Shown piece by piece: positions 1 through 64,000 of a stretch of 64,000 nucleotides of DNA. How positions within the stretch are numbered: position 1 is the stretch's first letter; each line of letters starts with the position of its first letter. The stretch covers positions 868,001 to 932,000 of the forward strand of contig JAAVVG010000007.1 of NCBI GenBank assembly GCA_012976225.1, in the 5' to 3' direction. The notes under the pieces are model-generated. The model had not been told where the DNA came from and did no database searches. It saw nothing but the letters and a program-made list of their open reading frames with translations. Position numbers and translations under genes: made by a program. The stretch comes from Golubevia sp. BC0850. Its lineage: Eukaryota; Basidiomycota; Exobasidiomycetes; Golubeviales; Golubeviaceae.

Positions 1-2274
1 GCTTTTCAAAGTACGTTAAAAGCCGACAAAGGAGAGGCCTTCAGTCGGTCCCAATCTTTATGACAAACCTTTTTTTTCTTCCCCTCTTGTCGATTTCGTT
101 TGTACTTTCTCTGACTCATTCTAGACTTACGGATATATCTCCATGTATCAGGCGGTGAGTTGTCTTTGTCTCGTTCATCTTTATCTCGGAGAAGTTTGAG
201 CGGGAGCGCTCTCAGCTCGGCAGAGCTAGAACGTCTTCTCCTCCACCGCCTTCTCCTTCCTCTGGCTGTATACAAGGACGAGAAAAGGAGAATTCCGAGA
301 AGCAATTCTGAAACTCATTTCCATTTGTCTCCCATCCGTCCACGTTCTTATGTCTCTGACCTTTCTTAACGCCCCAGCTTAACTTTATTTCGGATCAGAA
401 GTTCTGTGAGCATACTCTCAACATCTATTTTCAGAAGCCACAAAACACTTCTAAAGACATCTCAACCCTTGGAAGGGCCCACGTCATCTCAGACCCTGAC
501 CTTCTGCCAATCTCTCTCTTTCTCTCTCCAAAGGTCACTACATGAAGGTGCCTCCTAAGATGACCTTCATGGCCCAGATCATTGCGGTGATCATCGCCAA
601 TCTAATCGTCACAGGTAAATTGTCGCGCTTCCAATTCAACGTGGGAGGGAAGAACGAAAAAGAGGAAAGGGGGGAAATAGGATCCTGGAAACCTTTCTGA
701 CAATTTCCCTTCGGTTGCATTTTCTACGTTTGGACCATCAGGAGTTCAAATGCTAGCGTTCGGGATCATTGGTAAGTAAGAGGAGAGAACATCAGGTCAG
801 AGCTCGTCCTTTCATTTCTCTTACGGATGGCGCGCCCTCTTTTCCCTCTTTCTCATCACGTTAGACGGTATCTGTACTCCAGATGCCATTGATAGCTTTA
901 TTTGCCCCAACACGAATGTATTCGCAACAGGTAAGTTCTTAAAATGGACTCAGAATCTCTTCCTAGCCGCGCTGCCCCCTTGTTGACGCCCCCCCTTGTC
1001 TTTTCTTCGCCATATTCTACCCACAGCCTCCGTTGTCTGGGGGTGAGTACAAATCCGGAGCTTCAGGTGCTCTAGAGCTCGCTGCTGACGTTTAGCTCTT
1101 TGACTTTCTTCCCTTCGACCTCTTCGCCTCTCTCCTACCCGCCTCTCCTCACCTCTCCCCTACCCACCTCACCTCTACCCTCCTCTCCCCCAGTCTTATT
1201 GGGCCATCAAAGAATTTCAGTGTCGGAGCGAAATACGTCCACATTCTTTGGTTCTTCCTCGTCGGGGCTGTAATGCCAATCCCTACTTACTTCCTAACCA
1301 AAAGATTCCCCAGATCTTTCTTGCGTTATGTCAATTGGCCCACTATCTTCGGTGCTCTTGGATTACTGTGAGTTGGAACTCCCTTTTGAAAGAAGAGAAC
1401 TTACCCTCATCAGACTACTGATTCATTCTCTCTTCTTTCTATCTATCCGAACAGTCCACCTGCTCGTGCCATGAACTACACAAGCTACCTGTGAGTTCTC
1501 TCTGCTCGTCTCTCTCCTTTGCCACCCTCCTGCCCCAAGCCCAACCTCCTTCTTTTCTTTCTGCATTCTTCAGAGCTGTTGGATTTGTCTTCAACTACAT
1601 CATCAAGCGCCATAGAAACGCTTGGTGGACTAACTACAACTATGTTACCAGTGCGGGTAAGTGGCGGTTGCTCCGACGAACGCAGAAAGCTGTTGCTGAT
1701 CCCATGCCAACTGCTTCTCCCACGTTCTCGAACTCGTTTCACACCAAAACAGGTCTCGACTCAGGTAAATAGGTCGGAGCTTTAGGTGGATCTCTTCTGT
1801 GCTCTAGCTTAAACCTTCCACTTTCTCTCGTTCGCAGGTACTGGAATCTGCACTCTCGTCATCTTCTTCTGCCTTGCTCTCCCTGGGGCTGAGGTGAGTC
1901 TCAATGTTGATTCTCGGAATAGCCAGCTTAATTCTCACTGATCTCTTCTTGTCTCTTCTTCTCCCCCAGATGACTTCTTGGTGGGGTACGACGGGTTAGT
2001 GTTCTATTCGTTGTTTGAGTTGGTAGAAGTTCACTTTGGCTGACAAATTTTTCTCTGCCATTCGTACCCAAAAACCTCACCGTTCGCAGTTAACGATAAT
2101 ACCGCCGATGCTAATGCCATTCCTTTGTTGAATGTGAGTATTTGCCTCTGGACGTCGACTGTGTTTGGAACGATTGTCGATTCTCACTTCCTCTCTCCAT
2201 CTCGAAACCCTCAGGCTACCATGCAAGGACTTCCAAATGGAGCATTCGCACCTGCTCCAAATGGAATCTATTAG
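1..2274 (+). CDS. Oligopeptide transporter (OPT family), C-terminal part
   Basis: Proton-coupled oligopeptide importer, normally in the plasma membrane; the 5' half lies left of the window. Exons I assign: 1-10, 125-154, 378-405, 534-614, 742-771, 865-930, 1027-1042, 1194-1367, 1455-1490, 1574-1656, 1753-1764, 1838-1893, 1970-1994, 2090-2133, 2215-2274; phases agree throughout. The first exons read LFK then TYGYISMYQA, then a segment ending KFCHYMKVPP, the OPT hallmark before the late membrane spans. Later come WGLIGPSKNF, a run with PTIFGALGLL and PPARAMNY, and FNYIIKRHRNAWWTNYNYV, all typical of the OPT C-terminal half. Several exons are unusually small (10-36 nt; two are 16 and 12 nt). Exon 378-405 is the least certain. 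Family is secure; substrate (tetra/pentapeptide, glutathione or siderophore peptide) is not. Confidence 0.88.
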
Positions 2275-3465
2275 ACATCATAAGCCTCGCTCTCTCGTAA
2301 TTTGTTAACGAACTCCTGTGCTCGAATCTTAATTCTATTTCTCGAATCTTTCTCTCCCTTGGACTCTTCCATTCTTGTACTCTGATCTTCGAATCCCTGT
2401 TATCTGTAACTTGCTATTCGGCTTTTTCTAAATCAGAATGAGCTCTGGCTTTCTGATGAGAGTGATGAGGCGATGAGATCCCACGTCAAGGAGATCTGTC
2501 AGCGTCAGAGTGTTTGACTAGGCTCTGGTCTCCTAGTCTCTAGTGACATTCAACAGAAAGTATAGTTCTAGTAAGGTCGATCTACTGATTGTCTGAATTG
2601 ATCTCCACCCCCCCCCCCCCCCCAAGAAAGAGAAGAAGATCGCCACCCGGTGGCGACAGATCTGGAGTCACTTCGAGTCAAGCCTGGAGAACTACAACCA
2701 TGATTTTGATCTCTCTGGTCTTAAGAGCTTTCTACTTCCAATTGCGAAGGAGAGGAGACCGGCTGAGTCAGTATCGACATAAGGCACTGACTGCTGCGAC
2801 GCTGCTCTGCCCTCAGACTCAGAGCGAGATGGCTGAGTTCGGTAGGATGAGCTTCGATTCCACCTGCAATCCTTCAAAAACAAATCGAAAGCGTTTAAAA
2901 GATGTGTGTGTGGCTGGTATTTTCGACATTAAATTGACTATGGAAGTGCGGTCCCGTACGTGCTCTTTGCGATGGGTAGGTAGTACGTGAGTTCATCAAC
3001 CATCACTTGAACATCTTCTTCCATCCAGACCCTTCCAACAACTACTCAAAGACGGAGAAGTGATTCACGAGAGAACGAGAAAGAGAGAGAAAACAGCGGA
3101 GAAATCATCAAGGAAGGTTCGAAATGGATTGATCAAAAGAGAGAGAGAACAGACAGCAACAAAGGTGAGCTCCCACCTTGACGACATCCTCTCCGCTATT
3201 CATCTAAGGTCCTTTGTTTGATCAGAGGAATGGACTCGTAGGCATAACAACTCCCGTTCTCCTTTTGAGAAGACGTCAATCGCTCACTCTATCTATGCTT
3301 GTTGCTTCCTCCCTCCTTCCTCTCATTCCCCTCCAGCCTACGAAGTACGAATCACCTTCAATTTCCTTCAGTCATCCAATCGACTCTCAATCAACACCTC
3401 TACATACTCAAATTTAATTCTTAAACCACTTCAGCACCCAACAGAACCAAGCCTCACTCCAACTC
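2275..3465. other. Intergenic region with a 16-C run
   Basis: No gene supported. It holds the 3' flank of the transporter, a run of 16 C at 2608-2623, purine-rich stretches near 3070-3150 (GAGA-type) and the likely promoter and 5' UTR of the next gene. An open frame at 2589-2990 crosses the C run, lacks family resemblance and has an unstable composition, so I do not call it. Confidence 0.6.
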
Positions 3466-6400
3466 ATGCTGCGAAGACCAATCGAAAACCCTGAGAGAAG
3501 GAAATCAGACTCTGCCAATCCAATCCCAACTTCAACCTCTTCAGAAAAGCAGAAAGTTTTCAACACCAGAAGGCCTAGTGGAGGAGAATGGCATAGTGGG
3601 GATTTGAACAATGGAAGAGACCCTCATGGTGAGACGAGTGCGGCTGGAGCTGCTGCTGCCTGCAGTGTTGCAGATGGAAAGGGCATCAACAAAGGTTTCG
3701 AGGCGGAAATAACTCAATTCAATAGGAACAGACAGAAAGAAAGAGACCCTCAAGCTGAAGCTATCAAGTTAAGGGAATGGGTGGCCGAAACACTCCGAAA
3801 TAGTGTTCCTCCTTCCCACACCAGAGACTCCCAGGCTGATGCTGAAGAAGACCAGCATGACTCCAACCAGCAGCATCTCGGAGACGCTCAATCTCAGAAA
3901 TTCAAGCCTCCTCTATCTCCTCCTCCAGCTTCCAACGGTGCTTCAGCTTCAGCTTCAACTCCAACCCTCCCTCGAGCAGACGTCCTCCGATCGGCTCCTC
4001 CTTCCAGATCCAGAGCATTGGAGAGGCGGAGAGGAGATCCCTCTTATGAAGATCTTTCCGAACTCGGAGTGGATCTCAGGACTAGACCTACCTCCATGCA
4101 CGCTCAAAGTGAGACCGCTCAGAATCAAGATGTAGCTTCCGGCGCTGCCAGTGTTCCTAGCTCTCCTAGCAAAAGCTTGAGCGTCCTCCAGGGCGGTCTG
4201 AAGGCTTTCTCAGCGAGTCGATACGAGTCGCAGCAAGGAGCTCCTCATCCGAATCTCAAGTCCGAAGGAAGCGTCAGGCGGAAACGGGTCCAAATAGAAG
4301 AAGAGCCTCCCAGAGCTTCCGATGGAGAATACTATCATCCAGCAGCTCAAACCAGGGCTCTTCAATCTGATACTGATTCTCTCACAACTCAAGAAGCGGT
4401 GGTGACTTCTAGCCAAGAACCAACTTCTTTCGGACGCTCCTTCTCTCGCTCCCACGACGCTCTTCAAGGGGATCATCTGGCTGCCGACAGAGTGGGATTA
4501 GGCGTAGGAATGGGTTCTCTGGGAGCTGCCTCGGACGTGAACAACCTTTTGATGCAGGGGTTGGATAGCAGGAGAAGTTCGTTCGCTGAGGATCTCCCCT
4601 CTCCAGCTCTTGGATACCAATCAACTCACTCAAGAAATCCCTCCACTACTTCTGGTTCCAATCCGGCAACTCCATCGTTAAATCACTACTCTTCAAGTCC
4701 TTCAGGAAAGAACAAGGAGGAAAGAGCAGAGGGAATGGGAATGTCTCTGGGAATGGCTCCTCGACTCAGCAAGAGTACGCTTCAGGCTCTCGGAAACATA
4801 GAAGGTCTAACTCCGGATCCAAAGGACAATCCTTATCTCAACCCTCTAGACACTCAACATCTTCACGACCTGTCGATTCCTAGATCCGAACAGAACCAGA
4901 GAGGATCCTCATCTACTCATCCGATCAACGAAGGAGGAGGGACCACTCCTACTTCCAGTGTAGTCTCTGCTGGACTCGAAATGGGATTGGGAATGAATCT
5001 GGCTACTCAAGCGCTGTTCAGCGCTCTTCCAGGAACTTCCATGGCTGGAGCTATCAACTTTCTCGCTGAGCCTCGCTACTCCCACCAGAACTCGGTCAGC
5101 ATGGCGCAGAACCTGAGCTCTCACGCGCAGACGAGCAGCTCCAAGCCTGTCGTCAGCGTTACCACAAGAGAGCTTGACAGACCTCTCAGATCGAGCTTGA
5201 TCCAAGGCATCAGCGCCTCTCGTCAATCCTCTCCCTCTAACAATAGCAATCAGGCACCGATAGGAACTCAAGCCTCTTCAACGATCTACTCTCCCGTTAC
5301 GGGAGGAGCTCGTCTTCCATCTTTGAACCTCACGAATCTCTCTGAGCGAGGAATCGAAGACGAACCGCCTCTTTCAGCCGTTGACAGAGCTGAGTCTGAG
5401 CTAGCAAGGAGAAGGACAACAGGCTCCAACAACGAAAGAGGATGGCAAGCTGGGAAGAACAGAGCTGCGCTCGCTGCCAAAGAAGCTGGCAAACCAAGAG
5501 GTTCAATCAAACCTCTGCCCCCAGCTCTGGAATCCACTTCTCCCATTTCCGACTTCAACAGAAGAGGAAGTGCGGCCAGCTCAAACGCACGAGACCATCG
5601 TCCCCCTTCTGCTCAGGATCATTCGGACCTGAAAGGTCTGACAGGCTCCGCTGCCGGTAGCAATACTACTGGATCGATCTCTGCCTCTGCCTGGTACTCT
5701 TCAAAAGGAAGCTCATCGACTCAAGGTGGAACTCCTTCTCTGGGCGAGAGAGCTCTGCTCAGTCCAGAAATCCATCCCCATCTAGACGATCCTTTCAACA
5801 GGAACGACCACGCGCCTCATTTCGCTCATGGAGGAAGTGGTGGAAGACAAACAACTGTCATGCCCACGAGAAGCACAGCAACTGGAGGAGTCCGATTTGG
5901 TGGAGATCGAAAGGAGACTCCTCTTCACGACGCAGCTGGAGGAAACTCAGGCACTCCCTTGATCCCATCTCAAGGAGCTCTGATGGGAGTTGGGAGCGGC
6001 AGTCATTTCGGACCTGGAGTTCGAGCCAAGGTAGCGGAAGTGCTAGGATATCTGATCGAATCGATACCCATTGATCTGGACTTGGAAAACTCATCAGAAG
6101 AGCGCGATTTTGAATCCGCAATCGTCAACATCTGCGAGTTTGGAGCTCTCAATTCAAGGTCAATGCAGCTGATGCAAGGAATCATCTCGCAATTCTCTCA
6201 GAGAGCCAACTCCAATCCGACAGATGAAGCCGGCAGCAGAGAGAAGGAAGCGTTGCGGAAAGAAGCTGAACCTTCTAGCATGGATCTAGGTCGTAAACGT
6301 TCAGCCAGGTCGAATCTAGCCCAGTCTTATTTCGGAGGTGGAGAAACGAGCGGAGCCAGGGAAAGGGTGTCGAGCAATCAAAGAAGCTCGACTGAAGATA

Positions 6401-7968
6401 CTCCATCTAAAGTTTCCTTCTGCATCACGCATGAAGATTCTCCAACAGCTGATTTCAGAGCTCTAACTCAACTCTTGGACGCGCACTATCTGGATCCTCA
6501 CTTCCTCAATTCTCACAGCCCGAGTCTTCAGAACCACGTCTTCCCTTCCTTCGTCGCTAGACCTTTTGCATCTAGAATTGCTCCATCCGGTTCGTTCCAC
6601 CTGGGCTTCTCGCTTATGGTGAGTAGACGTCGTCCTCTGACACCTCGTTTAGGTTCCCCAACATCTCCACGACCGGGGGGGGGGGAGATCGTCTCGCTTC
6701 CGAGATCCAAGCTGTCTTACTGACCTTTCCCTTTTCACTTTCTCTTCCCTTAACAGGATCTCCATTGGTCGCACACGCCTCGGAACACTGCCGTTTCACT
6801 GGCTACTACCGCTCATTCTGAACTCTTTTCGTTCTTGACTGCAAGATCAAATGAATTTAGAGCCGGAGGCATACTTCTCGTCGCTTACATCGCAAGATCC
6901 GAGGAAAAGGTTGCCAGCGATGGGAACTCTGGTTCTCAATCTGCAGGGCCTGCTTCTCCGGTCATGAACCATCTCAATCAAAGTGGTTCTGCTCCAACCA
7001 GAGACGCAGCTGCTTCCAGACCAGCGATGCATGCTAGGTCTTCCTCTTCTCCCTACGACTTCTCTTTGAATCCTCAGCCACCTCAATCTAGCGCTTCATC
7101 GCCCGGTGTTCATGCTCGTTCTGGCAACAAAGCTTCTTCTCAAAGCCGGACGGACATCTGGACGACGTTGACGAATAGTTTAGCACCGTGCCTCCAACGC
7201 TTGGTTTCCTGTGGAATGCTCAAGCCAGCTTTAGCTAGACAGATGCTGGTTCTGCCGATGGTGAGTTCTGGCAAAAGCGGGTAGAAGGCTGACAGATGGA
7301 CTTCGCATCTCAATCTCTTGCCTTTAATTCTGAATTTCAACTCTTTTACCCTCCACTTCAGCACCCACGCACACCAAATCAAACGAAAGCCGTTCTCAAA
7401 GGACTCAAACATGTCTGGAAAGTCGAATGGTCCTGTGGTCTAGGGGAAGGCGAAGAGGTAACGGAGCCAGGGCAAGAACAAGAAGAAGAGGAGCAGGATG
7501 GATCTGGCTTCAATCCTTCAAGAAGGGCTAGCAAAGCAAGCGAAGGACTCTCTTCAAGTCTCAGTGAAGGCGAAGAAGCTCATAAATCAAGCTCCAAGAA
7601 GAAGGAGCTCAAGAGCGAACCTGCTCCCCTTCGATTGACCCACCCAGCTTCGAAAGCGTTCGTCAATGGAACTTTGAGCGTGAGTACTCTTGTTAACTCT
7701 GATTTCAAGACACATCTGAATCTAACCAATTGTCTTCGTCCATTTACAGCGCGTCGCTTTCGCCGAGCATCTGATTCAACTTTACAAGAATCTCTTCGAA
7801 GGCCACTTCCGAGCAGTCTTGAGAGATCAGGGAAAGCTCTCCAAAGGAGCAGTAGAGTTCGTCATCGACTCTCTCTGGGATGTTCTGTACAGCCGTATTG
7901 AGCTCGACCAATCTCACATCCGTGATGTAGAGATTGAGGTTGGGATCGTTGCCTTGAGGAAAATTTAA
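3466..7968 (+). CDS. SABATH-like methyltransferase with very long disordered N-terminus
   Basis: Exons 3466-6618, 6757-7260, 7362-7679, 7750-7968, all phase 0, giving 1,397 residues. Residues 1 to about 850 are Ser/Pro/Gln-rich low complexity. The C-terminal 500 residues follow the SABATH carboxyl-methyltransferase order: a motif-I-like strand VNICEFGALNSRS near 885 (the plant form is IADLGCSSGPN), VSFCITHEDSPTADF near 983 (plant FQVFLNDLPGNDF), SGSFHLGFSLM joined across the first intron to DLHWSHTPR (plant PGSFYGRLFP and SLHWLS), FLTARSNEFRAGG followed by ILLVAYIAR near 1075 (plant FLxxRxEELVPGGxMVL), and a C-terminal helix pair. Family members methylate small-molecule carboxyls or ring nitrogens with SAM. 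The glycines of motif I are partly lost, so SAM binding here is unproven. The assignment rests on motif order, not on a search. Confidence 0.6.
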
Positions 7969-8730
7969 TAAGGTGAGCTTTCAAAGCAATTCTCTGTTTC
8001 TGAATTTAATTCTTTTTGCTGACTCCAGTCCTCCCGTCTCGCCCCTCTTTTTCTCGATTAGTCCTCACGTCTCGACCTCACTCATCAACCTTGGTCATAC
8101 TCAACTTAGAGCCTCTCGTCAACGTATCTGCCACGCCAACCCTGCAGATTCTCAAGTCACCACGGATAGGAGCGTCTTCAGTTCTTCCATGCTCTCGTCA
8201 TCACCAACAATCTCTTCAAAGCGCAATCCGACCTCCCATCTTCTGCATGTTTTCTGTCAATGTCTTTCCGTCTCATATGTCCTCTCTTCTCCCTCCTTCT
8301 TAAGTTCTCTCTTTCAAATTTCCGTCCTTTCAATCTTCATCAACACTCAGTCATACGGTTTTCTCTTTCTTCATAATCTTCTCGAGTCTCTGTCTTCCTT
8401 TCCTTTTCGTTTTCGCATTCACCACTTCAGATATCAGATAAAGGGCCAGTCAAGGCTGTATTGGCAATGTCACAAACTTTTCCCGGCGTTTTTTCATTTG
8501 GAATAGATGTTAATTCAGATCTTTGATGTGCTCGGACGTTTTCAAAACTTAGACTCTTCGACCATCAACCCTGGAGATGGACGTTTGTGTCGAGCTATTG
8601 AATGGTCGATCCGACGAAACCCAAAAGATGAGATGATAAAATAAAAATAAAATCATGGTGATTCGGATTACAGTACAAAGTAATGGCCCGCCTACCCAGT
8701 GCTGACCACTATCTAAGACAACTCCTCCCT
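7969..8730. other. Convergent intergenic region, pyrimidine-rich
   Basis: Lies between the stops of two convergent genes. The first half is strongly C/T-rich on the plus strand. Open frames here are simple-composition shadows, and I see no gene. Confidence 0.6.
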
Positions 8731-11700
8731 TCACGAACCACCACCATTGGAACTCGCGACCTCATCAAACATCTCCGACATCTCAGAGATTGCGCTCTCC
8801 GTCTGAGCCAACCTTGAACGAAGCTGTTCCAGTTCTTCTTCGAGTCTAGCATTCTTCCTACCTCTCTGTTCGGCCAGCGTTCGGAGAGACGAGTTCTCCT
8901 CTTGAATCGCAAGGACAAGAGAAAGGTCATTAGCATGTTTCTCGGTCACCAGCTGGCTCATCGGAAGTTGAGAGATAGGTAGGCTCTGTCTGGATTGACT
9001 CTTACTGCTTCCTCCTTCTTCTTCATTCTGCTGCTCTAATTCTTGAACATCTCTTTCTTGAGGAATGAGACCCAGTTCTCTCAGAGTGTAAAATGACAGA
9101 GGTTCGTTGAAAAGCGTAGTTGAAGGTCTTGATTCGGTTGGAGACATCATGGCGAAGAGTAGATCGTCATCTTCTCCTGCAGTGTGCCTGCGAGAGTTCC
9201 GTCTTGGAGAATCAGGTTTGGTCTCTGAAGAAGCAGTAAGATGTCTCGCTGCACTTGCTCTTCTGTTTTGTCTTTCTTGTTCATCGACTTCTAGAGATTG
9301 ATCCGGATTCTCGAATTCCATCCTACTTTCCATCCCTCCTAGTCCATCAGCTCCTTTCCTCAGACCTCTCAAACCATCCACCCGGCCTTGAAGAGCATTG
9401 ACTAGAACCAATCTCAATTGTGAGTTGATAGCTTTCTCCTTTGCTTCTCGGGTCGTTGCTTCTTTGACTAGATGCATCACGTTTTCTCTTTCTTCAGTAA
9501 CTGTCGTTTCCCAAAGAGTTCGTTCTTTCGACTGCTGCTCCACTACTGCACGTTGAAAGGTTTCAAAGTCTTCTTCCCTTGAGACTATCGTGTTAGACAG
9601 AGATCCGAGTTGAGTTCGCAGAGCGTCATTCTCATCTTGAAGATCTTCTTGGCTATCCATTGCTTCGTCGACCTGACTTCGCAAAGCTGTGACCTCATGA
9701 AGCTGAAGCGAGAGAAGAACGGCTCGGAGATCAAAAGTCAGCATCGATTCTCAGCCAGTTTCTCGCTGGCGATCCAACCAACTCACCTTCTCTCTCCAGC
9801 CCTCCTCTAGTCTTGTAGCCAGATCTCGGACCTTCTGAGGATCTTTCTCGCTATGGAGAACATCCCTAGCATCCGCAAACCTCATAGAATCTTCGAAAAT
9901 CTTCATCTCATCGACTTCTCTTCTAGGTAATCTCACTTTCGGCTTCGGTTCCACCTTTGAACTTGCTGTTGAACCCATAGCTGCAGCTCTTGCTGCCGAG
10001 ATTGAAGCAGTGAAGCTCGAGAAGGATGAAAGAGGAGAGAAAGAGGCAGATCTTGTTGAAGTAGCAGTTGGAGTAGTTGTAATAGTTGGAAGAATCCCTC
10101 TTGCGGTAGGAGTTGTTGGAGATAGCAAGCCACTCCCTGCTGGCTTCCCACTTTCTGAACCAGAAGCTCCACCTTCAGAACTCAGAGAGAAAGATCTTGC
10201 AACTGAACCTCTTCCAGATGGAGCTGGTCCAGGAGTCGTAGGGGCGTTGCTGGGCGACCTGAGAAGACCCCAGAAGCTTCGTTTCGTACCGCCAGGAGAA
10301 GTGGCTGTTCCTCCAGGAGAGACTGGACCAGCGGCACTCAGAGAGGGAGAGAGCATTCCTCTTTGTGAATTGGATTTCTGAGATGAGGCTTCCCAATCTC
10401 CCTGAGCTCCAGATTCCGGGAAGCTTTGATCCCGTTCTCCCTCTTCGCTTCCTCCAAACGACATTCCGTCCTTGATATCTACGCTTGCTAAGGAGCTTGG
10501 CTTTGAAGGAGGAAGAGTTGAGGTGCTTTCTAGCATGGGCACACCCCTGATGGATTCCTCCTCCGAAAGGCGAGTTGGTAGATCTTCTTCCTTCGATTTG
10601 GTTGGGGTGGCTTGATGTAAAAGAGTTTTCAGTGGCATGGGAGTCTTGAGAGAGTCCGTTAGTTCTTCCTTTCCATAATTCTCCTCACTTTCGTCCACTG
10701 AGGTTGAGTTGGCAGATGGTGAGTAGGAGATAGAGGCTACAGTCACAGAGGGAGAAGAGGAAGTGACGGAGGATCTAGAAGCGGCTACAGAGGTTGGTTC
10801 TCTTGAGACTGGAGGAGGTGTATTAGACTTGGTTTGCCCTTGACCTTGATCTGCATCGGCAGCTAGCTCTAGAGGTTTTGGAGAAGGAGTCTGAGCTTGA
10901 GGACCTAAAGATGAAGGTGCTTCTACTTCCGCTTCATCTTTGGACGACTTTTTCTCTGCCCCTATCGTCTGTTGAATCTCTTCCTCGCCTTTGGCAGTAC
11001 TCTCCCTCTTTCTGGGCTTGCGTCCCGATCCATCTTGATCCATCTCTGGGGAAGTTTGGTCTCGATTGGCAGATTCCTCTTCTCCCGCCTCTAGATTCAG
11101 CTCTTCCACAGCCATGGTTTCCTCCTCATCTCCATCTTGAGCATCTTCAAATCCATCGACCTCACTGTAAGCAGCGGAAGATTCAGCCTCACTTTGCATT
11201 GAAACGCTATCACTCCTCTGCATCTTCTTCCCACCCCCTTCCTCATTTTGATCCTCCTCTTTCTTCCTCTCTTCAGTGGTAGCACCGATTGAATTTACAC
11301 CCATTATCCTATTCGTTAACCAGCCACTGATACCACCAATTGCTGTAGTCGGAGGCGCTGGAGAAGCTGGATTGGAACTTGGAGAGCGAGGAGCAGGTTG
11401 AGGCGAAGGGGGAGAAGAGTGAAACCCATTTGAATTAGGAGAAGAAGTTAACGCATCTCTTGAAGTTGAAGGAGACAAAGTCTCATTTTCCACTTGAGGT
11501 TGTGAAGGAGAGGTGGTTGTGGATTGATTGGAGGTTCTACGACTCCTTCTATCTGCTCCTTTGCTAGCTCTGGAAGGTCGGTTGGGCATTTGAGTTAAAG
11601 AAGATAAATCTTCTGCATCTTCTTGATGGATTTGAGGGGAAGCGGAGGGAGAATTCTGATTCGAATCCAGGATGTTGCTGTTCTTATCTTGATTGGTGGC

Positions 11701-11799
11701 TGGATTAGAATTGCTACCTCCTCTAGCTGCTCCTCCTCCTCTTCCGCCTCTTTCATTCCTCTTTCCTGATCGAGGAGGTGGAGCTCTAGGTGATGGCAT
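8731..11799 (-). CDS. Large low-complexity and coiled-coil protein, unknown function
   Basis: Two exons on the minus strand, 11799-9787 and 9702-8731, joined by an 84-nt intron (GTGAGT donor, TTCAG acceptor, phase 0), for 994 residues. Residues 1-600 are Ser/Thr/Pro/Glu-rich and look disordered, with a basic start MPSPRAPPPRSGKRNERGG. From about residue 620 a helical stretch with KVRLPRREVDEMKIFEDS leads into a heptad-patterned coiled coil across the splice (WREK then LHEVTALRSQVDEAM, DLQDENDALRTQL) that runs to about 800. A second coiled coil occupies the last 80 residues (LEEELEQLRSRLAQTE). I do not recognise the family. The architecture suggests a scaffold or cytoskeleton-linked protein, which is inference. 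Confidence 0.75.
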
Positions 11800-12105
11800 G
11801 AGAAACTGGTTGATTTGACAGGTGTGGTTGGGAGATGCGCTGACCGATGAAGTGATGGGACGTGGGAGTCAAAAAGTGATGTTAGCGAGTGCTTCTTCTT
11901 TCTTCCTTAAACCCATTCATCCTCTTTTGGACACTCTAGTTAACTTAAAAGAATTAAGACTAAGTAAATATCTCTGTAGTATCAGTGAGTTCTATTTAAA
12001 CTACCTCTTGAAGCCTTCTGACTGACACTCCGCTCCCCTCTCCCCTTCTCTTCTAAAGTTCTGCGTTAGCATCTCTTCGCTGGCAGCTGGCAACTACGGA
12101 CCGAG
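11800..12105. other. Intergenic region
   Basis: Upstream of the minus-strand coiled-coil gene and of the first F-box relic. I see no gene or clear regulatory element. Confidence 0.5.
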
Positions 12106-13474
12106 ATGAACCAACTCCTTCCAGAAGTTCCATCTGGAATCTCTGGATATGCCTCCATCATCGATCTATGCCAGTTACTCTTCGTTTCGAGAAAATGGAA
12201 GTCGGCTCTCCATCATACCGCACCCTGGAAGCATCTCGAACTCTGCGCTAACGACCTCAAGCCAATGTTGAACAGGGGGGCAAGGAACCGATCTCGCTTC
12301 GGAAGGCCTATCTTGACGTGGGTCTTTGGAGTGGCTACGAAACGATCCAATTGCACTCTGGAATCTGTCAAGATGAGTTACTGTCGGAGCAACAGACGCT
12401 TCTTCACCTTTATCTCTCTATCCGGAGCAACTATCAAGTCTTTAAGTTTTTCATGATCTTTGAAGACGATCTAGAGAAACTTCCATTGGAACATAGACAT
12501 GGATTGTCTTTCTTCAGGAACACCTTCCCTTTACTCGAACATCTAAATCTCACTGGAAAGGAGTTGGATGAGGTAAAGCAGGCAACTCTGGGACGATTGA
12601 TCTCACTAGCTCTGACGGACCCGCCGATTTATCAACCGAGGATCTTAATTGGCTCTCCCATCTTCAACTTCTGTCCCTCAGCGATTGGTACTCTGATCAG
12701 GGTGTCCTCGTCGACATCTTGGAATGCTGCCACAACACGCTCGAAGACCTATCATTTCACTCTGGTAGCGAGACAGTGAACGATACACTGAACGATTACA
12801 GATTGTTGGATTTCCCCGAGCTAAGGAGTCTAAAGGTCAAAGTGACACCCAAACTCGATCACAGGATCGTTGCAATAAAGTCAGCTCCGAAGCTCACAAG
12901 CTTTCATGGAACTCCAGGAAATCTACTTTCATCGGATTTCGAGGATCTAGAGGAAGTCAAGCTAGAGGCCAGTTTCTACAGCTCCGACACCCCTCAACAG
13001 GCCAACCTGAAACTATCAGACATGATCTCCTCTCTTCAAAATCATGAGCTCACAATGAGAAAGGTGGAGCTTCTGGCTGATTACCAGTTGGTTGGTCACG
13101 GTACTTCAATCAAATCAATCGACCTTTTCCTTCCATATCTCTACGTCAATTTAGGTATGGAGGCCCACTTTCCAAACCTCTCTCAACTTACTATCGCGGA
13201 TGAGATCGTGTATGACAAGACTTTATTAGCATCAGTACTAACCTCAAGACGTATAGCTTCCATTTCTTCAAACTCGGTTTCAGACGAAGTAGGAGAGGGA
13301 AATTTGACTTGCGAGAGGATGACGATTTATCTAGAAGTTGAAGGAATTGAAGTATTTAGGTTGGAAGAAGAGAAAGTGCTGGCTAGACTTCCAGAAGGTC
13401 TGCAGACTATTGTTGGGAGAGCTGAAGTCGTAGAGGCGCAGCTTCCATCAGACGAGCCTCGAATCGAAGAATAG
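12106..13474 (+). pseudogene. F-box/LRR-like gene, copy A, frame-broken
   Basis: Begins with an F-box-like segment (LLPEVPSG, then LCQLLFVSRKWKSALHHTAPWKHLEL) and continues as leucine-rich repeats (FPLLEHLNLTGKELDEV, HLQLLSLSDW, CHNTLEDLSF). It ends with the family signature PNLSQLTI and LLASVLTSRRIAS. The reading frame changes twice. The first change, near 12438-12517, could be an 80-nt intron with a weak GTCTTT donor and a good TTCTTCAG acceptor, the acceptor being at the same place as a convincing intron in copy C. The second, near 12600, falls inside GRLISLAL/SSDGP, where copy B is uninterrupted and no intron fits, so it is a real frameshift. F-box proteins are SCF ubiquitin-ligase adaptors. 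This copy is probably dead or much shortened. Confidence 0.6.
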
Positions 13475-13795
13475 AAGAGCTACGATTTAGGAGGCAGTCG
13501 GATGGGGGAAAGAAAACATGCCGACAGTAGAGACTTACACCTCTCAGTGATTTCTGACCCGTTGCTCTTTTTAATCCATGTTTATGAGTACATTTAATCT
13601 AGAGAAGAATTTGATATTTATGAAAGGAAAGTCGAGTGTGGACCGAGCAAAGTTGCTCAGAGCTGCATCGATGTCTTTAGGACAGAGGAACTCTTACCTG
13701 ACAGTGATCGTTCTTTTGAATAACAGCTTGATGAATTCACCATTGGAATCTCAACAAAGAAGGGAAGCAACAGAAAAGCATCAAACTCGCTTCCC
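13475..13795. other. Convergent intergenic region
   Basis: Space between copy A and the minus-strand Fmp46-like gene. A 78-codon open frame at 13578-13814 overlaps the neighbouring stop and resembles nothing. No feature called. Confidence 0.5.
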
Positions 13796-14365
13796 TCACA
13801 TCACCGCACAATAAGACCCATCCTGACTCTTTCCTCCAAAATTTCTTTCCTCCTTGACGTTCTTCAACAACTCTTCCGTCCCTTTCAAAGTGTTAGCAGC
13901 TAGACCCGCATCCCAAAAGACTACGAGAGGGCCCTCTTGCAACTGTTCCTTGGAGATTTGATCGTTGGTGCCATTTGAGAGATAAGACATGATTGAAACC
14001 ATCTGATCGTTGGTGGGAGGAAATTTCTTGCGATCTAGTATCTCGAGATCTAGATTGGTAGAAAGAGGTGGAGAAGAAGCTTCTTTGAGATAAGCTGAAG
14101 ATGGAGAATCGTTTGCGATAGGTGCGGGTGAATCAGAAGAGGAAGGAGAAGAGGCGGATGATGATGATTGAGTTTGGGCTTGACGGAGTAACTTTAAGGC
14201 TTGAAGAGAGATCGTGGAAGTTGGATCATGACTGTGTGGGAAAGGAGAAAGTTTAGATAAGGATGAAGTGAGAGAGACTCTGAGACTCTGAGATGAGTAA
14301 CGAGACGGATAGTGAACTGACAAGATTGTTAGCAGAGCTGCTCCTTTATGAAATCTGATCGACAT
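13796..14365 (-). CDS. Fmp46-like mitochondrial thioredoxin-fold protein (DUF1687)
   Basis: Single exon, 189 residues. The N-terminus is basic and free of acidic residues for about 45 positions (MSIRFHKGAALLTILSVHYP), consistent with mitochondrial import. A Ser-rich stretch follows, then the conserved part: ILDRKKFPPTNDQMVSIMSYL, then GPLVVFWDAGLAANTLKGTE and a C-terminal helix. The pattern of a short helix followed by PxVVxWDxGxA is that of the Fmp46/DUF1687 family, described in yeast as a putative redox protein of mitochondria with a thioredoxin-like fold. No CxxC pair is present in this copy (its one Cys is near the end), so a thiol-redox role is doubtful. It lies back to back with the mitochondrial ribosomal gene, 170 bp between starts. 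Confidence 0.6.
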   Translation of the reverse strand: MSIRFHKGAALLTILSVHYPSRYSSQSLRVSLTSSLSKLSPFPHSHDPTSTISLQALKLLRQAQTQSSSSASSPSSSDSPAPIANDSPSSAYLKEASSPPLSTNLDLEILDRKKFPPTNDQMVSIMSYLSNGTNDQISKEQLQEGPLVVFWDAGLAANTLKGTEELLKNVKEERNFGGKSQDGSYCAVM

Positions 14366-14535
14366 TTTAAGCTATTCTCAATTAGGAAATGGGAAAAGAG
14401 ATGAATCAGACAGGATCGCAGTAGAGTGGCAAAAGGGAGAGAGTGTTCGAGAGAGAAAAGCCACAAAGCCTTCCTCTTGACCCATCCTCACCTCAAAAAC
14501 CAAAACTCAATTAATTGAACAATCAATCCTCAAAT
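14366..14535. promoter_or_regulatory. Shared divergent promoter of two mitochondrial-protein genes
   Basis: Only 170 bp separate the start codons of the Fmp46-like gene (minus) and bL32m (plus). The stretch must carry both 5' UTRs and the regulatory sequence of both. No individual factor site is claimed. Confidence 0.4.
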
Positions 14536-15054
14536 ATGACATCTAAAATGATCACAACCATTTCAATTCTCAAAACGAATTCATACAAACTTTCCATTTC
14601 ATTCTCTCTTCCTCGAATCTTCTCATCAAATTCTTCCACTTCCTCTTCATTCCCACCTCTATCACTTGCCTATCCATCAACTTCTACAAATCAGCAACTT
14701 CACTATTCAGAACTGACTCAGTCAGAAACATCAGAACAGTCCGAGGGATCATTGTTGAACTGGGATGGGGTTTTGAATGCTGTTCCAAAGAAGAAAGTCA
14801 GTCATAGTAGGAAAAGCATGAGGAGTGCTAACAAAGGGTTGAAGAACCGAGTGGGTGAGTAGCCAATTATCAGATTGGGCTTGGAGTAGATGTAGAACGG
14901 AGGAAGATGGAGGAGGTGATGTAGGGTAGTAGCTGAAGATCGAGAAGAAGTGGGAACAGGAAGAGAGGAACACTCTTTCCTACTCCTTCCTCTGGATATT
15001 CCTGTAAAACATCGAGGGCAGTATCTGAATAGAATAATCATCTTTGGAGACTGA
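14536..15054 (+). CDS. MRPL32: Mitochondrial ribosomal protein bL32m, 3' end uncertain
   Basis: Exon 1 (14536-14854) gives an N-terminus rich in Ser, Lys and Thr that suits a mitochondrial presequence. It then gives WDGVLNAVPKKKVSHSRKS and MRSANKGLKNRV, the unmistakable bL32 core (AVPKKK.SxSRxxxR...KGLK). A consensus donor GTGAGT follows at 14855. bL32m normally continues with a zinc knuckle (CPxCG...HxxC), but no such coding is present downstream on this strand. The best phase-compatible second exon I can offer, about 14960-15054, reads GREEHSFLLLP and ends QYLNRIIIFGD with no cysteines. The 3' part is therefore tentative. The protein belongs to the large subunit of the mitoribosome; in yeast its presequence is removed by the m-AAA protease. 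Confidence 0.65.
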
Positions 15055-15179
15055 GGTCTGGAGCAACTCGAGAGGGAGGGAAGGAGTTGGAAGCTTTGTC
15101 ACAGCTCTCCATCTTCGATACTCCCTAGTTTTCGGTCTCATGGATGCGAAGTTTTCATTCTTAGATGGCCTTGGAATCA

Positions 15180-15660
15180 GATTAGTAAATCTCTTACACT
15201 TTCCGGACGGAAATTAGAGCTGAGGGAGTTCTCAAATGGAGCTAGCTACCTTCCCTGATCTCTGCTCTGCAGTACTGTATCTCACTTTCCGCGAATGGAA
15301 GGACAAAGAAGCTTTCTACAAGTGTATCAGCTGTATCCCCACTCTCGCCTCGCCTCTTCCAATTCAGAAGCTAGCTCCATCAAGTATCACTCCTTTGCTT
15401 ACCTTCTCACCCTCCTCACCTTCTTCCTCTCCCAGACTTCGCCCATTGTCCAGGTTGTGGTTCCCCAAAACTCTCACATCATATCTGTGCAGTTTGTTTT
15501 GGTGAAATCGAAAAGAGACAGAAAGCTGAAAGTAGATTTGGAACCTCTTCTCAACTTCCTCGAGTTTAAGAAATGTGGTTCATCAAAAAATTACAAGTCT
15601 TTCGAAGTTACAGAACTCTGGTTCCCTTTGCGTTTCATTCTTTTCAACCAATCAGAATCT
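15180..15660 (+). pseudogene. Degraded remnant of the F-box/LRR family
   Basis: Not a gene now. Scattered segments in more than one frame resemble the LRR half of the neighbouring F-box copies: GRKLELREFSNGASYLP near 15207, LCSAVLYLTFREWKDKEAF near 15263 followed by a CISCIPTL segment (compare HLQLLSLSDW...CCHNTLEDL in copy A), and DLEPLLNFLEF...FEVTELWF near 15535 (compare the LLxYLE...LYI segment of all copies). Order and spacing match the family. Individually each match is weak. It lies about 600 bp upstream of copy B. Confidence 0.35.
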
Positions 15661-16262
15661 TCGTCTGTGCCGCTATGTTTGAAAGGGGAAGGGTGTGAGA
15701 GGTTTTTCGTTTGAGTCATAATTTGGTCTGTCGTCGCGATGAGGTGTGGCTTTCAAGCTTCTGCAGAGTTGGGCTCATTTCCCACTTGTTTTTTCTAAGG
15801 ATTCATGCTTCTAATCTTTTTCCTCGGTGTGGGTATAGAATGAGGAGGGGTGGTCCTGATACAGAAGACTCGCCTCCCCTCTTCTTTTCTTCTGCGCTAA
15901 AAGGCTGATGATCTCTCTATCTCTGCGAATGGCCTTCAACTTCGTTTGCCTCGGATACTCCTTCAGTTTCTTCTTTCAAGAGGTCTCGTCATTATCTCCA
16001 GAAGAAGTCGTTTCTGACGCTAAAAACTAAATCATGCTATAGCACTTCCTAACCACTCGCTCTATCGTTTCATCTTCGTCGTCTGTTGGTGATATCCTAT
16101 CGTTTAGATCACCTTTTGGTTACTCCACTGGTATGCCATCAATTTACATCAGAGTTCTTGATCATTGCAGCGTCCATGATTCATCTGACTTCTTTCTTTT
16201 CTTTCCTTTCTCTTTCGCTTTCAGCAACCTCGAACTCTCTAAAGCCCCGACGTCTCTCGAAT
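15661..16262. other. Intergenic region between F-box relics
   Basis: No gene supported. A pyrimidine-rich stretch at 16190-16230 (TTTCTTTTCTTTCCTTTCTC) precedes copy B and may be its old promoter or leader. Confidence 0.5.
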
Positions 16263-17551
16263 ATGGTCGAAATACCCGAGCAAGTACTCCCACTCATACT
16301 CAAGAAACTGCCTACTCTCGATCTAGGTCAAATGATGCTTGTCTCACGACAAATTCACGACACGTTGTCCAGCACCACGGCTCTTTGGAGGAATGTCAGC
16401 GTTTAAGAGTGGACGAAAAAGGACAGATGCGAATCCATCATTCAAGCAGCTTCTGAGAATTACAATCACACTTTGGAAGCAGTCGACATTCCTCACTATT
16501 TCTATGGGCCGACAGCATTTCGGATCTTAAGCTTGCTAAAGCTTTCGAAAGCATCCCTCAAAAGCATCGACATCGGCATCGAGCTGGATCTGACTCGAAT
16601 CGTATCTGAAGGACTACTGGATGACGGATTCTCTTCTTTAGAGGGTTCTCTCAACTAGAAGTCCTAAATCTATCGGGTGAGAAGTTGCCAGAGGTGATCC
16701 CGCTCATCCCAGGTCGACTGAGTTCCCTTGCGATCTCATCTCTTCCAGAACTCTCAAAGGATGACCTAGAATTGCTTTCTCATATTCAGTTCCTATCTTT
16801 CTCTGAAGACGAGAGGCAGGATGGTCCAGCGATGCTCGATGTCTTGGAGTCGTGCAGTTCAACTCTAAAGGAGCTCTGGCTCTTCGACGTGGAAGCTGAG
16901 GATAGAATCGTCTCTGTCACAGCTTTGAAGACCATGAGAGTTAGGAACTTGGGGGAGGACAATTCAGCTTGACTCACCACGATTCAGGCGCCGAATCTGA
17001 AGGAGCTCATCGGAACTACACAGGTTCACCTCACGATGACATTTCAGAACTTGGAGTCTCTCAAGATCAAAGTTCTTCGAGGCGATGACTTCTACACTTT
17101 TTAAGAGGACTTGGCGTCGGACTTGGTGGAGGTGGTCCGACGCCAAAGCTCAACTGTGAAACAAATTCAACTCCCATCCGAAGAACTTCCATCAAGTATT
17201 GGTCCAGTTGACGCCCTTCTTCAATATCTAGAAGCTGATTCAGGCACGGAAATCAAGTGTCCTAATCTCTCTCAATCCTATATTGGCGAAGCACAATACT
17301 ACAGTCAGAAGCTCTAAGCACAGGTCTTGCTTTCACGTCGTCTAGCTTCAACTCTCTCGATTTCTATTCTAGGTCAAGAACAAGAAGCTCCGTATCCTTC
17401 TACAGGGATTACTCTCTTCTTAGATGATAGAGAGATACCTGAATTTAAGTCTCATGAAGAGGAGATCTTAAATCAAAGTCTAGCCTTGGTTCGGGAGATT
17501 GGTGGGACGGCTGAGGTGAAAAAATTAAAGGAATGGGCGTCTCTTGATTGA
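16263..17551 (+). pseudogene. F-box/LRR-like gene, copy B, with in-frame stops
   Basis: Starts MVEIPEQVLPLILKKLPTLD and continues LGQMMLVSRQIHDTLSST and ALWRNVSV, a clean F-box. The same frame then meets TAA (16404-16406) but goes on coding family sequence (ENYNHTLEAVDIPHYFYG, LSKASLKSIDIG). Near 16640 the frame shifts to one reading QLEVLNLSGEKLPEV and GRLSSLAISSLPELS. This frame carries three more stops (TGA 16970-16972, TAA 17102-17104, TAA 17315-17317), yet family sequence resumes after each one, ending AQVLLSRRLAST and an acidic tail. Four stops and one frameshift make it a pseudogene. The conserved text between stops shows that the loss is not old. Confidence 0.75.
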
Positions 17552-17755
17552 GTTTATACTCTACAACTTTCCGACCCTTAACATTTGAATTCCCATTTTT
17601 TTCTCGCTCAAAGCTCCAGCTGTTTACTTCTCTCTCCAGAAGAAACAAAATCAACTGTAACACGTTCATAATTACAAGGCATCTTCTGTTCAATGAAAAT
17701 TGATCTAAGTGAAACGACTTCAACGTCTGTGCGGTAAGAGGTCTTTCATGACCAG

Positions 17756-20475
17756 CTATTCCTTTCCTTCAACCCACCTGCACACATGATCGACCAATCC
17801 TCTCCAGCTTTGACTCAGATCTACTTTCTTCTCTTGTTTTCCGTTCCTTCTTGCTTCTACTACGCTATTTCCCATTCCTACTTCGACTTTCTCCTCTTCC
17901 TGAACCTTCCCGAATTGCCAAACAGCTGTCAATCTGACTCGACTCTTCGAATCTTCGTCCTTCGATTCTATCGTCTCCTCTAGCTCAAAATCGACGATCA
18001 AGAACGGAGTATAGCTGGATCGTTGAGATCGAGGGTGCCGCCCCCCTTCTTGAGACTTCGAGTCGAATTCTTCATTTCTTGAATCTTCAGCTTCTTTCAG
18101 TTCTTTGATTCTCTTCCGTCTCGCTGACCTAGTCCAACTCTCACTGTAAAGCGAGAATCTCCATTTTTGTTTTGAGTTGTGGTTTGTACTCGCACTCGAA
18201 GACGAGACTTTCGAGTCGTGAATAGAGTTCAAAGCGTTGAGAAATTTGGAGACGACAGTTTCGTATCCTGGTTTATCAGCTGCCGAGTTACTCTCTTGGT
18301 GAGTAGACTCATGAGCTGCAGTAATTTCTGTGGATTTACTAGCCTTGCTAAGATCGAGGACTCTGATTGTTCGGGTGGAGGGGGGAATGAGGTTCGAGAG
18401 AGAAGAGGTCGATGGTCTGGCGAGCTTCTGAGAGGTTGAAGTTGGAATGAGAAAAGCAATCAGTAGATTGAAAAGGGAGGAGCAGAAGAAACGAGACGGT
18501 GGAAAGCAAAAGCAAGAACGAGCTCCAGAACCAAGAGCTGACTTACATCTTCAAGTCTCCACCCCTTGAAACTCCAAGCTACCGCCCATCTCTTGGTCTG
18601 ACCCTGAACCAGCTCTGTGATAGCATAGTTATCGATCTGTTGAATCATGAATTGGGCGAAGACAAAATGAGAGAACGGTCAGAGAAGGGAAAGGCGATGC
18701 TAGAAGTCGAATGTCGACGTCGTGCTGTCGGTCGCTCGCACTCAATTACTCACCCCGATGGCCTTGATCTTCTGAACAACCTCGACCAAGCTAGATAGCT
18801 TGCCCACCATACTCGTGAACCAAAGTACTCTCTCCTTCAACTCGGGTGTCAGAGACTCCTGAATCATTCTATCTATGAATTGGACCTCACCTCCTGGAGT
18901 GATTAGTTCTGAGTTTGAGGCGAGACAGATCTGTTTTGGGGGAGATAAAATAGGGGAGATATCAGATCGGGGCAAAACTGGCAAAGGATTAAAGAAGAAT
19001 TGACATGAGGATGGAAGATCAAGAGTCTTACGAGATCTGACCAAAGACTCACGCCTCTAGGGTCCAGAACTTTGTTCTCTCTACCCTTTTGAACCTCTGC
19101 TTCTGACTCGAAGAAGGGAGGGTTGCACATTGTGAAGTGGTAGAGTAAATCGCCTGAATCTTCCTCAGAGATCTCTGGAAAGTGATTGGGTTCTAGAATT
19201 GGCATCAAAGGATCACTTTCGGTCCTGTGAAGAAGCATAATCTTTTCTCTGAGATTGAGAGGAGCTTTGAGTTTGGAATGTTCACTTTGCGGCTCGGTGG
19301 AAGATGAACTGTCTGCCTTTGAAGTCGTGGATGAAAGACCAGGCACGTTGGAATCTAAGATCGACTGAGAATTCTTGATAGATTCCAGATCGATATCTGT
19401 TCCTGTAAAAGTCCAGTTTGGACGTAGAGCGCATCCTAGAAGGGGATAGATCGCAGAAGCTCCCGTTCCACTGTGAGGTGTCGGAAGCGTCAGTCACAGC
19501 TGATTCCTCAAAAGCTACTCAGGACCACTCAGCAGGAAGTTACTCACATGTCTAGACCTTTAATATTTTGAACATTGTTCTGATCGATTGTCCAAGGTGA
19601 GGTGGAGCGTTCCGAACCAGACAACTTTCGCTTTTTCGAGGGTCGATCGATTTCCTGGGACAACATCGGGTTGGCTGCATCCTTTGATAGGCTCTTTGTA
19701 GAATCGGAAGCTATTTTTTGTTCGTTTTCTAGACTTGGAAGCGTCGAGTCCAAAAGATCTTGAATCCATAAAAGATAGTTCAAACTGGGAAAGCCATTGG
19801 GAAGAAGTAAACAGAAGAGTCTCTGTTACTACGATGCAACATTTTCCGCTTTGCTTCTAGAATTGTAGATTGACTCACCGGTTAGGTATCTGAAGAAAGT
19901 CAGGGAAAGAATGGGGCGTCAAGTCATCGCTCTTAGGCGAATGTGATCGACTTGATGGAGACTCACAGCTGGTACCAATCGATCTTCCTTCAAGGCAGCT
20001 TTGATAGAGAAGTCATGAAGGAGTAAAGTTTCTGTCAAACATCTGTAGAGCCGCAATTCAAGGGGAAAGTGGGAGTTAGAATGCATTCTCTGTGTTCGAC
20101 TCGAGGGAGACGGAGCAGCATTTGACGGACCTTGAGGCTTCTGCGTCCTGGAAATCTATAGCTGGCCTTCCCTTTGAGTCGTTTATGACACTGTCAATGG
20201 GAGCAAAGATAGAAGGGTCAGTCTTGAGAGTGTCAGAGAGGGGACGGAAGTCATTGGAGAAGAGAAGAGAAGAAAGACTGACTGTTTGCCAAAAGTGTCC
20301 GGGTAGAGTTGTGCTAAATGTTGGAAGTTAGGCTGTCGGTCTTTGTACGGATTCCTTGCTGGGAATGCCAACGAAAGACAAGAAGAAGAGAAGGAATGAA
20401 GGTAGAGAGACGAGGGTGAGTAGATTGAGGATGGAGGAAGCTGGAGCCCGATTGAATATCTAACTGACGATGCAT
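17756..20475 (-). CDS. METTL16: METTL16-type U6 snRNA N6-adenosine methyltransferase
   Basis: Ten coding exons on the minus strand: 20475-20469, 20358-20283, 20190-20131, 20042-19967, 19889-19879, 19784-19548, 19470-19053, 18930-18754, 18636-18547, 18427-17756; 607 residues. Phases close exactly. The protein begins MHPRNPYKDRQPNF (human MHARNRYKDKPPDF) and carries IPNRLNYLLWIQDLL, the SAM motif DIGTGASAIYPLLG, the catalytic NPPF in FTMCNPPFFES, GGEVQFIDRMI, WFTSMVGK, and TELVQGQTKRWAVAWSF. These are the METTL16 landmarks in order. The family methylates A43 of U6 snRNA and, in animals, MAT2A hairpins, in the nucleus. The last 220 residues are charged and less conserved. Exon 1 contributes only ATGCATC and exon 5 is 11 nt; both are required by frame and alignment. 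Divergent from the Syp1-like gene. Confidence 0.92.
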
Positions 20476-20751
20476 TCAAATGAGTGAACTGAAAGTAGAG
20501 ATATTGTCTCAGAATAAAAAAGAGAAAATGTAGAGGAGGGCAGAAAAAGAGATGGGAGGAGAGAAGATCGCACAACAGCAGAGCCGATCGCCATGATCTT
20601 AGAGGAGTTGGAGCTTGGATTGCAAGCCTCCTCTTGAATACCATACCACCTTTTCTTCTTTCTACCAATTCCTCGGACTAATCTGGCAGGCTCAATTCTA
20701 GGAAGAAGAAGCTCTCATCCGAAAACACTCATCATTCATTCAGCGATCAGG

Positions 20752-23700
20752 ATGTCCGCACCCACAAACGATGCTGCTACTTCTGCTTTCCCAGAGACCG
20801 CTTACGCTGATGCCTTGGTGGTGAGTACGCAACTGAAGTGGATTGATGGTGTAGAATAGGTAGCGTGGGATACTTCCGGGCCGAAGAAGAAGTGGGGCAA
20901 AGAGATGGATGGAATCTCAGCCTGGAGAGAAAGGTGGAGCTGGCAAAGAAGAAGGTGCCCTCAATCATTCTCTGATAAAAGCTCAGGATGGAATGATATG
21001 ATCCAGCTCTATCATGGTCTGCTGTTCTATCTTAAGCAGCGATAGCATCGATAGCTCCTGCTTTCCCAACCCGATCTGCCTGCCAATCATTCCAAATTCA
21101 AGTAGATCCCAGGACTGACCTTCCAACCCCTACCCTTCTCCCTCCAGCCTGGTCAACCAAAAGAAGCTCTAGCTCTCATTCAAAATCGGCTGCGTAAAGC
21201 CAAAGCTGTAACGGAGGAACTGTAAGTCTTCCTAGCTTCCTCCTCTAATCCACCTCCGATTCACCCGCTGAACCCTCTTCTTCCTCCTCCCTTCTTCCTT
21301 CTTCCTTCTTCCTTCTTCCTTCTTCCTTCTTCCTTCTTCCTTCTTCCTTCTTCCAGAGCTGAATACTTCTCGGCCAGAAGGGAACTGGAAGACTCCTACC
21401 TCAAAGCACTCTCAAAGCTTTCCAAGCGACCTTTCCTCACAGACGCCGGCGTTCTAGGACCTGGCTTCTCAATGGTCTACGAGAGGTTGATCTCTGAACT
21501 CGGGGAGACTGCTAGTGTTCACAGTGAACTGGAGAAGAAGATTGGAGATGAATGTGAGGCTCCTTTCAGGATGATGGTGAACAAGGGAGAGTGGGGTAGA
21601 GTCAAGGAGGTGAGTACAGAGATGCAACAGAAGTTCTCAAAAATGCCCTTTTGACTGACGATCAATTCATTTCTCCTCTTCAAGTACGATGATTCATTGT
21701 CATCTACTATCAAAGAGATCAGTTCTCTAGAGACTCAACTTTCTAAAGACCAAAAGAAAGCCGAAACAGCCTCCTCAAAGAAAGCTTCAACCTTACATTC
21801 CAAAGCAGTTGAAACTGAAAGATCACTTCAATCCTCTCTAGAAGATTGGGAGACAGAAGCTCCTTTCGCTTTCGAAGCTTATCAAAGGATTGATAAGAAT
21901 CGATTGGAAGCAATGAAGGAAATCGTAATGAAATTCGAAACTGCTCAAGCTGATTCTGCTCAAAGATTAATGAACATTACTGAGAATTCGATGCAAGTGA
22001 CTTTGGGATTTGAACCCGAAAGAGAAATGAAGACTTGGTTGAGGAGTAACAGGTTGGAGGCTGTCAGAGGTGGTGGAAGAAGTGGAAGGACAAATGGATC
22101 TAGAAGTGAAAGAGAAGGAACTCCAGGTTCTATGATGAGCAGTAATACTACTAATGGGGGAACTGTCAGACCAACTAATGGGAACGGACCTGGGGTGGTC
22201 TCAGAATTCGGAGCTTCAAGAGGTCATCCTGCGAATCAATCTCGTTCCTCTTTAGCAAGTGGAGTTCAAATGGATTCTCTTTCTACTACCAATTCAAGAC
22301 CAGGTCAAGCTCCTTCTTCTTCAAATCCTGCTCCGCCTCTACCAACTAGCTACGAGAAATCTGAAAAGTCGGAAAAATCTGGAGGTAGCACTCTGAAGAA
22401 CGCTTTCTCGAGGATAGGAAGAGGAAGAGTCGGCAAGGACAAGAACGACATGAACACTGTTTATGGAACTCTCAATGAAGATGCCGGACCTACGAACGAG
22501 AGAACTTCTACCTCGACTGCTAGAGTAGGCGATATGGGTCCTCCAACTTCGGGAAGACCTGGAACTGCTACGACTATGAATGAGGAGAGAAGCTCTGGAT
22601 TTGGCGCGGCGGGAGCTGGGGCTGCTGCTGGTGCGGCCGCTGGAGGTCTCATGCAACCAATGATGCCAACGAGAGGGGGAAGTGGGTCGAGTGTTTTGGT
22701 AAGTAGTCAAGAATTGTCCGAAAGTCTGCGCTCTTCTCTAATGTATTTGCCCTTCTTTGCCCCCCCCCCCTTTTCCTTTCGCTACGAAGGCGCAATCATC
22801 TGCACCTCAAGTCGACTCCGAAGGTTACTCTATTCCTCCTCCAGATCGCAAGCCTTGGGAGGCAGGAGGAGCTGGATCCTCCAGCATCATCGACGCAGAC
22901 GGAAACAACGAAGTGTTAGATGAAGGCTTCACTGCTCCAAACCCTCTCAGAGCTTCAAGCATGAACATATCGTCCGCTCCAATTCAATCCGGAGACCAAG
23001 CTGGAGATAAGGAAGCTCTGGAGAGAGTCAAATCGACTCTGCTAACAGCTCGTTCTCCTGGAGTCGGACCAACTCGAAGGAACACTACTCGCAGGGATCG
23101 CAGAGATGTCCGAGCCACGACCTACAATCCAACTCTCCCATCTACCGACAGCAATGATGGTTCAAGACCTATGAGTCAGTTCGGACTCCCAATGGTTTCG
23201 AGAGATCCTGCAACGATGGGATCTTCTTCGCCTTCGGGAGCTCAATCCCAATTCAATTCTCCTCAATCTACCGGCTTCAATGGAGTTCCAGGTCTCGGAG
23301 ATCAAAGAACGCAATCGATCGTCTCGATGTCAAGCATGGCTGCCAATCCATTCGACATGTCCAGCTCGACTCTGGGAGTTGGGGCTACGGGCGGGGCCAT
23401 TTTTTCCTCTACTGGTTCCGGATCTTCAGGTCTTCGAGGCTCCATCACCGAAACAGTCAATGCTATGTTCAATGGTAGAGATCTCGCCAAGATCTTAGTG
23501 GTGGGAGAACTGTCGCTTTCCTTGAAGGACATCTCGCCTTCCCAGGCCTCCAGTCCCCTGCACCTAAGGATCGAAGCTTTCGAGCAACTCGAGAAGGCTG
23601 CTCCGAACCCTCAATTCTTGAAGCCAGTCGAAGGAGCTCATGGAGAGTACTGGCTAGACACTCCTGCCCTACTCGCTCTGAGCGCTGGTCAAGCCAACGG

Positions 23701-24244
23701 CGCAAGTGCTGTCGTCCTCAAATATCAACTTCACGTATCTGAAAGCAGTAAGGAGTCTTACCTTCCTCTTCAAGTTCACTCCCAATGGAGATGCGAACCT
23801 CATCAAACCTCTCTACTTTTAACTTACACTCCAACTTCAAACTCCAAAATTTCCGAACCAACTCTTTCAACACTCAATTCCACCGATCAACCTTCGGAAC
23901 CAACTTTAACCGATCTATCCTTCTTGACTGGAATCGAACCTAATTCTGTAAAGGTTTCGAACGTCATGTCCAAGCCAACTGGAACTTGGTCTGCAGAGAA
24001 GAGGAAAATCATGTGGAGATTAAACGAGAACGTTTCTTTGACGAACCCAGTGACTCAGAAAGTCTTGGCTAGATTTCAAGTTGAATCTGCTAGTGTGGCT
24101 CAGCCGACTCAAATCAGATGGAAAGTTCAAGGTAGAACAGTTAGTAGAATTGATGTCAATTTGGTTGGCTCTCAAGCTGGTGATTTGAAGTTCGAAGAAG
24201 TCAGGAGGAATTGCGTCAGTGGCAAGTTCATCGCTAATCCTTAG
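20752..24244 (+). CDS. SYP1: Syp1/FCHo-type F-BAR endocytic adaptor
   Basis: Exons 20752-20820, 21148-21221, 21357-21609, 21685-22698, 22790-24244; 954 residues. The first about 270 residues are an F-BAR domain (PKEALALIQNRLRKAKAV, EYFSARRELEDSYLKAL, MVYERLISELGETASVH, ending near GFEPEREMKTWLRSNRLEA). A Ser/Gly/Pro-rich linker of about 400 residues follows. The C-terminal 260 residues form a mu-homology-like domain beginning NGRDLAKILVVGELSLSL and ending RRNCVSGKFIANP. This domain order is that of Syp1 in yeast and FCHO1/2 in animals, which bend membrane and recruit Eps15/Ede1 at early clathrin-coated pits. The third exon's acceptor is preceded by a heptanucleotide repeat. A C run lies in the last intron. 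Confidence 0.85.
21291..21353 (+). repeat. (CTTCTTC)9 heptanucleotide microsatellite in intron 2 of the Syp1-like gene
   Basis: Nine perfect copies of CTTCTTC run directly into the CAG acceptor at 21354-21356. The repeat thus forms the polypyrimidine tract of the intron. Confidence 0.9.
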
Positions 24245-25007
24245 ACAAGTTCAAATTCCTGCTATGGTCTCATGATCGAGTCCATCTCTTTAGAAATTCC
24301 CTTCATGGTTGTTCAACCTTTGTCGACTGCCATCTTTGCCCTACCTATGTACTTTTCACTTTCTTTACCCCCTTTACCGCCACTTGTTATTTGCATTTAG
24401 CTTCTCACCATATCACATTCCTTATCAGTAAAATATCCAGCCCGCACAAGAAGTCTCGAACGGCGAAGGATCATCTCTCTTCATCCTCCCTTTGTCGCTC
24501 TTATAACTCCAGATCCGTATCCTTACTCTCTTTTGGTCGATTCTTTATCTTGTTGTTATTTTTCGAATCGTTTCTCCTTTTTTTCGCAGCTTCATCTTTA
24601 ATTCGATTCTCGTGTCACTCAAATCCTTTTAGGTGAAGGTGTGCAAAACTCAAACCTCCTTATTAGCTTCCAACTCGAGAAGTCACACGCGACAGAGACT
24701 GAGGAAAGCTTCGGTTTCAGTTCAAACAGTTCCGGTTTCTGGAGAAGAACAGGATTTGGAAAAGTGATTGTACAGGAATTGAAAATTACAACAGACGTTT
24801 GGTTTTGAAAATTAATACTTCTTTTTTCGAGTACATTTGTGAAATACGAAATTATCAGGGACGACTAGAGACTTGAATACTGAATGAGAATATAAACAAC
24901 TAGAAACGTAAAGAACATCTTTTGAGGCTTCGAGAAGGTTGACGACTTGATGATAGAATGAATGCCATCAGAATCCAACCTCCTGCTCCTCTCCTTTAAT
25001 TTAATCA
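24245..25007. other. Convergent intergenic region
   Basis: 3' flanks of the Syp1-like gene and of a small minus-strand gene; A/T-richer than its surroundings near 24760-24900. No gene seen. Confidence 0.5.
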
Positions 25008-25734
25008 TCAAATCATCTTAGCCCCAGTAGGCTGATTGATTCTAACTCCAACATTCTTTCCAGCATTATGATTAGATTTCCCTTTAGTGTCAAATTTCTT
25101 GTTGTTCATTTCAGAGTGACCGTGAATTGGAGACTGTTGTTGATTCTTTCTCTGTTCGCGACGATTACGACGATTCTCTTCTTGATCTTGATGATCTTGA
25201 TCATTAGTTTGAGGGATCTCTTCAGTTACTTCTGGAGAAGTTTGAGAGGTTGCTGGAGTTGGACGAGGATAGTCGTCGTCTTTGGCAGGAGAAACGGTTG
25301 ATGGGCTTGGAACTGGACGAAAGTCAGTTGGAGAGTTTGCTGGAGAGGCAGTGCTGTGGATTAATTTTAAGAATGGATAAGAGAAGGACGGAAATTTTGG
25401 AGGTCAGGACATCGAAGTCGAGAGAGGACTGATTAGGAAAAGGTGGCTGAATATAGACGAGGACGCCCTTTTCAACTCTTGAAAGGTGACTTGACTACAA
25501 TTTCTGAGAGCTAATTGCAGAATAAGTTGCTACTCTACGAGTGAACGTCGGTTTGGGAGCATCGCAGAGAGGACCAGGCGGGACTCCTTACCCACTGCTC
25601 AGCTGCACAAACTTTCCAGCACTAGATCAAGTCGAATGGGCATCGATCCATTCCAACATTCTGATTCAATTCATTTTGGAAGTCCGCGGGTAACCCATCT
25701 GAGCAGCGCTTCCCTCAGATAGGTTATCCTCCAT
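25008..25734 (-). CDS. Small hydrophilic protein, unknown
   Basis: Three exons proposed on the minus strand, 25734-25695, 25602-25539 and 25353-25008, giving 149 residues with consistent phases. It starts MEDNLSEGSAAQM, has a Ser/Pro/Thr-rich middle (FRPVPSPSTVSPAKDDDYPR), then a charged helix-like stretch NRRNRREQRKNQQQ, and ends with KFDTKGKSNHNAGKN and VGVRINQPTGAKMI. The last exon is the best supported, by composition and by its clean acceptor. The donor GTTACC of exon 1 is weak. I recognise no family. The basic tail could bind nucleic acid, but that is a guess from composition alone. Confidence 0.45.
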
Positions 25735-26119
25735 TTCCGAAAGAGCCAATGCAACCTCCCACCACTTCTTTCTCGTCACTTTCATCTCATTCCGACTTAT
25801 GCTGAGTTCAATGAACTAACCCCTTTGAGCTGACAGAAGTGCGACGACCACCGACACGAACTGTGGAAAGGGAGAGTGAGTTGAGTTTAGTGATAAGGAC
25901 AGTTACTGATAAGCAGCACTGATGGAAGAATGTGAATCTTTTGCATCGCTCTCATATGCAGAACTCACTTGCGATTGGATGACCCGCTACTAAATTTGAG
26001 TTCATGAGGATAATCTTAGTTATTTGTGTTGGAGGGTTGTTTGGGTTAGAGAACCTCTGAGGCTAAATATTCTCATCTTGTGACTCGTGACTTCTTCCTT
26101 CCATACCACTCTCTCCTAA
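25735..26119. other. Divergent intergenic region
   Basis: Presumed shared upstream region of the small minus-strand gene and the amidohydrolase. No motif claimed. Confidence 0.4.
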
Positions 26120-28434
26120 ATGGGCTCCACTCTCAGAAAAAGAGGTAAAGAGGATCAGAATCAGAGAATGGGAGCACAAAAGAATCAGCGAGCAGGACCA
26201 CCCCAATCGCCAGGATCTTCAAGCCTTCTATCGAAGACTCTTCTTCCAATCGTCGTGATATCCTTGTTCTACCTTCACTTCCTTCAACCGGATCTTAGTC
26301 CCTTCAACTGGATTCAGAATCTAACCACTTCAATTACTGAGTTCTCAGTCAGAGATTCTCTCAACCTAGCCCTTCGACCGCCGACGAAATCTTTTGCCAT
26401 CTGCTCTTTTGGCTCCTATCCTCCTTCAAAGTCATCGTCTACAGCCATTGCACGAATCTACACAGTGGATCAAGCTCAAGAAGAAACCCACGGAGAAAAT
26501 GGAGCGACTCATTGCATGGTAGTAAAGGACGAAAAGATTCATATCTTGACTGATGGAGAAGGAGTGGAAAATTGGTGTGATGGGAAGAATTGCGACGTCA
26601 GAGTCTTAGACGTAAGTGTATTTTCCTGGTCTTCCATCCGTTGAAGGAGTCACCTAATCTGCTCGCACTTTTTGTTTCTTTCCAGGAAGGTCAAGCGATC
26701 CTGCCAGGACTCTTTGATTCCCACGGACACCTTATTGACTACTCTCTCTCGCTCTCGTCGGCCAACCTTCTGGGATGTACTTCGCCCTCAGAAGTCGTTG
26801 AAAGACTGGAAGCTTACGTTCTAGCATCTCCAGCTCATCTCTCAGATCCGCAGAAGTGGATCCAAGGTTTAGGATGGGATCAAACCAAGTTCTCACCTCC
26901 AATCTTCCCAGACTTTCAAATCTTCGAATCCTCAAAGCTTCTAAAGGGTCGGAGAATCTCTCTCAAGAGAATAGACGTTCATGCACTTTGGGTCTCCAAA
27001 TCAGTGATAGAAGAACTGGAATCCTCGGGAGACATACCCGATTCGATCCCAGGTGGTTTAGTGCTTAAAGATTCAAATGGCAAGCCAACTGGAATCTTTG
27101 TTGACAATGCTATGAATTTGGTCCTGGAAATCTCGCCTAAGATCAGTGCTCAAGACAGAGAAAAGTTTGTTGATGAAGGAATTGAGAAGCTTTTGAGCTT
27201 TGGAATCACGAATGTCGGAGATGCAGCTTTAGACCCTGAAACTTATCAATTTTTGAAGAAGAAAGCAGAAATGAAAGACTTGAAAATCAGAATCTGGGGA
27301 ATGTTAGATTGTTCCAATCATAAAGATGGACCTTTCTGTGGGATTGGGTCTTCAAGTAAGGCTACGAACGTCGAATTGACTCCGAAGACAAGAATGGAGG
27401 TGAATCACAAGACCAGATTTACATTGAGAGCCGTCAAGCTGTTTGTTGATGGAGCTTTGGGAAGCTGGGGATCAGCCATGTGGGATGATTATGAGGACAG
27501 AAAGGGAGATAGAGGTTTGCTGTTGCTTGAAGAAGATGAAGTGGAGAGACGAGTGAGAGGTTGGCATGAAAGGGGTTTCCAAGTCGCAAGTCGTGAGTAT
27601 CGCCTTTCATACACCTCTTCTATTTGGACAAAAGTTGTTCTGCGGCGGTGCCGAACCGCCGAATGTTACTCGTTACTGACCTTTCAGTCCTCCTCTCTAA
27701 ACCTAGATGCGATCGGCGACAGAGCCAATTCAATCCTTCTTTCCGTCTACTCTAGACTACTTCAAGATCTCTCAGCCCGCTCTGATTTGGGACCTTCACA
27801 CGAGTTGGACCTTCGACTTAGAATCGAACACGCTCAAATCCTAAGGAAAGAAGATGTCATCAAGCTCCACGAGTTGGGAGTGATTGCTTCGATGCAGCCG
27901 ACTCATTGCACTTCCGACATGAGCTACGTAGAAACAAGAATAGGAAAGAGAAGAGCCAAAGAAGGAGCTTACGTTTGGGGAGACTTAGTAGCGTGAGTTC
28001 AGTCTTCAGATGGGAAAGCGTTTTGATTCCTCCTCTGACCAATTTGTTCGTCTTTCTCTCTCTCTCTTGAAAGATCCAACGCCACTCTTGTCTTTGGATC
28101 TGACTTCCCGGTAGAATCTCCGAGCATCTTCGAAGGATTTTTTTCGTCGATCTCTCGTCTTGATGCATCTCTGAACTCGCCTCATGGTCCGGAAGGCTGG
28201 TTCCCTTCCCAAAGATTGACTCGAACTCAGACTTTGAAAGCATTCACCAGTTCCGCTTCCTTTGGGCAATTTGAGGAGAACTTTGGGGGCTCACTTTCTC
28301 CTGGGAAGAGAGCTGATTTTGTAGTTCTGGATAGAGATGTGATGGATGAGAGAAGGACTGGACTGCTTGAAGTCAGGAAGACGAAGGTGTTGAGTACTTG
28401 GATCGATGGACAGGTTGTTTGGAGAAGAGTGTAG
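26120..28434 (+). CDS. Membrane-anchored amidohydrolase (YtcJ/AepA-like, Amidohydrolase_3)
   Basis: Exons 26120-26611, 26686-27592, 27707-27992, 28074-28434; 681 residues. A basic N-terminal tail (MGSTLRKRGK) is followed by a hydrophobic segment near residues 35-55 (TLLPIVVISLFYLHFL), so a type II membrane protein is likely. The catalytic part has the metal-binding start LPGLFDSHGHLIDYSLS, then FVDGALGSWGSAMWDDY, SHAIGDRANS (His split by an intron), LRIEHAQIL, SMQPTHCTSDM, and GSDFPVESPSIFEG with the Asp of the metal site. It closes with LSPGKRADFVVLDRD, as amidohydrolases do. Relatives hydrolyse N-formyl or amide bonds of varied small molecules, so the substrate cannot be read from sequence. 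Bacterial relatives usually lack the anchor; fungal relatives often have it. Confidence 0.85.
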
Positions 28435-28821
28435 ATGACTGGCAGCTGGCAGTAGGATGAAGTCAGTCAATACCAGCATTACAAATTAGAGTTCGTCAAC
28501 GATTCATTGTCGGCTGCTCGAACATCAAATCGCCGATGGAGCAACATCCTTCTCAAACTGAGTTCAGACAGCAGACAGAGATCTTGTAGAACCAACTGTT
28601 CCTCCCTCTGTGATACGGTGTTGACAATCCTGGAGAAAATCTATTTCAAGAAAGGTTTCTATGATTTTGTTTCCCCCTCTCTCCCTGGACATCCCTTGCC
28701 ACTAGACTTTTCAACCAACAAAAGCATCACAAGTGAACAAGGTCAAGAAGAAAAAAACGAAGGTTGGAGAGGAAATAGAGAAGAATGATAGAGAAGGAAG
28801 TGATTTCTAAAAGACAACACT
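28435..28821. other. Convergent intergenic region
   Basis: Between the stops of the amidohydrolase and of the carnitine carrier gene. No gene seen. Confidence 0.5.
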
Positions 28822-30656
28822 TTACCACAAGTTGTTCATGAGTTTGAGGGAGACTTCGACTCCGAGCTGAATTAATGAGAAAGGCGAGTGACGGGAGAGA
28901 GAGGATGCGAGACAGGAAGAAAGGAGGGAAGATGAGACCGAATAGCGTCAGAGTCAAAGTCAGAAAGAATTAAGAACGAACAAAACCAGCCTCTTTCCCT
29001 CCCTGCTCCTCGTCTTTATTCGCCATCCGAGCCTCTCGCGTTCTTTATTCAGGCCTTCTCTACTCACGAAAGTAGCAGCATTGGCTGGGAAAGCTCTCAA
29101 CATAGCCGGACCGAAACCTCTGAAAAGAGCCTTAGCACCATCCTGAGCCACAGTCTTTCTAGCGCAATCCATGAAACCAGAGTAAGTTCCATGAGGAGCA
29201 CCTTGGTATCTTGATTTGATGACATCAGGTGGGATAGCGAAAGCCCACATGGCCATTCCAGCAAGTCCACCAGCGGTCATGACGTGTAGAAGATTGAGTT
29301 CTTCAGCGGCATCTGCTGATCCAGCTAGGGAACGCTTGATGGTTTCGTAGGAGCAGAAGTAGCTAAATGGAAAGAGTTAGGACAGGAACATGAGTCAGGT
29401 CGGAAGGTAGGCTTTGTGGAGAGAGTGCACTCAGCATTTGAGGATCAGAACAGAGAGGGAATCCCTCTAAAATTTGAGGTTCCTCTGAGAAGTGAGGAGG
29501 CTCAGTTTCCAAACGAGCAAAACTCACGCAGCACTTCCAGGTCCATCTCTTGCTAAGGTGGCAGCAGTTCCCCTCCAGATGGATCTCAATCCACCTTCTT
29601 TGTATAACTGTTTGACAACATCAACTGGTCCATTGTAAGTTGGACCGGATCCTCCTTGTCCTTGTAACTGATGAAGACATTTGAGATTTCATGGAAAGAG
29701 ACGAGGATGAAGAGTTAGCAAGAGTTGGGGGAAAGCGAAGACTTTCGAGAGGATCTAGAGACAAGAGGAAGGAAGAGATGAAAGGCAGGAAGACAGAGCT
29801 CCTCTCTTCCTCGCTGCTGAAATAAATCAATACTCGAGATTGGATTTCCCATGATCTCTATAATTCAAGGCTGAACTCTTCTCCAACCTAGAAGACAGTG
29901 CATCTAGAGCTTCCTTCCTGATTCCTTCTCAAGAAGATCTCTCTTTTCACGCTCATCCTTTGAGCTCCTTTCTCTACTATCTTTGACTTCCCTCCCAGCA
30001 TCAAAGGCGTTCCTTGACGATCTCGATAGTCTTGAGATGCTTTCATCTATCTTGCCTCGATCAAAGAATCCCTTTCATAGCTACTCTACTTCCCGCTCCT
30101 GCTGCACCCTTCTCTCCACACTAACCTGAAGCAAGACCTTGATTCTCTCAGCAGGACCAGCGACCAAAGTTGTAGGGACAGCACTAAAGAAACCAGCGAA
30201 ACCTAATTCAGGCAAGCTCAATTTTGGATCTTTCCTGTCTGGAGTCATTGAGTAGATGATTTTCTTTCCTAGATCGTAGGACCAGAAGGAAATGGCAAAG
30301 ATAGGTGTAACTCCGACTAGAGGTGGTCCCATTCCACGATACATTCTGGGAGAAGGAGAAAAAAGCTATCATGTCAGTTGCCAGAAGGAAGAAATCGACT
30401 ATGAAGAGGAGAGAGGTGAAGATTCTTACCCTTTGATACCATCTGCCTTGATGGTCTTCTTGACTACATCTAAACCTCCAGTGTAAGTTCCAGCTGGAGC
30501 AGTCTGTAGTCTGGTTTTAGTTAAATCGAAAGGGTGACCTACTAGTACGGCAGAGATACCGCCAAAACCACCAGAGATGAAGGATTTAGCTGCAGAAGTG
30601 GATTGCTTCTTCTCTTCGAACTTTTCCGAGCTTTCCATGCTTGATGAATCTGACAT
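28822..30656 (-). CDS. CRC1: Mitochondrial carnitine/acylcarnitine carrier
   Basis: Five exons on the minus strand, 30656-30430, 30345-30126, 29667-29528, 29362-29068, 28866-28822; 308 residues, the usual carrier length. The three carrier repeats are plain: FGGISAVLVGHPFDLTKTRL; FSAVPTTLVAGPAERIKVLL; AMWAFAIPPDVIKSRYQGAP. The second repeat reads GPAERIK rather than PxDxxK, and the third reads IPPDVIKSR; both are features of the acylcarnitine branch. GTAATLARDGPGSAAYF and the terminal LGVEVSLKLMNNLW also match. It exchanges acylcarnitine for carnitine across the inner mitochondrial membrane, feeding fatty-acid or acetyl groups. The last exon codes only 14 residues plus stop. Confidence 0.92.
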
Positions 30657-30967
30657 GCTTGTGATTTGCGGGATTTAGTTAGAGTTGAAGATTATGGTAG
30701 GAGGGTAGAAGAAGGAAAGGAAGAAGGAAAGGAGGATAGGACGGAGTGGGGAGGAAGGAAGAAGTTGGCGGAGAGAGTAGTGATCTAGAGGAAGTAACCG
30801 GGTTCCGGAGATCTCAAGTGGCAATCTTGTTTTTCACTCTCCTTTTGAGATGTTGAAGAAGTCAATGATCAGTCAACTCATCAGCTAATCAACTATTCAA
30901 TATGAGGATGGACAAGTAAGGAGAGAGGGAGATAGGCTCTGAGACCCCTGATTCTCGAACTTTTCAG

Positions 30968-32245
30968 AAAGCGGCTCAACAAGCAACTCAGTCGAATCTG
31001 CGAAACAAGAGGATGAGGCCACTGAGAGCACCGACGTACATCAGAATTTGGGGAAATGGTCTTTTGAAACTTCAGATGGAGGAGAAATTGATGCTCAGCA
31101 AGGTGAGATCTTGATTAGAGAGCGGGCCGAGATTCCAGGATAGAGAGCAACGGCTCGCAGCTGACCCCCTTTTCCCTTCTTTTCTCTTTACAGAACAAGG
31201 GCCCAAGTCTCATTGCAGAGAGGCAGGAACTAACAACTCTCTGTTGACCAAAATTCGCAAGCTTTACAAAACCATTCTATTCTACATCCGTATCTCCATT
31301 CTTCCAATCATGGCAGGATTGATATGGCAAGTTCGGTCTCAATCTCAAGTCATCGACTAGTTGTCCTCAGAGCTGTCAAGATCAAGCCTAATCATGGACT
31401 CTCAAGCTTCAAGTCTCTGGACAAAGGTTGATGAGATCAAGAGTCTGAGTTCCCAACTCAAAGAATTAACATCCATTCCCAAAAGCTTTCAATCAGAGTC
31501 GTCGAAGAGAGTTCAGCATCTGACTTGGAGTTTAGAAGACTGTCTAAAAAAGGACACCAATGTCCTTCATCATTTAGATAAAGATTTAAGAAAAGTCTTC
31601 AGCTCTTTAGCCGAGGAAGGTACCAAGAGAGCATCCTTCTTCCTAGATCGAGTTCTCAACAAGGCAGGTTATGAGAAGATTGGATCGAAGGAGGTGGAAG
31701 ATGATGAAGATGAAGACGAAGACGAAGACCATGAAATTGAAAAGGAAACTGAGGATGAAGAGAACAACGGAAAGATTGAAGGAGAAGTAAAAGGCTTGAG
31801 ACTCAGTAAAGTGGTACTAGATCAATTGGAGTCGGAGAACATCAAGGTTCAAGAGCTGAAAAGTCGACTAGAAGTAGCGTGAGGAGAATCCAGGACTATT
31901 GAAACGGAACTCGGGGCTCTTCAAATGCAGAAAGCCGAAAATCTAAAAGAAATATAAATTTTGAATTGGAAAAAGAAAGATCTAGAGGGTTTGAAACGAG
32001 AAGGTAGACGTCAACTCGAGGCAGCTGAGACTGTGGCTAAACAACGCAAGAACAAAGTGGTTGGTGAAAGGGACTACTTACTGTCGGGGCTGGTTAGATG
32101 AAGTGAAGCTAGACTGGAAGAAACAGATTGGAGAAAAGCCAGTGCGTGGCAGGCGTTTTCAGAGTTACACTCAGATCCATTCATTTATTCACATCGTCTT
32201 TCTTTCTTGGTCTCATTCTTTTCAAGCTCGACGCAAAGATCTTAC
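30968..32245 (+). pseudogene. Membrane-anchored coiled-coil gene, broken by in-frame stops
   Basis: Spliced exons 30968-31102 and from 31194 give an acidic N-terminus (SVESAKQEDEATESTD), then a hydrophobic segment near 31265-31330 (TILFYIRISILPIMAGLIW). In the same frame comes TAG (31358-31360), yet the frame continues as a heptad-rich coiled coil (KVDEIKSLSSQLKELTS, LEDCLKKDTNVLHHLDKDL) with an Asp/Glu run near 31700-31730. Stops TGA (31880-31882), TAA (31954-31956) and TGA (32098-32100) follow, and coding-like sequence resumes after each (ETELGALQMQKAENLKEI, EGRRQLEAAETVAKQRK). No intron of plausible size removes the stops. The first exon is unresolved. The family is unknown. It looks like a recently dead gene for a single-pass membrane protein with a long coiled coil. 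Confidence 0.6.
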
Positions 32246-32390
32246 AATACGTCACATTTTGAGAGAGAGTAACAGTACAAGATGGAAGGAACCAACCAAG
32301 AACGAATCTACAAAAAAAAGTGCAAGGCCGTGTTTTCAAAAGTTCTCTAATTCATTTCTTTTTGGCTGAAATGTAGTCTTGTCGTGGCGT

Positions 32391-33896
32391 CTATTCCGGA
32401 GCTGCAAAAGGACTGGAAGACCAGGGAAGAAAAGAAGGAAGCAACAGAAAAGAGAGAGAAGTCAGTACCTCCAACTCTCTGATGACTTGTGGAATCTTCC
32501 CAAAATCTTCTCAAGCTCCATCTGTTTCCATTAGCTTCTCTCGCCACGACATCTCGACTCCCTCCTTCAAAAGTACACTCACTTCTCAATCTGTTCAAAC
32601 CCATCTGCAGGATTGATGACCGTAATTGAGGTTCCTCTCAAAACCGTTAGACCTAGAGCTCTGGTCTTATCTGTTGGTTCTCCTGTTGTTGGGTCTTGAA
32701 AAGGGGAGTTCAGATGGCATGAGAGGGATAAGGAATAAGAGGTGGTCAAAAAGAGAGGAGAAGAGAAAGAAGGGAGAGGGGAGAAGCGGAACGTCAGGGT
32801 CATATAATGAGGTAAGGTGAAGCTAGCCTGGAAAGTGGAAAGGGGAAGAAACGAATAGAGGACGAAAAAGGAGGAGGAGATGGGATTGGGAGAGAAACTC
32901 ACCTCTGATGGTTTCTTCCACTTCATCCATCACTATGTTCATTATCTGATCGTAACCTTTAAGGATTCCGAGAACTGAAGGAAACAGAAATGGAAGAGAT
33001 GATTTGGAGAGAGGGAATGGAGAAAAGGGAAAGAGGAAGAAGAATTAGGATCCGATTTCGAAGGTCATTTCTATGGATTTGTAAAACGAAGCTGGTCGTC
33101 TAGGCTCCTCTCAGGATTGACTTCCAAAGTTAAATTTTCGCTTCGAGGGGAAGGGGAACTTTTTGATTTGAAAGGCTCTGTTTAGTTCAGAAAGATGTTT
33201 TCAATCTTCGTAACTTGTAGAGTGAGGTTCGAAATCCGCCTCGTGAGGTCTTAAGTTGAAGTGTTCTTGAGTAGGTTATTTGGATTTACGAAGAGTCAGA
33301 CACTCAGGGAATTGACTTCATCCATTAGTTCTTGGCTGGTTCGAGAAAACTATTGAAGAAGTTCCATCTATCGAGTGAACCTCTCTCTTCCGAACCGACC
33401 ATCTCTCTCTCTCCCTCTCACACCAATGAGTCTTTGGTCTTTCAGAATTCGAATTGGTTGTCGTGATTCCTTCTTCGCTCTGAACCCAACTCCCATTCTC
33501 CACCCCCACGCAACTTCAGACCACCTCTCTTCTACCCTTCCTTGATCCAAACTTCTGTTGAGCCTTGTGACTTACCTTCCCTGCCACCCATGAACTTGAC
33601 TCTAACCTTCTTATCCAGATATTTCCCTAGATCCAAGATGGCTTCCTTCTTCGCCTTGTCTGCTGAATTGCCTGCTCCTCCTGCTCCTCCTGCAGCTCCA
33701 CCCCTTCCGCCTCCTCTTGATTGATTTGAGCCTCTACTTGCTGAACCACCTCGAGCATTGCCTCTGTTTCCTCCGCGTGAGCTACCGCGTTGTGGCTGGG
33801 AAGAAAGTGAGAGAGAAGGATGGGTGAGCAGGGTAGGGCAGGGCAAGTGAGAGATTGATAGATTGGTAGATTGGTAGGACTCACTCGATCTGCCAT
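32391..33896 (-). CDS. LSM7: U6 snRNA-associated Sm-like protein Lsm7
   Basis: Five exons on the minus strand, 33896-33885, 33795-33576, 32974-32903, 32694-32583, 32412-32391; 145 residues. After an RGG-rich leader (MADR then PQRGSSRGGNRGNARGG) comes the Sm fold: KKEAILDLGKYLDKKVRVKF, GGREVLGILKGYDQIMNIVM (Sm1), then TRALGLTVLRGTSITVINP (Sm2 with RGT). The tail GFEQIENPFAAPE matches the Lsm7 ending GMExIxNPF. Lsm7 is part of the nuclear Lsm2-8 ring on the U6 3' end and the cytoplasmic Lsm1-7 decapping ring. The first exon codes just four residues. The intron after exon 2 is about 600 nt, far longer than others here. Gly/Arg leaders occur in basidiomycete Lsm7 as I recall them; this one is long. 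Confidence 0.92.
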
Positions 33897-34611
33897 TTCT
33901 TGTTTGCTTGCAGATTTGATTTGATTTGATTTGACTAAAGAAAGAAAGAAAAGGTTTAATGGTGGTGTGTGGATGTTTTGGAAGCGCTTGACTCCGAAAA
34001 GAGCAACTCGCTTTGTGTTGGAAAACTGGTCGGTCGACCAGCGACATCTAGAGGGTGAACGCCCCCTCCCTCCTTCATCCCGCCATTCGAAAGTGGTACT
34101 GACCGTGGGCCCAGGAAAACTTGATGTAACACCGTAACCTGGAGGATCAATTGCTAACTTGTAGAGTTCCAAGGCTTGTTTTTGGTGGTTCACTTGCCTT
34201 CTGAGACGGCGAGTTAGAGTAAAGGTTTGTTTCGTATAATCGGCTCGAAGGTAAGAAGGATACAAGAAAGATTGTGGGCTCTTTAGCGAGCGACGCTGGA
34301 ATTTCAGGGGACGCCGAATGGGGGAGGGATAGTCTCAAAGGGAAACGATACCGACAACAGTATAGACACCGGCACGAGATCTGGGGGAAACAAGAGCAAC
34401 ATAGGGAGAAATAAGGCTATCTAGAGAGGAATAGTGGGATAGAGGCGGTTCGAGGCGGAGACGATTGAAGGACGCAGTTGAGTCTCTAATAGACGCAGAA
34501 ATGGTTCAGTGAAATGCGAGACGAGCTTTCAATTTCTCCCAACACTTTCTTCTGGAATCCTTGACTCGACAACGTTTCTTCTGAACTCTCGCCAACATCA
34601 ACGGTGCCATC
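33897..34611. other. Divergent intergenic region with an orphan coding-like stretch
   Basis: Upstream of LSM7 (minus) and ARO4 (plus). On the minus strand, 34265 to about 34105 reads YLRADYTKQTFTLTRRLRRQ, then LELYKLAIDPPGYG, which has protein-like composition and a LELYKLAI helix. A possible GTCAGT donor follows at about 34107. No start, partner exon or family was found. It may be a gene remnant or an unrecognised small gene. Confidence 0.35.
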
Positions 34612-36591
<1,980 letters not shown>

Positions 36592-38925
36592 TCACTTGTG
36601 GTTCTTTGGAAACACTCTGGCTTGACAGATGACACAACGGGCCGAAGATTTAGTCATCCATTCATCTATGCAGGATTTCTGAAAGAATTTTGAAGATTTC
36701 AAAGGTCAGCAAAAGGCGCTTGCCGATTGTCATTCGTCACTCATTCGCTTTCGATACTCACATGGAAGGTATGCCTACAAGGTAAAAGCCTCAAAGGCTC
36801 CATTGACTCAAACTCCTTCATCTCAACTTTGGTTTTCTGCTTCTTTGAGGCTTCATCTCTTGAAGCTCCAGTCTTCTCACCTTCCAATAGAGCTGGATCT
36901 AAACTCTGATAATCGGTGAGACAGATAGTGCAGGTAGCTTGATTTTCTGGAAGTTCTAAAACTGGATATTTCAAGCTTGAATTGAGTGGTCTAGGTCTTA
37001 ATCTGATCCTGAATTCGTTTGAGTTTGATTCGGAGATTTGGTTGGGGTTGGGGTTCGAAGATGATGTCGACGCGTCGTTTCCAACCAGCTCACTGAACTT
37101 GACTCCTCTTGTAAGTTCTTTGGAACTTCCTTCGTCTTTGTTCTGACTACTTCTAGCTTTCCTTTTGCCTTTCTTACCCATGCCGATAAGTCTTAACCTT
37201 GCTCTCTCCTCCTTGGAAAGCTCAGCTGTAGTTGAGGTTTGTATCTCACCTTTATCCTCCTCTTCTTCGATTTTATATAGCCAATGCGCATCTTGGCTGA
37301 AAGGTTTTGAGTTACTGAGGAACTCGATTTCTCTTAAAGGTTCGATTCCAAGTAAATCTATTGAGTCATTTACGAAGACCGTTTGCCTTCTTCTGGTTCT
37401 CCCTTCTTCTGCTTGTCTGACTTCATTGTTCGAGTTGATTTGATTATGCGTAATGTCAATCCCATCTTTTCTCTTCTCATCAATCTCCAAATAATAACAA
37501 AGAGGAATTAAACCTAGTTGATAATCTCGACAAGGTCCAACATTTGAGGTTCCACTATTTTCATCTACTACTTCTCTCAAAGTTTCTTCGATCTCCATCA
37601 AGTCTCTCATAAGATTAATCGGTCTAGTAGCGATTGGAGTTGAATGAAAGCCATCGATTCTTCTTCTGAGAACTCTATCTGCAAAGGTACGTTCTCTCTC
37701 TTCTTCTTCTTCCTCTTGCAATGAGTTTGAGTCGTTGGTGTGATCAGGAGAAGAAGGAACTTTGTTCCGAATTCTGAAAGGTTCGTAGACGAAACTTCTC
37801 TGACCTCTTCTTTTTCTATCTTCTCTAACTCTTCTTCTTGCTGAGGTGATTGGGAGATTGTAGATGAGGTAAATTGTCAGGGAGAGTAAAGGTGCGAAGC
37901 CCAAGTTGACGCAAGTGATGACAATGGCTCCAGTCACGAACGTTTCGTGCTCTCCATCCGATGGATCGATGAATGGAGAATAGGTTGCTCCTAGATAGAT
38001 AGCTGTCAAGAGAGATCGAATAAATGTAAGATCAGAATACGCCCCAACCAGCATCATCTTTTGAGATCAAATCTCCAGAGAATATAGAGAAGAGATTCAA
38101 CTTCTTTTGAACTTACAGATTATTATCAAAGATACTCTTGGAATCATGTTAACATAGCAGATGACTTGCATCACTTTGCTCGCTGTCGACGCTCTTTTCC
38201 AAGCGAGCTTCGCACACGCATCTCCATATGCGAAGAATGGAAGTCCAATTGCCTTGCAGAGGAAAGAAAGACCAATAAGGATTGATGGATAGTTTAGAAT
38301 TACAGTAGAGACGCACTCATATGACTGACTACTCACCAGAACAGCAAGAGAATAAAAATCACAGATGAGCGTCAGATATTGCACCCCAGCAGAGATAACC
38401 ATGACTAGTCCAGTCAATCTAGCCTGTGGTTTCTTGAAATTGGAACTCTGAAAGGCAGGGCGAAAGATGGAAGAGGTCAAATTGTAATCGATCAGCTTCG
38501 AACCTTGAAGATAGCTTCAAGGGGTGGAAAGCGACACTCACCAGCGCTTCATAGTCAGAATCTTCAACGTAATCCCAGTTGTCCAGATCATCCAATATGA
38601 CTTTCCCGGCCACCAAAGTAAAGATTCCAGTGAAAAAGAAGCTGATCAGAAATAGAAGCCAGATCCCCTGAAATCCAGCGGGTTTGAATTGATAGGCAGC
38701 TTGCCCTTCGAATCCCAGCGGTCCGGGTCCTCTCATGCTACCTTCATCTGAATCTCTAAAGTTCTTGGACTTGGATTTCTCTTCAAAAGTAGACGACTTT
38801 CTGTTTTCTATGAATTGTTGAAATCTTTGTTCTTCAAAGGCAGGGTTGTCTTTCATTTCTTTTTTGAACCAGTTGTATGGATCATCGACCTTCGAATCCT
38901 CGAGCTTTGAGTTCTTCGAGCTCAT
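36592..38925 (-). CDS. Multispanning membrane protein with C-terminal RING-H2 domain
   Basis: Five exons on the minus strand, 38925-38542, 38447-38337, 38252-38117, 38002-36762, 36678-36592; 652 residues. Hydrophobic segments occur at about residues 92-116 (WLLFLISFFFTGIFTLVAG), 138-164 (VISAGVQYLTLICDFYSLAV), 188-215 and 238-262 (GAIVITCVNLGFAPLLSLTI). An acidic and basic cytosolic stretch of about 270 residues follows, then a RING-H2 finger whose last third sits in the final exon: CTICL, then CRHTFHKSC formed across the splice, and CVIC. The Cys/His order is C3H2C3, as in E3 ubiquitin ligases. The early region suggests four to six spans, so ER, Golgi or vacuole membrane is likely. I do not recognise a named orthologue. 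Substrates unknown. Confidence 0.8.
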
Positions 38926-39807
38926 TTTATTCAGGTCAGTTTGTGGTTTATTTGTGAGGTGTTGTGTCTTGAAGGGGAGTACGATCGATTCACTCCATTC
39001 CCTCTCTCTCTCTCTTTTATACGAGAGCGCAGCTTTGGCCGTAGGCCAAGGAGATCGGGGCTGAATTATCCAGTGTGACCGCAAGATCTTCGCTCCATGA
39101 GAACTCGTTTGAGTCAAAACTATGTACGGCATGAAGAGATGCAAATCTGAAGTTGAAGGTTCAACACGACAACGTGTCGCGTGAGTGGACCCCTCCCGGA
39201 GAAGTGGAACAAAGGGTGGAGACGATTGTTCAGTAAAAGCCTTTGAGAGCTGACTTCGTCAATAATGTTCGCTCCTGTCAAGCTCTGTATCACCTGCAGT
39301 AGCACAAAAGTAGCAGTCGCAGGGAAGAAGGAGGGGTTAGGACAGAGAGAGTCGCAATTCGTGTACCAAGCTTCTAGACTGAAAACCCCAGTTTCTCCCC
39401 AAGTCTAGCCGTGACCTAAATTCGAAATTTTCTTGGGCATCTTCCTGAATCTATGATGACTTTGAATAAGAAGGGAGGATGAACTGCATAAAGTGAGAAG
39501 GAGGCATCTTTTTTCACCCCCTAGCTGAGTTTGATCTCTAAGAACGATCCTTGTCCGGCTGCCTTTGCTCTCTTAACGTTCTCTACTAATCAGGACCTCC
39601 TGTTGATCTCGACAGTCCTGATAGAAGCTGATGGAAGGAGTTGGAATCCTCTGGAAAGTTCGATTCGCAGGGTTCGTGCTTAAGTGGAGATTCTCCACTT
39701 CATCAAACCCTTTAAATGCGAAACAAAATTTTCTTTTCGTTTTTCTCACACCCAAAAGCATTTCTTTCTCTCTTTCTTCAAATCTTCAAGTCGAACTCAT
39801 CCACAAA
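38926..39807. other. Divergent intergenic region
   Basis: Upstream of the RING-H2 gene (minus) and a small gene (plus). It holds a TCTCTCTC/GAGAGA tract at 39001-39014 next to the RING gene start. No gene seen. Confidence 0.5.
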
Positions 39808-40422
39808 ATGTCTTCTGAATACCAAGGTAAAACTGATGCTCAAATCATCGAAGAACAAGCTATGTCTCTCAACGCCAAATCAGACAACCAAGATCCAACC
39901 GAAAAGTTCCAACCAAGAAACACGGTGCTTTCGGAACAGAGTGGAGTCAACGAATCAGGTGTAGGGGGGTTCGCAGGTGCTCAAGTCAACGTTGGTAGGA
40001 CTGGACAAACTGGTGGTGGAACAAACCCTCAAATCATCCCAGCTGAGGAAGGTGGTGATGCTAGATCTCAAAGACCTGGAGAGACCAGTGAAAGATTTGA
40101 GGGAGCTATGGGAGGTCAAGAACAGAGAATCAAAGAGGTGAGTCTTAGTAGAGCTTTCCTTTGCCCCGTACGTCGATGCCTCATTCCGCAGACTTACAAC
40201 TACCTCTCTCCTCCCTTCCTCCTATTTCCTCTTGTCTACTCCACTCTTCATCTCACTTCACCTTGCTGCTCTCCCGTCTCACGACTCATCCAGGCTCTCA
40301 CTTCTAACCCAGGAGCCAACACAGCTACCGAGGCTCGTCAAGAACCAGTTCCACCAACTGAAGGTCAACAACTAGAAGTCGACCAAGAGGGTACTGCTCG
40401 TCAATACGCTTTCAACTCATAA
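39808..40422 (+). CDS. Small acidic, Gln/Gly/Glu-rich protein, unknown
   Basis: Exons 39808-40137 and 40294-40422 with a standard intron (phase 0), 152 residues. It starts MSSEYQGKTDAQIIEEQAMS and ends EGTARQYAFNS. The protein is hydrophilic, without cysteine, and rich in Gln, Glu, Gly and Thr, so probably disordered. It resembles in style the small stress-induced or LEA-like proteins of basidiomycete yeasts, but I cannot name a family. The open C-rich promoter side and a C/T-rich leader before the start (39740-39790) are common in highly expressed fungal genes, which is weak evidence that this one is well expressed. Confidence 0.65.
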   Translation: MSSEYQGKTDAQIIEEQAMSLNAKSDNQDPTEKFQPRNTVLSEQSGVNESGVGGFAGAQVNVGRTGQTGGGTNPQIIPAEEGGDARSQRPGETSERFEGAMGGQEQRIKEVSLSRAFLCPVRRCLIPQTYNYLSPPFLLFPLVYSTLHLTSPCCSPVSRLIQALTSNPGANTATEARQEPVPPTEGQQLEVDQEGTARQYAFNS

Positions 40423-40878
40423 TCATCCCTTGTCAATCAACAAAACAAGAACACCGTTCTTTTTCTCAAATTCAAAATGTACATACATACACGAGTACTT
40501 CTTGCATATTCAATTCCAATTCTCGTTCATAGATTCTCCTCGCGTAAGTCTGCGTGCAAATTTCGCATGAGATTGAAGAGTGAGTCCGCTGATCGTCTGT
40601 CATTTGATTAATTTCAATTGATGTCGAAAGCGAAACAATGATTGCATATTGTACAGATAAGAAGCGTGCCAAGAGAAGGAAGTCTGGTTAGGAACGGAAG
40701 GATCGAATCAAATCGAGCTTCATCTGGACAGAATTGAAGCGAGGGCTTGCTGGTAAGGCGACGCCAGTTCGGCCACATCAGAGGAAGAAGATTCAACTGC
40801 GATGAAGGAGGAGAAAATGTGTCAAAGGAAACGGAGAACAGAGCAAAGAGGTCAGCGATCGTCAAGCGGTGAGAGAAC
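40423..40878. other. Convergent intergenic region
   Basis: 3' flanks of the small acidic-protein gene and of HIRA. Open frames on the minus strand here have no family features. No gene seen. Confidence 0.5.
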
Positions 40879-43800
40879 TCATTCGTCTAAGGGATACGAA
40901 CCTAGAATCGACAGGACTGAGCTCAGAAGTTGATGCTTTGAGGTTTTCAAGGAAAAACACAGAAGGAAAGATGTAATAGTCAGCTCTGTGGCTCTCCTTT
41001 TCTAGAACTGCAGACGACCCGTCGAAGTGGACTCACCTTTTCCAGTCCAAGCACAGTTGATTCCCATCTGTCTGTCGGTTTGCTGTTTGGAAAGAAATGG
41101 AACTCAAAGAGTCAGAATGAGCAAAGCCCTTCTCGAACCACCCGCGTCCCGCAATCTCGACTCCCCTTTCTCAACTCACCGATAAGCAGGACCCATCAAC
41201 TCTTGAATCAATTCTCTAGCTTGATTCGTCAGCTTCTTTTCGGATAAAAGAGTTACATAATCTAGTAGAAAGGCTTCGTACTCTTGAGAGCTTTCCAACA
41301 ATAAAGCTGCGTTGAGTCTAGCCTCGCAGTGCCTGACAGCAACTGCGTTTCTGAAGAGATCTCCTTTCTCTCCAGTCGGGCTCGAGGATGCAGGTTTGAT
41401 TCCAGTGCTTGCTCTAGCTTTGACCAACTTGCTAATTTCCGATTCGATGAAGCGGACGGGACGTGAGGTTGAGTCGATGGAAGAAGATACTCCGTCGATT
41501 TCCATCTGCTGAGAATCCCAGCAGTCGCTGTAGTCCATAAACCATCCTTGAGAGACACAGGTCAATGTCTGAGTTTTGGAATCGAGAGAGTAGGCCATCT
41601 CGGCCTTCGTGTGAATGATTGGTTGGCCATTGGAATGAACTCTTAACGAGACCAGATTCTCTCCTTCTCCGAGCTTGTGACCTTGAGAGAGGGAACCAGA
41701 GGAGAGGATCGAGAGGATGGAGATTGGAGGAGAAAGTTGATCTTGAGAGACTGCATTCCAACGATAGAGGATTCCAGAGGCGCTGATCGCTACCAGATAC
41801 TCTCCGTTCCCATCGACGCGGGCGCAAGGAGAGTCGAGAGAGAAGGAATTCAATCGACGACCCGAGGGAGAGTAGAGGACGAGAGTACCATCTTCCAAAG
41901 CTACAGCAGAAAAGCTCGAGGTCGTCGTGACGAGGAGACAAGGAGTGGGAGAGAAATCAAGCCAGATCGCAGACTCGTTGGAGCCGTTCTTGAAGATGAT
42001 TTCGCTCGGCGCTGTAGAGAAGAGAAAGATGGATCAAGCTTGTCAGTAGGACCAAAAATAAAAGCTGAGATTTCTGCTGGGCACTCACCTCCACCTTGGA
42101 GATTCCTTGCTTCGATCACTCCGCCATCTCCTTCTCTCGAGATCGAGCTCATGACGGGTGGTAATGCAACGGTATAAGTCTCTTCATCGTTCAGACTCTG
42201 ACCTTGAAGAGCCACGACTGGCTCTGGTCCAGCGTATCCGAAAGAAGACTTGATCTCTCTTCCCTTGGCTTGGGCAAGACGGAGAATTGGGAGATCTTCG
42301 ACCTCGTCGGCCTTGCGCTTCTGACCTCTGGAAGCAGACTGCTCGAGGATGGGATTCGTTCTCGATCCAATAGCACCAGGAACCAATCCACTTTGACGAG
42401 CCATATTTGGATCGTAAGGAGCTTGATACTGAGGATAGTTCTGTTGAGGATAGCTCTGTTGCGGTTGGGGTTGGGGTTGGGGTTGTTGCTGTTGAGGGGG
42501 TTGGTACTGCTGCTGAGCATAAGGAGGCTGGTATCCATTTGGAGCCATCGTCATCTGATTCAACTGAGAAGTGTTGTGTCCAGACTGTGCTCCCTGAACT
42601 TGGTGTTGAGTTTGAGAAGAAGGAGGAGGGACGCTGCCCCGATCAGATCCAGCAGGAGAGCTTCCCAGCTGAGTCGGTCGGATCCGTCTCTTCCCGTTCA
42701 TCGTTCTAGTAATGTCTTGATTTGGAAGATCTTCAGGACCACGAGTACTAGCCAGATTGGTGCTAGTTCCGACGAGTCCATTCTGCGAGCCGGCTGGAGT
42801 GACGTTAGAGGAAGAAGACGCAGCACCACCGCGTCGAGGTTGAAGAGTATTCGGCTTCTCTCTTGTTCCAGGAGCAAATTGAGAGGCAGGCATAGTGGAG
42901 GGTGGTCCCATCGATCCCATTGGAGGCTGTTGCATCGGAGGCATTCCAGGATAGACCATTCCAGGGTAACCAGGTTGGTACGGATACATTCCCATGGGAC
43001 TTTGAGCGTACATTCCTTGATACTGGGGTTGTTGTCCATAAGGCATATGCATCTGAGGATACATTTGAGGCTGAAACCTTGGCTGTTGCTGTGATTGAGT
43101 TTGAACCTTCGGTTTCACGACTCCAAACCTGTTCTGAGCAGCCTTGAGATCGAGGTCGGATGCGACCGGTCCTAAGATACTGGTATCGAAGCTGAAAGCA
43201 GCGATCCCTCCATCTGCAGAGCATGCGTACAACGTCAGACCATCCGAGCTCCTTGAGAGGAGAGAAAGAAGCGATGTTAGGGAACTTTTTGTTTGTGAAT
43301 CGAGAGGAGACTTCCTCAGAGACCAAAAGGAAGAAGAGACCTTGAACTCACCAACTCAAATCCATAACCCCTCTCTCGAACAAATCCTTAGCTACCAAGA
43401 CCGGTTCTCCTCTTCCTTCTTGCCAGACACTGACGCTCTGATCTTGTGATCCAAGAGCGAAGACAGTGGTAATGTTTCCAAGAGCTCCAGGTCCAGCTTT
43501 GAAAGCCTTTGGAGAATAGGCAGCCACCAAGACTGAATTCTCATGACCAACTAGATTCTGATCTGCTTTCCAGCTGGAGCGCTCGATCAATCTAGCGGTG
43601 AAGATCGGACCTGACATGGCGTTTGGTGCCAATATCTTGGAGCCATCGGGCGACCAGCTGCAATTTAGCGGAAGGGGAGAGCTTTCAGTAAAAGGAGGGA
43701 AGGAGGGAGCCAGAAGGAGAAGTTTCAACTCACGAAGGTCTCCTATAGTAAGAACTTCTAGGACTGCCTTCAAAAGGTTCGGTAATTCTGGTTTCGACTC

Positions 43801-44854
43801 CCCAATCATTAGTTCTCCAAACGATTAAACTTTTATCGTCACTTTCAGTTGCTAGATATTGACCTAGAGGATCCCAAACTACTCCTTTCACGAAACCGTT
43901 GTGAGCATCTAGCTTTCTAATCTTCTCAAAGGTATGACCAGACCAAATGTAGACAATCGAGTCTAGCCCCACAGTTGCTAAGTAATCGTCTTCAGCTGAC
44001 CAAGCTAGATCTACTACGTCTGAATCATGAGCTGGTAATCTACGATGAGGTCTCCAGTGCTCGATGTTTGGAGTCGAAGATCCGAAAGAACCGCTTCCAG
44101 CACCTCCTGTCGAGTCTAGATCCCATACAAGAGCCACCCTATCATCTGACCCTGAGGCTAAGAATCTTCCTGAGTTGGACCATCTTACTACGAGCACACT
44201 ACCTAATCGCGGAGGAAGAAGAGAGAATGGGAGATTGGAAGATGAGTTGGATCCGAGGATGACAGAGGTGTCCTTGCGGAGCATGCAGAATGTTCCCTTT
44301 AGCAGATGGGATTTCATTTTCATGTCGAGTCGGAATGCTATGCTATCCAGCTTGCAATTGGATCCAGAGAGGTGGCGATCTCTGCTTTGGCCTTAACTCG
44401 ATCTTGTCTCCCTCTTGCTCCGTCCCTGCCTTTCTACTCCAATCGTGACTTCAAGAGTTCGAAGCTTTTGTTTCTCGTTAGAGAGGTCTGCTACTTACCC
44501 GAGTGTCTCTCCAGCGTAGATAGGAGCTTATGAGCTCCATCCATCTTTTCCACCAAAGGATTCAGAATTGGCTCCGTTGCCCAGATACGAATCTTCGAAT
44601 CTACAATAGGGGAACGATGTAGATGCATGTCAGTACATATCCTGATACCTAAACATCATGGGAATTGAATTGATCAAATCCCTGTGCCCTCTTCCTAATC
44701 TGTTGCTCTCTCTCCCGCTCTTCCCTCACTCACCTAAACCACCGGTAGCCAATCTACTCCCATCAGGATGAACATGAATTGAGAAGATGGTATCTTTCTT
44801 CTTCTTCTCTTCATCTACTACGTGAGATACCCAGTCAGGTAGGATGAGACTCAT
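40879..44854 (-). CDS. HIR1: HIRA/Hir1-type histone H3-H4 chaperone subunit
   Basis: Eight exons on the minus strand, 44854-44734, 44600-44499, 44202-43734, 43657-43352, 43251-42089, 42011-41180, 41082-41037, 40935-40879; 1,031 residues with all phases closing. The start MSLILPDWVSHVVDEEKKKK and FSIHVHPDGSRLATGG are the HIRA opening. A seven-blade WD40 propeller follows (VLVVRWSNSGRFLASGSDD, HDSDVVDLAWSAEDDYLAT, HNGFVKGVVWDPLGQYLA, VMDLSWSSDGLTLYACSADG). A Pro/Gln/Tyr-rich linker (42380-43100) contains a short RMNGKRRIRP stretch like the HIRA B-domain that binds Asf1. The C-terminal Hira domain runs through WLDFSPTPCLLVTTTSS and LVLYSPSGRRLNSF to ELIQELMGPAYR. It deposits histones independently of replication and silences genes, in the nucleus. 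Confidence 0.92.
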
Positions 44855-45276
44855 CTACTTCTGGTGTCTTGTTCTGGCTGAGGAAGAGTCGTGTTGATGT
44901 GACTTGATCTTGACTCCGGTCTATTCCTGAAGAGAGATTTGAGTGGCTTTGAGTCTGTTTATCAAATTTTCACTTGTACTTGCAGGATTTTTATAGAAGT
45001 GTCGGATCGTGGACGAAGTCAAGAAGAGAGAAGTTGCTCTCGCGTTGTACTATCTCTCGAAGAAGAGTGAACTCTTTACTCTTCCACTCTGATATTTAGA
45101 GCACGATTCAAGGGAAGCAATTTCGAAGAAGATGGAGAAAAACAAATAAGAAACAAACCTAAGCGGACAAACATAAGATATCTAACGAAATCAGTCTTTC
45201 TCTCCGCTTGTAACCTCCTTCAACTAACTACTCCAACGTTTCCTCCCGATATTCGCTGAAAAGAATCACATTAACC
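44855..45276. other. Intergenic region
   Basis: Upstream of HIRA and downstream of F-box copy C (both minus). Nothing recognised. Confidence 0.5.
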
Positions 45277-46697
45277 TCAAAGAGCCCATTCTCCCTCGAC
45301 ATTCTCCCAATGCTCCAACTCTTCCCCTTCAGCTCTTCCGGCAGCTTTTCTGACCCACTCTGGCTGTTCAGCCAGCGCCTCTTCTTCCTTCCTCTTAAAT
45401 TCTTCGATCTGATCCGATGCGATGTAAAGAGCTAATTTGGAGCATTCGTAGTAGTTCCCCACCTCTTCGCCAGTCACCGAGAAGAATTGACCTTGAGAAG
45501 CCAACCGTCTTGAGATTAAAACTTGAGCTAGAAGCTCATGGCTATAGACCTGTCCTCTGTCGAGATAGAGTTGAGTGAGGACATTTAGCACCTTTGGACA
45601 GTTTGACCTTGAGGTAGTGAAGAAGAGGATCGATGGAGAAGGCTTGGCCGGGCTCGTCGACTAGAAGAAGCCGTCTTAAGTTGTTGCATGCCCGTATTGC
45701 GTTAACCAAACAGTCTGCATCGGAGTACCTTCTAGGTTCGGTCCATGAGTCGGGTGGTTCCGTGTAGGTTCCCAACTTGAGAGTCTGCATCCTCGGGTTG
45801 AAGGAAGGAAAGTTCTCCACTAATTGGTAAGGGTAGCCTGAGAACGCAGAGAGAGCGGGAGCTTCCGTTGACATCTCCCCCTCTTCTGGACGATCGTAAC
45901 CACCTTCAAGAGAATAGCTGAGAGTTCTGAGTGCAGGTAGATAGAGCTCCGGGATATCAGGTTTCATGTAACAATCGACTAGAAGATGAACAAGGCTTGT
46001 GCTACAGGCCAACAAGGGTCGGTAGAAGCCTTAACGAGCCCTGTGACCCTGATTGAAGAAATAGAAGATTTGGAGGTTTGAGACAAATTCAAGGTCTGCA
46101 GCTGTCCAAGTTCCGATAGGTCCCTCTATCCCAAACACCGCGAGTTTTCCTGACTTGCTCCGTTCCGCCTCCGGGAGAGCTCGGGTTGAGAGATTCAGTC
46201 GGACCAGGATGGGGAAGTTCCTGAAGAAAGAAATGGGATTGATAGAAGAGTAGTCATGATGACGTAAACCGCAGCCCACTCTTGTGAGTGAGGCTTTCTT
46301 TCGAGAGTCCAACCAGAGAACAGAATCTGATTCTTTCCACTTCTCCAGGGAAGGTGATTGATTGAATTGAATGGCTTGTGCGGACAAGGTTTGCTCCTAG
46401 GGCTTCGAAGAAACGAATCTCGTTGTTTCTTGACATGTTTTCAAATCCTTTCCTTGGCAAGATTTTCACATCCTTCCATCTCGATTCATCGGACAGAAGA
46501 GAGTTCCATGTTCGACTGACTCGCATAATCCTAGCCATCTCGTCTTGATTGGTGACACTGTTGACCACCATGAAGAGCGTCTCTGCTGTTAGCGAAGACA
46601 CCTCTATGCGGAGGACAGGATAGACTGTAAGGGTTGGGCGAGCGGAGAAGGTTGAGTTAGAGGTAACGTAGTAACGGAGAGAAGTTCTATGACTCAC
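45277..46697 (-). pseudogene. F-box/LRR-like gene, copy C, broken
   Basis: On the minus strand. The F-box reads LTAETLFMVVNSVTNQDEMA then IMRVSRTWNSLLSDESRWKDV. An intron at 46269-46221 (49 nt, GTTTAC...TTCTTCAG) joins KSGLR to NFPILVRLNLS with good phase, showing the family's ancestral gene structure. The frame then meets TAA at 46033-46031 inside an LRR segment and continues as LLACSTSLVHLLVDC and LPALRTLSYSLEGGY. Near 45580 the conserved KCPNLxxLYI motif is out of frame: KCP in one frame, LTQLYLDRGQVYSHELLAQ in another. A loss of about five bases explains it. The C-terminal AQVLISRRLASQ and an acidic tail are intact. One stop and one frameshift, otherwise well kept. Confidence 0.7.
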
Positions 46698-46929
46698 TAT
46701 CTACTTTCTGACCGAGGCTGTGTGCTGTAATTGAAGGAAGGAAGACGATGAGAGAAGACTCAAAGAACAAGTTGCAATCAAATCTTGCGATGAGCGAACC
46801 AAGCCCCAAGAGAATACGCGTCCACCAACATCTTGAGGCCTTAAACGATCGAGTCCCCTCTTCTAGACCATCAACTGCTCTTTCCCTTTGATCTCTTTCC
46901 TTCAAGAAGAGGCAGTCTCCTCGCGGTGG

Positions 46930-48020
46930 AGAAACCTTCCAAAGAGTCAATCACCCCTTCTGTCGTTCCAATGGTGCTCGCATCTAAAGGTCCTTCACTT
47001 CTATGCTGGTAAAGACGCAGAAAAATCCTCCAAAATGTTCCAAATCTTGGAGTTCTATAGTTCAGCTCTGATGGAGCTTACACTGGATTGTAAAATAGGA
47101 GGAACCGGATCCATCAATCTGCCGAACCTTCACACTCTTCAACTGTTTTCCGGGTCAGCTCTGGTCGCAGATTTCGGATCCTTTGAGACTCCTTATCTCA
47201 AGAAAGTGGTGACCAGCTCGAGAAATCTGGCAGAGCTTCCTGTCTTCTCTAACGTGGAAAGCCTGGGTAAGTGAGCGAGTGAGCGTGACTATCAACTCTT
47301 ACTGACGCTCTACGCCAACAGGTTCGTGTAACTCAGTTGAACACTGACAATTGCTTGATCCCCCTCCCCCCCCCACCTCCTCGTTCCTACTCTAAGGAAT
47401 CATCCTTCAGATCTACGAGGACCCGAACTATGAATACCAAGGCCATTGGGACGGAGGACCTCCAAACGTAATACTTGAGCAGGAAGAACAGCTTGTGAAG
47501 GTAATTGAGCGCTACGCTCATACTTCAACTCAGTTTCAGCTCTTAGAGGCAGGCCCAGGCCTGGGAATCCTTTCAAGCAGTCGCCTTCTCCGTTACCTGG
47601 ATCCAGATTCCTCCGGGACCAAATGTCGATATCTTCCATAATTGAGCGCTACGCTCATACTTCAACTCAGTTTCAGCTCTTAGAGGCAGGCCCAGGCCTG
47701 GGAATCCTTTCAAGCAGTCGCCTTCTCCGTTACCTGGATCCAGATTCCTCCGGGACCAAATGTCGATATCTTTCTAGACTTTTCGTGGGGGTAGAGTCCG
47801 GCTTGTTCGATCTGGGTATTCTGGCTCAAACTCTTCTATAACAGAAGCTGGGAACAAAGAGCATGTCTGTTCAAGCCTGACACTCTTTCTGAAAGAGGAT
47901 TAAATGGAGAAATTTAGACAAGAAGAGGAGAAATCACTAGCTGAAAGTCCTGAGTGGATGGGAAGAATCGGAGGAAAAGTCGAGGTTAAGGAGTGGAAAG
48001 AGGCTCCTAGGGACGAGTAG
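46930..48020 (+). pseudogene. F-box/LRR-like gene, copy D, 5'-truncated and internally duplicated
   Basis: Lacks the F-box half. The family begins at about LLSFQWCSHLKVLHFYAG and FYSSALMELTLDC, then LPNLHTLQLFSGSALV. A good intron follows NVESL (GTAAGT at 47272), rejoining at GIILQIYEDPNYEYQG. The C-terminal LLRYLDPDSSGTKCRYL segment is present twice because of a perfect 134-bp duplication (47502-47635 and 47639-47772). After the second copy come LFDLGILAQTLL, a stop, and an acidic tail (EEEKSLAESPEWMGRIGGK). It lies head to head with copy C, about 230 bp between the family-like ends. Confidence 0.65.
47502..47772 (+). repeat. Perfect 134-bp direct duplication, period 137 bp
   Basis: The segment 47502-47635 recurs without a mismatch at 47639-47772. 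The two units are separated by three bases (CCA). Both begin TAATTGAGCGCTACGCTCAT and end GTCGATATCTT. The period is not a multiple of three, so the duplication shifts the frame of the F-box relic that contains it. Identity over the full unit points to a very recent event or an assembly artefact. Confidence 0.92.
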
Positions 48021-48438
48021 AATTGAGGAGGTGAGTTCTGTTGTGATTCTTAACTCTTCGGTCTGCAGCCAGACGGCACTGTCGAGCTTCAGAGCAAGGT
48101 GAGATGTCTAGCTAACCTCTAAACTCTCTCGTCTTTTGTAGGTCAATTGAACTCAATGCCGATCTCTTCGAAATAGTCAAACCGTCCTGATTCAAGAATT
48201 ATTCCGTCCAAGATATCTTTCGGTTCCGCGTCAAGCCCAAGCGACCCCAACTCTTCTCGAGAAGACTTTGATTTGATCTCGCCAGCTACTTTGTAAAAAT
48301 CTGTCCCTCAAATTTGACTTTTGAACTTGACAATATCTCTAGGTTGTGTGTGAAGACGTATTAGTCTGAAAGGGATGCCCAGAAAAATCAACTCTCTGTT
48401 TCTATCATTGTAAAGACCGACAAGAAAAAGTCGAACTC
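48021..48438. other. Convergent intergenic region
   Basis: Between F-box copy D and MAP1. Nothing recognised. Confidence 0.5.
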
Positions 48439-50257
48439 CTAATCCCTCAATAGCCCTTTCTCCTTCCTAGCCTCTCGAGTGTCGATCTTCTTCGGTCCAC
48501 CTGCGGCCGTTAAGATTTCGATTCCCTCTTCAGTGACCAAAAGAGTCTCTTCAGCTGCCGCAGAAGAAGCACCATCAACAGTTGTAACTGTCCAATCATC
48601 TGGCCAATCCATAGTTTTCCAATTTGAAGAGGCATTTAGCATTGGTTCGATTCTGTTTGGTGAGAGAAAGGAGACAGTACGAGTCAGAAACCCCCCAGGT
48701 TTCACCTTCGGAAGCGATCAATCCATTTAAACTCACGTAAAGATCTAGAATTGAATACGAAACGGAAAAAAAGACCAAAAGAAAGAGGAAAAAAGTTCAG
48801 CCCATCACAAAACCTCTTTTCGACTTGTCTCGATTCTTCATCTTAAGAGGCACTCACATTTCCAACCTGCATAACCCCATAAGCCTTCTTAGTAACATGA
48901 TGATAAACCGTAGGAGCTCCATGAAAGAACCTTCCAATTCCATGACCTGTATATTTCTTCACCACCGCGAATCCTCTTTCTTCTGCTAAAGGTTGAATGA
49001 TTTTTCCGATTTCGGAGAAGGGAACTCCTGGACCGCAGATGGAGATGGCTGTGTCTAGACAGTCACTATAGGAGAGAAGAAGGATGTAAAGAGATGGAGA
49101 GAAGAGGAGATGGAGGAGAAAGAGAAAAAAGGAGCGAGAAGTCAGGTTCGAGGAAAGGGGGAAGAAGGGGGAGAGGTTAAGAGATTGATCGAGGAAGTGG
49201 AAGTGGAAGTGAGAACTCACCGAGCAGCTTTGATTAATGACATAGTTGGCTCGTCTGCTTTCGCTTTTTCTCCTACAGGGTAGGTGGCGTTTCTAAGAGG
49301 AGAAAGGGAAAAGGGAAAAGGGATGGAGAGACAAAGGTTAGGTTAAGTTCTGGAAGTTGGTAAAAGGAGTTGATGGATGCTTTGCGCTGAAGATACCCAC
49401 AGATCACCATGGAATCCTTTGGAAATGAGAAGCAAAATTGGTAGAAGAGATATCATTAGCAGGGTGAATCAGAAGTGAAACGCTTGTTACCTCTTCGAAT
49501 CGAATCTTGAGTGGCTACTAACCATGATGGTAAAGGGTAACATCTTAACATAAGAATCACAATCGAATGAAGAAATTGATGAACAGTCAGAGACACAAGA
49601 TAGAAAGGTCCGAAGCAGTGTGACGCAAAACTCACCCAAATTAATCGAATCTCCATCCTTCAAGACCGTTCCATCTGGGATTCCATGACAAATCACTTCA
49701 TTGACGGAAGTACATATGCTTTTAGGGAAACCGTGATAGTCCAAAGGAGAAGGATAGCAATCCCTTTTGATAGCCTCTTTGAAGCAAATCTCGTCTAATT
49801 CATTCGTCGTAATTCCAGGAGCGATGTGAGAAGCTGTGATAGTAAGGACTTCTCTTGCAAGCTGACAAAGATAAAAAGAATTGATCAGATGGATTTGGAA
49901 AAGCCATCAGGGAGGTCAAGAGAAAGTCAACTCACAATAGCTGCCTTTCTAACTCCTTCCTGTTCCAATTGGTTGTTCACCTTGATGTTCTTGGAGGAGA
50001 ACATCTGATCAAATGAGATGGTAAATCATTGTCAGTACAACTGTTTCAAAAGGATGATTATGAATAGATTTTAGGGGACTCGCCTGCCACCAATAAGCCA
50101 AAGTGTTGCTCACCCCTTCTCTGGCATAATTTGGCCTGATTACAGTTGAAGGAACGTCTTTCTTTGAGTTCTTCTTTGATAAAGGATAAACTGCTCTTGT
50201 AGAACCAGAGTAAGTGAATCCTGGATGGGAGATGAATGGATCAAAAATCTCCGTCAT
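48439..50257 (-). CDS. MAP1: Methionine aminopeptidase type 1
   Basis: Nine exons on the minus strand, 50257-50084, 50004-49936, 49861-49636, 49543-49523, 49416-49401, 49292-49221, 49065-48858, 48744-48737, 48652-48439; 335 residues. Removes initiator Met from nascent proteins. Seen: [77 protein letters not shown] and [12 protein letters not shown]. The five metal ligands (two Asp, His, two Glu) are therefore present. The Asp ligands sit on exons of 21 nt (first Asp codon split) and 16 nt. The IFT of IFTIEPM needs an 8-nt exon. Intron 1 is GC-AG (CAG then GCGAGT). The N-terminus starts where the linker after the usual zinc-finger domain would begin, so the ribosome-binding zinc fingers of Map1 are missing from this model. 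Confidence 0.92.
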
Positions 50258-50384
50258 CTTTGAATGCGAGTGGTTGCGTGGTTAGGACTTGGGAAGATGA
50301 AGATTTTCTTGGCTGGGCTACTTCTCAAGAACCTCATCCGTCATCATCGCATCATCAGATTTGAATCAGCTCTCTTTTTTTAGA
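50258..50384. promoter_or_regulatory. 127-bp divergent promoter between MAP1 and the NEPRO/Rmp1-like gene
   Basis: Start codons of the two divergent genes are only 127 bp apart, so the interval must serve both. A TTCTCTTTTTTT-like tract lies near the plus-strand start. No factor site is claimed. Confidence 0.4.
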
Positions 50385-52303
50385 ATGAACAGAAAATCAG
50401 GTTCAACTGGGAATAAGAAGGGAAAGACAGGAATCAAGAATGACCAATCGAAATCAGAAGGTAATCCTTCAACTCCTTCCACTTCCACTTCCACTTCCAC
50501 TTCCACTTCAATCTACTCATCCTCTTCCACAATCACTACGACTCTAATTTCTCATCTCAAACCTCATAAATTATCTCACAAATCTTTACATTCATCTTTG
50601 ACATCTCTTTCAAAAGAGTTAGCTTTATTAGATCAATTATGGTATAAGAATCAAGCTCAATTCAGAACTGCAAAGTGGTGGAAAAGGTTAGATGGGGTCA
50701 GAAGGTGTGGAAAGAGAGTTGTAGGAAGTAAAGGTAAACAGTCAAAAGCTTCTAAAATCAGAAGTATTAGAGATTCAAACAGTAGAGAGAAGGGGAAGGA
50801 TTCAGTCACTAATGCTTTGAAAGCGGAAGATCCAAAGAAAGGTTGGAGAGATGGAGCTGGTTGGAAGAGCTTGGGGAATAGTCTGCATCTTTGGCAAGCT
50901 ATGTGGGGATCTAGAGAGGAGGTAGAAGAGTTCAAATATGGTCCTAGAAATACCAGGTGAGTTGGTAGTGGAATGGAGAACATTGACGGAAGGGAAGCCT
51001 TTTAAGGCTTACTCCCCATCTCTCTATCCCTCTATCCAGCCTGCCCAAATTACCGGGTCAACCCAACGTCAAACCTTCTCAAGAATCACTAGAACTTCTG
51101 TCCTCTTCCTTAAAAGAGCTCCTAGTCCTACTCCATGAGCTACGACTTAGATCTCGTCAAGCTTGGAGGTGAGTTTTTCTGATTTCCCCCAATTCCATCT
51201 TACTGTCTTCTTTTGATGGCATACATGCTCATTCATCCCTCCCCGACTCTTCTCACAGCATGATCTCTGCCCATCTTCGGACTCCTCCAGCTCCAACCTT
51301 CGCTCCACTTTGCGTCTTACTTCTTGGGATTTGTGCTAAAATCGATTCTTTAGCTGGAGAAGCAGCTTGGGGGATCGACGTTGAAGTTGAACAAGATCAA
51401 TCTTCCAGGAAGGAAGGAATTCAAACCAGACAACCTCAGAAGGCCAATCAATTACCTGGTGGCTGTTTACTTTTAACTAAGACTAAGGAATTGGAGGAAG
51501 CTCTCCATGGAAAGGACGTTCTGCCTACCTCGAACTTCCCTGGTCTAAGTTCTGCTCAGAATCTGAAAAGAAATAGAGAGATCTCTGATGACCCTGAGTC
51601 AAACTTGGGTAGATCGGAAGATAGGTTGTCTAAGAAGGTTAAGGTTTCTGAGAATGATGAAGCGCAGATGGAGACAATTTCAAAAGGCTCTGCCCTACCT
51701 TTTAAGAGGAAGAAAAGGACGAGAAGATCAACACCTGGACATTTCTCTCTTCATAGGTCTAATAATGCTTTGGTTGCAATCCTTTTAGATTCTAACTCTT
51801 CTTGCAAGACTCCTCGAGATTTTAGAGGGCTTAAAGATCCTCTTTTGAAGACTCTGATTAAGGATACAAAAGTGATCACTCCTAAAGAGAAGAGTAAAGT
51901 AGATATGAAAGAGAAGAAAGTGATAACGAAAGGAATCAAATCGAAGCCAGAAACCAAGTCAAAATTAGTAACAAAACCAAAAGCAAAGCCAAACGCTAAA
52001 TCGACTTCTAGTTCAACTTCAACTCAAGCCTTAAAGCCTCAGAATAAGAAGATCGAAGTAGTCAAGATTGCAAGTGAAACCATAGAGAGGACAAGAGGGG
52101 CGGCTAGAGAGAGGAGGAGAGCTATGAGAGCTCAGAAGTTTGCAGATGGAAAGGGAGAGAAAGTTCCAGAAACCTCTTCTTTGACGGGAAAGAAACCTCT
52201 GGAAGGGAAGAAACAGATGAAGAAGCCTGTTACTCAGGTGGCCAAAAAAAGAAAGGCGGCTTCGTTTTTGGATGATGACCTTGGAGAGGCTTTAGAGAGA
52301 TGA
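50385..52303 (+). CDS. NEPRO/Rmp1-like nucleolar protein (RNase MRP-associated)
   Basis: Exons 50385-50956, 51040-51168, 51259-52303; 581 residues. After a Ser/Thr-repeat leader (TTCCAC repeats at 50476-50507) comes a conserved helical domain: SLHSSLTSLSKELALLDQLW then YKNQAQFRTAKWWKRLDGVR, later LHLWQAMWGSREEVEEF, LLVLLHELRLRSRQAW, and ISAHLRTPPAPTFAPLCVLL. The helical pattern with LLxxLxYKNxxQ(F/H)xxxxWWxxL is what I recall for the N-terminal domain of NEPRO, the animal counterpart of yeast Rmp1 in RNase MRP, which cuts pre-rRNA at A3. The C-terminal 250 residues are Lys-rich (KPKAKPNAKSTSS), fitting nucleolar location. Assignment by pattern memory, moderate. Confidence 0.5.
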
Positions 52304-52494
52304 AGAGAGGGCTCTTTGAGAAAGAGGAGTTGAAGGTGTTATTCAATTTGTATCATTAGTTCAGAAATTCATTCGTGATTCGACTCATGAAATGGAGGTT
52401 GGTTTCAGTTCTTCACGCTGCGCTTCAGCGCTTCAGCAGCTTCGCAGTTTCATCTTTGTTCATCACTCCACCGCTTCTTTGGTTCATAACAAAC

Positions 52495-53717
52495 ATGCCA
52501 GCCTCAAACCAACCTGCTTCAACAGAATCTAACTTCAGAGATCAATTGTCTGGGTTCCGATGGGCCAGAGGCTCAACTAATGATTCAACTAGGAGTACAA
52601 CGACTAATCCGGCAGGTCAAGGAAGTTACTTATCGACCATCTCGAATTCTATTAGTGGATATGTTCCGCTCAGGAGTGCTGAGAGGACAAATGAGGAGGA
52701 AGCTTATTTGAGTCTGAGTAGATGGGAGAGGTGAGTTTGGAAAAGATGAGAAAGATTGGAGAGAAAGAGAGAGATAGGCTGGAGGAAGGAGGAGCTGGTG
52801 CTGTGAGCTCAGAGGTGGGAGTCGGACAGTCAGGAGTCACTAGGGATGTCGTGTTCGATCTGCACGATTCGAATCAGTCGTTTTTGAGAGTTCAGAGCTA
52901 GAGAGCAGAGGACAGTAGCGAGAAGCTACATTCCACGACTCTTCCGCTGCACTTCAGATCCGAGATCTCCCAGTGTGATGGATTGCATCCTCTGTTGAAG
53001 ATACTAAGAAAGCTTTCAACTGCATCCAAACATCTCAGATGGCTTGGAATCTAACTTTCTTTCTTCTGCCCCTCTATCAGGTTCCTCGGATTCTTAGCCT
53101 GTCTAGCAGGTTCAGCAATCCTCTTCTTCTTCTCTTTCATCTTTCTCAATCCTCTTCTTCTAGCTACAAGGCCCCATAAATTTGCTCTTAGCTTCAGTCT
53201 CGCGAGTTTGCTGTTCATGGTCGGGTGAGTGATCCTTCCTCCTTCGTCTCTTGAAGGCTGAACAAAAGTACTAACCTAACGATGTTCCCCTGAAATCGGC
53301 TTTCTCAAATCACAGATTCTCCGTTCTTTCAGGACCTATAGCTCATACCAAACACATGTTTTCTCCTGCACGATTGCCCTTCTCTTTGACGTGAGTTCGC
53401 TTCTTCCAAAGCTTTCTCACACGTTCGACTTTTGACTTTCGAGTTTCCTTCCGATTCCGTCTCGTCCTAAGACTGATTTTTCTCTTTCTCGATTGTTCTC
53501 CTTTTGACTTGCGTTCTCCAGATACCTCTCCTCTCTAGCTCTAACTCTCTACTTCGCTTTGGGTCCAAGGTGGCTGCTACCAACTCTGATAGCTGCAGTG
53601 GTTCAGGTGTGCGCTCTTCTAGCTTATCTAGCCGCTTATTTCCCAGGTGGAACTACCACTTTGAGGTATGGAGCTAGTATGGCTGCTAGAGGCGGAGCGG
53701 CTCTGCTTCCGTTTTGA
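52495..53717 (+). CDS. SFT2: Sft2-type vesicle transport protein
   Basis: Exons 52495-52730, 53081-53224, 53316-53390, 53522-53717; 216 residues, the normal size. Four hydrophobic spans follow an N-terminal cytosolic tail: LACLAGSAILFFFSFIFLNP, FALSFSLASLLFMVGFSVLS, YLSSLALTLYFALGPRWLLP, and ALLAYLAAYFPGGTTTLRYG. The motifs RWERFLGFLACL, GPIAHTKHMFSPARLPFSLT and FPGGTTTLRYGASM are Sft2/Got1 family marks. Sft2 is a Golgi membrane protein that acts with Got1 in fusion of endosome-derived vesicles with the late Golgi. The start at 52495 is chosen because MPASNQPAS begins a reasonable tail and the upstream codons look like leader. Confidence 0.9.
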
Positions 53718-54952
53718 GAGATTCTCACATTGGACTGTATGATTGTATAGTACAGCTTGCTTCCTGCCCTGAAATCTTTCTGCGTATGAGACAGCTTACA
53801 ATCTCCTTTGCTCTATGGCCTATTTTCAGCACCTGACTGGGCAATATCACTTGACAAAGAAAAGCAAATGAGCGTTCCCACTTGAGCTTCTATTGAAGGC
53901 GACTGAGCAGAGCGAGAATACTAAACCAGGATCAAACTTTGTGATCGATTGCCTTCGATTGCCCGGAGTTGTGCTTTACTGCGATGCCTCATACTCCATC
54001 AGTCCATCGCCAATTCGCAACGAACAAGTCAAATTGTCAAAGCTCAGAAATGGACAGAGAGAAATTTTGAATTTCTCAGCGAGAAGTAAAAGAACATGCT
54101 AGATTTTTTATTGTAAAAGTACAGAGGATGAATGTGTAGGAGCCAGAACGGGAATGTGGGAACAGAGGGGGGGAAAGTTGAGGTGGGAAAAAGACAAATC
54201 TGTCTCTCGAAAGAGAAGGACAGAAATGAGAAAGAAAGAGGAGAGTGATGTTGAGCTTTATTTTCATGCAAATGATCATATAGAGAGATGGGGATGGGGT
54301 ATGTTTGGAGAAAAGGGGAGCGGAAGAGGATTTGAAGATCTTGTTTCAAACCGATTTCGAGAGGTAGGAGGTAGTAGTATCTTTTAATCAGAATCGATGA
54401 GATCAGTCTTCGAATTAATCAGCAGAAAACCTTAAGCTCTTTCTTCAAGGATAAAGGAAAACCTTGAATTTCAGAAATCCATTGTTGATCAGAATTAATA
54501 CGTTTGCTTGTCGTTGAAGATAAAGAGCTTTGAGATGTCTAGGTTCTGATTTTCCTTCCCACCCTCTGACTGACTCTGCTAGGAGCTCGTCTGATTCCAT
54601 TTCCCATCTAAGACTTGCGGCAGAGCATTCTTAATTCTGGAACTACTGAGAGAACGCAAGGTCGAAAGTTCGAATTGATGCTTGAGCTTGCCTGAAAGTC
54701 GTTTTGGAATGTTTTGAAGTTTGGAAAAGGTTTTGAAGCTTTTGATTTTAAGTTGCGGAAGAGAGGAAGAAGAGGAGGTGGGGAGAGGTGAAAGGAAGAA
54801 AACTGTTTGGGTAATTGTGCTCGATTGAAAGATTTGACGTTTTTGCTTTTTTTGTTTGAATAAGGAATTAGAGAATTGATAGGTAGGAATTGGAGGATTA
54901 AAGAGGAGATATTTCAAAAAGAAAGCTTCGACTCCAGAGTCGAAAAGTCAAA
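53718..54952. other. Long convergent intergenic region
   Basis: About 1.2 kb between the stops of SFT2 and TBP. A purine-rich plus-strand stretch (54150-54260) creates long spurious frames. On the minus strand, about 54750-54579 reads LKIKSFKTFSKLQNIPKRLS and ends LPQVLDGKWNQTSS. It looks coding-like but has no start, partner exon or family. No gene is called. Confidence 0.45.
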
Positions 54953-56331
54953 TCAGTTCTTTCTGTATTCTGACAATACAGGGAAGATTAAGTTGAATGC
55001 TTGATAGATCTCTTCACGGACCTTTCCAGAAGGAGAAGAGAAAAGAAGGCGAGGGTTGGCGATTTGTCCAGGAAGAGGGAGGGCGAGATGCGAACGGGAA
55101 TCGACGACACTTACCTTAGCACCAGTTAAAACGATCTTTCCAGAAACAAAGATCAGCAAAACGACCTTTGGCTTGACCATACGATAGATGAGACCTGGGA
55201 AGAGCTGAGAGAGGGTCGGAGGGATGGTGTTCAGTCCATCGAGACAAGACAAGGGAGGAACTACGAGCAAGCCTTTGATCGACGAGAACAGCGTGCGCGA
55301 TGCTCACCTCTGGTTCGTAAGATGAGAACTGGGAATGTTGATTAGCAGCAAGTCCTTCCAAACGAATGGGGAACTTGACATCGCATCTGTTTAGAGGCGA
55401 TGGTGAAGGAGGAGCAAATGAGCACGATGACGGTGAACAGGAAGGAAAGAGCGTCGATCCGACTCACGATCCAACAATGTTTTGAATCTTGAACTCGCTG
55501 AAATGAGCCTCGAAACCCAACTTCTGGATGATACGAGCGTATTTACGAGAAGCGAGACGTGAGTCATCTTCACTTCTAGCTCCAGTGACGACCATCTTTC
55601 CAGAAGCAAAGATCAAGGCGGTGGTCTTTGGTTCACGAATACGCATGATGACAGCGGCGAAACGCTGTAAAGGAGAAAGGAAAGAAGGTGAAAAAGAACT
55701 AAACTGTTTAGTGATCTTGTTTCTTCAAACGCTACGCGCTTCCCAACTCGTGGCGTGGTGGTGGATCAGATGAAAAGATATGCACCTTTGGATTGTACTC
55801 TGCATTACGAGCATGTAGAGCGATCGTTTTTAGATCGAGACGAACTTCCAAATTGACGGTTGCGACAATGTTTCTTTTGGAAGAAAAGAAGGTGTGAAGG
55901 AGAGACTGTCAGTGAACCGTGGCTCAGTCGATGGGATGGTCGGAGGTGGATGCTCATCGTTCCCTCCCGTTTCTACGATTCTGAATGAAACATTTTGATA
56001 TTGGTGATTGATAGACTTGTTTTACATTGATTTGCGCACATTGAGACGGCATCTGGAAGAATGACAGCACATCACCCACTTCCTCCCCCCCCCCTTTTCC
56101 CTCCCCAGCCATGTGTTATACTTACTGTAGTGTAGGTACGATACCATTTACGGTGGTCAATCCAGCAGCCAAACTAGCTTGATCATTCTTCTCATTTCCA
56201 ACCACTGCACTGTTAGTTGAATCCTTTTCCTTTCCATTACCGATTCCATTACTGTTGTTTGCTGCTGCTACTCCATTCACGTTGGCTTGCAAAGTGTTGG
56301 ATTGACCTGGAAGAGCGAAACTAGTTGACAT
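54953..56331 (-). CDS. SPT15: TATA-binding protein
   Basis: Six exons on the minus strand, 56331-56126, 55873-55786, 55664-55468, 55387-55309, 55204-55115, 55021-54953; 242 residues. A variable Asn/Gly-rich N-terminal tail of about 65 residues is followed by the saddle: [117 protein letters not shown]. The two direct repeats of the TBP core are both complete. It nucleates pre-initiation complexes for RNA polymerases I, II and III. The intron after exon 2 opens with GTGCAT, a weak donor forced by phase. Divergent from COQ8 across 375 bp. Confidence 0.96.
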
Positions 56332-56706
56332 GGTTTTGGATTGGATTAGATTGGTTGAATGGATTGGAATTGAAAGTTAAGGATTGACTAGAAAGTGGGT
56401 TGTTGGAAAAAGAAGGTAATTTGGCTGAGAAGAGAAAAGGAATTGGATGGTCAAGAGAAAGGAGCAAACACTCGAGTTCGCTTCTTATAGGAGCTCAGGG
56501 GCCTTATCCTTAACACCTAGAAATATCCTTCTTTTTGATGACCAAATGAATTTAAATACGGTTTGAATCATCAGAAGCAAGAGAAAGTACCTCCAAGAGT
56601 GGGGAAGCGATGTGTAGCAAGACTTTTGGATCGAGTGAGCCTCTACTGCTGCTTCACCTCTAACCCTCACCTCTCTTCAACGAACTTGGTCATTCTCGCC
56701 TAGGAA
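56332..56706. other. Divergent intergenic region between TBP and COQ8
   Basis: Shared upstream region. No motif claimed. Confidence 0.4.
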
Positions 56707-59648
56707 ATGCTCAGAGCTCTCTCTGATGCAGCTGTCGTTCTATCCTCAGCTGCTAGCGTAGCAAAGAGAGCTGTCCTCATTCAAGCTGAGTCGAGTCTAT
56801 CAGCTTCTTCCTCAACCTCTTCTGCTCCACCATCTAGACATTCAGCTTCATGGCCATCAAGACCTCAGTCTCGGCCGCAAGAGCCAGCAGAGCGACAGGT
56901 TCCTCACTCAGTTGGGCCCATTTTGAATGGAAGTCCTGTCGAGAAGCAGTTCGAGGGTGTTTCACCAGATGCAGACGAGGTGAGTGAGGTCAGCACCAGA
57001 AGAGAAGGTTCGCAGCTTTGGGGTTCAAGATCATGAAGGAAATGAGGTTCTGAAGAAGAAAAGATATGTGATCTGTATGTGATCTGCACTTGATAGGCAT
57101 AGATTGCTGCAAGGAGGCATCCAATCAGCTCAGCTCAAGCTGACCTCACTTCATCTTCCTTGCTCTTTCAGCTCAATTCCGGACCACTCCTTTCATCAGA
57201 GAACTCTTCTCCTGAACCTCCGAAGCCGTGGCCAACTCAGCGAGTCTCAGCCCAGCCTTCGACCTCGACAGCTACTTCCACTTCCAGCCCTCCTCCACCG
57301 CAATCTCAATCCCCTTCGAACCAGCCTGACTTCTCTTTGCCGCCGATAGCTCCCGATGGAACTCCAACCGAAATGAAGGTCATCTCATCTGGCAGAAATC
57401 AAGTTCAACAAGAGGACTGCTCATCAAGAAAAGAAGGCTCAGCTCGATCCATTGAAGAAATTCAAGAATCCCTGAAAGCTTTGGATCAAAGCCTCGGAGC
57501 TTACTTTGGAGAACCCGAGACTGTCGAGAAGAAGACTCCGGATCAAGAGAATTTGGAGATCCAGAGAAAGGAGAAATCAATTCTAAGCCAGGATGAACCT
57601 CGACCTCCAGTCGCTGAGCAAGATTCAATCAGCCTTGACTCTTCTTCAACAACAACATCTGAGCATACTACCTGGAATCCAATACCTCAAGCTTCGTCTA
57701 CCAATCCATCTACTACTGAATCAGAGAAGGAATCTCCTTCGAAAGCCTCTTCTCAGGACCAAAGCAACTCTTCAACTTCACCCACTGAAGCTCAGATCAA
57801 AGTCGAGGAAGCGGTTAAGATCGAGAAACGAAGAGAGATGGAAGCGGAAAGGGCTGCAACTGAATCGGATCTACAACAAGAACAAGCGAAAGGAGAAGTC
57901 ATGGAGGAAGAAGAATACGACGCAGCAACTGAAGTCAGATCTACACCTCTCAGACCCGCCAAGGTTCCATCCTCACGTCTTGGTAGACTCTTTCACTACG
58001 GATCTCTAGGAGCAGGTCTTGCATGGGGAGCAGCTGGAGAAATGGCTAGAGGTGGGGGAGGAAAGCAAGGAGTCTTCATGTCGGAATCTAACGTCAAGAG
58101 ATTGGTCGATAAGCTTAGCACGATGAGAGGAGCAGCTTTGAAATTAGGACAGTTCATGTCAATTCAAGATTCAAACCTTCTTCCAGAACAGATAGAGCAA
58201 GTTCTACTACGAGTTCAAAATTCAGCTAATTACATGCCTGCTTGGCAGATGGAGAAAGTCATGAACGAAGATTTAGGTCCGGATTGGAGAGAATCTTTCG
58301 AATCTTTTCAGGACGTTCCTTTTGCCTCTGCTTCGATCGGTCAAGTTCATTCAGCTGTTCTCTCCAAGAGCCATTCTTCAAATCTAGCTGGAAAGAGAGT
58401 TGCTGTCAAAGTTCAATTTCCTGGAGTGAGAGAATCTATCGTCTCTGATCTTTCGAATCTCAAATGGTTGCTGTCTGCGTCTGCTATTCTTCCCAAAGGT
58501 CTCTTTTTGGAGAATACTATCAAGGTTATGAGTAGAGAATTAGACGACGAATGTGACTACGAAAGAGAAGCTGAGATGGGAGCTAAGTTCTACGAATTGT
58601 TGAAAGATTCAAAAGAATTTGCAGTTCCTGAAGTGGTGAAAGAACTCTGTGGAAAGAGAGTTCTGACGACTGAGATGATGAGAGGTAGACCTCTGACTCA
58701 GGCGAAAAGGTTTGGTCAGGAGAAGAGAAATCAAGTGAGTCCTTGAGCTTTTGTTCCGTGCTTCCTCGGTTGTAAATTGATCGCAGCCTTTCTCTACTCT
58801 CTCACAGATCGCACATTCAATCCTTCTTCTCTCCCTCCGAGAACTCTTCACATTCCGTCTAATGCAAACTGACCCCAACTGGACCAACTTCCTCTTTAAC
58901 GAAAAGACCGGAAAGATCGAGTTGATCGATTTCGGTGCTACCAGAGAATATGACAAGGAGTTCATCGACGACTGGCTGAGGCTGTTGAGAGCTGCTGTTG
59001 AAGGAAGGAGAGATGATTGCAGAGACTGGAGTAGGAAAGTTGGATATCTCACTGGAGACGAATCCGAGGTGAGTCTTGAATCTAATTCTTCAAAGATGGA
59101 CACCGAGGTTCGCTGAACTTTTGTTCCCCTTTCTTCGACCGCCCTCCTCCCCAACCTCAAAGGCAATGCTCAACGCTCATCTAGACAGTATGATCGCTCT
59201 AGGAGAACCTTTCCGGTCGGATTCGCCTTCGCCTTACCCTTTCAAGAATCAAACCATCACAGCTCGAGTCAAGGCTCAAATCCCCCTTATGCTCAAGGAA
59301 CGATTGACTCCACCTCCATCTGAAACTTACTCGTTGAACAGAAAGTTGAGCGGGGCTTTCCTTCTTTGCGCTCGATTAGAGGCTGAGGTCAAGTGTAAGG
59401 AGATGCTACAGACCGTGGCTGGAGACTACAAGTTTGGGGAGGAAGGCAAAGAGGCGGTCGGAGATTCAATCCCAAGTGCTGGTGGTCTGAAAAGCTCTAG
59501 TGGGAATGGATTCGGAAGCGATAGGAGAGAAATTCACACTTCTAGAATCTTGAGGGAAATCGAGAATCTAAAGAAGGAGAAGACAGAGTCGAAGAAGAAA
59601 TCAATTTACAGACGTGAGCAACAAATAGATTCGACCCAAACCATGTAA
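56707..59648 (+). CDS. COQ8: Coq8/ADCK3-type atypical kinase of coenzyme Q biosynthesis
   Basis: Exons 56707-56979, 57172-58734, 58808-59068, 59163-59648; 860 residues. The Coq8 core starts near residue 340: RLGRLFHYGSLGAGLAWGAA, the KxGQ helix in GAALKLGQFMS, the Ala-rich loop variant FASASIGQVHSA, VAVKVQFPGV, the DDECDYEREA acidic motif, TDPNWTNFLF and IDFGATREY (DFG). These are UbiB-family hallmarks. Coq8 is a matrix ATPase, peripheral to the inner membrane, that supports the CoQ synthome. The first about 340 residues are a Ser/Pro/Glu-rich stretch much longer than in yeast (whole Coq8 about 500), after a short start MLRALSDAAVVLSSAASVAKRA that could target mitochondria. A GTGAGC donor at 59614 could instead splice the last exon onto the next gene. 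Confidence 0.92.
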
Positions 59649-59740
59649 TTCTAAACCAAATTCAAACGCTGAAATCCAAAATCAAACTTCTCTCATTTCT
59701 CTCCCGTCCACTCTTTCTGCAATGTGAATCTTTTCATCAG

Positions 59741-60414
59741 CGAGTGTGGATCTTCAATCTCGATATCGACACTCAGAATATGAGAGTTCTCCTACATCTC
59801 TGAGTCAAATCTTAACATCTTTACCTCAGGAGTCTACGTCTTCCACCTACGACACAATCTCGACCAGCGCGGTTTCCTCGTCGATTTCTTCAACGCCTTC
59901 CGATTCGAACCAGCCAAATCCTTCTTCTATCGAAGCTAGAAGGGTCGAACAAACTCCAGCTGAAAAGAAAAGCAGAGCTAGCGATCCTTTGACCGCTATT
60001 CCAGAGGAACAAAACGCAAGTGGAAAGTGGATTAGAGGAGTCTTCGTCGAGAAGAGGCCACCTCCTCCTGGACCTGAAGATTGCTGTATGTCAGGATGCG
60101 CCCACTGTGTCTATGACATTTATGCTGAAGATTTTGTCTCATACAAGCAAAGTCTTAAGCAGTCTAAAGAGAAACTTCTATCCCTTGTTCCAGCTATTGA
60201 TCCTTCGGACTGGGACGTGTGCCTGTTGGGTCAGATGACTTCTTCTGCTGATGTTGATAGAGATGAAGGAGATGGCAAGGATGAGGCCCGGAGAGAAAGA
60301 GATACAGCGGAAAAAGAAATCAAGGAATTGGAGGAAGGATTGGATCCTGTTATGAAGGGCTTCTTGGCAATGGAGAGGAAAATGAAGAAGAAGGAAAGAG
60401 AGAAGCAGAAATGA
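59741..60414 (+). CDS. Oxidoreductase-like domain protein (OXLD1-like), 5' end unresolved
   Basis: An open frame from the acceptor CATCAG (59735-59740) to a stop at 60412-60414. The conserved part reads WIRGVFVEKRPPPPGPEDCC then MSGCAHCVYDIYAEDFVSY, the Pfam oxidoreductase-like N-terminal motif (PPPPxPxxCCxxGCxxCVxDxY) found in human OXLD1 and yeast YPL107W, mitochondrial proteins of unknown activity. The region before it is Ser/Thr-rich; the region after is a charged helix ending in a Lys/Arg/Glu repeat. There is no in-frame ATG upstream of the motif and a stop lies just before the acceptor, so the first exon is elsewhere. The one phase-compatible donor I see is inside the COQ8 last exon (59614), which would make a fused protein. 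Confidence 0.7.
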
Positions 60415-60829
60415 AAGGGAAAAGTGTCGTAGGAACCTAGGATTTGAAGGATAGAACATGACTGTCTAGTACTTTGGCACATATCAAAAATTATTTCATT
60501 CTGTTTGTATGTCGAGAGGAGGGGAGCCTTCTCCTTCTCAAATTGGGAGTTTCAAGGATGTCGACAGAGACAGGCATACTACTACAGATCCCCTCAAAAC
60601 AGAAAAGGCAACAGATTTCCACTTTGTTTCCAAACCACCCCATGAGATTCATTGTTCTATATCTTGACCCTGATTATCCCTAATTTAATCCCCTTCTAAC
60701 CTTTTCCCGAAGATCCAACCGTTTTGACGTGTTGACGTAAATCTTCGGTGGCCCATAACCTGCAATCTCTAATCAATGACAGATCCAGAGCCAGAACGAG
60801 AACCTGAACTTGAACTAGAATCAGAGTCA

Positions 60830-62170
60830 ATGGACCCGCGAAAAAACATCTCATTCCTTCCAGCCTTTCTTCTTGTCTGTTCTGAGCATTTAGCCAATAG
60901 TTAACCTTCAGCTTCATGGAAATCTGCTGCGTCTCTCGCGTCAAGATGAAGATGAAGATTCAGTGTCTCGCAATCCTCGTTTCCTTCCTTCGATTATAAC
61001 CGTCGACCCAGTAAAACCTCCGCTAGTAAATCTTGGCTGAAGTTGATCTCCTCTTGGATGTAAAGTTTCTTCGGCTCTGGATAAGGAACTCCTAGAACTG
61101 ACACGGCTAGGCTAACTTGTAAGAAACGCAGAAAGTGATCTAGAGAGAGGTTTACATTCTGGCCATTTTCTGAAGAGAATTCTAACCCCTCTAAAATAGA
61201 CTCATGACACTCGATTAAAGCATGAATAGATGTTAGGGAACCCAGAGTGTCGAAGTGATAATCTTCATGTTCTAAGTCTGATAAACATAATTGAAGGGAG
61301 TCTAATCTCTTGAAAGGGAGCTTGAACTTTGACAAGACAGCCGAACTTGCAGTAATCGATTTAAGTTTGGGAGCGTCGACTGAGGAACCCGCATTAGCAT
61401 ACATCCAAGAGCCTTTGATTGTGAGATGCCTGAGTTTCAGCAGCCTAAGTTCGGACTGAGCTAGCATACTCAGATCGAATGCTCCATGGATAGCTAAACT
61501 TTCTAAGGATCCAGCGGACCTTATGATAATTCTTGACAGCTGGTTTATGTCTGCTTGCTTCGAAGTCGAAGACACCGAGACGTCTAACGTCTTCAACTTA
61601 GAAACCATTCTAGCGATATTCCTGATGGAAAACCTAAGTCCGATGCTGCAAAATGAGAGAGCAAACCTGGTATGTTAGAAGACTTGCTACTGGAGCCTCT
61701 TCGAACGACTGGATAATCTGCTCCCTTTAGACACAATGCTTGTAGCTTTGGACAGCTTTTAAAGAATAAAAAAGCACATGAATCACCGAACATTGGCTTG
61801 GACGGATCGATCATTCTAAAGTCTGAAACGACCTTTAAAAGAGTGGCCTTTGATGGTTCTAGCAGCTTTAATAACTCCACAACTTCGAAGTCTTCCAACG
61901 GTGTAAATCTGATTGGAAGATCTCTAGAGTTGCATTGGAACGACGGTTGAACACTTGGATGATTTGACAGACTTGTGGAAAGGAGAACTCCTACAGAAGC
62001 TCAACATTTCTCCAAAGGTTTGCGGATGCTGAAAGCAGCTTGTTCCAAGATTGGCAGGCAAGTAGGATTGAAGCCAAGTCTAGAGTTGGAAGGCGATAGA
62101 ATATCCTGATCAGAACTTCTTAAGGAAGTCTTGACATCTGGAAGAATCGATGCTTCTCGCATCGTACTAG
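60830..62170 (-). pseudogene. F-box/LRR-like gene, copy E, broken
   Basis: On the minus strand. The F-box is in one frame (EVLIRIFYRLPTLDLASILL then ACQSWNKLLSASANLWRNVE), followed at once by a stop. LRR-like text then continues in other frames: EDFEVVELLKLLEPSKATLL and LFFKSCPKLQALCLKG, a frame change near 61650, then RLDSLQLCLSDLEHED and ESLAIHGAFDLSM. The C-terminal signature PEPKKLYIQEEINF and LLAEVLLGRRL is followed by TAA, yet family-like acidic tail text goes on in the same frame (DAADFHEAEG, second stop, then an RRKAG segment). At least three stops and one frameshift. It lies back to back with ALKBH6. Confidence 0.65.
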
Positions 62171-62432
62171 AAAAGAAGAGGAGCAGAGAACTTATCAAGT
62201 AAGATCCAGTTAGAGACAGCGAATTTGACTCTCAGCTTTGGGCTGAATCTATCACTGTATACTTACCGACCAGTTTCTGAGACTTCACGCTGCTCCAAAG
62301 ATAGAATCTGGATTGTGTTGGTAGACCGTAGAACGATCGAGAACCAATTACAATAAGTCGCAACTCGCACTTTCGTTCCTTCCTTCTCGCACACTTGCAT
62401 CTTTTTCTTCTTTTCGTCTTTCAAAAGAGAAA

Positions 62433-63665
62433 ATGTCAAAACTAGAAACGTACAGGATTCCACTTCCAGCTCACACAAAATTAGCTCATCGAACAGCTTC
62501 TTCTTCAACCGAAGCTTCTGAAGGACACGCAACTTCAGCTCCTTATGAAGGACACGATGATCCAGATGGTGGTTTCTTCTACATCAGAGACTTTATCACG
62601 GAAGAAGAAGAGCGGCTGTTGCTTGAAAAGGTGAGCTTTGCAAGGTTCGAGAATGAGTCTCTCATCTTTTCCATTGGCTCTACAAACCTCACCTCGATTC
62701 CATCTCTGCCTTTTCTTCTTCCTACCAGATTCGAGGAGCACCACTTCCAAAATGGAGGACTTTACAGAATCGAAGGCTACAGCATTGGGGAGGTCAAATG
62801 TCAAAAAATGGGGTTCTCATTCCTCAACCTCTACCAGCCTTTATGACTTCGTTTCCGCCTCTTCAAGAAAGAATTTCTGCCACTGGAGCTTTTGAAGGCA
62901 GCAAGCACGAAGGTTTCAATCATTGCTTGGTCAACGAGTACAATCCTGGACAAGGAATCTTTCCTCACGAGGATGGCAAGGCTTACTATCCGGCTGTAGC
63001 AACTCTATCTCTGGGGAGCCATGCAGTCTTAGATATATATAGATATGCTGTGGATGAAGAGTCGTCATCTGATGAGACGAAGGAGAAAGAAGAGCCAGGG
63101 AATGAAACCGCTCGACCAAGAGAAAGAGATCCTGTCTTTTCCTTCTGGCAAGAAAGAAGAAGTTTGTTGATCACTAGAGGATGGGCTTATAAGTGAGTCA
63201 TATAACATCTCAGTTTTGGAAGCCGAAGCATTTCTCGGAACCCAGTCTTCGATTCAAAAACGAAGATACCCCTCGACCTCGAACTAACGTCCTTCTCGTC
63301 CTCTACCCATCTCTTTCCGAACCCACTCCCCTTTTCCATCTAGGAACTTCCTTCACGGAATTGCCGAAAGAACCAGTGACAGTGCCTCCTCACTCCAAAG
63401 AGTTCCAAACGGCTTCATGGTAGAAGATCCCAAAGCGATTTCTCATCTCAGAAGAGGATTGGATTCCAATCTTCCAAGTAGTTCTTCTTCATCTGTTCCA
63501 CAAACAATCACCAATGAAGCTGGAGAAGAGGTAATGAAGATAGTTGAACCCTCTTTGGAGAGAGGAACGAGAATCAGCATGACTTTCAGAGATGTGGAGA
63601 GAGTTTCGAAAGGTTTAGGAGGGGTCATGAAGTCTTTGATGGGAGGGAATGAGATGGTGCCTTGA
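62433..63665 (+). CDS. ALKBH6: ALKBH6-type 2-oxoglutarate/iron(II) dioxygenase
   Basis: Exons 62433-62630, 62729-63192, 63344-63665; 327 residues. The AlkB fold is clear: FFYIRDFITEEEERLLLEK, then RTLQNRRLQHWGGQMSKNG (the RRLQxWGG of ALKBH6), FNHCLVNEYNPGQGIFPHED with the HxD iron ligands, AVATLSLGSHAVLDIY, NFLHGIAE supplying the distal His, and GTRISMTFRDV with the Arg that holds 2-oxoglutarate. Family members demethylate nucleic acids. ALKBH6 is nuclear and cytoplasmic, and its substrate is debated. The acceptor at 63343 rejoins YK to NFLHG. An acidic insert (ESSSDETKEKEEPGNE) interrupts the jelly roll. Confidence 0.92.
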
Positions 63666-63885
63666 TTTTTAGATGTGGAGTATTTTGTCTAGCAAGCTAT
63701 AGATCCAGTCGAATTCAAGCAATGTCACCTCATTAATTTCGTGCTCTGATGAAAGCTATTCCCGAAAAGTCGACGACCAAATGGCTTTCGACACTTCAAT
63801 TTGGCAATTCGAGGCTCTGGATTTCGGAATGCCAACAAGAAGTAACCTAAATTGAGAAGTGGTATAATACAGGAAGAGAAAACTC

Positions 63886-64000
63886 TCACGACATTGCGAG
63901 CTTACTGTAACTAGGAGGTGCTACTCTTTCCCTCACGATCTTGATGACATAAAGAGGCAGACTACTGACAGCAATGATGACTGCAGTCTTCCAGAAGAAT
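63886..64000 (-). CDS. C-terminal end of a P4-type ATPase (Neo1-like lipid flippase)
   Basis: The window edge cuts a minus-strand frame whose last 37 residues read [20 protein letters not shown], then [17 protein letters not shown] and a stop at 63886-63888. A last membrane span followed by a short tail with PPSYxKL is characteristic of P4-ATPase C-termini, especially the Neo1/ATP9 branch. These proteins flip phospholipids in Golgi and endosome membranes. The call rests on one short segment. Confidence 0.5.

Follow-up and report, generated by a model that had tools for sequence, protein, structure and literature searches.

An F-box/LRR-like gene subfamily of the fungus Golubevia sp. BC0850 in which no usable copy is intact and the lesions appear to be of about one age

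Introduction

F-box genes are known to expand and decay. In plants, the F-box (FBX) superfamily is described as being under genomic drift and as containing many pseudogenes, and the number of pseudogenes tracks family size across species (Hua et al., 2011; PMC3030570). In nematodes, F-box proteins are described as the antidotes of selfish toxin-antidote elements (PMC12680543). Among published fungal numbers, one table row lists 3 to 43 PF00646 proteins across ten species (PMC4469406), and a second paper gives 11 to 17 F-box proteins for two yeasts, a smut and a rust, with the highest number in Laccaria bicolor (PMC7991009).

Here, we describe an F-box subfamily of Golubevia sp. BC0850, starting from a 64-kb stretch of DNA (hereafter, the window; positions 868001-932000 of contig C62) in a genome assembly of 25,771,031 bases and 64 contigs. 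Like the plant FBX superfamily (PMC3030570), it belongs to a large lineage-specific expansion in which frameshifted or prematurely stopped loci lie beside a conserved minority. Unlike the plant case, none of 32 usable pieces of this subfamily is intact, the lesion counts fit a single age, and the genome is small (25.8 Mb). There is also a likeness to nematode F-box families, which are portrayed as fast-evolving, clustered and species-specific, with SKP2-like solenoids (PMC12680543). Those families include toxin-antidote antidotes. Other fungal F-box sets have the same domain, act as SCF adaptors and in some cases carry LRRs (PMC4469406, PMC7991009). Unlike those sets, the genome studied here yields at least 148 F-box motif matches, dead copies included. 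The FBXL proteins SKP2, FBXL2, FBXL3 and FBXL5 show weak similarity to a profile of a sister subfamily. In the literature within reach of our search, largely outside subscription journals, we came across no fungal F-box family described as dead in this way. Decay of F-box families is in itself known; the new part is an apparent synchrony, with all usable copies dead at about one age.

Results

Five broken copies in the window

We wrote a frameshift-tolerant profile-to-DNA aligner that accepts in-frame stops, shifts of 1, 2, 4 or 5 bases and, optionally, GT-AG introns. Window coordinates of the copies come from this alignment and are the C62 position minus 868,000. In leave-one-out runs, the profile that judged a copy was built without that copy, and the main count took in pieces that scored 250 or more and matched 180 codons or more. 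Tried on 60 intact relatives simulated at 34% identity, the aligner produced 0 false stops and called a lesion in 5, all of them frameshifts, and it called no lesion in the open sister genes L058, L060 and L059. False calls did arise in very distant open genes with scores of 142 or less: one frameshift in L061 and, with introns allowed, two stops and two frameshifts in L066 and one frameshift in L069.

Five stretches of the window, A to E, are nearly certainly pseudogenes. Copy A, an F-box/LRR-like pseudogene at 12106-13429 on the forward strand, spans profile columns 1-440 and has no stop, with two frameshifts in the profile alignment and three in the leave-one-out run (leave-one-out score 638). 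Copy B (16263-17536, forward; columns 1-446; score 904) carries four in-frame stops and one frameshift in both alignments. Copy C (45301-46667, reverse; columns 8-448; score 630) has one stop, accompanied by two frameshifts in the first alignment and four in the second. The most decayed is copy D (46902-48002, forward; score 237), which has two stops and either six frameshifts or, when left out of its own profile, five; it also contains a tandem duplication at 47502-47772 (forward), two units of 134 bases that are 100% identical and 137 apart. Its alignment begins at column 139 or 160 and runs to column 448 of 448, so D is without an F-box. Copy E (60847-62137, reverse; columns 1-440; score 573) has four stops, one of them within the F-box, and two frameshifts in both alignments.

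In a tile scan of the whole window, A to E alone exceeded a score of 75. With 36 copies in the genome, finding five of them within 64 kb is more than expected by chance (P = 4e-8). A preliminary description of this DNA had reported six homologous broken copies. Homology is confirmed for five by the profile alignment and by leave-one-out scores of 237 to 904. The sixth, a trace at 15200-15714 (forward), is not supported as a member, because its best score of 55 lies within the range of 60 block-shuffled controls (mean 45, maximum 68). The C-terminal signature attributed to the copies is present in the alignment, and the N-terminal F-box said to be common to all of them is found in A, B, C and E, where the profile reaches the first ten columns, and not in D.

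The F-box assignment varies in strength among members. PF00646 scores 19.2 bits in A and 18.6 bits in C, under the Pfam cut-off of 20.5, while the F-box of E exceeds the cut-off despite the stop within it, as do those of the better-kept members L021 (33.0 bits) and L023 (21.5 bits). For the proposed LRR middle, the Pfam LRR models matched none of the subfamily pieces scanned. However, when five intact sister proteins were combined into a profile, it matched the SKP2 F-box and, in FBXL5, FBXL3 and FBXL2, ran on beyond the F-box, which makes an LRR region in the family likely from its sequence. The C-terminal profile of the window subfamily gave no PDB match at E values up to 1, and an AlphaFold model of the A piece had a mean pLDDT of 45.

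No usable copy found in the genome is intact

Loci elsewhere in the genome were found in searches with five protein queries, and 28 of the 40 fetched regions were scanned alongside the window; the remaining 12 were other F-box genes, eight of which served as aligner controls. These searches scored the best candidates, and family sizes are therefore lower bounds. With introns off, the subfamily comprises at least 38 pieces, 12 of which sit on the 348-kb contig C17. A genome-wide search for intact members, proposed in the preliminary description, found none of usable length: all 32 pieces with at least 180 codons are broken, with 48 stops and 83 frameshifts in total in the leave-one-out run, and 30 of the 32 contain a frameshift. 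The least damaged piece, C62:977818, has one stop in 448 codons and no other lesion. Six pieces are not among the 32: copy D, which scored 237 and has 7 lesions, C27:130951 with its 5 lesions, and four fragments of 56, 57, 92 and 145 codons that carry no lesion.

Dead copies seem to have recombined with one another. C17:155218 is a mosaic whose ends are 94-100% identical to C17:164039 and whose two inner blocks are 95-100% identical to C17:180230, and it has one lesion in common with each. C4:670224 and C4:734864 are 98% identical in amino acids and have both frameshifts and the same deletions in common. We considered a programmed frameshift site near profile column 170 and rejected it, as the shifts there differ between copies; the column-170 frameshift is common to two C17 copies by descent or exchange.

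Errors, introns and residual function

It is highly improbable that errors of sequencing or assembly created the lesions. The two frameshifts of A in the profile alignment do lie in or beside short one-base runs, but many lesions in the subfamily are stops confined to one codon, and indel errors would not produce these. A stop lies within the motif in 13 of 148 F-box matches (14 of 150 among the F-box-like matches listed) and in 2 of the 150 WD40 matches listed from the same assembly (Fisher P = 0.003); WD40, the one other family checked, does not share the pattern. Moreover, sister F-box genes have open frames of 380-551 codons, and the neighbouring genes that we checked are open as well. The earlier argument that intact housekeeping genes between the copies make poor sequence quality unlikely holds for these checked genes: DAHP synthase is open in three pieces that cover positions 12-108, 124-206 and 188-355 of 7reu, in order, a 528-aa open frame matches COQ8 and is unbroken to the frame end, and the muniscin domain in the window is whole. 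A HIR1-like propeller gene also lies in the window.

Neighbouring genes appear to bear introns, since the three pieces of DAHP synthase are separated by putative ones, and one could envision introns mistaken for lesions. This is barely conceivable for the subfamily as a whole: cheap introns cleared none of the 24 copies tried (D not included), and the sister genes can be read through in one frame.

Alternatively, the copies may still work via short products, stop readthrough, RNA editing or frameshifting, as the preliminary description suggested. One member has a single stop, and 18 of the 25 pieces that reach the F-box are lesion-free in columns 1-50, so that short F-box peptides are conceivable. 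Yet the stops (17 TAA, 12 TAG and 12 TGA) fit plain mutation with no codon bias (P = 0.64), and the TAG bias that we looked for as a mark of RNA editing is absent. Base editing cannot cure frameshifts, which are present in nearly every usable piece. The F-box holds 8 lesions against 12.9 expected (P = 0.10), lesion positions along the gene do not depart clearly from uniformity (KS P = 0.13), and first lesions occur anywhere from column 6 to column 296. With mutation-like stop types, widespread frameshifts and no part of the gene from which lesions are clearly excluded, the suggestion of short or recoded products did not hold up, and we regard residual function as very unlikely.

A probable long functional life and recent death

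The closest relatives of A, C, D and E among the 25 better copies are 33-38% identical in amino acids. Copy B has a closer relative, C62:992155 (61% identity over 375 codons, dS 0.75, dN/dS 0.42). Of the 45 closest pairs listed, 44 differ most at the third codon position. B and C62:992155 together have 5 stops, compared with 36.0 expected if they had been neutral since their split; in two further pairs, 6 stops were observed against 20.0 expected, and 6 against 13.5. These low counts in the three tested pairs indicate that the copies lived long as working genes. The family had been said to spread and die fast. Fast spread is contradicted by the stop counts and by the distance of all window copies except B from their nearest relatives; the death is indeed recent, although it looks simultaneous rather than continuous.

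Across 23 pairs (pS below 0.62, at least 200 codons, mosaic copy excluded), dN = 0.090 + 0.290 dS, with standard errors of 0.018 and 0.023 that are too small because pairs share copies. Such a line is expected if the genes first functioned for a long time at a dN/dS near 0.29 and then changed neutrally by about 0.063 per copy. Stop density in 25 copies gives a neutral time since death of 0.035 per site. Death would thus lie about 0.035-0.063 neutral changes per site in the past, the two estimates differing nearly twofold. The intercept of 0.090 and the mutation-like stop types are consistent with relaxed or neutral evolution after the lesions, an indirect indication drawn from pairs that share copies.

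One date of death or many

Across the 32 pieces, the numbers of lesions fit a single-rate Poisson distribution (dispersion 28.4, 31 degrees of freedom), and a common rate has a higher log-likelihood than exponentially distributed ages (-65.3 versus -80.6). The same order is seen for stops alone (-47.4 versus -52.7) and for frameshifts alone (-60.9 versus -68.6). It is possible, though rather doubtful, that continuous birth and death (genomic drift) produced this state, with random death times, no survivor by chance, and even lesion counts that stem from the loss of the most decayed copies. Plant F-box families with their many pseudogenes (PMC3030570) offer a precedent, open and broken members coexist in the sister subfamily, and the lesions held in common show duplication or exchange of copies that were already dead. 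However, exponential ages predict 6.5 intact copies where none was found, and they overpredict lesion-free pieces for frameshifts alone (9.2 expected, 2 observed) and for stops alone (13.1 expected, 8 observed). The mixture of live and dead members of mixed ages that birth and death leaves behind was not found in the window subfamily, where one age fits best.

A single pulse of death is the best reading of the counts and not a proof, because two effects push in the same direction. Far-decayed copies easily escape detection, so that the upper tail of the counts is cut short in favour of the Poisson fit, and some lesions are common by descent or conversion (in the C4 pair and in the pairs formed by C17:155218), so that the counts are not all independent.

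Frameshift calls carry a false rate, and C62:977818 has but a single stop; both count against a single date.

The sister subfamily and Skp1

A sister F-box subfamily seeded on L065 yielded at least 111 matches, with 105 of 389 candidates scored, which merge to about 100 loci. By hand count, at least 16 of its genes, the query included, are open without a stop over at least 85% of the query. A sample of 12 loci, every eighth one listed, contained one full-length open gene, one lesion-free fragment and 10 broken loci, with 30 lesions. Survival in the window subfamily (0 of 32) differs modestly from that in its sister (Fisher 0.0085 against 16 of 100, 0.27 against 1 of 12); as the sister is also mostly broken, the window subfamily lies little beyond the range seen there. 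Most sampled F-box loci of this genome are dead, and the window subfamily is the part in which no survivor was found.

Loss of the partner Skp1 was considered as a cause of the decay and rejected, since the genome retains a Skp1 match above the cut-off.

Discussion

Our data suggest that the copies are probably the remains of SCF substrate receptors that were under selection for a long time, were released together and have been decaying since. A joint release is likely. Judging from the domain, the ancestors would very probably have been substrate receptors of SCF ubiquitin ligases, in which the N-terminal F-box would dock on Skp1 and the long repeat part would pick the protein to be ubiquitinated. 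Purifying selection would have acted through most of their divergence, as is seen in the tested pairs. Selection on the whole subfamily may then have been lifted within a short span at the estimated date given above, and stops, frameshifts, deletions, local duplications and mosaic exchanges would have accrued since as in neutral DNA. The common date in this scheme derives from the lesion counts; lesions themselves are present in all usable pieces, and mosaic exchange was observed in one.

Conflict, which the preliminary description had raised, is a possible cause. In one rather improbable scenario, the F-box/LRR superfamily was an arsenal, either anti-parasite or made up of gene-drive antidotes, whose opponent vanished, releasing the window subfamily and most of its sister in one pulse. 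If this were true, the genome would preserve traces from which the close of an arms race could be dated.

Shrinkage of gene families is usually put down to random losses of single members. Here, about thirty mostly old and diverged genes would carry equally old lesions, with none of the usable copies intact, and this would amount to a datable natural loss-of-function experiment. If so, whatever ended about 4-6% of neutral divergence ago is what these SCF receptors served. For annotation, the finding is a warning that many of the F-box loci counted in such genomes are dead. A sister species with an intact family would allow a direct comparison, and would bear on why some fungi expand their F-box genes.

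Probable rearrangement and duplication of broken copies

The F-box/LRR-like pseudogene subfamily is represented by at least 38 pieces in the genome; 12 of these 38 lie on a single 348-kb contig, C17. Comparison with two other loci on this contig, C17:164039 and C17:180230, shows that C17:155218-156667 (region L047) is a mosaic pseudogene: its ends are 94-100% identical to the former, two inner blocks are 95-100% identical to the latter, and approximately 500 columns at near 40% identity lie between the high-identity blocks. Copy D, the most decayed copy in the window, contains a perfect tandem duplication of 134 bases (window 47502-47772).

For Skp1, the SCF partner docked by the F-box, we observe a clear match at C11:1063996 and a second, weak one at C8:477082.

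In the sister subfamily of related F-box genes, three pairs of loci (C9:443767/468760, C4:419186/438365 and C7:432243/518381) have identical search statistics and opposite orientation, and in two of these both members carry the same stops. These features suggest recent inverted segmental duplications. In the window's own subfamily, two dead copies spaced 64 kb apart, C4:670224 (L039) and C4:734864 (L038), are 98% identical in amino acids and have deletions and frameshifts in common. Because their flanking open frames are also near-identical, this segment was probably duplicated once already dead.
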